DNA of 64,000 bases. Origin: Longimicrobium sp. Its GTDB lineage: Bacteria; Gemmatimonadota; Gemmatimonadetes; Longimicrobiales; Longimicrobiaceae. Of this stretch, positions 1 to 64,000 are shown in pieces. The notes under the pieces are model-generated. The model had not been told where the DNA came from. It did no database searches and saw only the letters and a list, made by a program, of their open reading frames with translations. Location: NCBI GenBank assembly GCA_036389795.1, contig DASVWD010000115.1, positions 27,387-91,386 of the forward strand, read 5' to 3'. Within the stretch, counting starts at the first letter, position 1, and each line of letters opens with the position of its first letter. The translations under genes were made by a program, and so were the position numbers.

Positions 1-404
1 CGGCCGGCTGCGCGGCGGCGTCCGCGAGGCCGACGTGGGCGGAGCCGGTCACCGACGGCATCCGGATGGGAGCCCACGGTGACCGGGTGTTCCACTTCAA
101 CCGTGATTGGCAGGTCGGGAACTGCTCCATACGTGGCGGATCTCACGTCACGCTGAAACACGGCGGAAGGGTCGTCACCATGCTCGCGCTGTCGAACCCG
201 CATCGTGACAGCCGGCTGCGGTACGGCATCACCTTCCTCGCGGCTGACGGAAGCCCCCTGGGCCACCTTCCCTACCCCGGCGGCGGGCTCTACGTGGCGG
301 ACCTCGAGGCACGGTACCCGAACGTGATGCGGGCCTGGACCGGCAACCTCCCGCCGGAGGTGTTTGAGCAGGTCGCCCGGGTGCTCCTGCACGCGAGCTG
401 CTGA
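1..404 (+). CDS. Secreted lipoprotein-like protein, 5' end cut (tandem copy 1)
   Basis: The open frame runs in from the left edge (codons start at base 3) and ends in TGA. It begins with AGC, the tail of a lipobox, because it aligns with the complete second copy at 550-984. The two proteins share the core GGSHVTLK, GGRVVTML, LSNPHRDxRLRYG, FLAADGSPLGHLPYPGGG and a C-terminal VLLHxSC. I recognise no known domain. It is probably an exported or outer-envelope small protein. The first in-frame ATG (66) lies inside the conserved part and is unlikely to be the start. Confidence 0.7.
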   Translation, partial: AGCAAASARPTWAEPVTDGIRMGAHGDRVFHFNRDWQVGNCSIRGGSHVTLKHGGRVVTMLALSNPHRDSRLRYGITFLAADGSPLGHLPYPGGGLYVADLEARYPNVMRAWTGNLPPEVFEQVARVLLHASC

Positions 405-549
405 CCGGCACCGTTCTCCTGCCAGCCGCTCCCGGCCGGCGGCTCAGAGCTCGACCCGCGCGCCCAGCTCGACGACGCGATTGGGCGGGAGGCAGAAGAA
501 CGAGGTCACCGAACGAGGCGACGGAGATCCTGTGAGCGGGGGTGAGCCC

Positions 550-984
550 ATGATGCGCTTCGTCCTGGCGGTGCTGGTGCTCGCGTCGGCCGGCTGCGCG
601 ACCACGGCCTGGGAATGGGTGGAACCGGTTGCCGTCGAGATGGCGCCGGGGGTCAAGAACGACAGGTTGTTCATCCCCCGTTGGGATTGGAAAGGCGAAA
701 ACTGCTCCATGAGTGGAGGATCCCACGTCACGCTGAAACGCGGAGGAAGGGTCGTCACGATGCTCACGCTGTCGAACCCGCATCGCGACGCCCGGCTGCG
801 GTACGGCGTCACCTTTCTGGCAGCCGACGGGAGCCCTCTGGGCCACCTTCCCTATCCCGGTGGCGGAGTCTACGTGGCAAAACTCCGTGCACGGTATCCG
901 AACGTAATCCTGGCCTCGGATGTCGCCGTCTCGCCGGAGGTGTTCGAGCGAGCGGCACGGGTGCTCCTGCACGTGAGCTGCTGA
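550..984 (+). CDS. Small lipoprotein of unknown function (tandem copy 2)
   Basis: This 144-residue protein starts at ATG 550 behind a GGGGGTGAG ribosome binding site. A hydrophobic signal ends in the lipobox LASAGC (Cys about residue 16), so it is probably a membrane lipoprotein. The rest matches the preceding partial gene over its whole length, with the same end LLHVSC. The two genes are a head-to-tail duplication with a repeat length of about 580 bp. No domain or active site is recognised. The longer in-frame extension upstream has no signal peptide and is not used. Confidence 0.75.
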   Translation: MMRFVLAVLVLASAGCATTAWEWVEPVAVEMAPGVKNDRLFIPRWDWKGENCSMSGGSHVTLKRGGRVVTMLTLSNPHRDARLRYGVTFLAADGSPLGHLPYPGGGVYVAKLRARYPNVILASDVAVSPEVFERAARVLLHVSC

Positions 985-1088
985 CCGGCACCAGTCCTCC
1001 GGTGGGTCGCGCGCCGGACCGCTCGTTCCGGCGGCACCTTCTCCGGACCCTGATCGCAGGGCCTTGCACGCACGAATAGCTTGCGGCG

Positions 1089-1490
1089 ATGAACCTGACG
1101 CGACGCGAGTTCGTCTTCACGGCGGGCGCGGCCGCCGTGGCCACGATCGGGGTACCCTTCCGGGCCGCTCCGCGGGGAGGACGACCGATGTACGGACTGA
1201 TCGGCAGGATGAAGGCGGTGCCGGGCCGGCGGGACGCCCTGGTGGCGATCCTGCTCGAGGGCACCGGGGAGATGCCCGGCTGCCTGAGCTACGTGGTCGC
1301 GACCGACCCCTCCGACGCGGACGTGGTCTGGATCACCGAAGTCTGGGAAAGCCAGGCCGCCCACCAGGCGTCGCTGTCCCTCCCGGCCGTGCGGGAGGCG
1401 ATCGGGAAGGGCCGGCCGCTGATCGCCGGCTTCGACCAGCACGTGGTCACCACGCCCGTCGGCGGATACGGCCTGCAGCCGGCGGCCTGA
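1089..1490 (+). CDS. Tat-exported antibiotic-biosynthesis-monooxygenase (ABM) domain protein
   Basis: This 133-residue protein begins with a twin-arginine signal (TRREF, then a hydrophobic run AGAAAVATIG). The following 95 residues have the ABM ferredoxin-like fold pattern: YGLIGRMKAVPGRRDAL, then a DVVWITEVWES strand and a helix with VREAIGK. ABM proteins (YgiN-like) are usually small cofactor-free quinol or polyketide oxygenases, or heme-related enzymes. The substrate here is unknown. Export by Tat would place it in the periplasm. It stands alone between the lipoproteins and the convergent MFS gene. Confidence 0.75.
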   Translation: MNLTRREFVFTAGAAAVATIGVPFRAAPRGGRPMYGLIGRMKAVPGRRDALVAILLEGTGEMPGCLSYVVATDPSDADVVWITEVWESQAAHQASLSLPAVREAIGKGRPLIAGFDQHVVTTPVGGYGLQPAA

Positions 1491-1572
1491 CGCTGAGGAG
1501 GGCTCCGCACGGCGGAGGGTTGCCGCCTGCGCCTCCGCCAGGCGGCGGGCGCTGGACCTCGCGGTCCGCCGG

Positions 1573-2946
1573 TTACGCCGGGCTGGCGGCGCCGGCGAGC
1601 CGGGTCTCCTCTTCGGCCAGCGTCTCGGACAGGTGGCGGCCGCGCAGCTCGGGGAGGAGGAGCGCGCCGGCGATCGCCACGCCGAAGAACGCGGCCAGGG
1701 TGCCAAAGACGGCGGGGATGCCGCCCCGCGCCAGGAGCGGCGGCACGGCCAGCGGCGCCAGGATCGAGGCGATGCGCCCGAAGCCGGCCGCCCACCCCGC
1801 GCCCGTGGCCCGGAGCGTCGTCGGATACACCTCCGGCGTGGCCGCGTAGAGCGCCCCCCACGCGCCCAGGTTGAAGAAGGAGAGCAGCATCCCCGCCCCC
1901 AGGATCGCCCCCGGCGAGGCCGCCAGCGCGAAGAGCACGGCCGCGAGCGCGGAGCCCGCGAGGAAGGTCGCGAGCGTCGGCCGCCGCCCCCAGCGCTCGA
2001 TCAGCCAGGCGGAAACGGCGTAGCCCGGGAGCTGCGCCAGCGTCATCCACAGGGTGAACTCGAACGAGCGCACCAGGGTGAAGCCGCGCTCCACCAGCAG
2101 CGTGGGAAGCCAGATGAAGGCGCCGTAGTAGGCGAAGTTGATCCCGAACCACGCCAGCCACAGCCCCGCCGTCCGCCGCCGCATCGCCCTTCTCCAGAGC
2201 CCCGCCAGCCCCGCCCTCGCCTCGCCGGCCGAGCCCGCGCCGGCATCCGCGGCCGCGTCCGCCGCGGCGGGGGGCGCGATCCCCGCCTGGGCCTCGAAGC
2301 GGCGCACCACCGCCTCGGCCTCGGCGCCGCGCCCCTGGCGCTCCAGGTAGCGCACCGACTCGGGGACGGTGCGGCGCACCACGGCGCTCCACGCGGCGGG
2401 GACGGCGCCCAGCACGAACGCCCAGCGCCAGCCGGCGTCGGAGAGGGGGATCACGAAGTAGCCGACCAGCGCCGCCAGGATCCACCCCACCGCCCAGAAC
2501 GCCTCCAGCAGCACCACCACCCGCCCGCGGATGCGCGCCGGGGCGAACTCGCTCACCAGCGTGGAGGCCACGGGCAGCTCGGCGCCCAGCCCCAGCCCGA
2601 TCAGGAGGCGGAAGACCAGGAGCGAGGCCACGCTCCACGAGAGCGCCGCCGCCCCCGTCGCCAGCCCGTACAGGAAGAGCGTGGCCGCGAACACCGCCCG
2701 CCGCCCGATGCGGTCCGCCAGGCTCCCGCCGACGCTCGCGCCGATCGCCATCCCCACGAAGCCCACCGCGCCGATCCACGCCAGCGTCCCGGGCGAGAGG
2801 TCCCACTGCTTCGCCAGCGCGGCCATCACGAAGGAGATGAGCCCCACGTCCATCGCGTCCAGCGCCCAGCCGACGCCCGCCACGCCGAGCAGGCGGCGGT
2901 GCAGCGGGGTGAAGGGAAGCCGGTCGAGGCGGTCGGAGCGGGTCAC
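1573..2946 (-). CDS. MFS transporter (aromatic acid/niacin or sugar-porter-like)
   Basis: At 457 residues with about 12 hydrophobic segments it has the usual size of a major facilitator. TM1 carries DAMDVGLISF, as in the AAHS/NiaP and sugar-phosphate porter groups. The loop after TM2 has the signature GSLADRIGRR, and the second half repeats it as WLIERWGRR. It is expected to be an inner-membrane proton-coupled uptake carrier for an organic acid or similar solute. The substrate cannot be assigned from sequence alone. The gene converges with the ABM gene and has no operon partner. Confidence 0.85.
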   Translation of the reverse strand: MTRSDRLDRLPFTPLHRRLLGVAGVGWALDAMDVGLISFVMAALAKQWDLSPGTLAWIGAVGFVGMAIGASVGGSLADRIGRRAVFAATLFLYGLATGAAALSWSVASLLVFRLLIGLGLGAELPVASTLVSEFAPARIRGRVVVLLEAFWAVGWILAALVGYFVIPLSDAGWRWAFVLGAVPAAWSAVVRRTVPESVRYLERQGRGAEAEAVVRRFEAQAGIAPPAAADAAADAGAGSAGEARAGLAGLWRRAMRRRTAGLWLAWFGINFAYYGAFIWLPTLLVERGFTLVRSFEFTLWMTLAQLPGYAVSAWLIERWGRRPTLATFLAGSALAAVLFALAASPGAILGAGMLLSFFNLGAWGALYAATPEVYPTTLRATGAGWAAGFGRIASILAPLAVPPLLARGGIPAVFGTLAAFFGVAIAGALLLPELRGRHLSETLAEEETRLAGAASPA

Positions 2947-2952
2947 GGGCGG

Positions 2953-2992
2953 AGAGTGCGTGAGCGCGTGAGTGCGTGAGTGCGTGAGTGCG
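2953..2992. repeat. Short tandem repeat (8-bp unit TGAGTGCG)
   Basis: About five head-to-tail copies of an eight-base unit (variants gagtgcgt/gagcgcgt) lie between the starts of the MFS gene and the terminator of the next gene. Repeats of this kind can vary in copy number by slippage. Their position just upstream of the MFS start could affect its expression. Confidence 0.7.
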
Positions 2993-2997
2993 AAAGT

Positions 2998-3031
2998 GGG
3001 GCGCCCCCGGGCTCGGGTCCGGGGGCGCCCC
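2998..3031 (-). terminator. Hairpin terminator after the zinc metallopeptidase gene
   Basis: A perfect 13-bp inverted repeat (GGGGCGCCCCCGG / CCGGGGGCGCCCC) with an 8-nt loop lies 20 bp past the stop codon of the - strand gene at 3051. No T-run follows, as is common in high-GC genomes. Confidence 0.7.
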
Positions 3032-3050
3032 CTGCGAGGTCAGGCCGCGC

Positions 3051-3905
3051 TCACAGCGACGGGGCGTTGAAGGTGTCGCACTGGTCCATCGAGCCGGTCT
3101 GGAAGCCGCGCTGGAACCAGCGCACGCGCTGCTCGGAGCTGCCGTGCGTGAAGCTCTCGGGGACCACGTAGCCCTGCGAGCGGCTCTGCAGCCGGTCGTC
3201 GCCGATGGCGCTGGCGGCGGTGAGCGCCTCCTCCACGTCGCCGGGCTCCAGGATCGCCTCGCCCTGCTGCGTGCGCTGGCGGTTGACGTGGTAGCCCCAC
3301 ACGCCCGCGAAGCAGTCGGCCTGCAGCTCCAGCATCACCGAGAGCTGGTTGGCTTCCTCCTCGCTGCGGGCCGACTGCTGCGCGGCGTGCACCCGGTCCG
3401 AGAGCCCCAGCAGGTTCTGCACGTGGTGCCCCACCTCGTGCGCGATCACGTACGCCTGCGCGAAGTCGCCGGGCGCGCCGAGCTGCTGCTGCAGGTCGCG
3501 GTAGAAGCTCAGGTCGATGTAGACGCTGGCGTTGCGCGGGCAGTAGAACGGCCCCACCTGGGCCTGCGCGAAGCCGCACCCCGACTGCGTGGAGCCCGAG
3601 AAGAGCTCCAGCTGGGCCGGCTGGTACGGGCGGCCGACCTGCTGCGGGAAGACGGCGCCCCAGACGTCTTCGGTGCTGCCCAGGATCGCCGCGACGAACT
3701 GGGCTCCCTGGTCGTTGGCGGGCGCGCCCTGCGGAGCGGGCTGCTGCCCTCCCCCGCCGCCCGGCGCCACCGTGCCCGGATCGACGCCCAGGAGCATGGC
3801 CACCAGCGCCAGCAGCACGGCGCCGACCCCGCCGCCCACCGCCATGCCCCCCATCCCCCGCCGATCCGAGACGTTCGTGCTCCTGCGAAGGCCTCCCCAG
3901 CGCAT
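3051..3905 (-). CDS. YpfJ/KPN_02809-type neutral zinc metallopeptidase
   Basis: This 284-residue protein has an N-terminal arginine-rich stretch, one transmembrane helix (about residues 24-42), a proline/glycine linker and the zinc peptidase domain. The domain carries the metal motif HEVGHH at 156-161. Flanking blocks are typical of the family: VWGAVFPQQ, GCGFAQAQVGPFYCP, DLSFYRDL, ELQADCFAGVWG and the C-terminal GSSEQRVRWFQRGF. It is expected to be membrane-anchored with the peptidase outside the cytoplasm. The physiological substrate of this family is unknown. A strong hairpin follows the stop codon. Confidence 0.9.
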   Translation of the reverse strand: MRWGGLRRSTNVSDRRGMGGMAVGGGVGAVLLALVAMLLGVDPGTVAPGGGGGQQPAPQGAPANDQGAQFVAAILGSTEDVWGAVFPQQVGRPYQPAQLELFSGSTQSGCGFAQAQVGPFYCPRNASVYIDLSFYRDLQQQLGAPGDFAQAYVIAHEVGHHVQNLLGLSDRVHAAQQSARSEEEANQLSVMLELQADCFAGVWGYHVNRQRTQQGEAILEPGDVEEALTAASAIGDDRLQSRSQGYVVPESFTHGSSEQRVRWFQRGFQTGSMDQCDTFNAPSL

Positions 3906-4078
3906 CGCGATCTCCCGAAACAGGTTGCGGCCCGGGCGCCTCCCGGGGCCGCGGCGCCCTCCTCTCCCGCAAGGGGAGTGCTAGACGCGCCCGGGGTCCG
4001 CCCGAGCCTTGTTGGCGGCCCGCGGCGGCGGTATACGTGAAGCGCGCGGGGCGGCCTTGGGATCCGATCGGTGATCCC

Positions 4079-4184
4079 GTAGGGGCGAGGCCTGCCTCGA
4101 CCGGCGGATGCCGGCCCATGCGCGGCAGGCAGCCATTTGCGCCGAAGCCGGGTGTGCCCGGACTCGCAGGCTCGCCCCCACGAC
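4079..4184. repeat. Palindromic repeat family A, copy 1 (inverted)
   Basis: An element of about 106 bp whose ends are complementary (GTAGGGGCGAGGC... against ...GCTCGCCCCCACGAC). It is the reverse orientation of the copies at 6421 and 9420. The outer arms and the inner GACTCGCAGG and CGACCGGCGGA blocks are shared, while the loop differs. No coding capacity. Confidence 0.75.
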
Positions 4185-4216
4185 CACGAACGCTATCGAG
4201 TCACCATCCCGAAACG

Positions 4217-4828
4217 ATGTCCACTGCCGAGACGACGCTCGACCTCGCCTTCCATCCGCTGACGCCGGAGCGCTGGGCGGACCTGGAGGAGCTCTTCGGG
4301 GCGCGCGGGGCGTGCGGCGGGTGCTGGTGCATGTGGTGGCGGCTCCCCCGCTCGCAGTACACGGAGCAGAAGGGCGAGGGGAACCGGCGGGCGCTGCGGG
4401 CGCTGGTCGACTCGGGGCGCGTCCCCGGCATCCTGGCGTACGCGGACGGGCGGCCGGTGGGCTGGTGCGCGGTGGAGCCGCGCGAGGCGTACCCGGCGCT
4501 GGAGCGCTCGCGCAACCTGCGGCGGGTGGACGACGAGCCGGTGTGGTCGGTGACGTGCTTCTTCGTCGCCCGCGGCTGGCGCCGGCGCGGGGTGACGGCG
4601 CGCCTGCTGCGGGCCGCGGTCGAGCACGTGCGCGCGCGGGGCGGCCGCGTGGTCGAGGGCTACCCCGTGGAGCCGCGCAGGGACGGCGTCCCCGGCGCCT
4701 TTGCCTGGACGGGGTTCGCCTCCGCCTTCCGGCGGGCCGGCTTCGTGGAGGCGGCCCGCCGCTCCGACTCGCGCCCGGTCATGCGCTGCGTGATCGAGCC
4801 GCGCGACCGACCTCCCGGGACGACGTGA
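4217..4828 (+). CDS. GNAT family N-acetyltransferase
   Basis: This 203-residue protein has the acetyl-CoA-binding motif WRRRGVTARLL following the beta-strand VTCFFVARG. Near the N-terminus it has a Cys-rich CGGCWCMWWRL segment found in one subgroup of GNATs. The C-terminal FRRAGFVEAAR is the usual beta6-beta7 region. It should transfer an acetyl group to a small-molecule or protein amine, acceptor unknown. ATG 4217 was chosen because upstream codons cross palindromic repeat A. The downstream BKACE gene starts within a few bases, suggesting co-transcription. Confidence 0.85.
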   Translation: MSTAETTLDLAFHPLTPERWADLEELFGARGACGGCWCMWWRLPRSQYTEQKGEGNRRALRALVDSGRVPGILAYADGRPVGWCAVEPREAYPALERSRNLRRVDDEPVWSVTCFFVARGWRRRGVTARLLRAAVEHVRARGGRVVEGYPVEPRRDGVPGAFAWTGFASAFRRAGFVEAARRSDSRPVMRCVIEPRDRPPGTT

Positions 4829-4833
4829 CGACG

Positions 4834-5577
4834 ATGCTGATCCAGGCCGCGCTGAACGGGGGCCGCTCCCCGCGCGAGCACCCCGCGCTCCCCGTCACCC
4901 CCCAGCAGCTCGCGGGCGACGCGGCGGCGTGCGCCGGGGCGGGCGCGGGGGCGGTGCACCTGCACGTGCGCGGCGCCGACGGGCGCGAGAGCCTGGCCGC
5001 CGAAGACGTGGCCCGCACCCTCGCCGCCATCCGCGAGCGCGCGCCGGGGCTGCCGGTGGGCGTGAGCACCGGGGCGTGGATCGTGACGGACCCGGAGGAG
5101 CGGCTGCGGCTGGTCGGCGCCTGGGAGGCGCTCCCCGACTACGCCTCGGTGAACGTGCGCGAGGCGGGCGCCGTGGCGCTGATGGAGCTGCTCCTGGCCC
5201 GCGGGATCGGCGTCGAGGCGGGGGTGTGGACGGCGGAAGACGCGGAGCTGCTGGCCGAGAGCGGGCTGGCGGAGCGCTGCCTGCGCGTGATGCTGGAGCC
5301 GATGGACGGGGAGTCCGACGCCGCGCTGCGGAACGTCGGACGCATCGCCACCGCGCTCGACTCGGCCGGCATCCGCGCGCCCCGCCTGCTGCACGGCGTG
5401 AACGCCACCGCCTGGCCGGTGCTCCGTACCGCGCTGGAGCTGGGCTGGGACACGCGGATCGGGCTGGAGGACGCGCTCCTTCTCCCCGACGGCACCCCCG
5501 CCCCCGGCAACGCCGCCCTGGTCGCCGCCGCCGTCCGCCTGGCGTCGGAGTCCTCGAACGACGGCCGTCGAGGGTGA
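4834..5577 (+). CDS. BKACE-family beta-keto acid cleavage enzyme (DUF849)
   Basis: The protein has 247 residues and a TIM-barrel. It starts MLIQAALNGGRS and carries the zinc-binding pair HLHVR (H42, H44), followed by GVSTGAWI, SVNVREAG, EAGVWTAEDA and a C-terminal RIGLEDALLLPDG with the metal-binding Glu. BKACE enzymes condense a beta-keto acid with acetyl-CoA and split it to acetoacetate and a CoA ester. This is the short form rather than the 270-310 residue form. A GTG nine bases upstream (4825) overlaps the stop of the GNAT gene as GTGA and could be the true, translationally coupled start. Confidence 0.85.
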   Translation: MLIQAALNGGRSPREHPALPVTPQQLAGDAAACAGAGAGAVHLHVRGADGRESLAAEDVARTLAAIRERAPGLPVGVSTGAWIVTDPEERLRLVGAWEALPDYASVNVREAGAVALMELLLARGIGVEAGVWTAEDAELLAESGLAERCLRVMLEPMDGESDAALRNVGRIATALDSAGIRAPRLLHGVNATAWPVLRTALELGWDTRIGLEDALLLPDGTPAPGNAALVAAAVRLASESSNDGRRG

Positions 5578-5582
5578 CGCCG

Positions 5583-6365
5583 ATGTCCCGCCCCCGCCCG
5601 CTCCCCCTCCTCGTCCTCCTCGCCGCCCTCGCCGCGGCGGCGGCGGCCGCCGCGCGCCCGCTGTCCGCGTGCAGCATCATCGGCCCGACGGTGGTGCGCA
5701 CGCCGAGCCAGACGCTGCTGATGGTGGTGCCCATGGCGGAGTCGGTCTACGTGGGGCGCGCGGGGCGGCTGGAGGGCGTGCGCCTGCGCGACTGGCTCCA
5801 CCCGCGCGACTTCGCCCGGAAGAGCGGCGCGTGGCAGCGCGTCTACGGGCAGCGCGTGCGCGTGCTGCGGGCGACGTGGAGCCTCGGCCGGGGATTCGGG
5901 GAGCGCCTCCGGGGCGGCGGGAGCGAGGCGATCCTGGTGCCCTGGGAGCTGGGCGCGAACTGCGGCTCGGCGGCGTGGCGGCGGGGGGCGCTGTGGATGC
6001 GGCCCGGCGGGCGCGCCGTGCTGACCGCCGTGCTCCGCCCGCGCCCGGGGTGGATCGGCGGCGTGCCCACCTTCGACGCGCCGCGGATCTCGCGGGAGCC
6101 GTATCCCGTCGACCCCGCGTGGAGCTGGCTGGCCGGGTACGAGAAGGAGCCCCAGCGCCGCTGGCTGAACCTGGACGAGTACTGGTCGATGGCCGAGACC
6201 TTCCCCGTCCACTGGGACGAGCGGGTCGACTTCCGCTCCTTCGACCGCTGGGCGGAGCGCAACCCGGCGCTCGCGCGGCTCTTCCCCGCCCCGATGTTCC
6301 TCCGCGCCGCGCGGGACTTCCGGCTGCGCGAGGCCGAGCTGCGCCGGGCCGGCGTCCCCCCCTGA
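5583..6365 (+). CDS. Exported protein of unknown function
   Basis: This 260-residue protein has an alanine-rich signal peptide (LVLLAALAAAAAAAARPLSA) with the mature part starting near ACSIIGPTV. The central part has beta-rich blocks (SVYVGRAGRLEGVRL, RVRVLRATWSLG, EAILVPWELGANCG) and the C-terminal half is rich in Trp and Arg. A Cys near the mature N-terminus followed by a beta-barrel-like region could suggest an NTR/TIMP-like fold, but this is weak. It starts 5 bp after the BKACE gene and may share its transcript. Confidence 0.7.
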   Translation: MSRPRPLPLLVLLAALAAAAAAAARPLSACSIIGPTVVRTPSQTLLMVVPMAESVYVGRAGRLEGVRLRDWLHPRDFARKSGAWQRVYGQRVRVLRATWSLGRGFGERLRGGGSEAILVPWELGANCGSAAWRRGALWMRPGGRAVLTAVLRPRPGWIGGVPTFDAPRISREPYPVDPAWSWLAGYEKEPQRRWLNLDEYWSMAETFPVHWDERVDFRSFDRWAERNPALARLFPAPMFLRAARDFRLREAELRRAGVPP

Positions 6366-6420
6366 AGCTCTTCGCGGATCTGACCCTGCGAGCGGAGCTG
6401 GCTTCTCGACGCGATGCGCT

Positions 6421-6525
6421 CGTAGGGGCGAGCATGCGAGTCCGGGCATGGGCGGCGTCGGCGCAGGAGGCGGGCTTCCGCACACGCGCCGAGATCCGCC
6501 GGTCGAGGCATGCCTCGCCCCTGCG
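6421..6525. repeat. Palindromic repeat family A, copy 2
   Basis: About 105 bp with complementary ends (CGTAGGGGCGAGCATGCGAG / GGCATGCCTCGCCCCTGCG) between the exported-protein gene and the PLP decarboxylase. It has the same orientation as the copy at 9420 and is inverted relative to the copy at 4079. Confidence 0.8.
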
Positions 6526-6552
6526 AATTACCTGATCCGAATCGCGAAGAGC

Positions 6553-8097
6553 ATGAGCGGCCCGCGTCCACCCGCACGCCCGACCACGATGGCCACTCCC
6601 GGCGACGACGCCCCCGCGGCCGCCCTCGACTTCTCCCCCGAGGAGCGCGCGCGCTGGGAGTGGCCCGCCGACGAGGTCCGCCGCGTCGGCCACCAGGTGG
6701 TGGAGTTGATCGCCGCGCATCTGTCGTCGCTCCCCGGGCGCCCCGTCTTCCGCCCCTTCCCCGCGGAGTTGGCGGAAGCGATGACCGCCCCGCAGTCCGC
6801 TCCGATCGAGGGAGCGGACCCGGCGTCGATCCTCGCCGAGTTCGCGGAAACGGTCGAGCCGTACCCGTTCGGCAACGGGCACCCGCGCTTCCACGGCTGG
6901 GTGAACTCGCCGCCCGCGGTGCTCGGCGTCTTCGCCGAGGCGCTGGCGGCGGCGATGAACCCCAGCGTCGCGGGCGGAAACCACGCGGCAGTGTTCGTCG
7001 AGCGGCAGGTGCTGGAGTGGCTGAAGGCGCTGGCCGCCTTCCCGCCGGAGAGCATGGGGCTGCTGGTGAGCGGCGGCTCCATGGCCACGCTCACGGCGCT
7101 GGCGGTCGCGCGCACCGCCGCCGCGCGCCGGGACGGCGTGGACGTGCGCGCGGCGGGCGTCGCCGGGCTGCCGCGGCCGCTCGCCGTCTACACCTCGCCC
7201 GAGGGGCACGCGGCCATCCGCAAGTCCGTGGAGCTGCTGGGGATCGGCAGCGAGCGCCTGCGCATCGTCGCCGCGGACGGGGAGCGGCGGATGCGGCCCG
7301 ACGAGCTGGACCGCGCGCTCCGCCGCGACCTGGCGGACGGGCTGCGGCCGATGGCGGTGGTGGCCAGCGCGGGGAGCGCCGGCACGGGCGCCGTGGACCC
7401 GCTGGCCGAGCTCGCCGCCGTCTGCCGCGCGCACGGCGTCTGGCTGCACGTGGACGGCGCGTACGGGCTTCCCGCCATCCTCACGGAGCGCTGGCGGGCC
7501 GCGCTGGAGCCCGTGGCGCTGGCCGACAGCGTGGCGCTCGACCCGCACAAGTGGCTGTACGTCCCCGTCGAGGCGGGCGCCGTGCTGGTGCGCGACGCAG
7601 ACGCCATGCGCGGCACCTTCTCCCTGGTCCCCGCCTACCTGCAGACCGACCCGGCCGTGGGCGGCGGGCCGTGGCTCAGCGAGTACGGCTTCGCGCAGAC
7701 GCGCGGCTTCCGGGCGCTCAAGGTGTGGATGGCGCTCAAGCACCACGGCCTGGAGGGCTACCGGCGCGCCATCGCGCGCGACGTGGCCCTGGCGGAGCAC
7801 CTGGCCGCGCGGGTCGAGGAGAGCCCCGAGCTGCAGCTCGCCTCGTGCAGCCTGAGCATCGTCTGCTTCCGCTACGCCCCGCCGGAGCTGGCGGCCGACC
7901 CCGAGCGGGCGGACGCGCTCAACCGCCGGCTGCTGCGCGAAGTCCAGCTCGGCGGCGAGGCGTTCCTCACCAGCACGGCGGCCAGCGGCCGCTACGTGCT
8001 GCGCGCCTGCATCATCAACCCTCGCGCCACCCGCGAGGGCGTCGAGGCGCTCGTGCGGCTGGTGGAACGGACCGGGCGGCGGCTGATGGAAGGATGA
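6553..8097 (+). CDS. Pyridoxal-phosphate-dependent decarboxylase (group II)
   Basis: This 514-residue enzyme fits the aromatic-amino-acid/glutamate decarboxylase family. It has HPRFHGWVNSP near the N-terminus, the GGSMATLTAL cofactor-phosphate region, the AGSAGTGAVDPL block, WLHVDGAYG with the PLP-ring Asp, and the Schiff-base lysine in DPHKWLYVP (K333). The C-terminal domain ends with an RxCI-type strand (LRACIINPRAT). It should decarboxylate an L-amino acid to its amine in the cytoplasm, substrate unknown. The start could be ATG 6553 or ATG 6589; neither has a clear ribosome binding site. Confidence 0.88.
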   Translation: MSGPRPPARPTTMATPGDDAPAAALDFSPEERARWEWPADEVRRVGHQVVELIAAHLSSLPGRPVFRPFPAELAEAMTAPQSAPIEGADPASILAEFAETVEPYPFGNGHPRFHGWVNSPPAVLGVFAEALAAAMNPSVAGGNHAAVFVERQVLEWLKALAAFPPESMGLLVSGGSMATLTALAVARTAAARRDGVDVRAAGVAGLPRPLAVYTSPEGHAAIRKSVELLGIGSERLRIVAADGERRMRPDELDRALRRDLADGLRPMAVVASAGSAGTGAVDPLAELAAVCRAHGVWLHVDGAYGLPAILTERWRAALEPVALADSVALDPHKWLYVPVEAGAVLVRDADAMRGTFSLVPAYLQTDPAVGGGPWLSEYGFAQTRGFRALKVWMALKHHGLEGYRRAIARDVALAEHLAARVEESPELQLASCSLSIVCFRYAPPELAADPERADALNRRLLREVQLGGEAFLTSTAASGRYVLRACIINPRATREGVEALVRLVERTGRRLMEG

Positions 8098-8098
8098 G

Positions 8099-8131
8099 CG
8101 GGATCTGATACGCCCACGGAATCAGATCCCG
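8099..8131 (+). terminator. Hairpin terminator after the PLP decarboxylase
   Basis: A perfect inverted repeat (CGGGATCTGAT / ATCAGATCCCG) with an 11-nt loop begins just past the TGA of the decarboxylase. It is flanked by non-coding sequence and well placed as an intrinsic terminator. Confidence 0.7.
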
Positions 8132-8245
8132 TCGTGGCGGCACGGAGGCACCCGTCGCCGCCGGGACGCGGTTGCGCGGCGGGGCCCCGGGCGGTTAACG
8201 TCGCACCGTTCCCCCATCATCAGGACCCCGACGGAGGCAGCCCGG

Positions 8246-8683
8246 ATGAAGCGCAGCATCCTGTTCGCCCTGGTTCTCGCGCTGCCCGCCTGCCAGGTGC
8301 TCAACAGCATCGGCCTGGGCGGCGGGCCGGCGCCCGAGACCGCCACGGAGACCGCCGCCGCGCGCGTGGTGGACGCGCAGGTGGAGGCGTACAACCGGCA
8401 CGACCTCACCGCGTTCCTGGCCCTCTACGCCCGCACCGCGCGCATCTACCTGCACCCCAGCCAGGTGGTGGCCTCGGGCACCGAGGCGCTGCGCGCGCGC
8501 TACCGCACCCAGTGGCGCGACAACCCCGAGCTGCGCGTCGAGGTCACCCAGCGCATGGTGCAGGGCGCCTACGTGATCGACCACGAGCACTCCGTGGGCT
8601 GGGCCGACGGCCAGGACGTGCGCGTGGTGGCCATCTACGAAGTGCGCGGCGGCCGCATCCAGAACGTCTGGTTCATCCGCTGA
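8246..8683 (+). CDS. NTF2/SnoaL-like lipoprotein
   Basis: This 145-residue protein has a short signal ending in the lipobox ALPAC (Cys about 16). The mature part is a single NTF2-like domain: VDAQVEAYNRHDLTAFLALYA, then YLHPSQVVASGTEALRARY and a C-terminal strand VVAIYEVRGGRIQNVWFIR. Such domains act as small-molecule-binding or isomerase-like pockets. The ligand is unknown. The GGAGG site at 8233 supports ATG 8246. It lies upstream of another exported-protein gene on the same strand. Confidence 0.8.
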   Translation: MKRSILFALVLALPACQVLNSIGLGGGPAPETATETAAARVVDAQVEAYNRHDLTAFLALYARTARIYLHPSQVVASGTEALRARYRTQWRDNPELRVEVTQRMVQGAYVIDHEHSVGWADGQDVRVVAIYEVRGGRIQNVWFIR

Positions 8684-8785
8684 CGGCCGCCGCCGTCGCA
8701 AACCCCGGCGCTCGCGCGTTGCCTTCCCCGGCGGGGCGGACCCTCCCGCCCCGGCGCACCCTCCCCTGCGCACCCGGAGGCGACC

Positions 8786-9319
8786 ATGACCCCACGCCGG
8801 GCCCCGCTCCTGGCGCTGCTGCTGGCTGCCGCCCTGCCGGCCGCCGCGCCCGCGCAGGACGCACCGCCCGACCCCGCACGGCCGCCGGCCACGCGCGCAG
8901 ACTCGCTCTGGCTGCGCCCTCCAGGCCCGCCTTTCCCCCTGGTCTTCGGCTTCCGCGAGCGGGGGCCGATGCACCACTCCCTCTACCTGGGCTGGTCGTG
9001 GCTCCAGACCCGCGCTCCCGGCCCGTACGGCGAGTCGTCGGGGCCCGTGGTGGCGCTCGAGGCCGGCGTCGGCGGCGTGCAGGCCTCCGCGGGGTGGGCG
9101 AGCTATGGGCCGCACCTGGGCGCCGGCCGCTGGCAGGCGAGCGTGCTGCGCACCTGGGGCTCCCCGCTCTGGGTGGAGCCGGACCAGACCTACCTGGGCG
9201 CCGAGCTGCGGATGTCGCTCTACGCGGTCGGCGTCGGGTTCGTCGGCTACCGGCGCATCTCCGGCGACGCCCCCGGCGACGGCTGGATCGGCGGCGCCAC
9301 CCTGGTGATCGGCTTCTGA
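8786..9319 (+). CDS. Exported beta-rich protein, possibly outer membrane
   Basis: This 177-residue protein has a clear signal peptide (LLALLLAAALPAAAPAQ, cleavage near AQD). The rest is made of alternating aromatic/glycine strands (HHSLYLGWSWLQT, VVALEAGVGGVQASAGWASYG, LRMSLYAVGVGFVGYRRI) and ends in IGGATLVIGF with a terminal Phe. That pattern fits a small outer-membrane beta-barrel, but no family is recognised. The CCGGAGG ribosome binding site fits the ATG. Confidence 0.7.
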   Translation: MTPRRAPLLALLLAAALPAAAPAQDAPPDPARPPATRADSLWLRPPGPPFPLVFGFRERGPMHHSLYLGWSWLQTRAPGPYGESSGPVVALEAGVGGVQASAGWASYGPHLGAGRWQASVLRTWGSPLWVEPDQTYLGAELRMSLYAVGVGFVGYRRISGDAPGDGWIGGATLVIGF

Positions 9320-9419
9320 TCTCCCCTCCCGGAACGGCAACGGCGTGATCCGGGCGTGTCCCTCCGCTGCGCTCCGGGCCGGGCTGCGCGCGCGGTCTCG
9401 TCGTGCGAGCTCTCGGGGT

Positions 9420-9528
9420 CCGTAGGGGCGAGCATGCGAGTCCGCGCGGAGTCTGGCTTCGTCTCGTAACCCCACCTGTCGTGCAAGGGCTGGCATCCAC
9501 CGGGCGAGGCATGCCTCGCCCCTACGGA
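9420..9528. repeat. Palindromic repeat family A, copy 3
   Basis: About 108 bp with ends CCGTAGGGGCGAGCATGCGA and GGCATGCCTCGCCCCTACGG, near-perfect complements. It occupies most of the 336-bp gap between two convergent genes (9320-9655). The rest of the gap contains only a short GCACTTC-type direct repeat near 9630-9656. Confidence 0.8.
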
Positions 9529-9655
9529 CCACCATCTTCCGCGCCGAACCCACGTAAAGTCCACCCTCTCTCAAACCTGGGAGAGGGTTGCCGCTCTAAG
9601 GCGGCGGGTGAGGGCCCCCCCGCCGGCACTTCGCACCTCGCACTTCGCACTTCCC

Positions 9656-11107
9656 TCACCGTCCCGGCCCGAACCGCTCCAGGATCCAGCCGGAGACCGC
9701 GTTCAGCACCGCCGGCGACATCGTCTCCTCGATGGTGCCGTACTCGCTCGGCGCGCCGGTGGTCGTGGTCTGGAAGAGGTGGTTGAGGCCGGGGAGCTCG
9801 ACCACCCGCACGTCGCGGTTGCCGCCCTCGCGCAGCGCCGCCTCGATCGCCGCCAGGTTCTCCTTCGGCGGCACCTGCAGGTCCAGCCCGCCGTTGACCG
9901 CCAGCACCGGCACCTTCACCCGCCGCAGCGTGGGCCGCGGGTCGTAGGCCAGGAAGTAGCGGAACCAGGGAGAGACGAGCTGGCGGATGTTGCGCTCCAT
10001 CGACGCGGGGTCGACCTGCGCCTCCCGCCGCTGCTCCTCGCTCAGGCTGTCGACCATGGCCCTGCCGATCTCGGAGAGCCGCGCCACCATCGCCGCGCTG
10101 TCGCCGCCCGCCTTGATGACGGCGAACATCCGCGCCTGCGCCCGCGCGCTGGCGTCGACCAGGTCGGCCGAGACGCCGTTCGCCCGCGCGATCAGCCGCC
10201 CCTGCAGCTTCAGGATCGAGTCGCCGGGGAGCCCCGTCCCGGCCAGCAGCACCAGGAACGCCACGTCGTCCGAGCGCACCGCCGCCAGCGGCGCCACCAG
10301 CCCGCCCTCGCTGTGCCCGGCGATCCCCACCCTGCCGATGTCCCGCCGCGCGCGGAGGAAGCGCACCCCGGCCAGCGCGTCCTCCGCGAAGTCCTCGCTG
10401 GTGGCCGCCGCGAAGCTGCCGGTCGACTTCCCGAACCCGCGGTCGTCGTAGCGCAGCACCGCGATCCCCCGCCGCGTCAGGTGGTCGGCGAGCACCAGGA
10501 ACGGCCTGTGGCCCAGCAGGCTCTCGTCGCGGTCCTGCGGCCCCGAGCCCGTCACCAGCACCACCGCCGGGAACGGCCCCGCGCCCTGCGGCAGCGTGAG
10601 CGTCCCCGCCAGCTTCACCCCCTCCTCCGAGTCGAACGCCACCTCCTCCGCGCGGTACGGGAACGGCGGCTTCGGCTCCTGCGGGCGGACGAGCGCGGCC
10701 ACCGCCGCCACCTTCCCCAGCCTGAGCGGGAGCGTCGTCCCCGCCTGCGTCCAGGCGCCGTCGATGGAGTCGCCCGCCGAATTCAGCCGCCCGGCGAACG
10801 CCGCCTGGATCCTCGCCAGGGTTGCGCGGACGCTGTCGCCCGCCACCGTCACCTCCATGGGGAGCTTCGCCCCGCCCTGGTCGATGCTGGTGAGCGTGCC
10901 CCCCAGCTTCCCCGCCGGGTCGCGCTCGAAGGTGAGCGCCAGCCGCAGCGACAGCCCGCTCACCTGGAGCGCCCCCTGCCAGTTCCCCAGGAAGCGGTCG
11001 TCCCCGGAGCGCGCCTGCGCCGCGAGGGGTGCGGGACCGAGCGGGTCGACGATGGACACCAGCGAAGCCGCCACGCAGGCGGCGAGGATGCGTCGTGGAG
11101 TGTTCAT
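9656..11107 (-). CDS. Secreted alpha/beta hydrolase (serine esterase/peptidase type)
   Basis: This 483-residue protein has a signal peptide (RILAACVAASLVSIV... cleavage near LAAQA). It continues with an N-terminal lipocalin-like beta domain of about 110 residues (FLGNWQGALQVSG, LRLALTFERD). The alpha/beta-hydrolase domain has the oxyanion strand VVLVTGSGPQDRD, the nucleophile elbow GHSEGG (S266), an acid loop NGGLDLQV and the catalytic His in LPGLNHLFQ. It probably hydrolyses an ester or amide in the periplasm. ATG 11107 is preceded by AGAGGAG. A concentric dyad 50-85 bp upstream may control it. Confidence 0.88.
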   Translation of the reverse strand: MNTPRRILAACVAASLVSIVDPLGPAPLAAQARSGDDRFLGNWQGALQVSGLSLRLALTFERDPAGKLGGTLTSIDQGGAKLPMEVTVAGDSVRATLARIQAAFAGRLNSAGDSIDGAWTQAGTTLPLRLGKVAAVAALVRPQEPKPPFPYRAEEVAFDSEEGVKLAGTLTLPQGAGPFPAVVLVTGSGPQDRDESLLGHRPFLVLADHLTRRGIAVLRYDDRGFGKSTGSFAAATSEDFAEDALAGVRFLRARRDIGRVGIAGHSEGGLVAPLAAVRSDDVAFLVLLAGTGLPGDSILKLQGRLIARANGVSADLVDASARAQARMFAVIKAGGDSAAMVARLSEIGRAMVDSLSEEQRREAQVDPASMERNIRQLVSPWFRYFLAYDPRPTLRRVKVPVLAVNGGLDLQVPPKENLAAIEAALREGGNRDVRVVELPGLNHLFQTTTTGAPSEYGTIEETMSPAVLNAVSGWILERFGPGR

Positions 11108-11155
11108 GACTCCTCTGGGAAGAAGCGTCCGGCCGCGGACTCGCGGGAACCAGGA

Positions 11156-11192
11156 GTAAAGCTTGGTTGACGATTTGTCAAGCATGCTTTAC
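11156..11192. promoter_or_regulatory. Concentric double palindrome upstream of the hydrolase
   Basis: The element reads GTAAAGC-N4-TTGAC-N5-GTCAA-N4-GCTTTAC, both palindromes sharing one centre at 11174. It lies 49-85 bp before the hydrolase start on the - strand and contains a TTGACA box on that strand (11181-11176). It therefore looks like an operator overlapping a promoter. The rest of the gap (11193-11606) shows no gene or clear structure. Confidence 0.55.
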
Positions 11193-11606
11193 AAGCCGCC
11201 TGGTCCCCTCCACCGCGGCCGCGGGAGATACGAAGCTACCGTCCACCCGTTTGATCCAGCAACTCGGAATCGCGCAACCCCCTTGCGGCAGCGTCGTCCC
11301 CCTCGCCCGCGCCCGCCTGGCCGGTACGGTCATCGAAGAGAGGAGCCCTGCCGCCTGAGAGGAGGCCAGGGCCGCGCCCGTTGTTCGAACCAGATGTAAT
11401 CTCTCGAAGACCTGCCGTTGAAGCCTCGCGCAGTTTGCGAGGCTTTCCGTAGTTCGAGCGAGTGTCTTCAGGCACTCGTACGCGAGCGGAGTCGGGCGGT
11501 AGGTGATGCGTGGGGCTCCGAGCTGAAAGTGCCGCGGAGGAGGGCGGAGCCAGATCGCGGGCGTGGTCCACGTGCGACCGTACCGGGCAGCTTACGCCAA
11601 AAATGG

Positions 11607-11638
11607 TTGACACCGAAAGCGCCAAACATTAGTTGTAT
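11607..11638 (+). promoter_or_regulatory. Candidate promoter of the Cys-rich peptide operon
   Basis: A consensus TTGACA at 11607-11612 is followed after 17 bases by TAGTTG and then TTGTAT, about 70 bp before the peptide start at 11707. The surrounding bases are clearly more AT-rich than the flanks. The -10 assignment is uncertain. Confidence 0.45.
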
Positions 11639-11706
11639 TCCAGTCGACCCGTCCGGACGCGTTGACCAGCCTCACGATCATTCCCATTCCACATCGGGAG
11701 TAGAGC

Positions 11707-11949
11707 ATGAAAAGAATCAGGAGCACGTTGATGCTGGCGCTGGCGGGCGTCGTGGCCCTCGGGGGCTTCACGTTCGACGCCGCGACACGCCCGGACGCCC
11801 TCCAGGCGCAGGCGTGCGGCAGGTTCGACGGCAACCTCTGCCAGCAGGAGTGCACGCGCGAGTGCTCGGGCGGCGGGTGCTGCAGCTGGTCGTTCTACTA
11901 CTACGAGAAGGGGACGGTGTCTCCCATCCGTCCCAGCACCCCGGGCTGA
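11707..11949 (+). CDS. Exported six-cysteine small peptide
   Basis: This 80-residue precursor has a positively charged start (MKRIR), a hydrophobic core LMLALAGVVALGG and a likely cleavage at ALQAQA/C. The predicted mature peptide of about 44 residues has six cysteines (C-x8-C-x3-C-x3-C-x4-CC) and then an aromatic SWSFYYY tail. No known family is recognised. Six cysteines would allow three disulfides. It heads an operon with two thioredoxin-fold-like membrane proteins and a beta-propeller lipoprotein. The arrangement recalls NVEALA peptides of Bacteroidota, though the NVEALA sequence itself is absent (the corresponding segment is RPDALQAQA). Confidence 0.7.
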   Translation: MKRIRSTLMLALAGVVALGGFTFDAATRPDALQAQACGRFDGNLCQQECTRECSGGGCCSWSFYYYEKGTVSPIRPSTPG

Positions 11950-12044
11950 GCTCCCGGCGGCCTGCCTCCGCCCGGCGGCACCTTCGCCGCCGGTGGAGGC
12001 TCTCCAGGCAATCCTCCCCCACTTCGATCCGATGAACCAGCACG

Positions 12045-12506
12045 ATGTCCGGCGAGAATCCGCTGGCCCGGCTTCGCCGCTTCCGACCGGCGGACGGTCC
12101 GGTGTTCGCGGCGATGCTGCTCCTGTTCGCCCTCCTGGCCTGGAAGGTCGGGGCGGCCGTCCTCCTTCCCGCTCCGCCGCGCGCGAGCCTGCTGTCTCCG
12201 GCCGCGGAGAATTCCGCCGGATACCTGCTGGTGGTCGGCCATCCGAGGGACACCGTGGCGGCACGGCGGATGGTCCCGGCACGCGGCGACGCCGGCCCCG
12301 GCCGCCCTCCGCTGCCTCTTCGGACCCTCCCCTGGCCGTCTGGCGAAGCTGGCGCGAGCGCCGCCCCGCTCGCGCGGCTCCTGCGCTCGCTCGGCTACAC
12401 GGCTCCGCCCGTCCTGCTGACCGTGGACGGCGAGGGACACATCGTCCGCGTCCAGCCGGTGCCCCCGGACGCGTACGCCCACGCCCCGCGCGGAGAGCGG
12501 CGTTGA
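12045..12506 (+). CDS. Membrane-anchored, thioredoxin-fold-like protein of the peptide operon
   Basis: This 153-residue protein has an N-terminal transmembrane helix (VFAAMLLLFALLAWKVGAAV). Residues after about 60 have a strand YLLVVGHPRDT and a C-terminal APPVLLTVDGEGHIV. The latter resembles the cis-proline/beta-hairpin end of TlpA-type thioredoxin folds. No CxxC is present, so a redox role is unlikely. It follows the peptide gene by 95 bp, and its TGA overlaps the TTG codon that could start the next gene. Function is unknown; a role in handling the peptide is inferred only from context. Confidence 0.65.
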   Translation: MSGENPLARLRRFRPADGPVFAAMLLLFALLAWKVGAAVLLPAPPRASLLSPAAENSAGYLLVVGHPRDTVAARRMVPARGDAGPGRPPLPLRTLPWPSGEAGASAAPLARLLRSLGYTAPPVLLTVDGEGHIVRVQPVPPDAYAHAPRGERR

Positions 12507-12517
12507 CCACGAAGCGG

Positions 12518-13699
12518 ATGCGCGCGGAGCCCGTCCTCCAGCCCGGCCGGGCGTGGGCCCGGAAAGTCCGCCGGACGCTCTCCACGGCCGTGGTGCTGCC
12601 GCTGTGCGCGTGCGGCGACGGCCCGGCGCCGGGCGATTCGCGCACGCCGGCCGATACTGCCGCGTGGACGCTCGCCGACACGCCGCGGGCCCGCATCGGC
12701 GTGGCCTCGGGGCGGCCCGAGTACACGCTGGACCGCGTGTACGGCGGCCTGGTGCTGCCGGACGGCCGCATCGCACTGGGGAACTCGGGAACGCGCGAGG
12801 TGCGCTTCTTCGACGCGCGGGGCGCCTACCTGTCGTCCGTCGGCGGCGAGGGCGGCGGCCCCGGCGAGTTCCGGGGCGTCAACTGGATCGGGCGGGGCTC
12901 CGGAGACTCGGTCCTCGTCTTCGACCTGCGCTCGCAGCGCTTCAGCGTGCTGGACCCGCGCGGCGCGTTCGCGCGCTCCTTCCAGCTCCGCGAGACCCGG
13001 GCTTCCGCGCGCCCCGTCGGCGTCTTCTCCGACGGGACGATCGCGGTGGCCGTCGAGCAGCAGTTCGACCCGCGCGGGGGGCCGGGGGCGGTCAGGGACA
13101 CCATCGAGCTCCTCCGGGTCACGCCCACGGGCGAGATCGCCGGCCGTCTGGGACGCTTCCCGGGGGTCGAGTGGCTGATCTACGAGCACCCGGCGAGCTT
13201 CCGGACCACGCAGCTCCCCTTCGGCCGTTCGGGACACGTGGCGGTCACGGGCGAGCACGTCGCATACGGATCGTCGGATTCCAATCGGCTCCGGGTGTTC
13301 GACCGCTCCGGCGCCGTGGTACGGACCATCGAATTCCCCGCGCGGCCGCGCCGCCGGCTGAGCGAGCAGGAGCTTTCCGCCTACCTGGAAGAGGCGGTGC
13401 AGGACGGCGCCGAGCGGGAGGCGATCCGGCACCATTTCCAGGGCCGCGGCGCCGCCGCGGCGCCGGTCTTCTCCGACCTGCGCGCGGACCGCCGGGGGAA
13501 CCTGTGGGTCCAGACGTTCCCCGCTCGCGACGGCGCGCCGAGCAAGTGGCTCGTGCTCTCTCCGGCGGGCGAGACCCTCGGGAGCGTCCTGCTCCCCGCG
13601 GACCACCTCCCCCTCGACATCGATTCCGCCGCCGTGCTGGTCCGCGAGACGGACGAGGACGGCGTCCAGCGTGTCTCTCTCCGCACGGTGCGCCAATGA
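12518..13699 (+). CDS. Six-bladed beta-propeller lipoprotein
   Basis: This 393-residue protein has a signal with a Cys soon after it (VVLPLCACGDG). Successive propeller blades follow, recognisable by repeated strands: GGLVLPDGRIALGNSGTREV, VRFFDARGAYLSSVGG, GPGEF, VLVFDLRSQRFSVLDPRG, and VAYGSSDSNRLRVFDRSG. The GGEGGGPGEF loop is characteristic of the 6-bladed propeller family paired with NVEALA peptides and SusCD-type systems. ATG 12518 is used; the TTG at 12503, overlapping the previous stop, is an alternative. Its last base overlaps the next ATG (ATGA). Confidence 0.8.
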   Translation: MRAEPVLQPGRAWARKVRRTLSTAVVLPLCACGDGPAPGDSRTPADTAAWTLADTPRARIGVASGRPEYTLDRVYGGLVLPDGRIALGNSGTREVRFFDARGAYLSSVGGEGGGPGEFRGVNWIGRGSGDSVLVFDLRSQRFSVLDPRGAFARSFQLRETRASARPVGVFSDGTIAVAVEQQFDPRGGPGAVRDTIELLRVTPTGEIAGRLGRFPGVEWLIYEHPASFRTTQLPFGRSGHVAVTGEHVAYGSSDSNRLRVFDRSGAVVRTIEFPARPRRRLSEQELSAYLEEAVQDGAEREAIRHHFQGRGAAAAPVFSDLRADRRGNLWVQTFPARDGAPSKWLVLSPAGETLGSVLLPADHLPLDIDSAAVLVRETDEDGVQRVSLRTVRQ

Positions 13700-14178
13700 T
13701 CCGGAGGCTCGTCCTGCTCTGTGCGCTCGGCCTGGTCATCGCGTTCTCCGTCCGCCTGTACGGCGACACCCGCTACGCGCTGCGGGCGGCGGAGCCGGTG
13801 GCGGCGACGCTCGGCGGCGAGGAGCCCCTCTCCGGCGCGATCGTCTTCGTCTTTCAGCCGGAGGACTGCTTCGGATCGGGAGGCCTGCTCCAGCGCTGGA
13901 ACGCGCTGCGGCAGAAGACGAACGTTCCGGTGCTCGGCAGAGTCGTGGGCCGGGGCGCGCTGTCGCCGCGTCAGCAGGCGCTGTTCGACAGCCTGCGGGT
14001 CGAGATCCCGATCCGGGGGATCGATCCCCTGGATGCCGGCATCGTCGCGGAGAAGCTGGGCTATCGCTCCACGCCCTTTGCCGTGGTGCTGGACCGGCGC
14101 GGCCGGGTGGCGGCGTCCTTCCCGGCGGGGCAGAACGTCCCGCCCGAGATCCTGGAGCGGTTCGTCCGCGGATCGTAG
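13696..14178 (+). CDS. Membrane-anchored thioredoxin-like protein lacking CxxC
   Basis: This 160-residue protein starts in an ATGA overlap with the propeller gene. One N-terminal helix (LVLLCALGLVIAFSV) anchors it. The following domain has a strand IVFVFQPEDCFGSGGLL where thioredoxins carry CxxC; only a single Cys is present. The STPFAVVLDRRGRV end is typical of the cis-Pro and following hairpin of a TlpA/AhpC-like fold. It is probably periplasmic-facing and not a disulfide oxidoreductase. It is the last gene of the peptide operon. Confidence 0.75.
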   Translation: MIRRLVLLCALGLVIAFSVRLYGDTRYALRAAEPVAATLGGEEPLSGAIVFVFQPEDCFGSGGLLQRWNALRQKTNVPVLGRVVGRGALSPRQQALFDSLRVEIPIRGIDPLDAGIVAEKLGYRSTPFAVVLDRRGRVAASFPAGQNVPPEILERFVRGS

Positions 14179-14271
14179 CTCCTCCTCCTCCTCACGCTCC
14201 GTCCGGCTGACCCTCCCCTGCCAAAAGCGGGGCAGGCGGAGCTGAAGCGGAACACCCGGGACGACCGAAGG

Positions 14272-14301
14272 CCCCCGCCTCTCCACTCACGGAGACGGGG
14301 G
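14272..14301. terminator. Possible bidirectional terminator between operon and SRPBCC gene
   Basis: An imperfect stem (CCCCCGCCTCTCC / GGAGACGGGGG) lies between the + strand peptide operon and the - strand SRPBCC gene. It overlaps the last codons of the latter. It could terminate either transcript. Confidence 0.4.
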
Positions 14302-14806
14302 TTCGTCTTCCTGTTCGCACCCAGGACCCGTCCCCAGCAGCTCGCGCCACTCCTCCGACTCGGCGGCGCGCCGGATGGCGTCGTTGCGCGCATGGAGGAG
14401 GCGTGTCATGTAGCGGCGCAGCACCAGGCGCTCGGCGAGCCGGCCCAGCGGCCCGAGCGGCGCGGCGAAGCGGAAGACGTCGCGCAGCACGGTGCCGCCG
14501 CCCGGCGCCGGCTCGAAGTGGTGGTCGTGGACGAACCAGGCGAAGACGCCGCGCTCCTGGCTGTCCTGGAACCAGCGCGGCCGGTCGTACCCGATGATGC
14601 GGCTGGTGAGGTGCTGGCGCACCCCCAGGTGCCGCGCCCGCCAGGTGACCGTCTCCCCCGGGCCGATCAGCCCCCGAGGTGCGCCCGCCGACCGCCTCCT
14701 CGCCCGTGTGGCCCAGCGAGCGCCGGTGCAGGTCGATGCTGCGCGCCAGGTCGAAGACGCGCTCCACCGGCGCATCCACCACCATGCCGAGCTCGATGGT
14801 GATCAT
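14287..14806 (-). pseudogene. SRPBCC-family protein with a single-base frameshift
   Basis: The first frame gives MVVDAPVERVFDLARSIDLH... to GGRTSG. The rest (GLIGPGETVTWRARHLG, VRQHLTSRIIGYDRPRWF, FVHDHHFEP, RDVFRFAAPLGPLGRLAERL, MTRLLHARND) continues in a second frame. The break falls at the run of five C at 14671-14675 (+ strand). Removing one base restores the expected TSGLIGPGE junction. The whole is a START/Bet v1-like ligand-binding protein of the cyclase/dehydrase group. It may be a real inactivation or a homopolymer sequencing error. Confidence 0.75.
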
Positions 14807-15045
14807 CCCGCGCTCCGCGTTTTCCGAGGATGGGTCCGCGAGTCGAGTCTACCCGCGGGACACCCGTCGCGCGAGTGGCGCCCGGGGAGCACGGCGGGCC
14901 GGCGACGGATCCTTGCGTGCGCGCGCGGCCCCCGTTTATGCTGCCGTGGATCTCGATGGAGACTGCGACCGGAGACGATCCCGCCGTCTCCGCGCAAGGA
15001 GGTTCGTGCTCCGATGGCGGGCAGACCACGAGAACGGAGACCGCC

Positions 15046-15429
15046 GTGAGGATCAAGCTGAGCAGCGTGCTGGTGGACGACCAGGAAAAGGCCCTCAGGT
15101 TCTACACGGAGGTCCTGGGCTTCGTGAAGAAGACCGAGCTCCCGGCGGGGAAGTTCAAGTGGCTGACGGTGGTCTCGCCCGAGGCGCCGGACGAGGTCGA
15201 GCTGCTGCTGGAGCCCAACGACAACCCGGCGGGCCGGACGTACCAGAAGGCGATCTTCGAGCAGGGGATCCCGCTGGCCGCCTTCGCCGTCGACGACGTC
15301 CGGGCGGAGTACGAGCGGATGCAGGGGCTCGGCGTGGCATTCCACACGGAGCCCACGCAGATGGGCCCGGCCACCGTCGCCGTGTTCGACGACACCTGCG
15401 GCAACCTGATCCAGCTCTACCAGGTCTGA
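15046..15429 (+). CDS. VOC family (glyoxalase/dioxygenase-fold) protein
   Basis: This 127-residue protein starts at GTG 15046 behind GGAG (15036-15039). It is a single vicinal-oxygen-chelate unit pair: KLSSVLVDDQEKALRFYTEVLGF, then VELLLEPN, and the second module AAFAVDDVRAEYERMQGLGV with TVAVFDDTCGNLIQLYQ. Members bind metal or small ligands and often give resistance or detoxification. This close relative of the YraH-like group has no assigned substrate. A longer frame from ATG 14830 exists but its extra part looks non-coding. Confidence 0.85.
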   Translation: MRIKLSSVLVDDQEKALRFYTEVLGFVKKTELPAGKFKWLTVVSPEAPDEVELLLEPNDNPAGRTYQKAIFEQGIPLAAFAVDDVRAEYERMQGLGVAFHTEPTQMGPATVAVFDDTCGNLIQLYQV

Positions 15430-15519
15430 CCGCCGCCCGGCCGGCGGCTCGGCGGGCGCGCTTCGCATCCGCGCCTCCGGGCCGTCGCCCGGACCCACGA
15501 TCTCCCGGAGGTGAGGACG

Positions 15520-15924
15520 GTGGTGCGATACGAGTGGAGCTGGTCCATCGCTCTCGCGCTCGCCTGCGGCGCGTGCGGCGGCCCCGTGTGCGGCGACTCG
15601 ACCGTGCAACGGCTCGCGTCCCGGGACCGCGAGCGCCAGGCGGTGGTGGTCGTGCGCGACTGCGGATCGACCGCGGACTGGTCGACCCTCGTCCTGGTGG
15701 GGACGACGTCGCACGTCGATCCGGTGGTGGTGGTCGGAGACACCACGGCGAGCCGCTCGGTGCCCAGGTTCCCCCTGCCGAGCTCGGGGCCGAAGGTGCT
15801 CCTGGAGTGGGTTCAGCCGCGCACGCTGATGGTCACCTACGACCCGCGCGCGGAGCTGATATCTCCGCAGCGGCAGGCCGGAGACGTCGAGGTGCTGTAT
15901 CGCCCGGAGAACCTGGCGCAGTGA
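15520..15924 (+). CDS. Small lipoprotein of unknown function
   Basis: About 134 residues. A strong GGAGGTGAGG site (15507-15516) favours GTG 15520 or 15523 over the GTG at 15511, which lies inside the site. The N-terminus gives a short signal (IALALACGACGG) with a lipobox-like Cys. The rest has valine-rich strands (RQAVVVVRDC, STLVLVGTTSHVDPVVVVGD, VLLEWVQPRTLMVTYDP). Proteins of this look in other bacteria bind or sense unknown envelope targets; no family is named here. Confidence 0.6.
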   Translation: MVRYEWSWSIALALACGACGGPVCGDSTVQRLASRDRERQAVVVVRDCGSTADWSTLVLVGTTSHVDPVVVVGDTTASRSVPRFPLPSSGPKVLLEWVQPRTLMVTYDPRAELISPQRQAGDVEVLYRPENLAQ

Positions 15925-15994
15925 TCGCGGCCGGGTGAGATCGCCGAGAGGAGGGTAGATGGGCCGGCCGGAGTTCCTTCGATGAGGCGCGGAC

Positions 15995-16189
15995 ATGCCT
16001 GAAGGCGTGTGGAAGGTGCTCGGCTACGACACGTTCGCGCGCGAAGAGTACCTGGTCGGCGAGTACCCCACGCGGGCGCTGGCCGAGGCCGCCGCCTGCG
16101 AGGCCGAGCGCCGGCACGCCGAGTTCCAGGACGAGCCGCTGCGCGACCGCGTCTGGATCGTCCCTCCACCGGAGGAGGACACGGCGTAA
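15995..16189 (+). CDS. Small hypothetical protein (64 aa)
   Basis: It reads MPEGVWKVLGYDTFAREEYLVGEYPTR... with an alanine-rich helix and an acidic end. Codon use matches neighbouring genes and the frame is clean. The composition suggests a small soluble alpha/beta protein. No homology or motif is recognised and no operon partner is evident. Confidence 0.5.
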   Translation: MPEGVWKVLGYDTFAREEYLVGEYPTRALAEAAACEAERRHAEFQDEPLRDRVWIVPPPEEDTA

Positions 16190-16268
16190 CACCCAACCCC
16201 GATGTTGCGTGAGGCTCTAGAATCATACCACCTTTCGAAACCGACTGTGCATTCCACGCCACACAAAA

Positions 16269-16465
16269 GTCATCCTGAGGGAGCGTCCGCGCGTAATTCG
16301 CTCGCGCGCAAATGGTTGGACGCGACCGAAGGATCTACTCCGCATGTCTGGTGGCCAGATGCAGCGCGCGGAAGCCGGCCTCACTCCGGGGTGAGTAGAT
16401 CCTTCGGTCGCCGCCAGACATCAGTGGCGGGGGCAGGCTCGGCGCAGCGGCTCCCTCAGGATGAC
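16269..16465. repeat. Long palindromic repeat family B, copy 1
   Basis: A hairpin-forming element of 197 bp with ends GTCATCCTGAGGGAGC and GCTCCCTCAGGATGAC and an inner complementary pair CCGAAGGATCTACTC / GAGTAGATCCTTCGG. It fills the 366-bp gap 16190-16555, which has no gene. Related copies lie at 48574, 56205 and 63510. Confidence 0.8.
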
Positions 16466-16555
16466 ATCTCCTTTGCACAATCGATCGCGGAATCTGGTAT
16501 CAGACTCTGCCCCGAGCGAATCTCGGACGACCCGGTGTGAGGCTTCCTCGAGTCA

Positions 16556-16757
16556 GTTGCGGATGCCGAGCTGGTCCAGGATGAAGGCGTAGCGGAACGC
16601 CTGCTCGCGCAGCGCGTCGTAGCGCCCCGACGAGCCGCCGTGGCCCGCGCCCATGTTGGTGCGCAGCAGCAGCGGGTTGCCGTCCGTCTTCATCGCCGGC
16701 TCCCGGTAGCCCACGCGCGAGTCGTTGAGCCCCGCCGTCACCAGGATCGCCGGGTAG
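16556..16757 (-). pseudogene. Fragment of the S9 peptidase 3' end
   Basis: About 200 bp nearly identical to the last codons of the intact S9 peptidase gene at 17899. It encodes YPAILVTAGLNDSRVGY... through DQLGIRN, but has lost 24 bp in frame (between EP and AMKTD). The homology stops abruptly at 16757. It retains the catalytic Asp and His regions but no Ser region, so it cannot be active. It is a partial duplication inserted upstream of two small - strand genes. Confidence 0.8.
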
Positions 16758-16802
16758 AGCCGGATGCAAACAGCCGTGTCGCGAGGACCGGGCGCCCACT
16801 GC

Positions 16803-17093
16803 CTACTCCGGCTCGTCACCGGCCCAGCTCTCGGGTGCGAAATCGTCGGGCGAGTCGTCATCCAACCCGGCTAGCTCGGGGAAGACCTCCGACCACCCCT
16901 CGCGAGAGTGCGGCCACGCAGGGACGGCCATCTCGTCGCGCATGAAGTCGACGAACTCCCAGAAGCTTTCGATCGCCTCGTCCTCCGTACCTCCCTCGCC
17001 GTAGACGCCCGGGAGCTGCTCGGACCACGCGGTATACGCGTCTCCGTCCCGGGTGACTTCCATCTTCACGCGCCAGCGTTCGGACGCATCCAT
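16803..17093 (-). CDS. HicB-like small protein
   Basis: The protein has 96 residues. The N-terminal half (VKMEVTRDGDAYTAWSEQLPGVYGEGGTEDEAIESFWEFVDFM) resembles the HicB partial-RNase-H fold: strand, charged hairpin, PGV, GETxEEA-like turn and helix. The acidic C-terminal half has no DNA-binding domain that I can see. No HicA toxin gene is adjacent, so an antitoxin role is unproven. It starts 11 bp after the TPR gene stop and is likely co-transcribed with it. Confidence 0.6.
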   Translation of the reverse strand: MDASERWRVKMEVTRDGDAYTAWSEQLPGVYGEGGTEDEAIESFWEFVDFMRDEMAVPAWPHSREGWSEVFPELAGLDDDSPDDFAPESWAGDEPE

Positions 17094-17103
17094 GAGGTGT
17101 CTC

Positions 17104-17724
17104 CTATCTGCGGAACAGGAATCGGACGGGGTGCAGCCGGCGTTCGAGGGCTTTCGTGGCCCGGTCGCCGGGAGCGACCAGGCGAAGCAGCTCGAGGCTG
17201 GATCGCGCCGCGTCGCGGTCTCCGGTTTTCAGCTGGTATAGCCCCACCGCGTAGGTGAAGCCCGTGAGCTCGGAGATGTGAAAGCGCCTGCGGTGGGGGT
17301 AGAGCGCCTGAAGATCGAGCCGTTCGCCGAGTGCCTGGAGACATCCTTCGAGGTCGCCGTCGCGGAGACAGAGCTCCGCGTAGTTCACGCGCGCGAAGAG
17401 GTAGTCGGGATTGCGGCGGTAGTTCTCCTCGATCGTCTCGTCCGCGCGCTCGTGGTCCCCGACCGCGGAGTACGCGACTGCGAGGTAGTTGTAGAAGAGC
17501 GGCACGTGGGGGTGCCGCTCGACCATCCGGAGCAGCTCGGGAATCGCCTCGCGCGGAGACTCGTTCGCCAGGCGGTGCAGCCGGGTGATCACGGCATCCA
17601 TCTCCGGCGTTTGCCAGTCGTACCGGTGGAGCTTGTCGTAGACGATTTCGATCCCCTCGACCCCTCGCCGGGCCGAGGTGCCGCTGTGAAGCGCGGTGCG
17701 TCGCAGCTTGCGCGCGGAGGACAT
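17104..17724 (-). CDS. TPR-repeat protein
   Basis: This 206-residue soluble protein is built of tetratricopeptide-like helix pairs: PREAIPELLRMVERHPHVP, LFYNYLAVAYSAVGDHERAD, ETIEENYRRNPDYLFARVNY and AELCLRDGDLEGCLQALGER. Such repeats usually mediate protein binding. There is no catalytic motif. A TTGACA box lies on the - strand at 17806-17801, about 75 bp before the start. The gene is followed closely by the HicB-like gene. Confidence 0.75.
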   Translation of the reverse strand: MSSARKLRRTALHSGTSARRGVEGIEIVYDKLHRYDWQTPEMDAVITRLHRLANESPREAIPELLRMVERHPHVPLFYNYLAVAYSAVGDHERADETIEENYRRNPDYLFARVNYAELCLRDGDLEGCLQALGERLDLQALYPHRRRFHISELTGFTYAVGLYQLKTGDRDAARSSLELLRLVAPGDRATKALERRLHPVRFLFRR

Positions 17725-17898
17725 CGGGTGGGGCTCCTGATCCAGAGGATGGGCGGGGCGAGTGGCCGGACCGGGAGTAAAGTGGACGAAGTAAACGAGA
17801 TGTCAAGGCCGCTTCTCCACACCACGCGGTGGCGCTACGACGAAGAGCGCCGCCACTGCTCGTGACGGCGCCCTGTTCCGCCCCGACCCGTGGAAAGG

Positions 17899-20037
17899 TC
17901 AGTCGCGGATGCCGAGCTGGTCCAGGATGAAGGCGTAGCGGAACGCCTGCTCGCGCAGCGCGTCGTAGCGCCCCGACGAGCCGCCGTGGCCCGCGCCCAT
18001 GTTGGTGCGCAGCAGCAGCGGGTTGCGGTCGGTCTTCATCGCCCGCAGCCGGGCCACCCACTTGGCCGGCTCCCAGTAGCCCACCCGCGAGTCGTTGAGC
18101 CCCGCCGTCACCAGGATCGCCGGGTAGTCCTTCCGCTCCACGTTGTCGTACGGCGAGTAGCTCTTCATGTAGCGGTACGCCTCGGGCTGGCGCGGGTCGC
18201 CCCACTGCAGCCACTCGCCCGCGGTGAGCGGGATCGAGGCGTCGAGCATGGTGGTGATCACGTCCACGAACGGCACGTCGGCCACGGCGGCGCGGAAGAG
18301 GTCGGGGCGCATGTTGAGCACCGCGCCCATCAGGAGCCCGCCCGCGCTCCCGCCGCGAATCGCCAGCCGGTCGCTGGCCGTGTACCGCTCGCGCACCAGG
18401 TGCTCGGCCGCCGCGATGAAGTCGGTGAAGGTGTTCTTCTTGTTCAGCAGCTTCCCCTGGTCGTACCACGCCCGCCCCATCTCCTGCCCGCCGCGCACGT
18501 GCGCGATGGCGTACACCACGCCGCGGTCCAGCAGGCTCAGCAGGCTCGACGAGAAGGCGGGGTCGGTGCTGGAGCCGTACGAGCCGTAGGCGTACAGCAG
18601 GAGCGGCCGCCGCCCGTCGCGCTCCAGCGGCCTGCGGTAGACGAGGGAGACGGGGACCATCACCCCGTCCGGCGCGCGCGCCCAGGTGCGCTCGGTGCCG
18701 TAGCGCGAGGGGTCGTAGCCGCCCACCACCTCGGTGGCCTTCCTCAGCACGCGCGTGCGCCGCTCCATGTCGTAGTCGTACACGGACTGCGGCGTCACCA
18801 GCGAGGTGTAGGCGAAGCGCAGGGTGTCGGTGTCGAACTCGGGGTTGCCGCCGCCGCGCACCGTGTAGACCGGCTCGGGGAACGAGATCACGTGGCTCTC
18901 GCCCGTGGCCGCCTTCACCACCCGGATGGTGCGCTGCGCGTTGCCGCGCTGGTACAGCACCAGGAAGTGGCGGAAGACGTCGAAGCCGTCCAGCAGCACC
19001 GAGTCGCTGGCCGGCACCACGTCGCGCCAGTTCTCGCGGCGCGGGTCGGCCACGGGCGCCTCCACCAGCTTGAAGTTCACCGCGCCCTCGTTGGTGCGGA
19101 TCAGGAAGCGGCCGCCGTGGTGCTCCACGCTGTACTCCACCCCCGCCTGGCGCGGCCGGATCAGGCGCCACTCGCCCGCGGGCGTGGCCGCGTCGAGGAA
19201 GCGGACCTCCGACGCGTCGAAGCTGCTGTGGCGGACCAGCAGGTAGCGCCGGTCCTTGGTGAGCCGCACCTCCACGTCGAAGAGCTCGTCGGGCTCCTCC
19301 GCGACCTTCACGTCCGCCGCGCGGTCGGTGCCCAGCGTGTGGCGCCAGACGCGCCAGGCGCGGTTGGCGGCGTCGCTGGTGCCGTAGAAGAGGGTGCGGT
19401 TGTCCGCCGCCCACGCCAGCGAGTAGTTCACGCTGTCGATGCGGTCGGGGAGGAGCCGGCCGGTGGCCAGGTCCTTCACCATCAGCGTGGGCCGCTCGGC
19501 GCCGGAAGTGTCCACCAGGAACGCCAGCAGCCGGCCGTCGGGGCTCACCTCGTAGTTCGCCACGCTCAGGAAGCGCTTCCCCTCGGCCAGCTGGTTGAGG
19601 TCGAGCATCACCTCCTCGGGCGCGTCCAGGCTCCCCCGCTTGCGCGCGTAGATCGGGTACTGCTTCCCGGCCTCGGTGCGCTGGTAGTAGTAGTACTCGC
19701 CCAGGCGCTCGGGGACGGAGAGGTCGGTTTCCTTGATGCGCCCGCGCATCTCCTGGTAGAGCCGCTCCTGGAGCTGGGCGGTGTGGGCCATCATGGCCTC
19801 GGCGTAGCGGTTCTCCGCCTCCAGGTAGGCGATGACGGCCGTGTCCTTCCGCTGGTCGTCGCGCAGCCAGAAGTACTCGTCCACGCGCACGTCGCCGTGC
19901 GTGGTGTCCACGTGCGCGATGGTCCTGGCCACCGGCGGCCGCGGCGGGGCGGCCGGATCTTGCGCGTGCGCCGGCGCGCCGGCCAGCAGGGCGGCGCCGG
20001 CCAGCGCGGCGCGGAGGAGGGGGAGCGTTCGGGTCAT
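17899..20037 (-). CDS. S9 prolyl oligopeptidase / oligopeptidase B-type peptidase
   Basis: This 712-residue exported enzyme has a signal (LLRAALAGAALLAGAPAHAQ). It continues with the seven-bladed propeller (DEYFWLRDD at the N-terminus, YYYYQRTEAGKQYPIY, repeated YEVSPDGRLLAF-like blades) and the hydrolase domain with GGSAGG (S564), NDSRVGY (D649) and GHGGSSGR (H684). It should cleave short peptides in the periplasm, perhaps after basic or Pro residues. ATG 20037 starts the signal; the longer frame upstream is not needed. Its 3' end is partly duplicated at 16556-16757. Confidence 0.92.
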   Translation of the reverse strand: MTRTLPLLRAALAGAALLAGAPAHAQDPAAPPRPPVARTIAHVDTTHGDVRVDEYFWLRDDQRKDTAVIAYLEAENRYAEAMMAHTAQLQERLYQEMRGRIKETDLSVPERLGEYYYYQRTEAGKQYPIYARKRGSLDAPEEVMLDLNQLAEGKRFLSVANYEVSPDGRLLAFLVDTSGAERPTLMVKDLATGRLLPDRIDSVNYSLAWAADNRTLFYGTSDAANRAWRVWRHTLGTDRAADVKVAEEPDELFDVEVRLTKDRRYLLVRHSSFDASEVRFLDAATPAGEWRLIRPRQAGVEYSVEHHGGRFLIRTNEGAVNFKLVEAPVADPRRENWRDVVPASDSVLLDGFDVFRHFLVLYQRGNAQRTIRVVKAATGESHVISFPEPVYTVRGGGNPEFDTDTLRFAYTSLVTPQSVYDYDMERRTRVLRKATEVVGGYDPSRYGTERTWARAPDGVMVPVSLVYRRPLERDGRRPLLLYAYGSYGSSTDPAFSSSLLSLLDRGVVYAIAHVRGGQEMGRAWYDQGKLLNKKNTFTDFIAAAEHLVRERYTASDRLAIRGGSAGGLLMGAVLNMRPDLFRAAVADVPFVDVITTMLDASIPLTAGEWLQWGDPRQPEAYRYMKSYSPYDNVERKDYPAILVTAGLNDSRVGYWEPAKWVARLRAMKTDRNPLLLRTNMGAGHGGSSGRYDALREQAFRYAFILDQLGIRD

Positions 20038-20547
20038 GCGACGGCTCGGGAGACGAGGACCGGGCGATGAAGGGGGATCGATCCAGACCATAATCTCAAA
20101 ACGGCGGGCGCGCCACCGGATCGTTCTGGCGGCGCGCTCACGCTGCTTCCACAAGGAGATCACGAGCCCTGTTCAACCTCCCGCAAGGCACGCTGTAGCA
20201 GGTCCGCCACGCCGCGCCGCGCCGGGGCGACTGGTAAGGCCACCTAAGCATGGCGCCGTCGCGGGCGACGTCCCACGTCTGCCCAGCCGGTTCTCAACTC
20301 TCGGAATGACACCGGGTGGGAGTGCCGGTGGATTTCGAGACCGGTACCCCGACTGTAATCACTCCCCGGCGAGCGCGCCACGGCGACGCGTGGCGCGCTT
20401 CGTCCCCCCGGCGCGGCCGCGGCGATGCCGGGCGCCCGAACGCCGCACACCCGAAGCTGTCCCGACAGGCTTGCGTGCTCTCGGATTGCGGGCCTACTTA
20501 AACCCTTGTTGATGCCCCGCCGCCGAAAATGGAGAAGGAGACGAGCG
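20038..20547. other. Intergenic region between S9 peptidase and DUF4157 gene
   Basis: The gap of 510 bp contains no convincing gene. The left part should hold the - strand promoter of the peptidase. Near the right end TTGCGT (20471) and TACTTA (20495) with 18-bp spacing form a possible promoter. A strong GGAGAAGGAG site (20531-20540) precedes the DUF4157 gene. Confidence 0.4.
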
Positions 20548-21735
20548 ATGCGGACGTTCGCACAAAAGCAGGACCGGCCCCCAAAGCAGGCTTCGCCCAG
20601 GGCCGTCCACCCGGGCCAGGCTGCGTCCGGGCCCACGGCGGCGGCCTACCCCTTCCACTACGGCCGGATCCCCCTATACCTCACCGCGCCGGTGCAGCCC
20701 CAGGCCAAGCTGACGGTCAACACGCCGGGAGACCCGTACGAGAAAGAGGCGGACCGGGTGGCCGGCCAGGTGATGCGGATGCCGGAGCCGCGGGTGCAGC
20801 GCGCCTGCGCATGCGGCGGCGGGACGGAGGAAGAGTGCGAGGAGTGCCGCGCCCGGGGGACCGTCGTGCAGCGGCGGGTGGCGGAGGAGGGAGCCCCGCA
20901 CGCCGAGGGGACCCGGCCCGCCGCCGCGCCTGCGATCGTGGACGAGGCGGCGCGCGCCCCCGGCCGGCCACTCGACCCGGCCACCCGCGCGTTCATGGAG
21001 ACGCGCTTCGGCCGCGACTTCGGCGGGGTGCGCATCCACGTCGGCGGCCAGGCCGCCGCGGCGGCGCGGGCGATCCGGGCGCGGGCGTACACCCTCGGGA
21101 GCGACATCGTGTTCGGGCGAGACGCCTATGCGCCGGACACGCCCGGGGGCAGGCACCTCCTCGCGCACGAGCTCGCCCACACCGTCCAGCAGTCGCGCGG
21201 CGGCCCGGGCGGCGGGGCGGCCGGCGGCCTCGTGCAGCGCGCGATCACGTTCGACGACTGCACCGCGGACCAGCAGGAGGTCATCAAGAAGGCCCACAAG
21301 CGGGCTCAGGAGATGCTCTCGCAGGTCATCGAGAAGCTGAAGAAGTACGACGGCACCAACCCTCCCGAGATCAAGACGTCGCTGGACAGCAACATGAAGG
21401 ACTCGAGCGTAACGCTGGCCGCCGGGCTCGCCAAGCGGCTGGCGAGGCTCGCCACCGCCGGCGACGACACGCAGTACGAGTGCAACATGGAGGGGACCTC
21501 CCGGGCCTGGTCCCTGTGGTGCGTGCCGTTTTCCGACATCGAGCTCCATCCGGCCTGGTTCTCCGATCCCGAGCTCGACGCGAAGGCCCGCACGATGATC
21601 CACGAGTGGCTGCACCGCTACCAGTGCGCGTTCGACCTCGCCTACAAGTCCGATCCCGAGTACGCGAAGCTGAGCAAGGGGCAGGCGAAGACCAACGCGG
21701 ACTCGATCGCCCGGTTCGTCTACGAGGCACGCTGA
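20548..21735 (+). CDS. DUF4157 protein with C-terminal HEWLH metallopeptidase (eCIS-effector-like)
   Basis: This 395-residue protein starts at ATG 20548 (MRTFAQKQ...). About 110 residues of linker contain PQAKLTVNTPGDPYEKEADRV and a Cys cluster (ACACGGGTEEECEEC). The DUF4157 domain follows: LDPATRAFMETRFGRDFGGV, IHVG, and HELAH at residues 207-211. The C-terminal part carries a second zinc motif, MIHEWLHRY (H352), like lysine-specific/deuterolysin-type endopeptidases. DUF4157 is known to associate with extracellular contractile injection system cargo. An injected toxin is a reasonable inference, but no eCIS genes lie in the window. A paralogue with the same leader is at 26476. Confidence 0.8.
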   Translation: MRTFAQKQDRPPKQASPRAVHPGQAASGPTAAAYPFHYGRIPLYLTAPVQPQAKLTVNTPGDPYEKEADRVAGQVMRMPEPRVQRACACGGGTEEECEECRARGTVVQRRVAEEGAPHAEGTRPAAAPAIVDEAARAPGRPLDPATRAFMETRFGRDFGGVRIHVGGQAAAAARAIRARAYTLGSDIVFGRDAYAPDTPGGRHLLAHELAHTVQQSRGGPGGGAAGGLVQRAITFDDCTADQQEVIKKAHKRAQEMLSQVIEKLKKYDGTNPPEIKTSLDSNMKDSSVTLAAGLAKRLARLATAGDDTQYECNMEGTSRAWSLWCVPFSDIELHPAWFSDPELDAKARTMIHEWLHRYQCAFDLAYKSDPEYAKLSKGQAKTNADSIARFVYEAR

Positions 21736-21750
21736 CGCGGCGCGGCGGGA

Positions 21751-22332
21751 TCAGGAGGCCTGCCCCGCCTCCCGCAGCCCGCGCAGCAGCAGGTCCGCCA
21801 CGCCCATCTGCTCCGCGAGGTCGCGCATGTACTCGAGGTCGAGCTTCCTGCCGCGGACCTTGAGCACGCCCATCGCGTCGCTCCACTGGCGCTCGGAGAC
21901 GTGGTCGCCAAGGCGGTACCAGTACAGCTTCTGTACGATCACGTCCTCGGGGCTGGCAACCACGATCTCAGCGCCTGGGACCTGCGGAAGAGCGTACGGC
22001 CGGCGGCGCTCGAACTCCCGCGCCGTCGGAGCGTCGTCCCGAGCCACGAAGACGTCCACCTTGAACATGGTGCCCAGGTGGATGACGTTGAACGTGGAAC
22101 GCCGGCTCACGGCATCACGGATCGCGGCTTCGTCGAGGTAGAAGTCATCCTGCAAGGCGGCGATGAATGGAGGTATGTGCTCCGGCCGGAGATCCGCGAC
22201 GGCGTCGGCGTCCTGGGTCGCCCGCGGCTGGCCGTGCAGCGAGCTGGCCAGCGACCCGCCGATCAGATACGGCACACCGAGACCTTCCAGGACGCGCACC
22301 ACCCGCAGCGTTACCTCGAGCGCCTCCTCCAT
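21751..22332 (-). CDS. Nucleotidyltransferase-fold protein (AbiEii/MNT-like)
   Basis: This protein of about 193 residues has the pattern LEGLGVPYLIGGSLASSLHG (GG/GS of the nucleotidyltransferase), ATQDADAVADL with the two metal Asp residues, then FKVDVFVARDD and VIVQKLYWYRLG. It resembles stand-alone nucleotidyltransferases that pair with a small partner in putative toxin-antitoxin or phage-defence modules. The gene begins immediately after an 86-residue - strand gene; GTG codons at 22341 and 22335 are alternative starts. Whether it is toxin, antitoxin or enzyme is not known. Confidence 0.75.
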   Translation of the reverse strand: MEEALEVTLRVVRVLEGLGVPYLIGGSLASSLHGQPRATQDADAVADLRPEHIPPFIAALQDDFYLDEAAIRDAVSRRSTFNVIHLGTMFKVDVFVARDDAPTAREFERRRPYALPQVPGAEIVVASPEDVIVQKLYWYRLGDHVSERQWSDAMGVLKVRGRKLDLEYMRDLAEQMGVADLLLRGLREAGQAS

Positions 22333-22337
22333 CACAC

Positions 22338-22598
22338 TCACCACCCCATCTCGTCGGGGTCCCAGCCGAAGACTTTGATCATCGTCTCGCGGCCCAGGCG
22401 TAGCGAGGCCAGACGAAGACGCATCTCGCACTCGGGGATGTCGCCGTACTCCGCGGTGATGCGCGCGCGCTGGAGCTGTTCCAGCATGCGGTTGAGCGCG
22501 AACACGCGCTCCAGCTTCTCCGCCGGCGACATGCGGCGGTAGCCTTCGATCAGCACCCGCTCGGCCTCGGGCGAGGTGTCGGAGGGTGGCCCGCTCAC
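22338..22598 (-). CDS. Small partner protein between carB and the nucleotidyltransferase
   Basis: This 86-residue protein uses a GTG start whose GTGA overlaps the carB stop by four bases. It contains [21 protein letters not shown], then helices [21 protein letters not shown] and [15 protein letters not shown], ending [10 protein letters not shown]. The all-helical make-up and position just before the nucleotidyltransferase gene fit the small partner of such two-gene modules. It appears to be translated in coupling with carB, which is unusual for a toxin-antitoxin pair. No family name can be given with confidence. Confidence 0.7.
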
Positions 22599-25500
22599 GT
22601 GCCCGCCCCCGCCAGCGCCCCCGTGCGCTCCTGGATCGAGCGCACCTCGGGGCGGCGGTTGCGCAGGGCGCTGATGGCGTCGACCGCGGCCGAGGCCGCC
22701 GACATGGTGGTGATGTAGGGCACCTTGTACTGGATCGCCGCGCGGCGGGTGGCGTAGTCGTCGTACTGGCTCTGCTTCCCCAGCGGCGTGTTCACCAGCA
22801 GCGCCACCTCGCCCGAGATGATGTGGTCCACCATGTTCGGGCGCCCCTCGTTCACCTTGAACACCCGGTCGCAGGGGATGCCGCGCTGGCGCAGGTAGCG
22901 CGCCGTTCCCTCGGTGGCCAGGATGCGGAAGCCCATGTCGTGCAGCCGCCGCGCGATCGGCACCAGGGTGGGCTTGTCGCGCTCGTTCACCGTCACGATC
23001 ACGCTCCCCTCCCGCGGCAGGTCCATCCCCGCCGAGGTCTGCGCCTTGGCGAACGCCATCCCGAAACTGTCGTCGAAGCCCATCGCCTCGCCCGTGGAGC
23101 GCATCTCCGGGCCCAGCAGCGTGTCCGACTCGATCTTGTTGAAGGGGAACACGCTCTCCTTCACCGCCACCCCGCCGATCGGGATCTCGTCCGCCAGCCC
23201 GAAGCCGGCCAGCTTCTCGCCCACCATCAGGCGGGCGGCGATCCGCGCCAGCGGCACCCCGGTGGCCTTGGAGACGAAGGGCACGGTGCGCGAGGCGCGC
23301 GGGTTCACCTCCAGCACGTACACGTGCCCCTCGAACACCGCGTACTGCACGTTGATGAGGCCCACCACGCCCAGCTCCAGCGCGAAGCGCCGGGTGAGCT
23401 CGCGCATCTCCTCGATCTGGTCGTCGCGCAGCATGTAGGGCGGCAGCACGCACGCGCTGTCGCCCGAGTGCACGCCGGCCTCCTCGATGTGCTGCATCAC
23501 CCCGCCGATCACCACCGTTTCGCCGTCGGAGAGCGCGTCGACGTCGGCCTCGAAGGCGTCTTCCAGGAAGCGGTCGATCAGCACCGGCCGCTCGTGGCTG
23601 ACCGCCACCGCGCGCTGGAAGTAGTCGCGCAGGCTGGGCTCGTCGTAGACGATCTCCATCCCCCGCCCGCCCAGCACGTAGCTCGGGCGCAGCAGCACGG
23701 GATAGCCCACGCGCGCCGCGATCTCCGCCGCCTGGTCGACCGACACCGCCAGCCCGTTGGGCGGCTGGCGCGCCCCCAGCCCGCGGGCCAGCGCCTCGAA
23801 GCGCTCGCGGTCCTCCGCGCGGTCGATCGCCTCCACCGACGTGCCCAGGACCTTCACCCCCAGGCGCTCCAGCGGCTGCGCCAGCTTGAGCGGCGTCTGC
23901 CCGCCGAGCTGCACCACCACGCCGAGCGGGTCCTCCAGCCGCACGATCTCCAGCACGTCCTCGAGCGTGAGCGGCTCGAAATACAGCTTGTCGCTCACGT
24001 CGAAGTCGGTCGAGACCGTCTCCGGGTTGGAGTTGACCATGATCGTCTCGTACCCGGCCTCTCGCAGCGCCAGCGCCGCCTGCACGCAGCAGTAGTCGAA
24101 CTCCACCCCCTGCCCGATGCGGTTGGGCCCGCTGCCCAGGATCACCACCTTGGGGCGGTCGGAGCGCACCGACTCGTTCTCCTCGGCGTAGGTGGAGTAC
24201 AGGTACGGGGTGGCCGCGGGGAACTCGCCGGCGCAGGTGTCCACCATGTTGTAGACGGGGTGCACGCCGAAGCTCCAGCGCCGCTCGCGCACCACGTCCT
24301 CCAGCTCGCCGCGCAGCCGCGCCAGCTGAGCGTCGGAGAAGCCGAGCCGCTTCATCCGCCTGAGCGCGTCGCCGTCGACGTCGGGGAGCGCCGCGTACCA
24401 CGTCTCCGCCGCCACCAGGTCCGCCAGCTCGGCGACGAACCAGGGGTCGTAGGCCGTGAGCCCGGCCACCTCCTCGACGCTCATCCCGGAGAGGAGCGCG
24501 CGCTTGACGTGGAAGACGCGCTCGGGGGTGGGCCGGCGCAGCGCCGCGCGCAGGGTGTCGGGCGAGTCGTCCTTGAGCCGGTCGTCGGCCAGCGTGCCGA
24601 CCTCCCACCCGGGGCGGCCGATCTCCAGCGCGCGGATCGCCTTCTGCCACGCCTGGCGGAAGGTGCGGCCGATGGCCATCGACTCGCCCACCGCCTTCAT
24701 CTGCACCCCCAGCGTGTTGTCGGCCGCGGGGAACTTCTCGAAGGCGAAGCGGGGGAACTTGACCACCACGTAGTCGAGCACGGGCTCGAACGAGGCCGGC
24801 GTGGTGCGGGTGATGGCGTTGGGGAGCTCGTCGAGGGTGTAGCCCACGGCCAGCTTGGCGCCGATGCGCGCGATCGGGTACCCGGTGGCCTTCGACGCCA
24901 GCGCCGAGGAGCGGGAGACGCGCGGGTTCATCTCGACGACGAGCATCTCGCCGTTGGCGGGGTTCACCGCGAACTGCACGTTGCAGCCGCCCGCCTCCAC
25001 CCCGATCTCGCGGATGATGGCGATGGCCGCGTCGCGCATCCGCTGGTACTCGACGTCGGTGAGCGTCTGCGCGGGGGCCACGGTCACCGAGTCGCCGGTG
25101 TGCACTCCCATGGCGTCGACGTTCTCGATCGAGCAGATGATGACCACGTTGTCGGCGTGGTCGCGCATCACCTCCAGCTCGAACTCCTTCCACCCGATCA
25201 CCGAGCGGTCGATCAGCACCTCGTGCACGGGCGAGAGGTCGAGCCCGCGGCGCACCTGCTCCTCGAACTCGGCGCGGTTGTAGGCGATCCCGCCGCCGGT
25301 GCCGCCCAGGGTGAAGCTGGGGCGGATGATGGCCGGGTAGCCGGTGTCGTCGACGATCCGGAGCGCCTCCTCGATGGTGGTGGCGAAGCCGCCGTGGGGG
25401 AGCCTGAGGCCGATGCGGGTCATGGCCTTGGCGAACTCGCTCCTGTCCTCGGCGGTGCGGATGGCGCGCGCGTTGGCGCCGATCAGCTCCACGCCGTGGC

Positions 25501-25828
25501 GGGCGAGCGCGCCGGAGTCGTGCAGCTCGAGCGCCACGTTGAGCGCCGTCTGGCCGCCCATGGTGGGGAGGATGGCGTCGGGCTTCTCCTTCTCGATCAC
25601 GCGCTCCACCCACTCGGCCGTGATCGGCTCGATGTAGGTGGCGTCGGCCAGGTCGGGGTCGGTCATGATCGTGGCCGGGTTGCTGTTGACCAGGATCACC
25701 CGGTACCCCTCCTCGCGCAGGGCGCGCACGGCCTGAGTCCCCGAGTAGTCGAACTCGGCCGCCTGCCCGATCACGATGGGCCCGCTGCCGAGGATCAGGA
25801 TGCTCTGGAGGTCGTCTCGCCTGGGCAT
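22595..25828 (-). CDS. carB: Carbamoyl-phosphate synthase large subunit
   Basis: This 1077-residue enzyme has the usual length. It makes carbamoyl phosphate from ammonia (via the glutaminase small subunit), bicarbonate and two ATP, for pyrimidines and arginine. The N-terminus [14 protein letters not shown] and [16 protein letters not shown] are standard. Two ATP-grasp halves are visible: [20 protein letters not shown] in the first and [20 protein letters not shown] in the second. A C-terminal MGS-like domain ends the protein. carA is not in the window. The 5' end and leader of this gene are repeated at 28.7, 32.1 and 36.5 kb, and the leader alone at 39.1 kb. Confidence 0.97.
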
Positions 25829-25868
25829 CGCTTCTGGTGCGTTAAGCTGTCGTGCGCGCGTGCGCGAG

Positions 25869-25900
25869 CGCCGGCCCTTCCCGCGAGGGACGGGCCGGCG
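25869..25900 (-). promoter_or_regulatory. Leader hairpin upstream of carB
   Basis: CGCCGGCCC and GGGCCGGCG enclose an inner TCCC-GCGA-GGGA stem, 41-72 bp before the carB start. The same hairpin is kept in the repeated copies at about 28998, 32249, 36718 (partly) and 39182. It may terminate the former upstream intI transcript or act in the carB leader. Confidence 0.55.
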
Positions 25901-26343
25901 CCGGCGGACTTCGGATGTATCGTCGGGGCGGGAATATATCCGGCGTCGGTGGGTGACGAAAGGAGGGCGGCAGTCTGGCCGAGACGGTGCTCCACGTCTT
26001 TCGTCACGCTAGGCGGAGATCCGGCCTGCGTAGTTCCGCAGAGGCCCCGGCCTGCTTCGTTCGGGCGATTAGGGACAATAATGCCGCAACTCCGTGCCTC
26101 ACCCCAAGTACGTCCTGAGTTGCGAGTAGCTCGAACATCCTGCGCAAGTTTGGGCACCGCAACGCGTTGATGGAGTCATCCCAATCCGTCACGCGAGCAC
26201 GCGCCTTGCTGGTTGTGTTTGCGCGACGCCGGGCCGATGCTCCCATCCGGCCCTTCTCGGGCATGCGCACTGCCTTTCACAACCCCTCGACTCGCTCGCT
26301 CCCCAGAGCGGCGCCGTAGAAACCATAGGGATGGTGCGTAATC
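25901..26343. other. Region between carB leader and first attI-like segment
   Basis: No gene can be supported. The first 60 bp continue the carB leader (shared TCGGGGCGGGAAT). By analogy with the repeats, an integrase gene would be expected here on the - strand, but no IntI motif is readable. An 88-codon - strand frame (26004-26270) shows no recognisable domain. Confidence 0.4.
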
Positions 26344-26443
26344 TACGTCCATTTATGTGGAGGACAAGAATACTACACTGCGAGGCGGGAGGTGCGGTAT
26401 CGGCGGATACGCTGGGGTGCGCAGTCTACATACGATATTAGGC
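26344..26443 (+). other. attI-like segment 1
   Basis: The stretch ends in ATTAGGC (crossover GTTRRRY-like) and shares TACGTCCATTT, a GATA-GGCTG-type block and GTGCGCAGT-TACATACGAT with the segments ending at 32597 and 39964. It directly precedes the DUF4157 cassette. A cassette promoter is expected here but is not resolved. Confidence 0.6.
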
Positions 26444-26475
26444 AGCGCTGCTGCAACAAAAAATGGAGATGGAGC

Positions 26476-28374
26476 ATGCAAACCTTTGCACAAAAACAGA
26501 ATCAACCTAAAAAACCAGTATCCTCCCGCCTTGCTCGGCCTGACACGGCAGCGTCCAAAACACATCAGGCGGCATCTCCTCACCTACTCTTGCAGCTCGC
26601 ACTCGGTAGTCTGACAGTGCAGCGGATGCCGCGGACTCATGCCGAAGAACTCGAAGCCGGATTGAGCGGTACGGCATCACCTCACTTTGGGCACGATTGT
26701 ACCCGCCCTCCCATACATCTTCCTGCAGCAGGAGCAATACAGACGAAATTAGCGATCAACAAGCCGGGAGACGAATACGAGCAGGAAGCAGACCGCGTCT
26801 CCGAACAGGTAATGCATACGCCCATGACGCAGCAACAGCGGCCTTGTGCCTGTGGTAGAGGGTGCCCCGAATGCCGCACCGAGCAACCTGACCATGAAGA
26901 TGTGAGCTTGCAGACGAAGCACGTGGGAACGAGCGAGGTCGGACAGTCCGAAATACCGTCCATCGTCCACGAAGTAGTTCGCTCGCCTGGAGAGGCTCTG
27001 GAACCCGCATCCCGCAACTTTATGGAATCGTACTTCGGGCACGACTTCAGCGCAGTACGCGTGCACACCGGCAGCGAGGCGGCAGAGGCGGCTCGTGTGG
27101 TTCAGGCTAAGGCGTTCACCGTCAATCCAAACATTGTGTTCGGTCACAGCGAATTCGCGCCCGGTACAACGGAGGGGAGGCGGCTCATGGCGCATGAGCT
27201 CGCTCACGTGATCCAGCAGCGGTCAAACCCCATGCTTGCAGGCCGTGTAGTGCAGCGTCAGCGATCCGCACTTGAAGGAAGTACAAGCCAGGAAGAGCGC
27301 GGGAAGCTGCGGGTGCTTACCCTCGAATCTGTAACAAAACTCTCACCCAATGAGATAAGGGGGGAATTCAAGACGAAGGAAAAAGGAAATATTCCGGCCG
27401 ATGATATTAAGTTTGGCCCTGGTATCGCCGAGGGTATTAAACAAGGATTGCAGAATATCGCGGCGGAGTTTTTCTCCGACAAGTCTTTTACCTTTAACAC
27501 TGTTACGAATGTACCGTTGAACTTGAAAGCTGTCGGCGGCGTTGACGGTGTGTACCGATTCACGCTTGTCGAGCGAAAGAGCAATCCCAAGAGACAGCTT
27601 ATCATCGAGCAGGTGTCCGCCACTCCGTCTGGAGATCCGAGCAAGATCGATGTCGCGAAAGCTACAAAGCGCTTTGAGAACTTTGAGTTCGCTCTGGGTT
27701 CCGGCTTTGGAAGTGAGGATGACAAGAAGCTTCTGTTTGCTGCGCTGGCTCGCGTGCCGGACTCCATTTTAAAACGTGTCAGAGGCCTAAAGTTCGAGAA
27801 AAAACCGGAAAGTGTGGGCGAGAAGGACGAAGCCGGTAAATATGATCCCAACACACATACAATCACCCTGTACGCAAGCTCGCTCAAGAAGCTCATGAAC
27901 AGCATTGATACCAGCGGATCTGACTGGTTCACGCAGACTGTCGCACACGAGGTCGGACATGCCCTGGACTACGAGTCGTTTACGACAGCCAGGGTAAAGC
28001 GTGATGCGCTCACCAAGCAGTTGAAAGATGCGCGGCTTGAGGCGCGGCGGGTGGCTACCCCTGCGGGTGACGAGAAAGCACAGGCCGAGAAGGAGAAGAA
28101 AGATCAGCAGGAGATCGATCGGCTTGAAAAGGCACTAGCTCAGGCAGAGTCAGATTCTGGTAAAGCCCTGAACCTGGACCCAATGAAGGGCGGCGGCGGA
28201 CGTTCGCAAAGCACGGAGTTCGCCAAAGCCAGAGGAAAAGCGATCTCCACTTATGGAGGGAAGAGCGATGTTGAAAACTTCGCAGAACTTTCTGCGCTTT
28301 TTATCCTTGATCCCGACTCGCTGAAATTGCTTCGACCAGACGCGTACAAGTATTTCTCCGACACATTCAAGTAG
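26476..28374 (+). CDS. DUF4157 protein with C-terminal HEVGH metallopeptidase (first cassette)
   Basis: This 632-residue protein starts MQTFAQKQNQPKKP, almost the same leader as the gene at 20548. It has KPGDEYEQEADRVSEQVM, a Cys cluster (CACGRGCPEC), then DUF4157 with LEPASRNFMESYFGHDFSAV and HELAH at 240-244. The unique C-terminal region of about 380 residues ends with a second zinc motif, VAHEVGHALDYESF (H491), and a charged helical insert. GC content and codon use are much lower than in neighbours, so it looks acquired. It is the first gene after attI-like segment 1 and is followed by an attC. An injected or secreted protease toxin is a plausible but unproven role. Confidence 0.8.
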   Translation: MQTFAQKQNQPKKPVSSRLARPDTAASKTHQAASPHLLLQLALGSLTVQRMPRTHAEELEAGLSGTASPHFGHDCTRPPIHLPAAGAIQTKLAINKPGDEYEQEADRVSEQVMHTPMTQQQRPCACGRGCPECRTEQPDHEDVSLQTKHVGTSEVGQSEIPSIVHEVVRSPGEALEPASRNFMESYFGHDFSAVRVHTGSEAAEAARVVQAKAFTVNPNIVFGHSEFAPGTTEGRRLMAHELAHVIQQRSNPMLAGRVVQRQRSALEGSTSQEERGKLRVLTLESVTKLSPNEIRGEFKTKEKGNIPADDIKFGPGIAEGIKQGLQNIAAEFFSDKSFTFNTVTNVPLNLKAVGGVDGVYRFTLVERKSNPKRQLIIEQVSATPSGDPSKIDVAKATKRFENFEFALGSGFGSEDDKKLLFAALARVPDSILKRVRGLKFEKKPESVGEKDEAGKYDPNTHTITLYASSLKKLMNSIDTSGSDWFTQTVAHEVGHALDYESFTTARVKRDALTKQLKDARLEARRVATPAGDEKAQAEKEKKDQQEIDRLEKALAQAESDSGKALNLDPMKGGGGRSQSTEFAKARGKAISTYGGKSDVENFAELSALFILDPDSLKLLRPDAYKYFSDTFK

Positions 28375-28557
28375 CTCGAACGCGAATCACGCTTCAGCTT
28401 TCGTTCGCCCCACCCCGCACGATCCCTTCTGCCACAGAGAGGCTGCGTACTTGGAACGGAGAGCGGGACAGATGTTCGTGTCGCAGCGACGCAGATGGCT
28501 ATAAGGTCGGGACATTCCCACACCTGACCTGCGGAGGAGACCCCGTTCCGCATCGCC

Positions 28558-28666
28558 GTCTAACAAACGGTTCGACCGGAGCCGCGCCAGCGAATTTGTA
28601 TCTTTCTCTGACTGTTACATGCGCTGCCCGGTCAATCAAGGCGTTCTATGAGAGCGATTGTTAGGG
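28558..28666 (+). other. attC site 1
   Basis: GTCTAAC at the left and GTTAGGG at the right enclose 95 bases with partial complementarity (GCGCC / GGCGT-type arms). The sequence is unlike the resident attC type, consistent with a cassette of foreign origin. A strong hairpin (28667-28701) follows. Confidence 0.65.
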
Positions 28667-28727
28667 CGCGTCACCCAGCAGGGTTTCTGCCGGGCGACGC
28701 GTACTTCGTCCAGCATCTGTGCGCGCT

Positions 28728-28952
28728 CTACGCCACTGACGGGGTAATCGGCTCGATGTAGGTGGCGTCGGCCAGGTCGGGGTCGGTCATGATCGTGGCC
28801 GGGTTGGAGTTGACCAGGATCACCCGGTACCCCTCCTCGCGCAGCGCCCGCACGGCCTGCGTCCCCGAGTAGTCGAACTCGGCCGCCTGCCCGATCACGA
28901 TGGGCCCGCTGCCGAGGATCAGGATGCTCTGGAGGTCGTCTCGCCTGGGCAT
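28728..28952 (-). pseudogene. carB 5'-end copy 1
   Basis: A 74-codon frame whose first 70 codons (to EPIT) encode exactly the same protein as carB, followed by four unrelated codons and a stop. The DNA differs from native carB at five sites, all synonymous (for example AAC-TCC against AAC-AGC). The leader and hairpin upstream are also conserved to about 29103. It cannot give a functional synthase. Confidence 0.85.
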
Positions 28953-29103
28953 CGCTTCCGGTGTGCTGCTGTAAGCTGTCGTGCGTGCGTGCGCGAGCGC
29001 CGGCCCTTCCCGCGAGGGACGGCCGGCGCCGGCGGACACGAAGATATCAGTCGGGGCGGGAATCTACGCGGCCGCGGGCGTCGGGGAAAGATTCCCATGA
29101 CCT

Positions 29104-29245
29104 TCAGGTGTCCAGCGGCCTGCGCACGCCGCGGGCCCCCGCGGTTCAGCACGTGGGTGTAGATCATCGTCGCCCGCACGTCCGCGTGGCCGAGCAGTTC
29201 CTGCACGGTGCGGATGTCGTATCCGTCCTCAAGGTGCTCTTTCCA
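29104..29245 (-). pseudogene. intI: 3' remnant of an integron integrase (intI)
   Basis: The - strand encodes [18 protein letters not shown] and [12 protein letters not shown], the C-terminal catalytic region of integron-type tyrosine recombinases with the His and Tyr residues. After NRGG one extra base shifts the frame; corrected, it reads GVRRPLDT and stops at 29106-29104, the usual IntI C-terminus. Everything before HLEDG is lost. It lies directly behind the carB leader copy. Confidence 0.85.
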
Positions 29246-29387
29246 GCGAGTTGTTCGGAATGTACACTTAGGGGCTATGAAACGAGCCCCCACTGTTCGT
29301 ACGGACGCTCACGGAAGAGGAGCACTGGCAGCAGCCAGGGTGGGTGAAGCATTCAGGCTCTTTAGCGAGATCGGTAGGCCCGAGGGC

Positions 29388-29485
29388 GCCTGACAATCGG
29401 CTGCAGGGAATGTGGGGCCGTCCATGTTTCGCCGAACGACAGGCTTGCGCGCCGGCCCCGCACCCTGACCCTTGTGTCGTTAGCG
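29388..29485 (+). other. attC site 2 (resident type)
   Basis: 98 bp from GCCTGAC to GTTAGCG. The arms CTGCAGGG...GGGGCCG and CGGCCCC...CCCTTGTG are complementary, and the central loop contains ATGTTTCGCCGAACGACAGG. It matches the sites at 30114, 33956 and 37507. Confidence 0.85.
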
Positions 29486-29619
29486 TCCCCGTACATGCTT
29501 CGGGCGCACCAACGTGACGGGGCCGGCATAAACGTCCGTGCTCGATGCTACCCGACCGCCACGCCAAATGCCATTTGCCGGCGATGGTGTGAACCTCCAC
29601 GACCGACGCACACTACGCT

Positions 29620-30096
29620 ATGCCAGGGAAGAAGGCTGCGACGAAGAAAGTACAGGCGCCACGCGCAAAACCCGCAGGTCGCGCGACGACACGACGTTGC
29701 GGGCTGTGTGGCAAGACGTCGAACCTTACCAGGACGGAATGTTGCGACCAGTGGATCTGCGACGACGAGGGGAACTACAGGATGTTCTCTTTCTCGCGCA
29801 ACAGCTGCTCGCGCAACCACCGGCGCTACACACTGTGCGGGTATCATTTCAACGAGGGTCACGCCGGCGATTGGCGTGAATGCAAGGAGTGTCGCGACGC
29901 GTTCGAAACCGAGATGTATGTCTACTATGGGACGAACGAATACAATTTCGTGAAGCTCGAGAACCCGCCGTCCTTCGAACCGACGCTGTGTGCGAAGTGC
30001 TCAACGAGAATCGACCTGGGAGAGGGCGGATACTCCCAGAAGGCGGGCAAGTACTACTGTCTGAGTTGCAGCGGAATCGACTTTTCGCGTATGTAG
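29620..30096 (+). CDS. Cassette gene: Cys-rich zinc-binding protein
   Basis: This 158-residue protein has a basic N-terminus (PGKKAATKKVQAPRAKPAG). It then has at least three Cys pairs: CGLCGKTSN, ECCDQWICDDE, CKEC and CAKCSTRIDLGEGGY...YYCLSC. A His cluster (RNHRRYTLCGYHFNEGH) could add ligands. The treble-clef-like arrangement suggests structural zinc and possibly nucleic-acid or protein binding. It is enclosed by attC sites at 29388 and 30114, with the stop 17 bp before the second, a typical cassette layout. No known family is named. Confidence 0.75.
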   Translation: MPGKKAATKKVQAPRAKPAGRATTRRCGLCGKTSNLTRTECCDQWICDDEGNYRMFSFSRNSCSRNHRRYTLCGYHFNEGHAGDWRECKECRDAFETEMYVYYGTNEYNFVKLENPPSFEPTLCAKCSTRIDLGEGGYSQKAGKYYCLSCSGIDFSRM

Positions 30097-30113
30097 AACC
30101 CGTGCGCCGGGCC

Positions 30114-30212
30114 GCCTGACAATCGACTGCAAGGGATGCGGGGCCGTCCATGATTTCGCCGACGACAGGCTTGCGCGCCGGCCCCGCACCCCTGACCCTT
30201 GTGTCGTTCGGC
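30114..30212 (+). other. attC site 3 (resident type)
   Basis: 99 bp from GCCTGAC to GTTCGGC. The stem halves CTGCAAGGG-ATGCGGGGCCG and CGGCCCCGCACCCC-CCCTTGTG are nearly perfect complements with the usual extrahelical bases. Confidence 0.88.
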
Positions 30213-30251
30213 GGCTCGCACCCTGTGTTCCCTCGCATCCCGCGCGGAGCG

Positions 30252-30554
30252 ATGTCCTCTATTGTTCACCGGTTGAGGCTTCGGCGCGTACTCCCGTGGG
30301 CCACGATTGGATTCGCACTTGGGTGCTCTGATGGGCGGCCCGGGGCGGACGAGGCGAGAGCTTGGTTTGAGAGCCGCTACCCTGGAGCGTCACTCTCCGA
30401 CGTAGAGATGTCCGAGGATGAGGTAGTGGCGCGGAGCTACCGGTTCGAGTACCGCTCCAGCGATGGTCGAACCGGGCAGCTGGCTGTGCAGTTCATGCAG
30501 GATAGCTCTGGGAACTGGGCTCCGACGCCAGCGGCTCCCGCACAGCTATCCTAG
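30252..30554 (+). CDS. Cassette gene: small lipoprotein
   Basis: This 100-residue protein starts at ATG 30252 and has a signal with a lipobox-like LGCSDG (Cys about 25). The mature region EARAWFESRYPGASLSDVEMSEDEVVARSYRFEYRSS resembles small envelope proteins with a PepSY-like strand-helix pattern, but no family is certain. It lies 40 bp after attC site 3. The expected attC after the gene is poorly preserved: only a GTTAGGC half at 30586-30592 is clear. Confidence 0.65.
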   Translation: MSSIVHRLRLRRVLPWATIGFALGCSDGRPGADEARAWFESRYPGASLSDVEMSEDEVVARSYRFEYRSSDGRTGQLAVQFMQDSSGNWAPTPAAPAQLS

Positions 30555-30585
30555 CACTCGTGCCCACCCCGCCGCCGAACCTGGT

Positions 30586-30592
30586 GTTAGGC
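30586..30592 (+). other. Half attC (right side only)
   Basis: GTTAGGC between two + strand cassette genes, preceded by CCGAACCTGGT. A left partner (TCCTAGC at about 30549) would give an unusually short site, so this is called a degenerate attC. Confidence 0.4.
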
Positions 30593-30607
30593 CGCCACAC
30601 ACCACCT

Positions 30608-31117
30608 ATGGGCGAGCGACCGAGTAGCATCCCGGCCGTGATCGACGCGCTCCGCCGGGCGCCCGAGATCGTCGTGCCCCTCGTACGCGAGGTGCCGCCG
30701 GCGATCCTGCGGCGGCGGCCGGCCCCGCACCGCTGGTCCGCCCACGAGCACGCGTGTCACCTCGCCTACGTGCACGCGCTCTTCTTCGACCGGCTCGACT
30801 ACATGCTCCGCGACCCGGCGCCCGTGATCCGGCCCTACCTGCCGGGCGAGCAGGACGCCGACGACCTGCTGCTCCGCATGGACCTCGAGGCGGCGCTCGC
30901 GTGCTTCGCCGCCGACCGGGCGCGCCTGGTGGCCCGCCTGGAGGCGCTCGGCCCCGCGGACTGGGCGCGCGAGGCCGAGCACGGGGAGTACCGCACGTAC
31001 TCCGTGTTCATCATGTTCCGGCACCTGGCACTGCACGACTTTCTGCACGCGTACCGCATCGAGGAGCTCCTGCTGCGCCCGGACTGGGCCGCCGACGCCG
31101 ACGTGCCGACGGCCTAA
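30608..31117 (+). CDS. Cassette gene: DinB-family protein
   Basis: This 169-residue four-helix protein belongs to the DinB/DUF664-type metal-binding group. It has PHRWSAHEHACHLAYVHALFFDRLDY with one metal His pair, RPYLPGEQDADDLL, and a C-terminal FRHLALHDFLHAYRIEELL with the remaining His ligands. Relatives act as bacillithiol/mycothiol-linked transferases or unknown hydrolases. Its TAA stop codon lies inside the left end of attC site 4, a hallmark of cassette genes. ATG 30608 was preferred over an upstream frame crossing the half attC. Confidence 0.82.
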   Translation: MGERPSSIPAVIDALRRAPEIVVPLVREVPPAILRRRPAPHRWSAHEHACHLAYVHALFFDRLDYMLRDPAPVIRPYLPGEQDADDLLLRMDLEAALACFAADRARLVARLEALGPADWAREAEHGEYRTYSVFIMFRHLALHDFLHAYRIEELLLRPDWAADADVPTA

Positions 31118-31209
31118 CGAATCGTTGCAGCTGACGAAACGGGCCGACGCTGCGTGTGGCGCCCACGCCTCCGTCAGGCCCGTTTCGCAGCTGAACTCTG
31201 GCGTTCGCC
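31112..31209 (+). other. attC site 4
   Basis: 98 bp from GCCTAAC to GTTCGCC. The inner stem GCAGCTGACGAAACGGGCC / GGCCCGTTTCGCAGCTG is nearly perfect with one extrahelical base. It differs in sequence from the resident type, pointing to a different origin for the DinB cassette. Confidence 0.88.
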
Positions 31210-31225
31210 CGCGTCTCGCAGGGTA

Positions 31226-31689
31226 ATGAGAACTGGATTCCTGCTCCTCGCGCTCACCGCGGCATGTAGCCGCTCCGGGGTTGGGGCACCACAACCCACG
31301 CCCGCACCGCAGTTCGCCGCAACACGTGAGGCGCTCTGCACCCTTGATCCCGCGATGCCAGGGTGTCGGGGGCCCGTCCCAGACACCTTCCCCAACAGGT
31401 GGTATCTGCTCCAACGTCATTGGGAGATCGTGTCGCGGACGCGGGGTTCCGTCTGCATCGCAGATGCAGTCGAACTGCGTTTCAGACCTGGCGTTGCGCT
31501 GGCGGAAAAGCAAGCGATCATCGACTCCATCGGCGTCTGGAGGGAGGCTACATGGGCTCAGTTTATATAGTGCGCATCCCGAGCGATGGGACGACTGGGC
31601 CGCTGAGTCGCGCGCTTGAGTACGCCCGCGGGCAGCCACAGGTGCAATACATCACGCAGACGTGTTACAGCCAGATGGAGCGAGCTTAG
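31226..31689 (+). pseudogene. Cassette gene: frameshifted lipoprotein with peptidase-inhibitor-like region
   Basis: The first frame (31226-31570) gives a lipoprotein signal (LLLALTAACSRSG) and VELRFRPGVALAEKQAIIDSIG. The natural continuation EGGYMGSVYIVRIPSDGTTG, then LEYARGQPQVQYIT lies in another frame ending at 31689. One missing base near 31534-31537 explains the break. The combined sequence resembles the pro-domain/I9-like region found before subtilisin-type proteases, here without a protease. Confidence 0.65.
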
Positions 31690-31980
31690 CGGTGCCGCGG
31701 CAAACACCGATGAGCCGGTTACTTGCACTCGGCGGTGCGAGAGCCGGCGAACCAGTTGCTGCACCGATGACGCGCCAGGCGCGGCGCTAATCGGCCTCCT
31801 GCTGATGATCGGCGCGGTGGCGCTCGGCGTGAGGACCGCGCGGCGCAAGAGATAGCACCCACAGTCTCTGGCGCGGAGAGTGCCGCGTTGCGCGTGGTGT
31901 CGACGCCGAGCGCGCCGGTGCCGCGAATCACGGGACCGGGAGCCTACAGACTCTTCGCACACACGCCCTGGGCGTCCTCT
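31690..31980. other. Non-coding or relic stretch in the array
   Basis: No gene is supported. One + strand frame ends at 31855 with a hydrophobic helix and RRKR tail (GAALIGLLLMIGAVALG), perhaps the C-terminus of a lost membrane protein, but it has no plausible start. Confidence 0.35.
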
Positions 31981-32018
31981 CGCCTGACACGGCCTGCAGG
32001 GGATGTGCGGCCGGGCAT
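31981..32018 (+). other. Left half of a resident-type attC, truncated
   Basis: GCCTGACACGGCCTGCAGGG then GATGTGCGGCCG matches the left half of resident attC sites. The rest of the site is missing and the sequence passes, about 50 bp later, into carB copy 2. Confidence 0.65.
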
Positions 32019-32071
32019 CTTCGATCCTACCCTCAGAACAACAAGATCGCGAGAGTCGCTCCGTACCAGAT

Positions 32072-32203
32072 TCACCCGGTACCCCTCCTCGCGCAGGGCG
32101 CGCACGCCTGCGTCCCCGAGTAGTCGAACCCGGCCGCCTGCCCGATCACGATGGGCCCGCTGCCGAGGATCAGGATGCTCTGGAGGTCGTCTCGCCTGGG
32201 CAT
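32072..32203 (-). pseudogene. carB 5'-end copy 2
   Basis: About 132 bp of the carB 5' end (MPRRDDLQ to GTQA) with one substitution (E to G in QAAEFDY) and a one-base deletion that shifts the frame after GTQA. The leader and its hairpin (32249-32280) are retained. It is non-functional. Confidence 0.85.
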
Positions 32204-32357
32204 CGCTTTGCTGGTGCCTGCGTAGGCTGTCGTGCGCGCGTGCGCGAGCGCCGGCCCTTCCCGCGAGGGACGGGCCGGCGCCGGCTCAATCACGGATCTG
32301 TGGTCGGGGCGGGAATCTACGCGGCCGGACGCCGTGGGGAAAGATGATCGTGAAGCG

Positions 32358-32436
32358 TCACAGGTCGAGCGGGCTCCGCACCCCGGCGGACGCGGATCTC
32401 GCAGCGGACGCGGCCCAGCAGCCTGGGTTCCGACAT
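32358..32436 (-). pseudogene. intI: intI relic: N-terminus joined to C-terminus
   Basis: The - strand starts ATG (32436) [11 protein letters not shown], which is typical of IntI starts. After a large deletion it reaches [12 protein letters not shown] (TGA at 32360-32358), a typical IntI end, in another frame. The short repeat GCGGACGCGG occurs at both sides of the junction (about 32384 and 32404), suggesting deletion between direct repeats. Confidence 0.8.
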
Positions 32437-32597
32437 TCGTCTTGATGGGGTGCGGTGTAGCGGCGTAATATCCTGCGGAGAGGGCAGGTGGCGGCTGTTA
32501 CGTCCATTTGCCCGGATCGCAAGAGTGCTGCGCTGCGCGTCGCGCGCCGCGTAGCTGCAGGATAGGCTGCGGTGCGCGGTTACCTATGATGTTAGGC
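32437..32597 (+). other. attI-like segment 2 (with intI promoter region)
   Basis: 161 bp between the intI ATG relic and GTTAGGC (32591-32597). It shares TTGAT-GGGTGCGG, TAATATCCTGCGG, CCATTTGCC-GGATCGC and the GATAGGCTGCG block with segment 4 (39801-39964). This is where attI and the cassette promoter lie in integrons. Confidence 0.7.
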
Positions 32598-32687
32598 CTA
32601 TCCCGACGAACTCGGGCGTATCATTTGCCTCTGTCTCCACCGGAGTGCCTGAGCCATTCGCCACCCGGTCGCCCGTAGGAGATGCTG

Positions 32688-33035
32688 ATGCGAGCGCCGC
32701 GATACAGGTTTCCGGATGAAGTCCGCGCTACGACCCGCACCATTGCTTCGCGCATGGTCGTCGACGGGTCCATTGCCCAAACGCCAGAACAGCTCGATGC
32801 CTGGATCTCCGAGCATCTCGAGGTCAGCAGGTCCCTGGAGAGGGGCGGGTACAGCACCAAGTTCACGTCGCATGATCTCTTTCCTCTGCTTCAGGTCTTC
32901 GTTGTGCAGGCGGGCGGTCCGGCTCCTCAGGCTGATGCACCCCCTCCTCCTTCGAAGCGTGGCCGGCTCGTGGGACTCGGGCTTGCTGCCCTCGCTCTTA
33001 TCTTGATCGCAATCGCGATTGTCGCACTCCGCTAG
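32688..33035 (+). CDS. Cassette gene: tail-anchored small protein
   Basis: This protein of about 115 residues has a soluble N-terminal part (RAPRYRFPDEVRATTRTIAS, LDAWISEHLEVSRSLERGGY), a proline linker (PAPQADAPPPP) and a C-terminal transmembrane helix (LVGLGLAALALILIAIAIVAL) with almost nothing after it. AGGAG at 32677-32681 favours ATG 32688 over ATG 32682. It sits directly after an intact-looking attI-like segment and is closed by a consensus attC, so it is probably the first cassette of that unit. Function is unknown. Confidence 0.7.
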   Translation: MRAPRYRFPDEVRATTRTIASRMVVDGSIAQTPEQLDAWISEHLEVSRSLERGGYSTKFTSHDLFPLLQVFVVQAGGPAPQADAPPPPSKRGRLVGLGLAALALILIAIAIVALR

Positions 33036-33084
33036 TGGGCCTCCGGTCTCGCACTCGGTCCATCTGTCTTGCGCCAAGCCCCCG

Positions 33085-33178
33085 GCCTAACCCCCGCTTG
33101 CAGGGGACACGGGGTCGTGCATCTTTTCCTGCGGAGAGTTTGGTGCGGCCCCGTGCCCCTGAAGCTTGTTCGTTAGGC
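33085..33178 (+). other. attC site 5 (perfect core sites)
   Basis: 94 bp from GCCTAAC to GTTAGGC, exact consensus at both ends. Inner stem GCTTGCAGGGG-CACGGGG / CCCCGTGCCCC-TGAAGC with an extrahelical base. Confidence 0.92.
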
Positions 33179-33234
33179 GGTCCGCCCAGGCGTCGGGATT
33201 AGCGGACGTTCCTTCAACCTGAGGATAAGCGTCA

Positions 33235-33879
33235 ATGGCACGACTGCTCGTTCGCGGCTTTTCGATCTCTCTCGATGGGTACGGCGCGGGTTCAAGTCAG
33301 TCGGTCGAGAATCCGCTCGGCGTCGGCGGAGAGGATTTGCATGACTGGTTGGTTCACACCCGCACCTTCAAACGCATGCAACGCCGCGAGGGTGGAGACA
33401 CGGGCATTGACGAGGACTTCGCAGCCCGCGGCTTTGCGAATATCGGAGCATGGATACTCGGTCGTAACATGTTCGGCCCCATACGCGGTCCCTGGCCTGA
33501 CGAGTCCTGGCGCGGCTGGTGGGGAGCGAATCCGCCTTATCACGCGCCTGTGTTCGTTCTGACGCACCACCCGCGGCCGCAACTTGAAATGGAAGGGGGG
33601 ACTGTCTTCCATTTCGTCACCGAAGGCATCGAAGTGGCGCTGGAGCGTGCCCGCGACGCGGCGGGTCCCCGGGACATTCGTCTCCTTGGTGGCGTCGCCA
33701 CCCTTCGCCAGTATTTGCAGGCCCGCTTAGTAGATGAAATGCATTTGGCCGTAGCACCGATCCTGCTCGGCTCGGGAGAGCACCTGCTTGCGGGACTCAA
33801 CCTTCCGGCGCTCGGCTACGCGTGCACGGAATACGTCCCGAGTGGGAAAGCGGGGCATTACGTCATTGCCCGAACCTGA
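33235..33879 (+). CDS. Cassette gene: RibD C-terminal / dihydrofolate-reductase-like protein
   Basis: This 214-residue protein begins LLVRGFSISLDGYGAG, the DHFR-fold first strand with the SLDGY motif of the RibD_C family. It has IGAWILGRNMFGPIRGPW, APVFVLTHHPR, GPRDIRLLGGVATLRQYL (nucleotide-binding GG) and a C-terminal DEMHLAVAPILLGSGEHL. Such stand-alone RibD_C proteins are NADPH-dependent reductases of unknown substrate. DHFR-type activities are well known in integron cassettes, but this is not a trimethoprim-resistance DHFR by family. It lies between attC sites 5 and 6. Confidence 0.85.
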   Translation: MARLLVRGFSISLDGYGAGSSQSVENPLGVGGEDLHDWLVHTRTFKRMQRREGGDTGIDEDFAARGFANIGAWILGRNMFGPIRGPWPDESWRGWWGANPPYHAPVFVLTHHPRPQLEMEGGTVFHFVTEGIEVALERARDAAGPRDIRLLGGVATLRQYLQARLVDEMHLAVAPILLGSGEHLLAGLNLPALGYACTEYVPSGKAGHYVIART

Positions 33880-33955
33880 GACCTGCGCTCCCTGGAGCAT
33901 TTGGCACGTGTGGGCCGCCTTGCCGGTGTGAGTTCATGTTCAACCGCAACGCCTC

Positions 33956-34057
33956 GCCTGACCACGCAGTGCAGGGGATGCGGGGCCGGCCATGTTCTCG
34001 AGCATTTTTCCGGGTTCGGAGCACCGGCCCCGCACCCCTGACCCCTATTTGTTAGAC
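33956..34057 (+). other. attC site 6 (resident type)
   Basis: 102 bp from GCCTGAC to GTTAGAC with GTGCAGGGGATGCGGGGCCG and CGGCCCCGCACCCC arms. The central loop is longer and different from sites 2 and 3. Confidence 0.85.
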
Positions 34058-34259
34058 CGCATAAGCCGCGATGTCCCTTTCTCAAGGGATCAAGAATCAA
34101 TTGATCTGATACATGCGGCACGTAAGACCGCGAGCTGCTCGCGCGAAGGGGTACGGCTGGCTGTTTCTACTGTAAGCAGATCTCTAACACCAATGAAATC
34201 ATGATTGGGCGACGGGCGTCAGATTTCAGCTACACTCGGACTCAAAGGACGATTCCGGC

Positions 34260-35831
34260 ATGATACGCCTGTCAGGATTGTACCGGTGCAGGGCGGAGCG
34301 GTCAGCCACCGTTCCCGTCCATGGGTCACGGCGAATCCGCGAAGCGTCGATATCTGCTGCGCGTGGCGCAGTCTTAACCCTGTTGCTCGTTACAGCGACG
34401 TGTCGTCATCTGCCGCCGTCCACAACGTCCGGCGACCTCGCGATCACCAACGTGACAGTGATCGACGTCACGCGCGGGACGCGGCTCGCTGCGCAAACGG
34501 TGCTCGTCGCCGGCACGCGGATCGTGATGGTGGGACCCGCCCGGTCGGTCGCCGTACCTGGCGGAGCGCGGGTGGTGGACGGCCGCGGCGCGTTCCTCGT
34601 CCCGGGGCTTTGGGACATGCACGTGCATTCCGGTGGCTACGACCATGGCCGTCGCTACCTGCCCGCACTACTCGCGCAAGGGATCACTGGCGTACGGGAT
34701 ATGGGCACGCCGCTCGAGGACGTGCTGCGGCTGCGCGCCGAGAGCCGGCGGCCGCCGTCAGACGACGAGCTCCCACTACCGCGGGTGGTCGTGGCGGGCC
34801 CCTTGCTGAACGGTCCACTCCCATTCCACACACCGCTCATCCTTTCCGTGTCAACCGCGCGCGAAGCGCGTGCCGCCGTGGATAGCCTCGTCTCGCGCGG
34901 TGTCGACTTCGTGAAGGTGCATGACGCGCTACCGCGCGCGGAGTACTTCGCCATCGCAGACGAGGCACGACGGCGCGGCATCGCATTCGCCGGCCACATC
35001 CCGCCGTCGATCACCGCGGACGAAGCGACACGCGCCGGCCAGCACAGCATCGAGCACCTGGGCGGTCGTTTCTACGGCGAACTGCTCGCCTGTTCCGACC
35101 GCGAGCAGGCGCTGCGCGCCGCTGTCGATACGATCGTCGCAGGCGCGCTGCGCGACATGCGCGCCGGACGCGCACCGGACGACGCGGCAGTCTTCCGGGC
35201 GACGCTCACGCGGCCGCTCGTCGAGAGTTTCAGCGCAACGCGCGAGTACACGCGCATTGGCACCATTGTCGCCGCGCGTCAGTGGGAGGTCCCGACGCTC
35301 ATATCGCAGCCGTTGCGCGACGCGCTCAGCGACGCGACACTGCGGCTAACGTCGGAGGACCGGCGGTGGGCCGACTCGCTTCTTGCGCTCCAGATGCGGC
35401 TCGTACGCGACATGCGGCGCGCCGGCGTGGGCCTCCTGGCAGGCACCGACCGCGACATTGCGCGCCCGGCACTCGCCGACGAGCTGACGCTGCTCGCGGC
35501 AGCGGGGCTCACTCCACTCGAGGTGTTGCGCGCGGCGACGCTCGACCCCGCGCTTTATCTTGCGGCGACCGATTCGCTAGGCGCTGTTGCACCCGGCAAG
35601 CTCGCGGACCTCGTGTTACTAGACGCGGACCCGCTGCGTGACATTGGCGCGATTCGCCGCGTGCGCGCCGTCGTGGCGAACGGGCGGCTGCTCGACGAGG
35701 TGGAGCGGCAGAGGCTCGTGCGGCGAGCGGCAGCGGGGCTCAGGACGCCCTTGACACTCGGTGGCATCTTCATGGATGAGCGTCTTTGGGAGGAGCCATT
35801 TCCGAGATGGTCCACTTCGGTGCGGCGGTAG
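34260..35831 (+). CDS. Cassette gene: exported amidohydrolase
   Basis: The protein has up to 523 residues; a signal or lipoprotein segment is seen at GAVLTLLLVTATCRHLPP, so the true start may be downstream of ATG 34260. The metal-dependent amidohydrolase fold carries DMHVH (H121, H123), the bridging Lys in FVKVHD (K219), His residues in FAGHIPPS and HSIEHLGG, and the Asp in LLAGTDRD (D397). A C-terminal PGKLADLVLLDADP closes the beta-sandwich. It should hydrolyse a C-N bond (imidazolonepropionase/prolidase-like group) outside the cytoplasm. It is very large for a cassette. A left-half attC follows 9 bp after its stop. Confidence 0.85.
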   Translation: MIRLSGLYRCRAERSATVPVHGSRRIREASISAARGAVLTLLLVTATCRHLPPSTTSGDLAITNVTVIDVTRGTRLAAQTVLVAGTRIVMVGPARSVAVPGGARVVDGRGAFLVPGLWDMHVHSGGYDHGRRYLPALLAQGITGVRDMGTPLEDVLRLRAESRRPPSDDELPLPRVVVAGPLLNGPLPFHTPLILSVSTAREARAAVDSLVSRGVDFVKVHDALPRAEYFAIADEARRRGIAFAGHIPPSITADEATRAGQHSIEHLGGRFYGELLACSDREQALRAAVDTIVAGALRDMRAGRAPDDAAVFRATLTRPLVESFSATREYTRIGTIVAARQWEVPTLISQPLRDALSDATLRLTSEDRRWADSLLALQMRLVRDMRRAGVGLLAGTDRDIARPALADELTLLAAAGLTPLEVLRAATLDPALYLAATDSLGAVAPGKLADLVLLDADPLRDIGAIRRVRAVVANGRLLDEVERQRLVRRAAAGLRTPLTLGGIFMDERLWEEPFPRWSTSVRR

Positions 35832-35840
35832 CCGGCAGCC

Positions 35841-36035
35841 GCCTGACAATCGGCTGCAGGAGATGCGGGGCTGAAGTCTACGCTCTCCCAGGTCGCCTTT
35901 CCTTCTATTGGGCCGCCAGCGGCTGCTTGGCCGTGTCGCACTGAGCATGCGAATTGGCGGAAGCGGGCGCGCCGCGGGCACCCTCCCTGGCCACGGCACT
36001 CGAGCGCGCCCGTCAGCTTCAACGCGTAGTTAGAC
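35841..36035 (+). other. Composite attC remnant
   Basis: The left half of a resident attC (GCCTGACAATCGGCTGCAGG, 35841-35860, then ATGCGGGGCTG) ends abruptly, and a right core GTTAGAC is found only at 36029-36035. The 195-bp distance is too long for one normal site. It is read as two broken sites or an insertion within one. Confidence 0.5.
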
Positions 36036-36086
36036 GCGCGGACTTCGCAGGATTGGCGTATATCATGAGGCACGGAGCTGGCGACG

Positions 36087-36482
36087 ATGGGTAAGTACGT
36101 GATCGGCCCAGATGTGGCTCTCCACCTCGCGGCTCTGGAGGCCGCGATCCCGGAAGAGCATCAGATGTTGGCTCCTACCCTGTTTCGCTCGCAGACGCTA
36201 TCGCTGCTCTATCGAGCGGTACGCCAGGGAGAGATAACCCGGAAGGATGCCGAGCGACGCCTCGAGTATGTGCGCGCTTTACGCATTCGACTGCTCGGCG
36301 ATCGCGTCCTTCAAGACGTGGCCTGGAGGATCGCCGAGAAGCTCGGGTGGGCCGACACGCTGCTTGCCGAGTACATCGCACTCACCAAACTTCAAGCGGA
36401 CGCGTTCATCACCCTCGACTCCGAGCTCGCTCACGCTGTAGAGGGCGTGGTCACGACTGCGGCCATCGACGTACTACGCTGA
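36087..36482 (+). CDS. Cassette gene: PIN-domain-like protein
   Basis: The protein has 131 residues with [12 protein letters not shown] at the start (first acidic residue of a PIN nuclease), then [23 protein letters not shown] and [17 protein letters not shown] with further acidic residues. PIN-domain ribonucleases are the toxins of VapBC systems, which are frequent in integrons. No antitoxin gene is adjacent. The GGAG site (36075) supports ATG 36087. No clear attC follows; carB copy 3 begins 50 bp later. Confidence 0.7.
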
Positions 36483-36532
36483 AGCGGCCGCAGAGCGTCG
36501 TTGCGGGATCCGGCTCGGCCATGCAATCCTCG

Positions 36533-36671
36533 TCAGGATCACCCGGCATCCCTCCTCGTGCAGCGCCCTGACGACCTGCGTCCCCGAGTAGTCGAGCTCG
36601 GCCGCCTGCCCGATCACGATGGGCCTGCTGCCGAGGATCAGGATGCTCTGGAGGTCGTCTCGCCTGGGCAT
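36533..36671 (-). pseudogene. carB 5'-end copy 3
   Basis: About 139 bp related to the carB 5' end, with several amino-acid changes ([10 protein letters not shown] in place of [23 protein letters not shown]). The frame then runs into unrelated sequence. The leader is only partly kept. It is the most diverged of the three carB coding copies. Confidence 0.8.
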
Positions 36672-36750
36672 CGCTTTAAAGTGCTGCGTAGGCTGTCGTC
36701 GTGCGCGCGGGCGCGAGCGCCGGCCCTTCCCCGCGAGGGACGGGCCGCAC

Positions 36751-36798
36751 TGCGTATCTGCGGCCATGCTGCGGCGCGCCGCCTACATAATGTCAGGC
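36751..36798 (+). other. attI-like segment 3 (partial)
   Basis: Only the last part (TGCGTATCTGCGG...TACATAATGTCAGGC) is present, directly behind the truncated carB leader copy. It precedes the DUF1801 cassette. Confidence 0.5.
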
Positions 36799-36875
36799 GC
36801 GCATGGTAGAATGACGCAGGTCCGCATTCGAACCGCGGCAAAGCTTCCACCCTGAGCCAGTACGAGGAGGTTCCT

Positions 36876-37343
36876 GTGAGCCCCAAGAAGGACACGCAGA
36901 AATCCGCCAAGAGCGCCACCGTGACCAACGAAAAGTCCCAGGGATTCACGGACGAAGAACGGGCTGCGATGAAGGAGCGCGCCCGGGAGCTGAAGGCGGA
37001 AGCGCGCCAGGCGGACGGGGAAGGCGCCGTGCTCGCGAAGATCGCCGAGATGCCGGAACCGGATCGCGCCATGGCCGAGCGGCTCCATGCCATCATCAAA
37101 GCCAGCGCGCCGGCCCTCGCGCCGAAAACCTGGTACGGGATGCCCGCGTATGCAAAGGACGGCAAGGTCGTCTGCTTCTTCCAGAGCGCGCAGAAGTTCA
37201 AATCGAGGTACGCGACGTTCGGCTTCAGCGACGAGGCGAACCTCGACGAAGGCGCCATGTGGCCGACCTCCTTCGCGCTGAAGGAGCTGACCGCCGCCGA
37301 AGAGGCGAGGATCGGCGCGCTCGTGAAGAAGGCGGTGAGCTGA
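36876..37343 (+). CDS. Cassette gene: DUF1801 domain protein
   Basis: This 155-residue protein starts at GTG 36876 behind GAGGAGG. The N-terminal 50 residues are a charged helix ([20 protein letters not shown]). The DUF1801 domain follows: [62 protein letters not shown] and a C-terminal [19 protein letters not shown]. Relatives include frataxin-like iron chaperones and proteins of unknown role. It lies between attI-like segment 3 and attC site 7. Confidence 0.85.
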
Positions 37344-37506
37344 GGACTGATCTTGCCACTGACCCCGTAAGAGAGATCTATGTGGCCGGTCCGCTGGGTG
37401 CGGGCCGCCACGGGACGCCCGATCCGCCGGTGCGCACCACCCTCGCACCCGGCGACGCACCACCATCGGTGCGCCTTCCGCTTCGGTGCGGAGCCGGCCG
37501 GCGCTC

Positions 37507-37604
37507 GCCTGACAATCGGCTGCAGGGGATGCGGGGCCGTCCATGATTGGCGGACGACAGGCTTGCGCGCCGGCCTCGCACCCCTGACCTTGGTGCCGTT
37601 GGAC
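37507..37604 (+). other. attC site 7 (resident type)
   Basis: 98 bp from GCCTGAC to GTTGGAC with the resident arms and loop (CCATGATTGGCGGACGACAGG). The 160 bp between the DUF1801 stop and this site holds no gene. Confidence 0.85.
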
Positions 37605-37643
37605 GCTTCCCATCGCAAAATACCTCGACCAAGGAGATGGGCC

Positions 37644-37811
37644 ATGGATGTTCGAGAGCGCGGAGAGCCGATCGGTGATGAGCGGGGTGACGTCCCCAAG
37701 TACCACATGGCCACCTGCCCCAACTGCGGCGGCCGAGGCTACATCTTCGACTCCATGGGGAACAGGTACGACTGCACACAGTGCGAAGCGTCGGGCCAGG
37801 TAGACGACTGA
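37644..37811 (+). CDS. Cassette gene: small zinc-ribbon protein
   Basis: This 55-residue protein carries two CxxC pairs, CPNCGGRGYIF and YDCTQCEASGQV, the DnaJ-type zinc-finger pattern CxxCxGxG. It is probably a single zinc-binding knuckle that mediates protein contacts. AAGGAG at 37631-37636 supports ATG 37644. It is flanked by attC sites 7 and 8, so it is a one-gene cassette. Confidence 0.75.
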   Translation: MDVRERGEPIGDERGDVPKYHMATCPNCGGRGYIFDSMGNRYDCTQCEASGQVDD

Positions 37812-37934
37812 CCGGTCAGGCCAATCGTACGAGGGGGAGCTCCTGGGGCGGGTGGCGGCGTCCGCCCCGTCGGGCCGATTTGCGCCCATGACGCAACCCT
37901 CCCCGCGTGGTTTACGCCCCTCGTTGCAACAAGC

Positions 37935-38023
37935 GCCCAACAACGGCATGCACCCGACCGCCCACACGACGGCTCTCATGCTCCGCGAGAGGCCTGGGCG
38001 GCGGGTGATGCGCGGCGTTGGGC
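37935..38023 (+). other. attC site 8
   Basis: 89 bp from GCCCAAC to GTTGGGC, perfect complements, with inner arms GGCATGCACCCG-CCGCC / GGCGG-CGGGTGATGCG. It is unlike the resident type. Confidence 0.88.
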
Positions 38024-38068
38024 CGCGGAAGAACGCCCCCCCCCAATCACCGCACATCGGAGATTCAC

Positions 38069-38455
38069 ATGAAGCGAGTCACTGGCATCGGCGGCATCTT
38101 TTTCAAGGCGAAGGATGCACCTGCGCTGCAGGCCTGGTACAAGGCTCATCTCGGCATCGATGTCCAGCCGTGGGGCGGTGCCGCGTTCGACTGGGTCGAC
38201 TCGGATGGCAAGCCCACGGGCGGAACGACCGCCTGGTTGGTTGCTTCGGAGGAAAGCGAGCAGTTTGCTCCGAGCAAAGCCTCGTTCATGGTCAACTACC
38301 GCGTTGAAGACCTCCACGCCCTGGTCGCGGCGCTCAAAGCGGAAGGCTGCAACGTCCTCGACAAGATCGATGACTCCGAGTACGGCAAGTTCGGATGGGT
38401 CATCGATCCTGAGGGAAACAAGGTCGAATTGTGGCAGCCACCTGCCGGTCAATGA
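38069..38455 (+). CDS. Cassette gene: VOC family protein
   Basis: This 128-residue protein has two vicinal-oxygen-chelate modules: VTGIGGIFFKAKDAPALQAW with YKAHLGID, and FMVNYRVEDLHALVAALKAEGCNV with FGWVIDPEGNKVELWQPP. Such proteins are often found in integrons and include resistance enzymes for bleomycin- or fosfomycin-like compounds; the ligand here is unknown. GGAG 38059-38062 precedes ATG 38069. No attC is visible after it. Confidence 0.85.
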   Translation: MKRVTGIGGIFFKAKDAPALQAWYKAHLGIDVQPWGGAAFDWVDSDGKPTGGTTAWLVASEESEQFAPSKASFMVNYRVEDLHALVAALKAEGCNVLDKIDDSEYGKFGWVIDPEGNKVELWQPPAGQ

Positions 38456-38798
38456 AACGCGCCCATGCTCCCCGCGGCAGTCTGACGACGGGCGTGTTCG
38501 TCGGAACCTGATGGAAGTCCAAGCTCGGGATCAGGGGCTGGCCGCGCAGGCGAACGCGGGTGTTCGGGCGAGGCGGGAATCCATGCGCTTACTTCGCTCG
38601 GAGGGAAGTCGGCGCGAGTGGCGGTGCCGCGACGGCGACACATGCAACCAGCCCGTGGGCGCGACCTGCGTCGCAACTGCGGATTCGCCGCAAACGCTGC
38701 AGGATGCGTGGATGCGGCAGCGATGACGAGACATATGGGCGCCTTTCTTGCGAATTACGACTGAAAAGTAGCTGTCACTCTTTCCGAAGGAGCCGCAC
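38456..38798. other. Non-coding region before the RiPP-like gene
   Basis: 343 bp without a supported gene or attC. The last 60 bp (GAATTACGACTGAAAAGTAG area) are AT-richer and probably hold the promoter of the peptide gene. AAGGAG at 38785-38790 is its ribosome binding site. Confidence 0.4.
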
Positions 38799-38990
38799 AT
38801 GCGCAAGCTGAAGCTGAATCTCGACCATCTGGCGGTGGAGTCGTTCACGCCCGAGTCGATACGCGGCGAAAGCGACGGCACCGTGCACGCGCACGCTCCC
38901 ACCAGGGGCGGGAACACCTGCGACAACTTCTCGTGCCAGGCGGGGTGCACCTTCCAGGAGTCCTGCTTCAACCCCTGCACGACGGGCTGA
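38799..38990 (+). CDS. RiPP-like precursor peptide with pinensin-type leader
   Basis: This 63-residue peptide starts MRKLKLNLDHLAVESF, the leader type I associate with pinensin-family lanthipeptides and similar Longimicrobium precursors. A spacer SDGTVHAHAPTRGG follows, ending in a possible GG-type cleavage. The core of about 25 residues has Cys and Ser/Thr: NTCDNFSCQAGCTFQESC, then FNPCTTG (five Cys). No lanthionine synthetase, protease or transporter is encoded nearby, so it would be an orphan precursor served in trans. A terminator follows at 39039. Confidence 0.75.
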   Translation: MRKLKLNLDHLAVESFTPESIRGESDGTVHAHAPTRGGNTCDNFSCQAGCTFQESCFNPCTTG

Positions 38991-39038
38991 ACGCGGCAAA
39001 CCGGACGTACGCAGAGCCGCGTACGAACGAAAGAGGGC

Positions 39039-39064
39039 GCGGAGGAAGCAAACCCCTTCTCCGC
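39039..39064 (+). terminator. Terminator after the RiPP-like gene
   Basis: GCGGAGGAAG and CTTCTCCGC form a 9-bp stem with one bulge around a CAAACCC loop, followed by GTCTTCGTCTGTTTT. It is 48 bp past the stop of the peptide gene. Confidence 0.6.
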
Positions 39065-39130
39065 GTCTTCGTCTGTTTTCCTCCCACGTCCACCGCGGAA
39101 CCCGCCCACCTCGCCCACCTCTCGGCCTTG

Positions 39131-39225
39131 CCTGGCACCCCTTCTGGTGTACTGCGTAAACTGTCGTGCGCACGTGCGCGAGCGCCGGCCCTTCCCGCCA
39201 GGGACGGGCGGCGCCGGCGGAAGTC
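39131..39225 (-). repeat. carB leader copy 4 (no carB coding part)
   Basis: CTTCTGGTG, CTGTCGTGCG and the whole leader hairpin (39182-39212) match the region upstream of carB. Just before it, TTGCCTGGCA replaces CGCCTGGGCAT, so the carB start codon is gone. Confidence 0.75.
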
Positions 39226-39245
39226 GAGAATGCTGGAGGCGGATC

Positions 39246-39773
39246 GTGGATCTCTGGGAGCGATATCTCTTCGAGCAGCACTCGAGGGAAACCCTGCAGG
39301 CATGGGCCCGCAAGCTCGGCGTGTTCCGATTCCGTCGAGCGCGGGGCGGCCACGCCAATGACGGCGACTCGCTCGACGTGGCGTTCAGCTACGAGACGGA
39401 GGAGCAGCTGTTGAGCTTCTTCCGCCATGTCGGCTTCCAGCCGGTGGTCCATTCGGCCGAGCCGCCGCGGCCGGTTCCCGGAAGGCCGTATCGACAGGAT
39501 GAATTCGCGGCCTTCCCGTCCATCATCCCGAATACGCGGTGGATCGAGCAGCCAGGCCATTGCACGCTGTCCGGCATCAAGGTCTTCATGTGGTGCGGAA
39601 ATCACAGGATCACCATCTCGGTCCACTCCGGCTATGACGTGACGGAAGAAGATGTCGAGAATGCAGCCCGACTCGAACTTCTCCTGAAGGCCCTGCCGTT
39701 CGAGCGCATCGAACCGCCCCAGGACAACAGGAATTGCATCTGTCCCAGGTATTACCCGGAGTTCTTCGCGTGA
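39246..39773 (+). CDS. Hypothetical protein in the integrase position of the last unit
   Basis: This 175-residue protein starts at GTG 39246 with GGAGG six bases upstream. It contains WERYLFEQHSRETLQAWARK, a charged DSLDVAFSYETEEQLLSFF, then FPSIIPNTRWIEQPGH, MWCGNHRITISVHSGYDVTEED and a C-terminal NRNCICPRYYPEFF. No known domain is recognised. It lies between the carB leader copy 4 and attI-like segment 4, where intI would be expected, but it reads in the opposite direction and shows no recombinase motif. Confidence 0.6.
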   Translation: MDLWERYLFEQHSRETLQAWARKLGVFRFRRARGGHANDGDSLDVAFSYETEEQLLSFFRHVGFQPVVHSAEPPRPVPGRPYRQDEFAAFPSIIPNTRWIEQPGHCTLSGIKVFMWCGNHRITISVHSGYDVTEEDVENAARLELLLKALPFERIEPPQDNRNCICPRYYPEFFA

Positions 39774-39800
39774 GTCGGAGTGCGGGGCCCGCTTCGAATC

Positions 39801-39964
39801 GACGTTCGCCTTGATCGGGTGCGGCGTGGCGCCCTAATATCCTGCGGGAAGGCAGAACGGTGTAGCTACGGCCCATTTGCCTGGATCGCGAGAGTGCGCG
39901 GCGCACCTTCGCGCGCCGCGTATCTGCGATAGGCTGCGATGTGCAGCCTGCCACGATGTCCGGG
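39801..39964 (+). other. attI-like segment 4
   Basis: 164 bp closely similar to segment 2: CGACGTTCGCCTTGAT, GGGTGCGG, TAATATCCTGCGG, GCCCATTTGCC-GGATCGCGAGAGTG, ATCTGCGATAGGCTGCG. It ends in GTCCGGG instead of GTTAGGC. The intI start codon has changed from ATG to ACG. Confidence 0.65.
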
Positions 39965-39988
39965 CGCCTCCCGAATCCTCGAGGACTC

Positions 39989-40504
39989 GTGAGTCCGAAA
40001 GCTCTCCTGGCGGGACTGGTCCTGGTGTCCAGCAGCGTCTGCACGAGCGCCCCGGAGCGCATCTCGACCGCCCGGCGAGCGCCCGTGCTCCCCAGCGAGC
40101 TGGCCGGCTGCTACGCGCTGCTGGACCGTTCCAACCAGCCGGCCGCCGGGAGCCTGTACTTCGCCCCATCCCACGTGCGCCTGACCCTGGACGACTGGAG
40201 GCCGCGGGACCCGGCCCCGGAACCTGTTTCGGCGTGGGTGGCGGTCCGTCTCGATTCCACGCTGCGCCCGCTGGAAGACCAGGACCACGAGGGGATGGGT
40301 GCGTCGCGCTGGAGCTGGGGCGCTACGCCGGACAGCGTGGTGCTCCTCTTCCACACCGGCTTCAGCGGCACCGAGCTCACCCTGGCGATCGCGCCGGGCC
40401 AGCGCGATACCCTGCGAGGCCACGCGAAGGAGATGTGGGACTTCGGTCCGCCGTTCGTGACGGACGGCGGACCAGCCATGGCCGTCCGTACGCCCTGTTC
40501 GTAG
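39989..40504 (+). CDS. Exported protein of unknown function
   Basis: This protein of about 171 residues has a signal SPKALLAGLVLVSSSVC that ends in a possible lipobox. The mature part (LAGCYALLDRSNQPAAGSLY, FAPSHVRLTLDDW, WSWGATPDSVVLLFHTGFSG) looks like a single small beta-barrel found in several Gemmatimonadota lipoproteins. GTG 39989 with GAGG upstream is preferred; ATG 39956 lies within attI-like segment 4. No attC follows, so it may mark the return to normal chromosome. Confidence 0.6.
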   Translation: MSPKALLAGLVLVSSSVCTSAPERISTARRAPVLPSELAGCYALLDRSNQPAAGSLYFAPSHVRLTLDDWRPRDPAPEPVSAWVAVRLDSTLRPLEDQDHEGMGASRWSWGATPDSVVLLFHTGFSGTELTLAIAPGQRDTLRGHAKEMWDFGPPFVTDGGPAMAVRTPCS

Positions 40505-40643
40505 CACGCCCGTGCCGCGCCTGGCCAGGCGCATGCCGGCGATGCGCGGCGCCGGCGATTTCGCGGATGCGGGTCGCGGAGCAGGCCGCGCGCGCCCGGC
40601 CTCTCGCCGTCACACGCACCCGGGAGAACCGAGGAGAGATCGA

Positions 40644-41213
40644 ATGCTTCCACCGCTCGGCCAGGTGCTGCTTTCCCTCGTCGCCGCGCTCACTGCCTCA
40701 CCGGATGCCCGCGCACCCGGCGCGATGTGCTCCGTGGATCCGCCGATCGAGTTCTCCGTCGCTCGCACGCGGCGGATCGTGAACGATGCCGAGGTGGTGG
40801 TGCGGGCGGTCGCCGTCGGCTCGGCCACGCCGGGACGCAGGCTGAAGGCGTGGGACTACGATACGCTCGCCTTCGAGGTGCGGGAGGTCCTGAAGGGGGA
40901 GAACGTATCCGACACGATCTACTTCGGCGGCGTGGTCACCGAGCACGACGACTTCCAGGAGGGGCCCGTACCCTATCTCTCCCATCGTACGCTCCATGCC
41001 GCCGGGGACTGCATCAATGCATACTACCGGATCGGCGCGGAGTACCTGCTCCTGCTCGGCCGCGTGCCTGGGAACCGGAGACTCCGGGGGCTGACCCCGT
41101 ACTGGACCCTCCTCGCGCCGACGAACGAGCAGCTCCGTGGCCCCGACGACCCGTGGCTCCTCTGGGTCCGGGAGCAGGTCGGCGGGAAAGCCGCCGCACC
41201 CACCCGGCCCTGA
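40644..41213 (+). CDS. Exported protein, possibly NTR/TIMP-like
   Basis: This 189-residue protein has a signal (LGQVLLSLVAALTASPDARA). The mature form starts near APGAMCSVDPPIEFSV. The following IVNDAEVVVRAVAVGSATPG, LAFEVREVLKGENVSDTIYF and GAEYLLLLGRVPG resemble the OB-fold pattern of NTR-like domains, with Cys near the mature N-terminus and a second Cys in AAGDCINAYY. GAGGAGAG supports ATG 40644. Function is unknown. The 292 bp after it hold no supported gene. Confidence 0.6.
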   Translation: MLPPLGQVLLSLVAALTASPDARAPGAMCSVDPPIEFSVARTRRIVNDAEVVVRAVAVGSATPGRRLKAWDYDTLAFEVREVLKGENVSDTIYFGGVVTEHDDFQEGPVPYLSHRTLHAAGDCINAYYRIGAEYLLLLGRVPGNRRLRGLTPYWTLLAPTNEQLRGPDDPWLLWVREQVGGKAAAPTRP

Positions 41214-41505
41214 CCGGCTCGCTGCAGGCGGCGCCGGCGCCGGGCATAGCGTTGGAACCGGCCCTTGCTCGATTCCCTGGGCTACGGCCGCCTCCGGCCC
41301 TCGCTCGGCGACACCGTGACCCTGCGCGGCACCAGCTTTTCGTGGCATACCGGCATCACCACGCACCCGTGCTGCTCGACCCGTTCGGTGTGACCGGTCC
41401 GGGCGCGGTGTCCGCTTGACCGGCGCCGCGACGATAGGCCCGCCGCCGGTCCAGCCGGCGCACCCGGAATCCCTCGCACGACGGACCACCGGCTCCAGGC
41501 CACCC

Positions 41506-42003
41506 ATGGACGAAACCTCGATCACCCGGTACATCGCCGACACTTTCGCCGGAGTCGACGCGACCGTGGCGTCGCGGGAGAACGGGGCTCCCGAGATTGC
41601 CTGGGGCGATACGTTCTTCATCTACGACCCCGACGGCGACCTCCCGCCGCAGCACCAGTTTCCCTTCGCCACCATCGTCACCAGGGACTACGGGGATTTC
41701 GACCGCGCCTCGAACCTGGACCGCCCGGGCGTGTTCCGCCTGAACATCGGCGTCGGGAAGGACACCTACCGCTCGCTGTTCGGCCCACAGCCGCCGCCTC
41801 CCGGCGCGGCCGGCGTGGCCGGCACCGGCCACGACTTCACCGCGCTGGACGTGGTCATGCCGCACCCCGTGTACGCACCGCAGTCCTGGGTCTGCATCCT
41901 CAACCCGAGCGACGCGACGTTCCAGGCCGAAGTGCGGCCGCTGCTCGCCGATGCGTACGAGGTGGCCGCCAGGCGGCACGCCAGGCGCGAGCAGCGCGAG
42001 TGA
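41506..42003 (+). CDS. DUF6194-like protein
   Basis: This 165-residue protein starts at ATG 41506: MDETSITRYIADTFAGVDA. The blocks GAPEIAWGDTFFIYDPDGD, QFPFATIVTRDYGDFDRASN, FRLNIGVGKDTYRSLFG and a C-terminal VVMPHPVYAPQSWVCILNPS fit the DUF6194 family. The biochemical role of the family is unknown. Relatives are soluble and cytoplasmic. It is followed after about 180 bp by the YbjN-like/AAA+ gene pair. Confidence 0.75.
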   Translation: MDETSITRYIADTFAGVDATVASRENGAPEIAWGDTFFIYDPDGDLPPQHQFPFATIVTRDYGDFDRASNLDRPGVFRLNIGVGKDTYRSLFGPQPPPPGAAGVAGTGHDFTALDVVMPHPVYAPQSWVCILNPSDATFQAEVRPLLADAYEVAARRHARREQRE

Positions 42004-42180
42004 CCGGGCAGGCGCCCGGCGAGGCCCGCGGAGGCGGAGCGGCGGGCCTGCCCGTTCGCTCGCCGTCGCCCCGCACGCATCGGCCGATAGGGTCGTATGT
42101 CTTGCGCGGCTCGCCGCCGGATGCCATGCTGCGGGCACGCCGGAGGTACCGCATCCACGCTCACACCCAGGGAGGGTTCC

Positions 42181-42642
42181 GTGGCAAACGTCGACCAGAC
42201 CATGATGAAGGTGCAGCGGATCTTGACGGGGCCGATGGGACTTCGCATCCAGCTTCACGGCGACACCATCAACGTTTCGTTCACGGACGTGAGCACGCGG
42301 GTGAGCATCAGCGTCCAGGAGTGGGGGACCAACAAGGACGGGGACCCGGCGTCGCTGGTCCGCCTCTCCTGCCCGATCCTCTGGGAGGTCGACCCGTCGC
42401 CGGGCCTGTTCGAGTGGGTCGCGAAGGAGGGGGGCAACTTCTTCTTCGGGCACATCTCCGCGCACGACGACTCGTCCGCCCCGGGGAAGCTGTTCCTGAT
42501 GTCGTCGCACACCCTCCTGGGCGACTACCTGGACGAGGAGGAGCTGTCCTCGGCGATGTACGCCATGCTGGGCACGGCCGACAAGCTGGACGACGAGCTC
42601 AAGCAGAAGTTCGGCGGCAAGCGCCTGGCCGACTACGCGTGA
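42181..42642 (+). CDS. YbjN/T3SS-chaperone-like protein
   Basis: This 153-residue protein starts at GTG 42181 behind GGGAGGG. The alpha/beta pattern (MMKVQRILTGPMGLRIQL, TINVSFTDVSTRVSISVQEW, LVRLSCPILWEVDPSPGLFEW, FFFGHISAHDD) fits the YbjN / type III secretion chaperone-like fold, which acts in protein binding. Helix LDDELKQKFGGKRLADY ends it. The gene ends 9 bp before the AAA+ gene, so the two are probably one functional unit, with the YbjN protein as adaptor. Confidence 0.7.
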   Translation: MANVDQTMMKVQRILTGPMGLRIQLHGDTINVSFTDVSTRVSISVQEWGTNKDGDPASLVRLSCPILWEVDPSPGLFEWVAKEGGNFFFGHISAHDDSSAPGKLFLMSSHTLLGDYLDEEELSSAMYAMLGTADKLDDELKQKFGGKRLADYA

Positions 42643-42651
42643 GGTGAGACC

Positions 42652-43872
42652 ATGAACCGTGCGGTCATCCACGAGGCGGCGGTGTCGGCGGCCAAGGCGT
42701 ACCACCATGCCGAGGTGGAGCCGCGCCACGTCCTGTTCGCGCTGGCCCGGCACTTCCGCCAGCGCCCGGACTGCGAGGCGTGCTTCGCGCCCGCGAAGAG
42801 CGCGCTGGAGCCGCACGGGAGCTCGTACGGGGCAAAGCCGGCGATGACGGAGGCGGCCACCGCGCTCCTCGACACGCTCAAGTCGGACGACGACGCGATC
42901 GCCGCCCTGCGGCAGGCGTTCCAGGCGGCGGACGACAAGCCGGGCGGCGCCGGCGCCGGGTCGCAGACGCAGACCACCGAGCAGGAGGCCGGCCGGGCCG
43001 AGGCCGGCGCGGCCGCCACGCAGGGCGCGGAGACGGTCGCCGGGGTCCTGGCCGAGCTCGACGCCCTGGTGGGGCTCGGGCCGGTCAAGGCCCAGGTGCG
43101 CAAGGTCATCGCGGTGGTGCAGGCGAACACCGAGCGGGAGAGGGCGGGGCTGAAGCCCGTGAAGCCGGGGCTGCACCTGGTGTTCACCGGCCCGCCGGGA
43201 ACCGGGAAGACGACCGTCGCGCGCCTGGTGGCCCGGCTCTACGCCGCGGCCGGGGCGCTGCCGGGATCGAAGTTCACCGAGGCCACCCGCTCGGACCTGA
43301 TCGCCGGGTACGTCGGGCAGACCGCCATCAAGACGCGCGAGGTGATCGACCGGACGCGGCCGGGCGTGCTCTTCATCGACGAGGCCTACGCGCTCACGCC
43401 GAGCTCCGAGGTCGACTTCGGCCACGAGGCGATCGCCACGCTGGTGAAGTCCATGGAGGACCACCGCGACGACTTCGCGGTGATCGTCGCCGGCTACGAG
43501 GAGGAGATGACGGAGTTCATCGAGTCCAACCCGGGGCTGCGCAGCCGCTTCAAGACGTACGTCGCCTTCCCGGACTACAAGTCGGCGGAGCTCACCGAGA
43601 TCTTCGCGCGGATGGCGCAGGAGGCGGGCCTCAGCCTGGCCGAGGGCGCCCTGGCGAGGGCGGAGGAGATCTTCACCCGGGCCTCCGGGAAGAAGGACTT
43701 CGGCAACGCCCGCTTCGCGCGCTCGCTCTTCGAGCAGGCGTACGCCCGGATGGCCTCGCGCGCGGCCGAGGACGGCGCCGTGACGGTCGACGAGCTGACC
43801 ACCCTGCTCCCCGAGGACATCGGCGACGACCTCTCGATGCTGGCCCGGGACACCCCTCGCATCGGGTTCTGA
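42652..43872 (+). CDS. Clp_N-like/CbbX-type AAA+ ATPase
   Basis: The protein has 406 residues. The first 85 residues (AAVSAAKAYHHAEVEPRHVLFAL) resemble a Clp N-terminal repeat. A Gln/Ala-rich linker follows, then the CbbX/CfxQ-type ATPase with LDALVGLGPVKAQVR, Walker A GPPGTGKT (180-187), Walker B LFIDEAY (about 241-247), a sensor-1 VIVAGYEEEM and the arginine finger region NPGLRSRF. These ATPases remodel protein complexes (Rubisco activase) or drive type VII secretion (EccA). The Clp_N fusion suggests substrate recognition. It is paired with the YbjN-like gene just upstream. Confidence 0.85.
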   Translation: MNRAVIHEAAVSAAKAYHHAEVEPRHVLFALARHFRQRPDCEACFAPAKSALEPHGSSYGAKPAMTEAATALLDTLKSDDDAIAALRQAFQAADDKPGGAGAGSQTQTTEQEAGRAEAGAAATQGAETVAGVLAELDALVGLGPVKAQVRKVIAVVQANTERERAGLKPVKPGLHLVFTGPPGTGKTTVARLVARLYAAAGALPGSKFTEATRSDLIAGYVGQTAIKTREVIDRTRPGVLFIDEAYALTPSSEVDFGHEAIATLVKSMEDHRDDFAVIVAGYEEEMTEFIESNPGLRSRFKTYVAFPDYKSAELTEIFARMAQEAGLSLAEGALARAEEIFTRASGKKDFGNARFARSLFEQAYARMASRAAEDGAVTVDELTTLLPEDIGDDLSMLARDTPRIGF

Positions 43873-43912
43873 GCGGATCCGCGGGCGAACCGCCACATCG
43901 ACCAGACGCACC

Positions 43913-44389
43913 ATGCGCAGGTACGCCCTTCTGCTGAGCCTGGTGGCCGTGGCCGGCTGTGGTCCGGCCGGGGTGCGGGCGCCCCGGCCGGTGTACCGGT
44001 ACATCAACGTAGTGGACGGCCAGCTCCGGCTGGGCGAGCCGTTTCGCCGCTTCGACCTGGCCGAGCGGATCGACGACACGACCTACGCGCTGCGGCCGGG
44101 GACGTTCGGCGGGGGCGGCACCGAGGCGATCACGGCCCACACGGACGCACGGGGCGTTCTCCGCGGGCTCACGTTCGTCTACGACGGCTCCGAGCCGCTC
44201 GCCACGAAGGTCCGCGACTACACGGCCAGCCTGGGGCCGCCGGCCGAGGTCCGGGCCGGCGGCGACGGCGCCAGCGTGCACGTCTGGCAGGACGCCGAGA
44301 CCCGCTTCGAGCTGCACCATGCTCCGCGCGGACGCCCCCCTTTCTGGTCCCGGCTGACCGATCGGCGGCGAGCGGCAGGCGCCGGCTGA
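43913..44389 (+). CDS. Small lipoprotein of unknown function
   Basis: This 158-residue protein has a signal LLLSLVAVAGCGPAG with a clear lipobox Cys at 16. The mature part has strands PVYRYINVVDGQLRLGEPF, ITAHTDARGVLRGLTFVYDG and VHVWQDAETRFELHH, suggesting a small beta-rich fold like BamE/SmpA lipoproteins, but this is not firm. It lies 40 bp after the AAA+ gene on the same strand and may be co-transcribed. Confidence 0.65.
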   Translation: MRRYALLLSLVAVAGCGPAGVRAPRPVYRYINVVDGQLRLGEPFRRFDLAERIDDTTYALRPGTFGGGGTEAITAHTDARGVLRGLTFVYDGSEPLATKVRDYTASLGPPAEVRAGGDGASVHVWQDAETRFELHHAPRGRPPFWSRLTDRRRAAGAG

Positions 44390-44433
44390 TACCGCTGCGG
44401 GAGCTTCGGGATCGAAGTCTCTGAACCGAATGT

Positions 44434-44503
44434 CTCACACGGAGTCAACGGAGTTAACGGAGAACCGCGGGTTTCTCTGTTGACTCCGTTGACTCCGTGT
44501 GAG
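44434..44503. repeat. Long palindrome family C, copy 1
   Basis: The 70-bp inverted repeat has arms CTCACACGGAGTCAACGGAG... and ...CTCCGTTGACTCCGTGTGAG around a CCGCGGG loop, with only two mismatches. A related element is at 63746. It may act as a terminator for the lipoprotein gene. Confidence 0.75.
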
Positions 44504-44577
44504 GCCTTTCGTCGGAAGATCAGGATCCAGAACTATTCAATGCGGCCGGCCGGGCAGTCGGCCTCGGCGACATGCGA

Positions 44578-44613
44578 AAGGAGGCGGGGCCGCCGCGGCG
44601 GCCCCGCCTCCTT
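44578..44613 (-). terminator. Terminator after the metzincin gene
   Basis: A perfect 18-bp inverted repeat without a spacer (AAGGAGGCGGGGCCGCCG / its complement) lies 27 bp past the stop codon of the - strand gene at 44641. One strand ends in the usual T-rich CTCCTTCGTTGTT. Confidence 0.75.
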
Positions 44614-44640
44614 CGTTGTTGCGCGCCTGAAGGGGTGCGG

Positions 44641-45921
44641 CTAGCGGAAGCCCGCCACCGTGGGCGCGGTCAGGTTGAGCACCCGCGCGTTGTCCTCGTA
44701 GGTGGCGGTCCCCATCACCTGGCCCGTGGACGGGTAGGTCTTCAGCGGGCTGGACCACCACTGGATGCGCGTGCAGTTGCTGCAGTTGTTCCCGTAGGCC
44801 ATGATCGTGCGCCAGTTCTTGGTCGACGGGATGTAGCCGTGGCCGTACTGGTACGGCGAGAGGGTGCCGTCCACGAAGCGGTCGTGCCGGGCGCCCTGCA
44901 GGTGCCCGATCTCGTGGCCGAACGAGTAGTAGCCCGTGATGCAGCTGTAGTGCGCCACCGCGAACGCCGAGCTGGCGGTCGCGTTGATGGCGGCGGCGAT
45001 CCCGCACGCCTCGCTGTCGTTCACCACCAGCAGCACCACGTCGGCCGCGTAGGTGTTGCGCAGGGTGTGCACGTTGTCCATCTGCCCGTCGGTGGTGCCC
45101 TTCAGGTAGTTCACGTGCGTCGAGAAGCTCTTGCCGGTCTCGCTGTAGGTGACCTGCGAGGTGTTGACGCGCACCATGTTGATGCTGATCCCGCTGTTCG
45201 CGTAGGACTGGTTGGTCTCGTCCACCGCGAGCTGGATCTTGCTGGCGATGTTCCCCGCGGCCGAGGCGGCCGACGCCGTGTACACCACCAGCACGTTGAT
45301 CTGGCTGAGGGCCGCGGTGGTGGCCATGCGGGGCTCGGCGATCCGGGTGCCCAGGAACCCGGCCGCGACCGGGCCGGGCGCGTCCAGCACGCCGCTCGGG
45401 TTTTCGGGGGTGTGCTCCGGCGGGAGCGCGCTCTGGTCGATGCGCGACACGGCGTGCAGCCCGTTGCCCAGCGGCTCGATGCTGTACGTGGTGAACCCGA
45501 CGGTCACGGTCGCGGTCAGGCCGCCGTCCATGAACACCATCTGCGCCCAGCCGTTGCCGCCCCGCACGGGGCCGGACCACGAGATGTCGCTGGCCGAGCG
45601 CTGCACGACGTTCTCACCGACGGCGTCCACCTGCAGCCCCGGAGCCAGCCCGATGCGGAGAACGGCGCCCTGCTGCAGCAGCCGGCCGGGGGCCGCGGCG
45701 ATGCGCGCCAGGTGCACCTCGGCGGTGCCGGCCCGACCGCGGATGGTGGCGAGCTGGTTCCGCTGCGCGGCATTGAGCGCCGCGTCGGGGGCGTGCGTGA
45801 GGAAGTTCTCCTGGACCGCGGCGGCGCTCATGGACGGGGAGGCCGGGGGGGCGAAGTCGTCGCCCTGGCAGGCGGCGAGGCCGAGGGAAGCGGTGAGGAC
45901 CAGCGCAAGCCGAACTCTCAT
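44641..45921 (-). CDS. Metzincin-type zinc metalloprotease lipoprotein
   Basis: This 426-residue protein starts at ATG 45921 with GGAGG upstream. The signal ends in the lipobox LGLAACQGD. An N-terminal domain of about 200 residues contains LRIGLAPGLQVDAVGENVVQ and VTVTVGFTTYSIEPLGNG. The protease domain begins SQINVLVVYTASA and has the extended zinc motif HEIGHLQGARH (336-346), the reprolysin/pappalysin-type metzincin signature. TIMAYGNNC forms the Met-turn. Cys pairs are numerous (CSNC). It should be an outer-envelope or secreted protease. Confidence 0.9.
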   Translation of the reverse strand: MRVRLALVLTASLGLAACQGDDFAPPASPSMSAAAVQENFLTHAPDAALNAAQRNQLATIRGRAGTAEVHLARIAAAPGRLLQQGAVLRIGLAPGLQVDAVGENVVQRSASDISWSGPVRGGNGWAQMVFMDGGLTATVTVGFTTYSIEPLGNGLHAVSRIDQSALPPEHTPENPSGVLDAPGPVAAGFLGTRIAEPRMATTAALSQINVLVVYTASAASAAGNIASKIQLAVDETNQSYANSGISINMVRVNTSQVTYSETGKSFSTHVNYLKGTTDGQMDNVHTLRNTYAADVVLLVVNDSEACGIAAAINATASSAFAVAHYSCITGYYSFGHEIGHLQGARHDRFVDGTLSPYQYGHGYIPSTKNWRTIMAYGNNCSNCTRIQWWSSPLKTYPSTGQVMGTATYEDNARVLNLTAPTVAGFR

Positions 45922-46598
45922 GGTACGTCCTCCGGGGGTGAGGTGAGGTTGGGACAGCAACGCATGTTTTACCACCAACGGCGTGCAGGTCCTGCGGCTG
46001 CCAAGGCTCTGGTCTGGCTGCATTTAGTTGCGGGTAACAAGGGCCAGCAACGGCGTGCCGGAGGAACGCGGGACGGGGTCTGCACAGCACCGTCCAAGCT
46101 CCCGGGGGACGTGTTCTGGGAAGGAGACCAGGCGTTTTTTTAGCGGTGGGTCGCGCTCGACAACGATAACGAGCGCGATCCCACTGTCAAGAAGCTTGTT
46201 TTCTCCTACAGCCAACTATAGACAGCGTCCATGTTTATCTTGGGATGGCCCGTTAGAAGCTGGTGCGGCGACGGATCCCCGGGACGGAGGCCGTGATAAT
46301 CGTGGCGGTTGCTGCCCGGCCGGGGGCCTGGCGCGGCACCCGCACGGCCCTGCCCCCTCGCGCGCACCCCGGGCGCACGCACGGGCGCCTGCGCCGGACG
46401 GCGTGCGCCGTTCCCCTTGCGCGCTGCATGGAACCGGATCTTCTTGGTTGAAAACCGGAGCACGCGGCAATCGTCTCGGCGGCCGACGCGGCCCCTCCCG
46501 TAGCTGCCGAGTTCTCCCGACAATGAGCGGCCCGCGATCGAGAAAGTCCCGCCGTACGATCTCTGCTGAATCACCCACCCTTCACCAGGCGGGGCCGA
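45922..46598. other. Intergenic region with a hairpin
   Basis: 677 bp without a supported gene. A stem GTGGGTCGCGCTCG (46146-46159) / CGAGCGCGATCCCAC (46170-46184) directly follows a run of seven T on the + strand. The left part must hold the - strand promoter of the protease and the right part the promoter of the membrane protein at 46599. Other frames here are fragmentary. Confidence 0.4.
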
Positions 46599-47330
46599 AT
46601 GGCTGAGGGCAAAACCGCGAGTGGCGAGATTGCCGCAGGTCTCGGATCGATCTTCTCACGCATCGGTGAGTTCTTCCACATCTTCGACCTCTCGTTTTTC
46701 GTGGGAGGCGCGTCCTCGTTCGCCGCTCTTTCGTTTCTCTACCTGATGATGCGGAAACCGCAGGTGTTTCCGTTTTCACCGTGGGTGGGCGTGCTGGCGC
46801 TGATCGTCGCCTGCTACATCTGCGGGCTCATCGCCTTTGCCGTGGGACGCGAGATCAGCGGCCGGACGTTCCGGAAGTCCACGCTCCACCGGACCCTGCC
46901 GGTGGCGCTCGCCGCGCATGGATTGACGGAGGAGAGCATCACGTCGTACACCACGGGCGATAAGCCGCGCTTCTGGTGGCTGTACATCCGGATGTGGTCG
47001 GAAGTCGCCCACGAGCCGTCGTCCCCGATCGTGCTCCAGCACCTCATGCGATACTGGGCGATGGCCGCCACCTACGACGGGGTCGCGTTCTCGTTCCTGG
47101 TCTGGGCAGCCGTGCTTTTCGCCGTTCAATTCCGGGGCGTCGCGCCACAGCCGATCGGGCACGGGCTCGGCATCACCGGTGCCCTGCTCTGCATCGGCGC
47201 GGCCTTCTTCGCGTTTCGCCGGGGAGCCGTCTACTTCGAATACCAGATCGAAGACGTGGTCGCCCACTTCGCCGTTTCCAGAGGCCACCTGGTCGGGGCC
47301 AGCGTGATGCACCCTTCTCCCGGCGGATGA
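46599..47330 (+). CDS. Integral membrane protein of unknown function
   Basis: This 243-residue protein has an amphipathic start (LGSIFSRIGEFFHIFDLSFF). It has about four hydrophobic segments: GGASSFAALSFLYLMM, VGVLALIVACYICGLIAFAVG, YDGVAFSFLVWAAVLFAVQF and GITGALLCIGAAFFAF. A soluble loop of about 70 residues between segments 2 and 3 is rich in Arg and Trp. No transporter or enzyme motif is recognised. It could be a partner of a defence or envelope system. The 207 bp after it contain no gene. Confidence 0.7.
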   Translation: MAEGKTASGEIAAGLGSIFSRIGEFFHIFDLSFFVGGASSFAALSFLYLMMRKPQVFPFSPWVGVLALIVACYICGLIAFAVGREISGRTFRKSTLHRTLPVALAAHGLTEESITSYTTGDKPRFWWLYIRMWSEVAHEPSSPIVLQHLMRYWAMAATYDGVAFSFLVWAAVLFAVQFRGVAPQPIGHGLGITGALLCIGAAFFAFRRGAVYFEYQIEDVVAHFAVSRGHLVGASVMHPSPGG

Positions 47331-47537
47331 TCGGCAGGAACGTGGTGCCATGGCTCCAGCCGCATCGGGCGCGCGGGGCCACACGCGCGGACGCCTCTCC
47401 GGAGACGCGCGTGCTCCGGCCGGTCTTGCGCGCCATCTGGATTCGCTCTACTTAGTCGAGCCGATCCCCCCCTCGCGGGCGGGCCCTCCGAAGGGCCGGC
47501 CGCTTTCCACCATCGGCCCACCAGCCCGGGAAGAGTC

Positions 47538-48041
47538 ATGGCCGCGATGCAACGAATCAGCCCCTGCCTGTGGTTCGCCGACGAAGCCGAGGAGGCCGCC
47601 CGGTTCTACTGCGGGATCTTCCCCGACTCGCGGATCACCGCGATCACGCGGTACGGCACGGCGGGGCACGAGATCCACCACCGGCCGGCGGGGTCGGTGA
47701 TGACGGTGGCGTTCGAGCTCGACGGGCAGCCGTTCACCGCGCTCAACGGCGGGCCGGTGTTCACGTTCAACGAGGCCGTCTCGCTGCAGGTGTTCTGCGA
47801 GACGCAGGAAGAGATCGACTACTACTGGGAGAAGCTGACGGCGGGCGGCGACCCGAAGGCCCAGCAGTGCGGCTGGCTCAAGGACCGGTACGGCCTGTCG
47901 TGGCAGGTGGTGCCGACCGGGATGGAAGAGGTCCTGAAAGACGAGAAGTCGGCGGGGGCGCAGCGGGCGATGGAGGCGATGCTGCGCATGAAGAAGCCCG
48001 ACCTGGCCGAGCTGCGCCGGGCGTACGAGGAAGCGGCCTGA
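47538..48041 (+). CDS. PhnB-like VOC protein
   Basis: This 167-residue protein is of the 3-demethylubiquinone-9 methyltransferase-like/PhnB VOC group: ISPCLWFADEAEEAARFYCGIFPDSRI, MTVAFELDGQPFTALNGGPVF, FNEAVSLQVFCETQEEIDYYWEKL and CGWLKDRYGLSWQVVP. A C-terminal MEAMLRMKKPDLAELRRAYE helix is typical. Members are structurally glyoxalase-like and of unknown activity. It is followed after 9 bp by an SRPBCC gene, and such pairs are common. Confidence 0.88.
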   Translation: MAAMQRISPCLWFADEAEEAARFYCGIFPDSRITAITRYGTAGHEIHHRPAGSVMTVAFELDGQPFTALNGGPVFTFNEAVSLQVFCETQEEIDYYWEKLTAGGDPKAQQCGWLKDRYGLSWQVVPTGMEEVLKDEKSAGAQRAMEAMLRMKKPDLAELRRAYEEAA

Positions 48042-48050
48042 GAGGCGGCC

Positions 48051-48533
48051 ATGGACGACCTCCGGCTCACGCGGGCGCCGGTCATGGAGACCGGGATGCT
48101 CGTCCGCAGGCCCGCCGCCGAGGTGTTCGAGGCCTTCGTGGACCCGGGCGTCACCACGCGGTTCTGGTTCACCCGGAGCAGCGGCAGGCTCGAGGCCGGC
48201 GGGCAGGTGCGGTGGGACTGGGAGATGTACGGCGTCTCGGCGCAGGTGACCGCGAAGACGGTCGAGCCGCACCGGCGCATCGTGATCGAGTGGCCCGGCT
48301 ACAGCGGCCCCACCACGGTGGAGTGGACGTTCGAGCCCCTGGACGACGGCACGACGTTCGTCCGCATCACGGAAGCCGGCTTCACCGGCGACGGGGACGA
48401 GCTCGTGAAGCAGGTGGCCGGCTCGACCGAGGGGTTCACCCTGGTGCTCGCGGGCCTCAAGGCACTCCTCGAGCACGGCGTGAGGCTGAACCTGGTGGCG
48501 GACCGCTATCCGAAGGGGCTCCAGGAGCACTGA
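48051..48533 (+). CDS. SRPBCC/AHSA1-type protein
   Basis: This 160-residue protein begins with a strand VMETGMLVRRPAAEVFEAFVDPGVTTRFWF, the AHSA1 signature. RIVIEWPGYSGPTTVEWTF and TTFVRITEAGF lie before the long C-terminal helix (FTLVLAGLKALLEHGVRLNL). These proteins bind hydrophobic ligands or stimulate Hsp90-like ATPases, and in bacteria are often linked to VOC genes. It shares an operon with the PhnB-like gene. Confidence 0.85.
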   Translation: MDDLRLTRAPVMETGMLVRRPAAEVFEAFVDPGVTTRFWFTRSSGRLEAGGQVRWDWEMYGVSAQVTAKTVEPHRRIVIEWPGYSGPTTVEWTFEPLDDGTTFVRITEAGFTGDGDELVKQVAGSTEGFTLVLAGLKALLEHGVRLNLVADRYPKGLQEH

Positions 48534-48573
48534 TCCACGGTTGGGAAGGTGTTGCCAAACCAACCTTCAACAA

Positions 48574-48751
48574 CGATCCTGAGGGCGCATGCGCGCAAGC
48601 CGTTATTGCACGGAAGCTTGTGCGCTCGAAGGATCTATAGGTCGCCCCGCACGGGGACCGGCATTTGCGCGAGGCGGCCCATGGGTCCTCTGGGAAGCGT
48701 CCGACCGTCTGCTCCCCGAGAAGAATGGCGCGGACGCTTCCTCAGGATGAC
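48574..48751. repeat. Long palindromic repeat family B, copy 2
   Basis: The ends are CGATCCTGAGGGCGC and GCTTCCTCAGGATGAC, with an internal CGAAGGATCTAT block. About 178 bp in the 319-bp gap between the SRPBCC and lipoprotein genes, which has no gene. The inner arms are less well matched than in copy 1. Confidence 0.65.
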
Positions 48752-48852
48752 AGCTTTGGGGTTCGGGTCCCGTTCCCACTCTCGGGATCATCCATGATCG
48801 TCGCCCTGGCGCCGCCTCGCGCGCGCTGCGTGGAACCGCGGGTCCCTCGATC

Positions 48853-49407
48853 GTGCGTGCCCTGACTCTCTTCTTGCTGCTCGCCGCTTCCGCCGGCTGC
48901 TCCCGCCGCATGGGCGAGCGGGAGTACGCAGAGTTCCTCACCGATGCCCACGCGTACCTGACCGCCAGGCAGGCGGCTCTCGACTCGGCCTACCACCTCG
49001 GCAGCTATCAGCGCTACGATTGGGACCAAGGCACGGAGCAGATCGTGTTCTCCGACTCCGGAGTGGCGAAGGTCGTGGCGGACATTCAGTTCGTCGGCTC
49101 CACCTCGACGCTCTCCGGCACCTGGCTGTGGGCGTGGGACAACCCGACGGTCGATGCCAGGCTGCGCCGCGATGTGCTGCGGGTGCGTGACTACGGCCGG
49201 AGGCACGGCATCCGGAAGCTCACCCGGGCCAAGTGGCCGGCCGACGAGGTGGATGGATGGGAAATGACCTCGATCTCCGCCAAGCTGCTGCAGGCGGAGG
49301 GCGCGTACCGCAGTCCCGGCGAGAATGGCGCGTCCTTTCTCCTGCTCCGGAACGTCCGCTGGGCTTCCCGCGCACCCGGCCCTGAACGCGCCGTGGGCAC
49401 GCCGTGA
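48853..49407 (+). CDS. Lipoprotein with DUF6882-like region
   Basis: The protein has 184 residues from GTG 48853. Its signal ends in the lipobox AASAGC. The mature part QRYDWDQGTEQIVFSDSGVA, KVVADIQFVGSTSTLSGTWL, WAWDNPTV resembles DUF6882, a family of small proteins of unknown function. A helix RLRRDVLRVRDYGRRHGIRK follows, then a C-terminal strand SFLLLRNVRW. It stands alone on the + strand before the carbon-nitrogen hydrolase. Confidence 0.65.
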   Translation: MRALTLFLLLAASAGCSRRMGEREYAEFLTDAHAYLTARQAALDSAYHLGSYQRYDWDQGTEQIVFSDSGVAKVVADIQFVGSTSTLSGTWLWAWDNPTVDARLRRDVLRVRDYGRRHGIRKLTRAKWPADEVDGWEMTSISAKLLQAEGAYRSPGENGASFLLLRNVRWASRAPGPERAVGTP

Positions 49408-49471
49408 GGGCCGTGCACCACTCCAGGCGCCCGAGCCGGCTTCGCCGATCCATTCTCATCGAAGGCCGTCC

Positions 49472-50275
49472 ATGATCATCGCCCTGGCGTCGCCCGGCGT
49501 CGCCTCCTCTCTCGACGACGGCCTGGCCAGGATCGACCGGCTCCTGTCCGACGCCTCGGCCCAGGGGGCGGAGATCGTGTGCTTTCCCGAGGCCTACCTC
49601 CCGGGTCTGCGGGGGCTGGACTTCGAAGTCTTTCCCTTCGACCGGGCGCAGCAGGAGCGGGCGCTCCAGGCGGTCGCGGAGCGGGCGCGGGCGCACGGGG
49701 TGGCCGTCGTGATGGGGATGGAGAACGTCACGGACGCGGGGCGGCAGATCGCGTCCTTCGTGATCGACGCCTCGGGCCGGGTCGTGGGATGCCAGACCAA
49801 GAACCAGCTGGACCCCACCGAAGACCGGTTCTACGTGCCCGGCCACACGCGGAGGCTCTTCGAGGTCAACGGGGTCAGGTTCGGGGTGGCGATCTGCCAC
49901 GAGGGCTTCCGCTACCCCGAGACGGTGCGCTGGGCGGCGGTGCGCGGCGCCCGGATCGTCTTCCACCCCCACTGCACGGGGAGCGACCGGGAGGGCGTCC
50001 GCCCGGCCGAGTGGGGCGCGGCCGGCGGGCCGTACTACGAGAAGGCGATGATGATGCGCGGCCTCGAGAACACCATCTACTTCGCCAGCGTCAACTACGC
50101 CTTCCGCTTCCAGGAGTCGGCCACGAGCCTGATCGCCCCCTCGGGCCGGTGCCTGGCGTATCTGCCCTACGGCGAGGAAGGCGTGCTGGTGCAGGAAATC
50201 GACGTCGAGGCGGCCACCGGCCTGCTGGCCGCCCGCTACGCGCCCGAGCGCTACCGGGAATCCGGCGTGAAGTAA
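49472..50275 (+). CDS. Carbon-nitrogen hydrolase (nitrilase superfamily)
   Basis: This 267-residue enzyme has the three catalytic elements of the superfamily: Glu in EIVCFPEAYLPG, Lys in CQTKNQLDP and Cys in FGVAICHEGFRYPE. AAVRGARIVFHPHCTG and GLENTIYFASVNYAF follow. It should hydrolyse an amide or carbamoyl substrate in the cytoplasm. The family (amidase/omega-amidase/N-carbamyl hydrolases) is clear but the substrate is not. ATG 49472 begins directly at MIIALASPGV. Confidence 0.9.
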   Translation: MIIALASPGVASSLDDGLARIDRLLSDASAQGAEIVCFPEAYLPGLRGLDFEVFPFDRAQQERALQAVAERARAHGVAVVMGMENVTDAGRQIASFVIDASGRVVGCQTKNQLDPTEDRFYVPGHTRRLFEVNGVRFGVAICHEGFRYPETVRWAAVRGARIVFHPHCTGSDREGVRPAEWGAAGGPYYEKAMMMRGLENTIYFASVNYAFRFQESATSLIAPSGRCLAYLPYGEEGVLVQEIDVEAATGLLAARYAPERYRESGVK

Positions 50276-50461
50276 GCGCCCGGCACCGCGCGCCAGGCTC
50301 GACGTCGATCCTCCGCACGAAATCGTTGTGCGGGTGTGCGCGGACAGGCATGCTTGTGCAGAACTTCTCCCAGCCCGTCAGCCCTCCGCCCGGAGGTGGC
50401 CCTTGCTCCCAGGACCCTGCCCGCCTGATGGCGGGCGCCTGACCGGCGGCTCTCGGCACGC

Positions 50462-50797
50462 ATGAGCAGACCGGCGACGCTCGCGGAGCTCTTCCGGGAC
50501 GAGCCGCCGCGCTGGGGGTTCCGCGGCGACCCGCACCTGTGGCGGGAGATGGCGAAGGAGTTCGAGGACGTCGCCTGCCCCTCCACGCCCGCGGGCGTCG
50601 CGGCCCTCGTGGAAGAGGCGTTCGCGAGGCTGACCGGGCGGCCGATCTCCCACCCGGAGCCGATCTTCGTCCCGCGCTACGACCACGGGGGCATGTCGGG
50701 CGGCCACGTCAGGCCGGACTGGTGGCGCGAGACCGGGCTGCCCCTGCTCCTGGACCGCCACTCCGCATTGCACTCCGACCCGGCCGATCCCCCCTGA
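50462..50797 (+). CDS. Hypothetical protein (111 aa)
   Basis: This 111-residue protein starts MSRPATLAELFRDEPPRWGFRGDPHLW. It has HPEPIFVPRYDHGGMSGGHVRPDWWRET and an acidic/proline end. The GFRGDPHLW and RYDHGGMSGG blocks are conserved-looking but no family is known to me. A cytoplasmic, small alpha/beta fold is likely. It lies between the hydrolase and the histidine kinase on the same strand. Confidence 0.6.
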   Translation: MSRPATLAELFRDEPPRWGFRGDPHLWREMAKEFEDVACPSTPAGVAALVEEAFARLTGRPISHPEPIFVPRYDHGGMSGGHVRPDWWRETGLPLLLDRHSALHSDPADPP

Positions 50798-50841
50798 CGG
50801 CCCCGCCCGCGCGTACGGGACACGGACTTGCGTGGGGTAGG

Positions 50842-53016
50842 GTGGGGAGCCGACACGCCGCCTCCCGCCGCGCCGCCCACGGCGCGTCAGGACGCCTGAA
50901 CCGAGCGCGCGGGATTGCACACGCCCTGAGCACCACCGACCTGGAGGGCACGCCCTCGCCGGACCCGCGCGCCAGCGCGGGCGCCGCCGCCGCGCGGCCC
51001 GCCGGGAACGCCCCCTCCGGCGCGGAGGAGCACGCGGCGCTCGAGTCCGCCGAGCGCGCGCGCGACGCCGCCGAGGCCAGCCGCGACCGCTTCTCCTTCC
51101 TGGCCGAGGTCAGCCGCTGCCTGGCCGACTCGCTCGACTACGAGGCCACGCTCACCACCGTGGCCGGCATGTCGCTGCCGTACCTGGACGCCTGGTGCAT
51201 CGTGGACGTGCTGGCCGAGGGCGGCGAGGTGCGCCGCCTGGCCGTGGTGCACCCCGATCCCGACAGGCAGGAGGCCGCGCGCCGGCTGCACGTGCAGTAT
51301 CCACCCCGCACGGGCGACCTGATCGGCGCACCCCGCGTGATCCGCACCGGCCGCCCCGAGATGGTGTTCGACGTGCCGGACGAGGCGCTGGCCGCCGCCG
51401 CCCACGACGCCAGCCACCTGGAGCTGCTGCGCGGGCTCGGGATCCGCTCGTACGTGATCGTGCCGATGGTGGCGCGCGGCCAGGTGCTGGGCGCCATGAC
51501 CTTCGTGACCGCCGAGACCGGCCGGCGCTTCGGCGACATCGACGTGGTGATGGCCGAGGACCTGGCGCGGCGCGCGGCCATGGCCGTCGACAACGCGCGG
51601 CTCCACCGCGAGGCCGTGGAGGCCCGCGAGGCCGCCGACGCCGCGCTGGTGGAGGTGGAGGCCGCGCTGGAAGAGGCCACCACGGCCGAAGAGCACCTGC
51701 GCGAGGCGCGCGACGCCGCCGAGACGGCGCTGCGCACCCGCGACGAGTTCGTCTCCACCATGACGCACGAGGTGCAGACGCCGCTGAACGCCATCATCGG
51801 CTACCTGGAGCTGCTGGAGATGGACGTCAGCGGCGCGCTGACCGACACGCAGCGCTCGTACGTGCGGCGGGCGCAGGAGAGCTCCCGCCACCTCCTGCGC
51901 CTGGTGGGCGACGTGCTCGACTTCTCCCGGAGCGAGACGGCGCGGCTGGCCGTCGCGCACGAAGAGTTCAGCGCGGCCGAGACGGCCCGCGGCGCCCTGG
52001 CGCTGGTGCGACCGCAGGCGTCGGGGCGCCTGCTGACGCTGGTGGACGCCACCGCCGGCGCCGCCGGCCTGCGCTACGTGGGCGACGAGTACCGGGTGCG
52101 CCAGATCCTGGTGAACCTGCTCTCCAACGCCATCAAGTTCACCCCCGCCGGCGGCCGCGTCACGCTGGAGTGCCGCGCCGAGGGGGGCGGAGCCGGCGGA
52201 GCCGACGGCGCCGGAGAGCCGTGGCTGCTCTTCGTGGTGTCCGACAGCGGCGAGGGGGTGAAGCCGGAAGACGCGGAGCGGATCTTCGAGCCGTTCGTGC
52301 AGGGGGCCGCGGGGCTCACCCGGCCCCACGGCGGCACCGGGCTGGGGCTGCCGATCAGCCGCCGGCTGGCGCGGCTGATGGGAGGCGACGTGACGGTGGG
52401 GCGGAGCGGCGGCGGCCCCGGCGCCACCTTCACGCTGCGGCTCCCCGCCGGGGCGCCCGCCCCCGACGCGCCGCCGGCGGACGACACGGCGCGCGGCCCC
52501 GGCCCGCCGCGCGCGCCGGGCGGCGAGTCCGACCGCGCGGCCGCCCGGCGGGGCCTCGCCGCGGCCGGCGAGACGCTGCTGCGCCGGGTGGGCTCCACCG
52601 TGGACGAGTTCGTCCGCAGGGCGCGCGCGGACGCGTCGCTGGGCTTCACCGACGAGATGAGCGACGTGGACGTGGCCGACCACCTGGGCACGCTGGTGAT
52701 CGACATAGCCAACTCGCTGGCGGTCCTGGCGGGCACGGGCGGCGAGCCCAGCGAGCTGCTGGCCGACGGGAGCCGGATCCAGCGGCTGATCGGCGAGCTG
52801 CACGGGGCCCAGCGCCAGCGCCTGGGGTGGAGCGAGGCGCAGCTGGCCCGCGAGCTCGAGCTGGTGCGGGAGGTGTGTCTGGCCACCCTCGAGCAGGCGC
52901 TCGGCGGCGACGAGCACGCGGGCCAGGCAGCCGCCCAGGCGCTCGAGCGGCTGCTGCACGAGCGGACCCGGGCGTGCTTCAGCGGCTTCCGCAGCTCGGC
53001 CGGCACCGCGGGCTGA
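50842..53016 (+). CDS. GAF-domain sensor histidine kinase
   Basis: The protein has about 724 residues from GTG 50842. This start is uncertain, since the region has no ATG before residue 100. After a disordered Ala/Pro-rich start comes a GAF domain (RFSFLAEVSRCLADSLDYEA to NARLHREA), then a coiled coil (AREAADAALVEVEAALEEAT). The HisKA motif is HEVQTPLNAIIGY (H309). The ATPase domain has LVNLLSNAIKF (N box), DSGEGVKPEDAERIFEPF and GGTGLGLPISRRL. A C-terminal extension of about 160 helical residues has no known domain. No response regulator gene is adjacent. Confidence 0.85.
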   Translation: MGSRHAASRRAAHGASGRLNRARGIAHALSTTDLEGTPSPDPRASAGAAAARPAGNAPSGAEEHAALESAERARDAAEASRDRFSFLAEVSRCLADSLDYEATLTTVAGMSLPYLDAWCIVDVLAEGGEVRRLAVVHPDPDRQEAARRLHVQYPPRTGDLIGAPRVIRTGRPEMVFDVPDEALAAAAHDASHLELLRGLGIRSYVIVPMVARGQVLGAMTFVTAETGRRFGDIDVVMAEDLARRAAMAVDNARLHREAVEAREAADAALVEVEAALEEATTAEEHLREARDAAETALRTRDEFVSTMTHEVQTPLNAIIGYLELLEMDVSGALTDTQRSYVRRAQESSRHLLRLVGDVLDFSRSETARLAVAHEEFSAAETARGALALVRPQASGRLLTLVDATAGAAGLRYVGDEYRVRQILVNLLSNAIKFTPAGGRVTLECRAEGGGAGGADGAGEPWLLFVVSDSGEGVKPEDAERIFEPFVQGAAGLTRPHGGTGLGLPISRRLARLMGGDVTVGRSGGGPGATFTLRLPAGAPAPDAPPADDTARGPGPPRAPGGESDRAAARRGLAAAGETLLRRVGSTVDEFVRRARADASLGFTDEMSDVDVADHLGTLVIDIANSLAVLAGTGGEPSELLADGSRIQRLIGELHGAQRQRLGWSEAQLARELELVREVCLATLEQALGGDEHAGQAAAQALERLLHERTRACFSGFRSSAGTAG

Positions 53017-53203
53017 GCGCGGCGGGCCGGCGCACCCTCGCTCCGCCGCCGCCCGCGCGTCCGGAGGCTCGCTTCCCGCGCCGCCGGAGCGTACCTTTCG
53101 GGTGTGGCGGCGGTGGCAGCCGCTCCCCGCACGCGCTCGAGGCACCTGCGTATCCGACGCTCGTTCGCCGAATCGGGTGATGTTCCCCTGACGGTGCCCT
53201 CCC

Positions 53204-53452
53204 ATGGAAGTTTCCCCGGACTGGCTCACCCGGCGCGTCGAAGACGCCCCCACCTCCTTCGCGGCGGGGCGGCCGGACCGGGCGGCCCTGCTCACCCGGA
53301 TGGCCTGGCAGAAGCTCAAGGGCCGCGCCCGCGAAGGCGACGAGCTCTGGGCCTTCGCGAACCCCCCGAGCACCTGGCGCAAGCTCGGCAAGCACACCGG
53401 CTACGCGATCCTGCGCGCGGGGACGATCGTCGAGAGCGTGTCGACGTCGTAG
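53204..53452 (+). CDS. Hypothetical protein (82 aa)
   Basis: This 82-residue protein reads MEVSPDWLTRRVEDAPTSFA, later DELWAFANPPSTWRKLGKHTGYAIL and VESVSTS. The compact strand pattern at the C-terminus (ELWAFANPP, YAILRAGTIVESV) resembles small immunity-like or DUF proteins, but no family is recognised. The 187 bp before it (53017-53203) contain no gene. Confidence 0.6.
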   Translation: MEVSPDWLTRRVEDAPTSFAAGRPDRAALLTRMAWQKLKGRAREGDELWAFANPPSTWRKLGKHTGYAILRAGTIVESVSTS

Positions 53453-53489
53453 CGGCGCCCCTGCTCGCGCACCAGCAGAGGAGCTCGGC

Positions 53490-53969
53490 ATGCGACAGAA
53501 CCGGGTAGCGCAGCTCATTCGCGCCGTCGTGCTGGCGGGCGCCTGCCTGGGCGCCCTGACAGGCGCCTCGGCGGCGGCTCACGCGCAGGCGCCCGCCGCG
53601 TCCCCCCAGAGCGAGCCCTTCGTGGTCGAGTACTACTACAAGGCCAGGTGGGGCTACGCGGACGAGTTCATCCGCCTCTTCAGGAAGAACCACCTCCCCG
53701 TCCTGCAGGCCCAGGTCCGCAGCGGCCGCATGGTGAGCGTGACGGCGGTCAGGCCCCGGTACCATTCGACCGAGGAGGGGAGGTGGGACTACCGGGTGAC
53801 CATCGTGTTCCGGGACGCCGCCTCCGCCATGGATTCCTCTGGAGAGGAAGCCCTGGTCCGGCAGCTGTACCCGGACCAGGAGACCTTCCGGCGCGAGGAG
53901 CAGCGGCGGTTCGAGATCCTGATCGCGCACTGGGACGTTCCGCTCGTCACCGTGGACCTGACCCGCTGA
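53490..53969 (+). CDS. Exported protein, dimeric alpha/beta-barrel-like
   Basis: This 159-residue protein has a signal peptide (VVLAGACLGALTGASAAAHAQ). The mature part has a strand FVVEYYYKARWGYADEFIRLF then RKNHLPVLQAQVRSGRMVSV, followed by WDYRVTIVFRDAASAM and a C-terminal helix. The order strand-helix-strand-strand-helix-strand is that of dimeric alpha/beta-barrel (NIPSNAP/EthD-like) domains. No ligand is known. Confidence 0.7.
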   Translation: MRQNRVAQLIRAVVLAGACLGALTGASAAAHAQAPAASPQSEPFVVEYYYKARWGYADEFIRLFRKNHLPVLQAQVRSGRMVSVTAVRPRYHSTEEGRWDYRVTIVFRDAASAMDSSGEEALVRQLYPDQETFRREEQRRFEILIAHWDVPLVTVDLTR

Positions 53970-54003
53970 ACCCGGCTCGCACGGGAGGAGAAAGGACTTG
54001 CCG

Positions 54004-54303
54004 ATGGAAGCGCGTGCGTGGTCGAACGGCAGCGGCACCTTCGGCATCCACGTCGGCATCGCGAACCGCGATCTGCACTTCGACCGGACCTGGAACGAGA
54101 TCGAGGTCGAGATCGACGGGCGGCCGCATCGGTTCCGCCTGACCCGGGGCTTCTGGAACCAGTGCCCGGAATTCCGCGACTCCGGCGGCACGGCCATCCG
54201 CGACTGGCTCCGGCGGCACCATACGCTGACCTGGCCGAGACGCCGCCCGCCACGGTTCCAGCTGCTGCCACTGGGCGAAGGCCGATTCCGCCTCGTCGGA
54301 TGA
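54004..54303 (+). CDS. Hypothetical protein (about 99 aa)
   Basis: ATG 54004 follows a GGAGAAAGGA-type ribosome binding site. The protein has FGIHVGIANRDLHFDRTW, EVEIDGRPHRFRLTRGFWNQC, PEFRDSGGTAIRDWLRR and a C-terminal FQLLPLGEGRFRLVG. It looks like a small all-beta soluble protein with one central helix. No family is recognised. It is encoded 34 bp after the preceding gene and may be co-transcribed with it. Confidence 0.65.
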   Translation: MEARAWSNGSGTFGIHVGIANRDLHFDRTWNEIEVEIDGRPHRFRLTRGFWNQCPEFRDSGGTAIRDWLRRHHTLTWPRRRPPRFQLLPLGEGRFRLVG

Positions 54304-54382
54304 GGCGGTCGCCGGAGGTATCAGGCCACGCCTCACCGCGCGCTACTCCGGATCGAGAATCCCCCTCGCAGGAGCGAGAGCC

Positions 54383-54835
54383 ATGGACCGCCTGAACGTC
54401 GAGACGAGCAAGCTGCAGTCCGTCACGATGGTGCTGCTCGGGGTTCTCCTCGTCCCGCTGAGCCTGGCGGCCCTCATCGGCGGCGTGTCGGGAGGCAACG
54501 CCGTGGGCGTGGGAATCGGCGCGATGCTGCTGGCCGTCTACGGCTTCGTGGTGTGGCTGAACCGCCGGGCCCGCGCGAGGTCGGTCAGGTACTTCACCCC
54601 CGAGGGCCTGGAGCGCAACGACGGGCGGTGGCTCGCCTGGGCCGACCTGGAGCGCGTGATCGACCAGGTCCGGCCCGACCCGGCGCAGCCAGGCGAAGCG
54701 CATCTCTGGCGGACGGAGATCTGGTTCAGGAACGGCGAATCGGCGTGGCTGCTTCCCCTGAAGATCGGCAACCTCGGCGAAGTGCACGCGCTGGTTCGCA
54801 GCCTGCCGTGCGAGCACGCGGAAAAGCGGGTCTGA
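54383..54835 (+). CDS. Membrane protein with PH-like C-terminal domain
   Basis: This 150-residue protein has two hydrophobic segments (VTMVLLGVLLVPLSLAALIG and NAVGVGIGAMLLAVYGFVVW). A cytoplasmic part follows with RYFTPEGLERNDGRWLAWAD, LERVIDQVRP and a later WLLPLKIGNLGEV. The arrangement resembles bacterial PH-like (YdbS/YcxB) membrane proteins of unknown function. The gene overlaps nothing and precedes the Ig-like protein. Confidence 0.7.
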   Translation: MDRLNVETSKLQSVTMVLLGVLLVPLSLAALIGGVSGGNAVGVGIGAMLLAVYGFVVWLNRRARARSVRYFTPEGLERNDGRWLAWADLERVIDQVRPDPAQPGEAHLWRTEIWFRNGESAWLLPLKIGNLGEVHALVRSLPCEHAEKRV

Positions 54836-54945
54836 CCGGCGGACTCTCCCGTCTCACGGCGGCCGCCTGGGACGTTCTGGAAGGTGGCTCCCGGCCGCCC
54901 GTGCACGGCCCCGCTCCCGCTGACCCGACGAACCGCCGCTGCGCC

Positions 54946-56166
54946 ATGTTCCAGCCCCCCCGCCCCGCGCGGCGCCACGGCCGCCCGCTCCTCGCCGCGC
55001 TCGCGTGCGGCGCGCTCCTCTCCTGCTCCGACGGGATCGGCCCTCCCGGCCCCGACCCCGACCCGCCCGTCGCGGCGGCGCTGCAGGTCGCCCTGCGAGA
55101 CCCGCATCCGGGGGTGGCGGGGTACCCGTTGCCGGACGTCGTGGCCGTCCGGGTCGTGGACGCCCAGGGACGGGGGGTTCCCAACGCCGCGGTGCACCTC
55201 TCGGTGACGTCCGGCGGAGGCTCCGTCTCGCCGGCGGCGGCGGGCACCGACGCGAACGGGCGTGTGACCGCCATGTGGACCCTGGGCGGCGAGGGGGCGC
55301 AGACGGCCCTCGCGCGCGTGGAAGGGCTGGTGCCCGTGGAGCTGCGCGCCCGCATCGTCCCGGTGCCCGAGACCGCCCGCCCGATGCTCGGGGCGCTGGC
55401 CGGCCACATCGCGTCGACCATCTCCCGCCTCGAGCAGAGCCTCCCCCTGAACCCGCAGTCCGCCTCGTACATCCAGGCCAGGATCGACCTGCTGCGCACG
55501 CCGGGGCTCGGGGGAGACATCGTCGAGGCCGGGCGGTACGCCGAGGGACGCATCGCCGCGCGGTGGGGGAGCGTCCCCGTCACCGCCGTCTTCCCCGCGG
55601 AGAACATGCGGGCGGAGGCGTTCGACGCCCTCCGCTTCGCCGAGTCCGCCGTCCCGGTCGTGGAAGGCTTCCTCGACACGCCCTTCCCCACCCCGAGCGT
55701 GCGCATCTGGTACGGGTTCGGAATCGGCAGCAGCGGGGGAGGGGGCACGCTCAACCTGGAAGACCGGGGGACGTACGAGACCCGCACGCCGGCGACGCGC
55801 CTGCCGCACGACGCCATCACCGTCCACGAGCTGTCGCACAGCTACGTGGCCAACGAGTCGCTGACCCAGTTCCTGGAGCTGTACGGCTACAACGTGCTCC
55901 GGACGGGCACGGCGGACGTCTCGGCGTGGACCTTCACGCGGGGCTGGGTCCCCGGGCGCGACGCCAACGCGGACGTCCACGCCCTCCTGGACGTGTACCA
56001 GATGATCGGCCCGGCGGCGATGGCGGCCGCCTACCGCGCCGCCCTGCCGCTCCGGCCGGCGTACGGACAGCCCCTTTCCGCGGCCGTCCAGCAGGTCTTC
56101 GTCGATGCCGCCCCCGCCGCCGTGAAGTCGCAGGTCGCGGCGAAGATCGCGAGGGTCAGCTTCTGA
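54946..56166 (+). CDS. Lipoprotein with Ig-like domain and HELSH metallopeptidase-like region
   Basis: This 406-residue protein has a signal LLAALACGALLSCSDG with a lipobox Cys. Residues about 45-135 form a Big_1/invasin-type Ig domain (VVDAQGRGVPNAAVHLSVTSG, GTDANGRVTAMWTLGG). The C-terminal part has AITVHELSHSYVANESLTQF, a gluzincin-like HExxH with a downstream Glu, then WVPGRDANADVHALLDVYQM. It is likely a surface-exposed protease or hydrolase. The Glu residue needed as third ligand is present in NESLTQFLELY, but the assignment to a peptidase family is tentative. Confidence 0.7.
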   Translation: MFQPPRPARRHGRPLLAALACGALLSCSDGIGPPGPDPDPPVAAALQVALRDPHPGVAGYPLPDVVAVRVVDAQGRGVPNAAVHLSVTSGGGSVSPAAAGTDANGRVTAMWTLGGEGAQTALARVEGLVPVELRARIVPVPETARPMLGALAGHIASTISRLEQSLPLNPQSASYIQARIDLLRTPGLGGDIVEAGRYAEGRIAARWGSVPVTAVFPAENMRAEAFDALRFAESAVPVVEGFLDTPFPTPSVRIWYGFGIGSSGGGGTLNLEDRGTYETRTPATRLPHDAITVHELSHSYVANESLTQFLELYGYNVLRTGTADVSAWTFTRGWVPGRDANADVHALLDVYQMIGPAAMAAAYRAALPLRPAYGQPLSAAVQQVFVDAAPAAVKSQVAAKIARVSF

Positions 56167-56204
56167 TACCGGTCTCCGAAATCGATGTGCATTACAGAAG
56201 CGGT

Positions 56205-56372
56205 GTCATCCCGAGGCCGGCCAGACCGCCGCCGCGTTGGCGCGAATGGCTGCAGGCCGAAGGATCCATGGCCCGCGTTGCGAAGATCCACGCAGTGCAG
56301 GCCATAGATCCTTCGGAAGCGTCCAGGCGCCGGCGTGGACGCGAGGATCGGCGGACGCTTCCTCAGGATGAC
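56205..56372. repeat. Long palindromic repeat family B, copy 3
   Basis: The ends are GTCATCCCGAGG and CTTCCTCAGGATGAC, with an internal complementary pair CCGAAGGATCCATGGCC / GGCCATAGATCCTTCGG. It lies in the 320-bp gap 56167-56486, which carries no gene. Confidence 0.75.
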
Positions 56373-56486
56373 ATCTTCCTTGCTTCCGTACGAGATTGCG
56401 CCATCGATCGTGGAATCCGGTATGAGCCGCGCTTCGGGCGTCGCCGGCCACCGGTGACGGTTCGAACGGGGAGGAGAGGGCGACGC

Positions 56487-56975
56487 ATGGACCTGCATCC
56501 CTACGACGGCGTCGAGCGGCGCTTCCACCACGCGGACGCGGACCGCGACGCCGGGCTCGAGGTCGTGGCCCGGGTGCTCCATCTCCCCGCGCCGCCCCCG
56601 CCCGGCGGAGTCTTCTACGACCTCTCGTTCTACAGCGGCGGCATCGGCGTGCTCGACAGCCTCGCGATCACGCTCCCCGCCGACCCCGCCACCTGGGACG
56701 GCGTCATCGCGTCGGTAGGGGCGAAGTCGCCCGAAGAAGCGAGCCGGGACGCCGATTGGGCCGCTGAGCTCGCGTGGCTTCTCACCGGCGAGGAGATGCC
56801 GGCCGCTCCTCGCGAGGCGGTGGTCCGGTTCATCAACCGCGAGCGGCGCGAGTTCCAGTCCGAGTGCCTCCCGGCGAGCCGCATCCTCTTCGCGGACGGC
56901 AGCGGCGTGAACTACTGGGAGGCGCTATGGGGCGACGACGCCACGCTGAACTATCTTCGCTACGACCAGGGCTAG
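56487..56975 (+). CDS. Hypothetical protein (162 aa)
   Basis: ATG 56487 is preceded by GAGGAGAGGG. The protein contains YDGVERRFHHADADRDAGLE, VVARVLHLPAPPPPGGVFYD, LSFYSGGIGVLDSLAITLPA and a C-terminal RREFQSECLPASRILFADGSG. It is probably a soluble alpha/beta protein. I recognise no family. It is followed after about 10 bp by the TspO/MBR gene, suggesting a transcriptional unit. Confidence 0.65.
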   Translation: MDLHPYDGVERRFHHADADRDAGLEVVARVLHLPAPPPPGGVFYDLSFYSGGIGVLDSLAITLPADPATWDGVIASVGAKSPEEASRDADWAAELAWLLTGEEMPAAPREAVVRFINRERREFQSECLPASRILFADGSGVNYWEALWGDDATLNYLRYDQG

Positions 56976-56985
56976 GCATCGCGCC

Positions 56986-57480
56986 GTGACGCATCCAATG
57001 CCGCTCGCGCTCGCCGCCTGCCTCGCCGCGGCGGCCCTGGAAGGCGTCTTCGCGGGCCGGGGCGTCAGGGAGCGCTTCGCCGAGCTGCGCATGCCGCGCT
57101 TCTCGCCGCCGCTCGCGGTGTGGATCGTGATCGGCGCCGCGTACTACGTCGTCTGCTTCGCCGTCCTCTACCGGCTGCTCCTGCTGCCGCCGGGCCGGAC
57201 GCGCGCGGCCTGCCTGGCGCTGATCACGCTCGTGCTCCTCGCCAACGCCTTCTGGAACTACCTGTTCTTCCGGCTCCGCAGCCTGCGCCTGAGCTTCATC
57301 GCCTCGATCGCGTACAGCCTGGCCGCGCTCGGGCTGCTGGCGCTGCTCTTCGGGCTGGACCGGGTTGCCGCGTGGTGGTTCCTTCCCTACGCTGTCTACC
57401 TCCTGTACGCGAACGCGTGGGGGATGGCGCTGCTGCGCGCGAACCCGCCCGGTGCCGCGAAGGGGTCGTCCGCCGCCTGA
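56986..57480 (+). CDS. TspO/MBR-family membrane protein
   Basis: This 164-residue protein has five hydrophobic segments. The start could be GTG 56986 or ATG 56998. It shows the family blocks PRFSPPLAVWIVIGAAYYVV, LLLANAFWNYLFFRLR and YAVYLLYANAWG, including the conserved WN and the aromatic pair before the last helix. TspO/MBR proteins bind tetrapyrroles or cholesterol-like ligands and sense oxidative or light stress. Sequence similarity is modest, so this is a family-level call only. Confidence 0.75.
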   Translation: MTHPMPLALAACLAAAALEGVFAGRGVRERFAELRMPRFSPPLAVWIVIGAAYYVVCFAVLYRLLLLPPGRTRAACLALITLVLLANAFWNYLFFRLRSLRLSFIASIAYSLAALGLLALLFGLDRVAAWWFLPYAVYLLYANAWGMALLRANPPGAAKGSSAA

Positions 57481-57532
57481 CCGGCGGACGCTACGCCTCG
57501 TCCATCCCGTCTCCACCCTGCCGACCCACTTG

Positions 57533-58105
57533 ATGATCGACCTCCTCGAAATCGAGAACTTCCTCGACGCGGCCACCCGCGCCGATATCGTCGCGGAGCT
57601 GGAGCGCGCGGGCGGCGCCCCGGCCACCGTGCTCGGCGCGGAGGCCGGCGGCGTGGTGCACTCGGCCGTGCGCAGGACCACGCGCGTGGCCGTCTCGCCG
57701 GAGACGCGCGCGCTCGTCAGACAGCGGCTGATGGAGCGCAAGGCGGAGATCGAGGCGCACTTCGGCGTGGCCGTCACGGAGGTCGAGGAGCCGCAGTTCC
57801 TCCGCTACGAGACCGGCGACTTCTTCGTCCCGCACCAGGACGGCAACACGCCGATGGTGTGGGACGACTCGCGCTTCCGCCGCATCTCGGCCGTCGTCTT
57901 CCTCAGCGCGCGCTCCGACGAGCCGGAGCCGGACACCTACGGCGGCGGCGCGCTGGTCTTCCACGGGCCGTACGCCGCCCCGGAGGCGCGCGTCGCCGCG
58001 AGCGCCGCCCCGGGCACGCTGGTCACCTTCCGCGCCGAGACCACGCACGAGGTGACGCCCGTCACCCACGGCGTGCGCTACACCATCGCCACCTGGTTCC
58101 GCTGA
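57533..58105 (+). CDS. 2-oxoglutarate/Fe(II) oxygenase (prolyl 4-hydroxylase-like)
   Basis: This 190-residue protein has the double-stranded beta-helix motif: FLRYETGDFFVPHQDGNT with the HxD iron pair, FRRISAVVFLSA, GGGALVFHG and the distal His in TTHEVTPVTHGVRYTIATWF with the Arg for 2-oxoglutarate. It should hydroxylate a protein or small substrate, unknown. The start ATG 57533 overlaps no gene. It is 52 bp after the TspO/MBR gene on the same strand. Confidence 0.85.
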   Translation: MIDLLEIENFLDAATRADIVAELERAGGAPATVLGAEAGGVVHSAVRRTTRVAVSPETRALVRQRLMERKAEIEAHFGVAVTEVEEPQFLRYETGDFFVPHQDGNTPMVWDDSRFRRISAVVFLSARSDEPEPDTYGGGALVFHGPYAAPEARVAASAAPGTLVTFRAETTHEVTPVTHGVRYTIATWFR

Positions 58106-58317
58106 CGCCGCCCGCGATCGAGCCCCCGGCCCGGTCCGATCGTACCTCGGGAGAGATCCAGCGCCCGACATTCCGCCATCCGCTTTAACCGAATTCTGTC
58201 CGAGGAGCCGTTGCCGGCGGCGGAGGACCGGGCCTACCTTCGAGCCGTATCCTCGCGATCTCCCCTCCGCGCCTGGACGCCGGGCCGCCGGACCTCCTGC
58301 TCGTGGAAAGCCGAACC

Positions 58318-58722
58318 ATGTCCAAGCCGGGCCCCTGGCTCGTGGCACCCTTCCCGGGCGTCTTCTTCCGGCGCTCCGTGGCGTACTGGGTGCTGGTCCA
58401 CCTGGTGCTCGCGATGCTGCTGGTGCTCAGGGCCGCGGACTCCGGGCGCTCCGTGGAACCCGCGGCGCTCCTCCCCGGCGGCAATCCCCTCGCGGTCGTG
58501 GTGGTGGTGGCGCTGGGGCTGCTGGAGGCGCGCCGCCGGGACGAGGACCTCTTCCTGGCGAACCTCGGCTACGGCCGGGCCACGCTGGCGGCATACCTGG
58601 CCCTGCCGGCCGCGGCGCTGGAGGCGGCCTTCACGCTGTGGCGGTTCGGCGGGCCCGCGCTGGCCGCGTACCTCGGGTTACCGGCCACGGGGCTGCGCGC
58701 GGCGCTCACGGCGTGGCGATGA
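58318..58722 (+). CDS. Small membrane protein paired with ABC ATPase
   Basis: This 134-residue protein (ATG 58318; GTG 58303 also possible) has about three hydrophobic segments: SVAYWVLVHLVLAMLLVLRA, PLAVVVVVALGLLEARR and the helices LAAYLALPAAALEAAF and ALAAYLGLPATGLRAAL. It is much smaller than a usual ABC permease. Its stop overlaps the start of the ABC ATPase gene (ATGA), so the two are probably coupled. Function is unknown; a membrane anchor for the ATPase is one possibility. Confidence 0.7.
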   Translation: MSKPGPWLVAPFPGVFFRRSVAYWVLVHLVLAMLLVLRAADSGRSVEPAALLPGGNPLAVVVVVALGLLEARRRDEDLFLANLGYGRATLAAYLALPAAALEAAFTLWRFGGPALAAYLGLPATGLRAALTAWR

Positions 58723-59486
58723 CGCCGGACCCCGTCCTAGTGGCCGACTGCATCGGGAAGCGGTTCGGGCACCGGCAGGTGCTCTCCGCGGCCACCCTGC
58801 ACGCCGAGCGCGGGGTGGTGACCGCGCTGGTGGGGCGCAACGGCTCGGGGAAGAGCACCCTGCTGCGGATCATGGCGGGGCTCCTGGCCCCCGACCACGG
58901 CGTGATCCGCTACCGGGGCCGCGCGTACGTGCGCACCCGCCTGTTCCGGCTCGCCCGCGAGGGGCTCTTCCTCCTCCCGGTCGACCGCTGCACGCTGACC
59001 CGCACCCTCACGCTCCGCCAGCACCTGGCCGCGCTGCGGCGCCGCTTCGCCACCGCGGGCGGGGACGAAGTCGCGGAGGAGCTCCGCATCGCCCACCTCC
59101 TCGACCGGCGACCGGAGAGCTACTCCGGGGGCGAGCGGCGGCGCGCCGAGCTGGCGCTGGCCTTCCTTCGCGCCCCCGAGTGCCTCCTTGCCGACGAGCC
59201 GTTCCTGGGGCTCACCCCCGCGGACACCGAGGCGCTGGTGGCCGCCTTCCGCGCGCTCGCCCGGCGGGGCGCCGCCGTGGTGCTCACGGGGCACGAGGTC
59301 GCCTTCGTCTTCGCGGCGGCGGACCGCGTCACCTGGATCCACTCGGGGACCACGCGGCTGCTCGGCACCCCGGAGGAGGCGGAGCGCGACTGGTCGTTCC
59401 GGCGCGAGTACCTGGGCGTTGGGCCGCGCTGGGGAGCCGGGCCGGGCGCGCCGGTTCGTCCCGCCGCCGTACCGACTGATTCCTGA
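58719..59486 (+). CDS. ABC transporter ATP-binding protein
   Basis: This 255-residue protein starts in an ATGA overlap with the previous gene. It has Walker A GRNGSGKST, the signature YSGGERRRAE, Walker B ECLLADEPF and the switch His in LTGHEVAF. The order is normal for an ABC ATPase that powers a small-molecule exporter. Only one small membrane protein is encoded nearby; a standard permease is not. Confidence 0.9.
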   Translation: MTPDPVLVADCIGKRFGHRQVLSAATLHAERGVVTALVGRNGSGKSTLLRIMAGLLAPDHGVIRYRGRAYVRTRLFRLAREGLFLLPVDRCTLTRTLTLRQHLAALRRRFATAGGDEVAEELRIAHLLDRRPESYSGGERRRAELALAFLRAPECLLADEPFLGLTPADTEALVAAFRALARRGAAVVLTGHEVAFVFAAADRVTWIHSGTTRLLGTPEEAERDWSFRREYLGVGPRWGAGPGAPVRPAAVPTDS

Positions 59487-59504
59487 TCTCCAGGGGAGCA
59501 CGAG

Positions 59505-60002
59505 ATGGAAGACTTCGGAGTCCGTTTCCAGGTCGACGACGCCAGCCGCTTCGACAGTCTCCGCAAGCTTTTCTACGAGCTGAAGAAAGACAAAGACGGC
59601 GAAGCCTTTCGCGATCCGGGGGAGTGGGTGGGCCTGGTCCCGGACGAGGCGAAGGCTCACTTCAGCTGGCCCACGCCGCAGGAGCGCGAGGAGTGGCTGC
59701 GGCGGAGGCGCTCGACTTCGATCTTCATCCCGGACCCGTCCGAGCAGCTCAGCGCGCAGTGGGACTTCTTCCGCGTCTTCGAGACGGTCGAGGAAGGAGA
59801 GTACGGGCTGCTCAGCTGCGAGATGACGGATGGGACCACGGCGGAGATGCACATCGATCCCTGGTCGTATCCGTACGGCGGCGTCGGGCCGTTCATCGCG
59901 CTCGCGGAGGCGTTCGGCTTCCGGGTCGTCGGGCTCAACGAGTACGGCGAGTATCAGAGCCGCGAGGAGCTCCTGGCGAAGCGGACGCCCCGGAAGCCGT
60001 GA
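59505..60002 (+). CDS. Hypothetical protein (165 aa)
   Basis: This 165-residue soluble, acidic protein has FRVDDASRFDSLRKLFYELKK-like helices at the N-terminus, a WPTPQEREEWLRRRRS block and later FFRVFETVEEGEYGLLSCEM and MHIDPWSYPYGGVGPFIALA. The pattern suggests an alpha/beta fold with a PYGG loop. No family is recognised. It is followed after 30 bp by another small gene. Confidence 0.6.
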   Translation: MEDFGVRFQVDDASRFDSLRKLFYELKKDKDGEAFRDPGEWVGLVPDEAKAHFSWPTPQEREEWLRRRRSTSIFIPDPSEQLSAQWDFFRVFETVEEGEYGLLSCEMTDGTTAEMHIDPWSYPYGGVGPFIALAEAFGFRVVGLNEYGEYQSREELLAKRTPRKP

Positions 60003-60032
60003 TGGGGGATCTGGAATGATCGGAGAGGCGAC

Positions 60033-60434
60033 GTGCTTGAAGACTACGCGGGCTCGACCTTCCAGCCGGGGCAGGTGTGGCGCTACCGCGCGCGCCCCGG
60101 CGAGGAGGACTCCACGCTCACCGTCCTGAAGGTCGAGACGCACCCGGAGCTGGGCGTCATCGTCCACGTGGCCGTGAGCGGCGTGCGCGTCCGCAACCCG
60201 CTGGCTCCGAGCGGCTACGCGGGCGAGATCGGCCACCTGCCGTTCGCGGAAGAAGCCGTGCTCGACAGCGTGACCGACCGGGTGCAGGGCGGCGCCCCGA
60301 CCGGCGCCGGCGAGGAGGGCTACCGGGAGTGGCGCCGCGCCTTCGACGCCGGCGAGGGCGGCGTGTTCACCACCAGCGTCGCCGAGGCCGTCGGGTTCAT
60401 CGAGCAGGCGCTCGGCCAGGGAGGAGCCGGGTAG
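60033..60434 (+). CDS. Hypothetical protein (133 aa)
   Basis: This 133-residue protein from GTG 60033 has GSTFQPGQVWRYRARPGEED, LTVLKVETHPELGVIVHVAV, GEIGHLPFAEEAVLDSVTDR and a C-terminal amphipathic helix. The first half resembles an SH3-like beta-barrel. No family is recognised. It probably belongs to the same transcript as the preceding gene. Confidence 0.65.
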   Translation: MLEDYAGSTFQPGQVWRYRARPGEEDSTLTVLKVETHPELGVIVHVAVSGVRVRNPLAPSGYAGEIGHLPFAEEAVLDSVTDRVQGGAPTGAGEEGYREWRRAFDAGEGGVFTTSVAEAVGFIEQALGQGGAG

Positions 60435-60496
60435 GGGACGCCCTCTCCTTCGCCAGCCTCGCGCGCGGCGAAGGAGAGGCTTGACGGCGCACATGG

Positions 60497-60533
60497 GTGC
60501 TAATAATCTAGCACTGTGCTATAAAGATAGCAC
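60497..60533 (+). promoter_or_regulatory. Two tandem perfect operators
   Basis: GTGCTA-N6-TAGCAC at 60497-60514 and again at 60516-60533, separated by one base, with AT-rich spacers (ATAATC and TAAAGA). A TTGACG box begins at 60481, so the first dyad overlaps a likely -10 region. The next gene, the DUF5916 protein, starts at 60634. A dimeric repressor (for example of the BlaI/MecI or GntR type) is inferred. Confidence 0.65.
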
Positions 60534-60633
60534 GCGAGACCCGGCCGGCGGCACGCGCTTACAACCTTCCGCGCACATCGCTCATCGAAGGCGATGTTCC
60601 GCCGGTGCGGCCCTCCTCCAACGCTCGACGCCC

Positions 60634-63348
60634 ATGTCCCCCTCCCGCTTGTCCGCAGCATCCCTGGCCGCCCTGCTGGCGCTCGCCGCGCCCGCGGCCG
60701 CGCAGAACGGCGCGCACCCCGCCGGCGCCACCCCGCGCATGCAGGCGGTGGAGCGCACCACGCCCATCGTGCTCGACGGCGTGCTCGACGAGGCGGTGTG
60801 GCAGGGCGGGACTCCCGCCACCAGTTTCGTGCAGTTCGAGCCCGACGAGGGGAAGCCCGCCACGCAGCGCACCGAGATCCGCCTGGCCTACGACGCCGAG
60901 GCGCTGTACATCGGCGCGCGGATGTTCGACTCGCTGGGCGCCCGCGGGGTGACCACCCGGCTGGCCCGCCGCGACCAGAGCACCGAGTCCGACAACGTGC
61001 AGTTCGTCTTCGACACCTACCACGACCACACCGGGCGCACCGTCATCCAGATCAACCCCTCGGGGGTCAAGTACGACGCCGGCCAGGCCTCGCCGTCCGC
61101 CGACCCGTCGTGGGACCCGGTGTGGACCGCGGCCACGCGCATCGACTCGCTGGGGTGGACGGCCGAGCTGAAGATCCCCTTCAGCCAGCTCCGCTTCCCG
61201 CGCGACAGCATGCAGACGTGGGGGATGCAGGTGTGGCGCTACGTGCAGCGGCTGAACGAGACCTCCATGTGGAGCCCGTGGGGGAGGCGCGACCAGGGCG
61301 GCCCGCAGCGCTTCGGGCACGTGGAGGGCTTACGGGCGCCGAGGAGCCGCGGCCGCATGGAGCTCCTGCCGTACGTGCTCAGCCGCGCCCGCTACGTGAC
61401 GCCCACCCAGCCCGGCAGCCCCTTCCAGCAGGACGCCGACTACGACGTGCGCATGGGCGGCGACGTCAAGTACCAGCTCAGCTCCACGCTCACGCTCGAC
61501 GCCACCATCAACCCCGACTTCGGCCAGGTGGAGGTGGACCCGGCGGTGGTGAACCTCTCGGCGTTCGAGACCTTCTTCTCCGAGAAGCGGCCCTTCTTCG
61601 TGGAAGGCAGCGGCCTCTTCGGCTTCGGCGACTTCTGGTGCATCAACTGCTCGAACGTCTCCTCGATGACGCTCTTCTACTCCCGGCGCATCGGCCGCTC
61701 GCCGCAGGGGCTGGTCACCCGTGGCGACGCGGAGTTCGTGCACACGCCCGAGAGCAGCACCATCCTGGCGGCGGCGAAGGTGACGGGGCGCACCCGGGGC
61801 GGGCTCCAGGTGGGGCTGCTGGACGCGGTGACCCGCTCCGAGCGCGCGCTGGTGCAGGACACCCTGGGCGGCCGCTTCACCGAGGAGGTGGAGCCGGCCA
61901 GCAACTACTTCGTGGGACGGGTGAAGCGCAACCTGCGCGGCGGCAACCTCACGGTGGGCGCCATCGGCACCTCGGTGATCCGGCGCTTCGACTCCGACGC
62001 GCTGGAGCGGCGCCTCCCCGGCCACGCCGAGGCGGTGGGGGTGGACTGGGAGATGTGGTGGAAGAACCGCACCTACCACCTGCTGGGCAACTTCGCCGTC
62101 TCGAACACCTCGGGCGACTCGCTGGCCATCCTGCGGCTGCAGCGCTCCTCCGCCCGCTACTTCCAGCGGCCCGACCGGGTGAGCGGGGGCAACGCGCTCT
62201 TCTCGGACGTGCTGGACGCCTCGGCCACCGCGCTGCGCGGCTACGGCGGCTACCTGCGCATGGCCAAGGACGCGGGCGACTGGCAGTGGGAGGGCGCCGT
62301 CAACTACCGCAGCCCCGGCTTCGAGGTGAACGACGCCGCCTTCCTGACGCGGGCCGACTACGTCTGGACGCTCGCCAACGTGATGCGGCGCTGGACCACG
62401 CCCACGCGCCTGTACCGCAACTGGCTCGCCATCCTGGGCGGGCAGTCGGAGTACAACTTCGACGGCGACCGCACGGCGGCGCAGCTGCACTTCTTCACGG
62501 GCGGGCAGAGCGCGAACTACTGGAACTGGGGCTTCTACGCGGAGCTGTACCCCGAGACGAACGACGACCGCCTGACGCGCGGCGGCCCCGTGGTGCGCGA
62601 ACATGGCGGCCGCCTGCTGCACGGCCGCGTGAGCACCGACGCGCGCAAGCCGGTGGTGTTCTCCACCGCCCACGACTGGTTCCACTACGCCGACGGGGCG
62701 TACTACTACGGGGCGAACGCCACCGTGCGCGTCAAGCCCGCGACCAACGTGCAGCTCTCGCTGGGGCCCTCGTACTCGCGCCAGAAGTCCACCACGCAGT
62801 TCGTGCTGCGGCGCGACGACCCCACCGCCACCCACTTCATGGGGCAGCGGGCGCTGTTCGCCGACCTGGACCAGAACACCTTCTCCATGAACACGCGGCT
62901 GAACTGGACCTTCACGCCCACGCTGACGCTGGAGCTGTTCGCGCAGCCGTTCGTGTTCGCCGGCGACTACTCGCGCTTCAAGGAGTTCACCGGGCCGCGC
63001 ACCACGGAGAAGATGGTGTATGGCGAAGACTTCGGCACCCTCTGCTTCGACGAGGCCGCCAACCGCTACACGGCCGACCCGAACGGCGACTGCGCCGCGG
63101 AGGGCACGCGCTCCGCCCAGGCGTTCTCGTTCGGCAACCCGGACCTGAACTTCCGCAGCTTGCGCGGCAACGCGGTGCTGCGCTGGGAGTACCGGCCGGG
63201 CTCCACGCTCTTCCTGGTGTGGCAGCAGCAGCGCGCCGGGGCCATGCCCTTCGGCGACTTCGACTTCGGGCGCGACGCCAACGCCATCTTCCAGCAGCGC
63301 CCCGACAACATCTTCGTCATCAAGGCCAGCTACTGGATCGGGCGGTAG
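60634..63348 (+). CDS. DUF5916/carbohydrate-binding-type outer-membrane protein
   Basis: This 904-residue exported protein has a signal ASLAALLALAAPAAAQ. The N-terminal CBM9-like domain has PIVLDGVLDEAVWQ, FEPDEG, RLAYDAEALYIGARMFDS and the DNVQFVFDTYHDHTGR region. The DUF5916 barrel follows: DATINPDFGQVEVDPAVVNL, FETFFSEKRPFFVEGSG and CINCSN. Later strands end in the usual aromatic residues of an outer-membrane beta-barrel (FVIKASYWIGR at the C-terminus). The role of the family is unknown; carbohydrate or peptide uptake is a guess. Two tandem operators lie about 100 bp upstream. Confidence 0.88.
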   Translation: MSPSRLSAASLAALLALAAPAAAQNGAHPAGATPRMQAVERTTPIVLDGVLDEAVWQGGTPATSFVQFEPDEGKPATQRTEIRLAYDAEALYIGARMFDSLGARGVTTRLARRDQSTESDNVQFVFDTYHDHTGRTVIQINPSGVKYDAGQASPSADPSWDPVWTAATRIDSLGWTAELKIPFSQLRFPRDSMQTWGMQVWRYVQRLNETSMWSPWGRRDQGGPQRFGHVEGLRAPRSRGRMELLPYVLSRARYVTPTQPGSPFQQDADYDVRMGGDVKYQLSSTLTLDATINPDFGQVEVDPAVVNLSAFETFFSEKRPFFVEGSGLFGFGDFWCINCSNVSSMTLFYSRRIGRSPQGLVTRGDAEFVHTPESSTILAAAKVTGRTRGGLQVGLLDAVTRSERALVQDTLGGRFTEEVEPASNYFVGRVKRNLRGGNLTVGAIGTSVIRRFDSDALERRLPGHAEAVGVDWEMWWKNRTYHLLGNFAVSNTSGDSLAILRLQRSSARYFQRPDRVSGGNALFSDVLDASATALRGYGGYLRMAKDAGDWQWEGAVNYRSPGFEVNDAAFLTRADYVWTLANVMRRWTTPTRLYRNWLAILGGQSEYNFDGDRTAAQLHFFTGGQSANYWNWGFYAELYPETNDDRLTRGGPVVREHGGRLLHGRVSTDARKPVVFSTAHDWFHYADGAYYYGANATVRVKPATNVQLSLGPSYSRQKSTTQFVLRRDDPTATHFMGQRALFADLDQNTFSMNTRLNWTFTPTLTLELFAQPFVFAGDYSRFKEFTGPRTTEKMVYGEDFGTLCFDEAANRYTADPNGDCAAEGTRSAQAFSFGNPDLNFRSLRGNAVLRWEYRPGSTLFLVWQQQRAGAMPFGDFDFGRDANAIFQQRPDNIFVIKASYWIGR

Positions 63349-63388
63349 CGGCGCGGAGGCGGAGCCGATCGACAGAAGCCGACAGCGG

Positions 63389-63422
63389 AGCGGGGCGCCA
63401 CCGGACCAGGTGGCGCCCCGCT
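63389..63422 (+). terminator. Terminator after the DUF5916 gene
   Basis: A perfect 14-bp stem (AGCGGGGCGCCACC / GGTGGCGCCCCGCT) with a 6-nt GGACCA loop, 41 bp past the stop codon of the outer-membrane protein gene. Confidence 0.75.
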
Positions 63423-63509
63423 CGCGTGTATCCGGGAAAACAACAGGCCTCATAGGCCTCATACCGGATTCCAGGAATCAGCGTGCAATCCGGTCCTCTC
63501 GCGAACCAT

Positions 63510-63709
63510 GTCATTCCGAGCGGCGCCGCAGCACCGATCCGGATTCCACACCTCAGCTGGGCGGCGCCCGAGGAATCTGCTCACCCCGCCCGGACGCTGG
63601 CTCCGTGCATCGGTCCGGCCTCCTGCCGGCCGCGGGTAGATTCCTCGGGAGCCCGGCCGACTTCGGTGGCGAACGCGAGCTCAGCGCATCGGGCTCCACT
63701 CGGAATGAC
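63510..63709. repeat. Long palindromic repeat family B, copy 4 (variant)
   Basis: 200 bp with ends GTCATTCCGAGCGG and CCACTCGGAATGAC and inner arms CCGAGGAATCTGCTC / GATTCCTCGGG. Same plan as the other B copies but with GTCATTCCGAG instead of GTCATCCTGAG, so it is a diverged subtype. Confidence 0.7.
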
Positions 63710-63745
63710 AGCTTCCCAATGCACAGCGAATCTCGAAAAACGGTA

Positions 63746-63816
63746 TCACGCAGAGTCGGCAGCGTCCGCAGAATCGGCAGAGAAACCCCTCCGTCAACTC
63801 TGCTGACTCTGCGTGA
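63746..63816. repeat. Long palindrome family C, copy 2
   Basis: 71 bp: TCACGCAGAGTC... and ...GACTCTGCGTGA with a GCAGAGAAACCCCT centre. Related in layout and core (GAGTC-GGAG/CAG units) to the element at 44434. Confidence 0.7.
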
Positions 63817-63840
63817 GCCTTGCCGTTGTTCGATCGTGTG

Positions 63841-64000
63841 TCAGCGCCGTCTCTTCCGGACCAGGGTGCCGCGGCAGCCGGCGGCGCCGCAGCGGCACGG
63901 GTAGCGCCGCTTCGCCGCCGGGGTGTGGCGCTCGGGGAGGACGAACGCGTAGTCGTAGGCCAGCTCCTCGCCGGGCTCGATGTCGCGCAGCGCCTCGATG
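63841..64000 (-). CDS. SET-domain protein, 3' end only
   Basis: The last 52 codons of a - strand gene that starts beyond the right edge. The frame gives [19 protein letters not shown], the C-terminal part of a SET methyltransferase domain (ELxYDY), followed by [15 protein letters not shown], the post-SET Cys cluster that binds zinc. Bacterial SET proteins methylate lysines in ribosomal or chromatin-like proteins. The stop is TGA at 63843-63841. Identity beyond the domain cannot be judged. Confidence 0.75.

Follow-up and report, generated by a model that had tools for sequence, protein, structure and literature searches.

Displaced 5′ ends of carB in Longimicrobium sp., with integron remnants among them, and in related genomes

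The carB locus of Longimicrobium sp.

The DNA stretch analysed here (the window) comprises 64,000 nt of Longimicrobium sp. (assembly GCA_036389795.1, contig DASVWD010000115.1, positions 27,387–91,386 of the forward strand), a genome labelled G000. The functional copy of carB, encoding the large chain of carbamoyl phosphate synthase (1077 aa), was located by homology search at 22595..25828 on the minus strand. Sequence comparison of the copies placed its leader with a hairpin at 25829..25963 (minus strand), and the promoter boxes, drawn by eye from conservation, lie at about 25933–25938 (–10) and 25958–25963 (–35). No Rfam family matched this leader at the gathering score in the region 22000–44000. 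At the end of the array, two genes on the plus strand (42097..43872) form a right flank common to G000 and the related genome G002, with 75–76% amino acid identity.

Upstream of carB, displaced carB 5′ ends and/or leaders are found at 28.7, 32.1, 36.5 and 39.1 kb, all on the minus strand, and alternate with attI copies, attC cassettes and two intI remnants. The first copy (28747–29090; 91% identity to carB over 354 nt, E 2e-135) consists of about 69 codons with the frame intact (28747..28952), followed by leader and promoter (28953..29090). The second (32065..32343) has a frameshifted 5′ end with leader and promoter, and the third (36534..36747) keeps 5′ end and leader with the promoter lost. 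The fourth, outermost and most reduced (39127..39221), had been described as a carB 5′ end as well; its leader is present, but the carB coding part amounts to at most about 12 nt. The Pfam domain CPSase_L_D1 was matched on displaced carB copies. The serial accretion at the carB 5′ end that the preliminary description had proposed is supported. Its composition of the block (carB 5′ end, leader hairpin, intI and attI-like segment at each of the four places) stood only in part: the repeats were confirmed, but only two of these places have an intI that can be recognised, and the 28.7-kb unit is without attI.

Integron pieces in the window and the assembly

The intI remnant of unit 1 (29104..29266, minus strand) is C-terminal, with frame shifts near its end, and was recognised by tblastn and the TIGR02249 model (piece 29135–29263, E 9e-15; model positions 262–305, 55.8 bits), and that of unit 2 (32358..32436, minus strand, by eye) keeps both ends and has its middle missing. 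Their stop codons lie 13 and 14 nt, respectively, from the displaced carB –35 box, and this spacing in both remnants shows that an integron once sat directly against carB, as had been suggested for a parental integron. Units 1 and 2 keep the promoter–intI spacing; the functional promoter has a different neighbour. No intact intI was found, as nothing in the G000 assembly exceeded the NCBIfam integron-integrase cut-off, and the window holds only remnants.

The query in the search for attI was the copy adjoining an intI fragment on contig C70, which carries a second intI–attI–attC locus of the assembly. Plus-strand copies were found in unit 2 (32437..32598; match 32411–32598, E 1.6e-46) and unit 4 (39800..39959, E 1e-17), and an attI end in unit 3 (36750..36798, E 3e-8); the 28.7-kb unit gave none at E 0.01 with this query. 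One more copy, in the carB-proximal unit at 26.4 kb (unit 0, 26330..26443, plus strand, E 5e-13 to the C70 attI), is an addition to the preliminary list. One of the four window copies adjoins an intI remnant; the C70 attI adjoins the N-part of intI.

Six plus-strand attC sites lie at about 29384..29487 (the search query), about 30110..30214 (92% identical to the 29384 site), 31111..31211, 33084..33180, 33955..34059 (these three with core boxes assigned by eye) and 37506..37606 (89% to the 29384 site). The attC model R1 was built from these six window sites, and their scores under R1 are not independent because all six trained it. The query attC (29384–29485) matched the assembly at 12 more places, of which the window accounts for three (30110, 37506 and, over 32 nt, near 35840), half an attC was seen by eye near 31985, and attC-type repeats also occur on four other contigs (C70, C85, C14 and C15). 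The window also has a cassette gene for an eCIS_core domain protein (26392..28374, plus strand, start codon uncertain, E 8e-29), whose attC (28560..28668, plus strand) has a bottom-strand fold z of –2.4 and core boxes assigned by eye.

Recurrence in related genomes

Displaced carB 5′ ends occur in 6 of the 13 assessable family genomes, i.e., those whose sequence extends 2 kb or more upstream of carB, and total 14 copies (G000 four, G002 three, G005, G008 and G009 two each, G015 one). In the five relatives the displaced ends are separated by a single gene or operon, mostly compact and on the plus strand. Across the rows, each displaced 5′ end keeps its leader and mostly the promoter as well. 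The cargo of the relatives includes defence genes, namely a TIR protein and a HEC-02A/B pair. Nearly empty sites also exist, with 1.2 kb (G004) and 0.9 kb (G018) between carB and the common right-hand gene.

The preliminary description had named relatives in which carB is never next to intI as evidence against its reading, and this is what was found outside G000: intI was near carB in 0 of the 12 other assessable family genomes (tblastn, E < 0.01, fetched carB loci). Model R1 found no attC in the relatives' carB loci (L085–L093, L096, L098, L101 and L102), and other attC types could escape it because it derives from G000 alone. In the integrase list at E ≤ 1e-20, G002, G005, G008 and G009 each have only one short C-terminal match, of a type common to most genomes of the order and probably due to XerC/D; in G015 there are several separate pieces, located on other contigs.

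Copies group with their own functional block with support of 100 in G009, 99 in G015, 98 in G002 and 96 for the inner copy of G005; the G000 copies are set apart from all others with support of 98, and the own-genome grouping in G008 reaches only 45. For most copies the closest group is thus the 5′ end of the same genome, so that accretion (or homogenisation) took place separately in several lineages. Gene conversion could be another source of within-genome similarity. Identity to the functional block is 89, 87 and 88% in G000, 88 and 94% in G002, 98 and 91% in G008, and 89 and 85% in G005. Its use as an age order was rejected: a steady outward fall holds for G008 and G005 and fails in G000 and G002.

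A search with the CarB N-terminus in 146 genomes of the order gave more than two matches only in G000, G002, G005, G008, G015 and G050, the extra match of G050 being a second carB start on another contig; this survey is not exhaustive because it missed the G009 copies. A scan for direct repeats (60–600 bp, at least 78% identical, 200–5000 bp apart) gave 7 pairs within the 64 kb of the window, where carB blocks account for 4, 5 in another 317 kb of G000, 18 in 800 kb of G009 with the carB contig excluded, and 1 in 400 kb of G042, from another family of the order. A few pairs elsewhere resemble single displaced gene ends, and serial displacement at genes other than carB was not found in this sample; no rate of gene-end scars is claimed because the simple gene caller missed carB and called one likely case a paralogue.

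Joints, breakpoints and the G005–G006 comparison

On the left side carB is continuous, and the copies begin in carB coding sequence or in the leader. The left joints spread from –206 to about +7 of carB, and 9 of 12 breakpoints fall between –110 and –165, more than expected from a uniform distribution over 0–210 (P 6e-4, with the bin chosen post hoc). This clustering counts against simple end joining because end joining does not predict it. The breakpoints move with the mismatch cost, from –206 to –255 for the first G000 copy (G000_1) and from –149 to –236 for G008_1. The five frame-keeping copies start at –206, –149, –145, –138 and –116, which does not agree with a fixed crossover core. Among the relatives, nine units with plus-strand cargo have its stop codon 2–108 nt from displaced carB coding sequence or leader; cargo is on the minus strand in 1 of 10 units, and units measure about 0.3–1.7 kb. 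A Pfam scan of 20 proteins from cargo and flanks named no recombinase; several of the 20 matched nothing in Pfam.

The order in G006, a close genome, is carB, promoter and a DUF3892-like gene, and G005 has two units ahead of the same gene, now broken, so that G006 preserves the state before the two G005 insertions. From the promoter into the DUF3892-like gene, the outer G005 copy matches G006 at 104 of 124 aligned bases and takes 22 gap columns, compared with 88 of 109 and 52 gap columns for the functional G005 promoter. Hence, it is the outermost displaced promoter of G005, and not the functional one, that still leads into the old neighbour, and the old module was kept and moved outward with its own anchor fragment. 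Among 20 sites that differ between G006 and the functional G005 block, the outer copy is G006-like at 9, G005-like at 6 and like neither at 5, and the inner copy at 5, 11 and 4, respectively. The outer copy groups with G006 at a support of only 60, and 9 against 6 sites is not one-sided. Cassette insertion at the right edge of the promoter, with the copy as the tail of the cassette and the original promoter staying put, is disfavoured because the outer and not the functional G005 promoter matches G006 with few gaps and is continuous into the old neighbour; with site counts of 9/6/5 the sequences lean against such insertion and are not proof.

Possible origins of the arrays

Mixed strains joined at carB during assembly might be suspected, as the family includes three or more metagenome bins (among them G004, G010 and G020) and contigs of G001, G007 and G020 end inside carB. 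Judged from the sequences, misassembly is unlikely because the copies differ by 2–15% from the functional block, have unique surroundings and are seen in six separate assemblies; moreover, right flanks are shared between genomes and G009, with about 60 contigs, has two copies within a 99-kb contig, which leaves an artefact very improbable as the explanation of the arrays. Replication slippage, duplicating the carB 5′ end and its neighbour in tandem before a later swap of the intervening genes, would fit the direct repeats of 200–300 nt and the grouping of copies within a genome. It is nevertheless an unlikely course of events: the intervening genes differ within one genome, a second process would be required to exchange every gene, and it is the outer G005 promoter, not the functional one, that enters the old neighbour.

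Integron-driven accretion, in which serial platforms were put behind carB by IntI or by whole-unit transfer, draws on attI in four units, intI remnants in two, repeats of the attC type within the window as well as on four other contigs, and the C70 locus. However, five relatives (G002, G005, G008, G009 and G015) have displaced carB ends too and neither intI nor attC was detected at carB in any of them, their integrase matches are the short C-terminal ones common in the order or, in G015, pieces on other contigs, and the left joints of the window lie, by eye, outside intact attC cores. IntI-driven accretion as a general cause was rejected on the evidence of these carB loci, the accretion of integron units proposed in the preliminary description is not supported as the phenomenon, and in our opinion an integron-driven origin is quite improbable. 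Site-specific integrative elements with an attachment core in carB codons 40–55, which would restore the 5′ end in the manner of islands at prfC or tRNA genes and later lose their recombinase, gain from the concentration of left breakpoints and from the fact that restoration of the target end and tandem accretion are typical of such elements, but the frame-keeping copies have no common core, the scanned proteins include no named recombinase and the units are small, so that we consider this origin rather unlikely.

The reading that we consider somewhat more probable than not is sequential displacement by carB-anchored recombination, likely RecA-driven, with the integron as a captured passenger and not the driver; recombination between strains, which had been mentioned earlier as a possible builder, is supported as a likely one. 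Incoming DNA, delivered by natural transformation, would repeatedly recombine in carB and bring a gene new to the locus together with a fresh 5′ end of carB, and the old 5′ end would be pushed aside along with its old neighbour. The left joint would be RecA homologous recombination in carB, and the right joint, between the end of the new gene and codon 20–70 of the old carB, would first have been made by end joining; from then on, an ordinary double crossover would suffice for a gene carrying such a joint to be inserted at any carB 5′ end. Recombination may also remove long duplications, keeping scars of less than about 210 nt of coding sequence. The row in G000 likely formed around an integron (promoter, intI, attI and cassettes) that is now broken: since the neighbour of carB there was an integron, platform pieces would have been repeated as passengers and then decayed. 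Homologues of ComEC and DprA are present, and the E. coli controls have both too. The genomes compared all represent different species, so that each insertion is seen only after the event, and no cargo gene was found whose private joint recurs in a second genome.

More tentatively, the carB 5′ end might be a universal docking adapter, an integrase-free counterpart of the integron, in which each captured gene is tailed by a worn carB 5′ end and RecA alone inserts, stacks and trades genes between strains, the newest always standing beside carB.

Comparison with known systems

Integrative elements at tRNA or prfC-like sites undergo tandem accretion, restoring the end of the target gene and displacing the old end; here, no recombinase was named among the proteins scanned, there is no fixed core and the units are one gene or operon. 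Chromosomal integrons are similar in their ordered, mostly one-direction gene array, and the window has attI and attC; they differ in that no intact intI was found here, the relatives' loci are without detected intI or attC, and the repeats are carB 5′ ends. In the displacement of Rhs/CDI C-termini with orphan tips, reportedly work of Jackson in 2009 and Poole in 2011, an anchor-gene fragment is said to be left ahead of each displaced module. An anchor fragment per module is likewise present here, but the fragment comes from the 5′ end of a metabolic gene that is essential and not from the 3′ end of a toxin gene.

For type VI effector-immunity modules of Vibrio cholerae, one report describes successive additive insertions and proposes homology-facilitated illegitimate recombination (PMC5361080). 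The two cases are alike in a conserved stretch serving as anchor, older modules moved outward and leftover arrays (PMC5361080). In V. cholerae the anchor is a weapon locus and the leftovers are immunity genes (PMC5361080). The carB arrays are instead anchored in the 5′ end of a gene for pyrimidine/arginine biosynthesis, the promoter of that gene is exchanged, and anchor and cargo are unrelated. Small variable segments, attributed to homology-facilitated illegitimate recombination, combine one homologous anchor with one illegitimate joint, and 10–18% of variable segments have direct repeats at their flanks (PMC2884548); in pneumococcal merodiploids transformation can create duplications (PMC3784515); in contrast to the carB arrays, these sources, in the portions consulted, present neither a series at one gene nor 5′-end restoration (PMC2884548, PMC3784515). 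The literature titles and abstract openings listed contained no description of carB 5′-end displacement arrays, and the closest known systems are the displacement of type VI effector modules together with Rhs tips.

Conclusions

The arrays point to a hotspot of gene capture whose recurrent anchor would be an essential biosynthetic gene, in place of a tRNA or weapon locus, and each capture event would swap the carB promoter. The displaced ends would be a record of past insertions that is readable from one genome. The integron would have been multiplied as the passenger of another process, and surveys that count attI and intI pieces may be misled. Because the cargo includes defence genes, these may gain entry at the carB locus, a site without an integrase to find it by.

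The carB locus and its displaced 5′ ends

The window, 64 kb long, lies at the end of a 91-kb contig (G000:C115) in an assembly of 7.5 Mb. It includes an intact carB, which we take to be an essential gene, read leftward on the minus strand (22595–25828), and to its right three copies of the carB 5′ end with leader (starts 28747, 32065 and 36534) and a leader-only copy (start 39127). In the alignment over the genomes having it, the repeated block consists of about 70–210 nt of carB coding sequence, a leader with a GC-rich hairpin and a promoter with conserved −10 and −35 boxes, judged by eye; past the −35 box, most of the sequences diverge.

The family comprises 21 genomes in the collection, one per species, at least three of them metagenome bins. 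The carB loci were taken from 19 besides the window and from one outgroup, G023; G003 had no usable carB start. Thirteen family genomes with at least 2 kb upstream of carB were assessable (G000, G002, G004, G005, G006, G008, G009, G011, G013, G015, G016, G018 and G019), and G010, G012, G014 and G017, with too short upstream sequence, were left out. Displaced carB 5′ ends, 14 copies in total, were found in 6 of the 13: G000, G002, G005, G008 and G009 of one genus and G015 of another. Contigs of G001, G007 and G020 (L094, L095 and L104) break off within carB at codons 118, 118 and 83, respectively, which might resemble an assembly break caused by repeated carB 5′ ends.

Integron sequences in the window genome

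Four attI copies were found in the window with the attI of contig C70 as query. This contig carries a second integron locus (L020, 6394–6909), not adjoining carB, with attI, a frameshifted N-terminal part of intI and four or more attC-type repeats. Such repeats are present in the window and in four other contigs of the genome, C70 included; the attC model R1 was built from six window sites, whose own scores are not independent, and several sites were judged by eye. Two window units kept intI remnants, namely a C-terminal one (29104–29266) and one with both ends present and the middle missing (32358–32436, judged by eye). No match to an integron-integrase above the cut-off was found in the assembly. 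In both units, the displaced carB promoter has its −35 box 13 or 14 nt away from the intI stop; therefore, the order carB, promoter, intI, attI and cassettes is likely ancestral in the lineage of the window, as the adjacency of carB and intI proposed in the preliminary description had it. The functional promoter does not face intI, whereas those displaced in units 1 and 2 still do.

The cassette gene products include DinB-like, RibD-like, amidohydrolase and glyoxalase-like proteins and an eCIS-core protein (26392–28374), whose C-terminus has below-cut-off similarity to M90 peptidases. A short peptide gene with a Thr/Cys-rich end at 38799–38990 looks, by eye, like a lanthipeptide precursor, and a similar peptide was noticed by eye in the G002 array (10912–11121).

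Cargo in the relatives

Neither intI (tblastn, full IntI query) in the carB loci of the relatives nor attC in 13 of these loci (L085–L093, L096, L098, L101 and L102; R1 is derived from G000 and may miss other attC types) was detected. According to ORF-based gene calls, a unit there consists of a promoter, a single gene or operon and the next displaced carB end. Cargo lies on the plus strand in 9 of 10 units bounded on both sides (G002, G005, G008, G009 and G015), the second G005 unit being the only minus-strand one. The distances from the plus-strand cargo stop to displaced carB coding or leader sequence are 2, 14, 15, 18, 27, 35, 64, 74 and 108 nt. Selection against read-through into carB may account for this preference for the plus strand. 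The cargo includes a TIR protein in G015, a HEC-02 pair in G009 and a matrixin-like peptidase in G008, and several proteins have no Pfam match.

Age and decay of the copies

On the right flank, a patatin-like gene is common to G004, G005, G006, G015 and G018, and another gene pair to G000 and G002, while the sites of G004 and G018 (the latter with one small gene) are near-empty. Thus, the interval between carB and its fixed neighbour is a hotspot. A 60-nt inverted repeat (75% complementary) lies at 44405–44532 of the window, and similar words were seen by eye in a repeat near carB of G004.

G005 and G006 are close (93% amino acid identity in the patatin-like gene). In G006, carB is followed by the promoter and a small gene; in G005, the same gene, now broken, sits beyond two inserted units. 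From the promoter into the small gene, the outer G005 copy matches G006 at 104 of 124 positions with 22 gap columns, the functional promoter at 88 of 109 with 52, and the inner copy at 76 of 103 with 64. Functional G005 and G006 differ at 20 sites with data. There, the outer copy agrees with G006 at 9 (including −113 and −86 in carB coding sequence), with functional G005 at 6 and with neither at 5, against 5, 11 and 4, respectively, for the inner copy. Thus, the outer promoter stayed beside its old neighbour; there is also a leaning towards its 5′ coding sequence as the older one. The tree of 20 blocks agrees weakly, grouping the outer copy with G006 (support 60). All other copies join the functional block of their own genome (support 100 in G009, 99 in G015, 98 in G002, 96 for the inner G005 copy and 45 in G008), and the G000 blocks are set apart (98). 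It follows that the arrays either arose independently in several lineages or underwent homogenisation within each. Outward, the copies become less identical to the functional block in G008 and G005, but not in G000 or G002.

Displaced copies look unselected. The ATG and frame are intact in 5 of the 12 copies with carB coding sequence (the first and third of G000, both of G008 and the first of G002), and in the remaining seven the start codon has been changed or the reading frame is broken by a stop codon or a frameshift; a recognisable promoter is missing, by eye, in 4 of 14. At a mismatch cost of 2, the left ends are −206, −161, −158, −149, −145, −140, −138, −125, −122, −116, −82 and −69 (nt inside carB), although some shift with the cost chosen. 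Frame-keeping copies differ in left end and hence share no fixed core; we cannot fully explain why 9 of 12 fall between −110 and −165. At the same cost, each copy holds at most 210 nt of the 3.2-kb gene; recombination would remove long duplications and so may set this upper bound.

Gene ends repeated at other loci

In the window, the 3′ end of a prolyl oligopeptidase gene (17899–20163, minus strand) is duplicated downstream at 16552–16757 (87%), with a TPR protein gene (17104–17724, minus strand) and a small ORF between. This region (16552–18127) is a single displaced gene end at a non-carB locus. The TPR protein and the cargo of the second carB unit in G005 share 46% identity. The 3′ parts of UvrA-like and methyltransferase genes (L187, 2986–4530; L214, 16701–17665) are repeated 0.8–1.4 kb downstream (90% and 92–96%) with an insert between. 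Two tandem segments of about 315 nt at 105–1000 of the window (82.6% identical) are perhaps also a duplicated gene end.

Mechanism

In our opinion, sequential displacement is the best fit for the carB arrays. One side would be formed by homologous recombination within carB and the other by an initial illegitimate joint; later, a finished unit could be moved by ordinary recombination between carB 5′ ends. RecA and DNA uptake would take part in the process; homologues of ComEC and DprA exist, although such proteins are common. PMC5361080 proposes sequential displacement for type VI effector modules and mentions the same proposal for Rhs loci. Compared with these systems, the carB arrays are unusual in their anchor, in the exchange of the promoter of an essential gene and in their recurrence.
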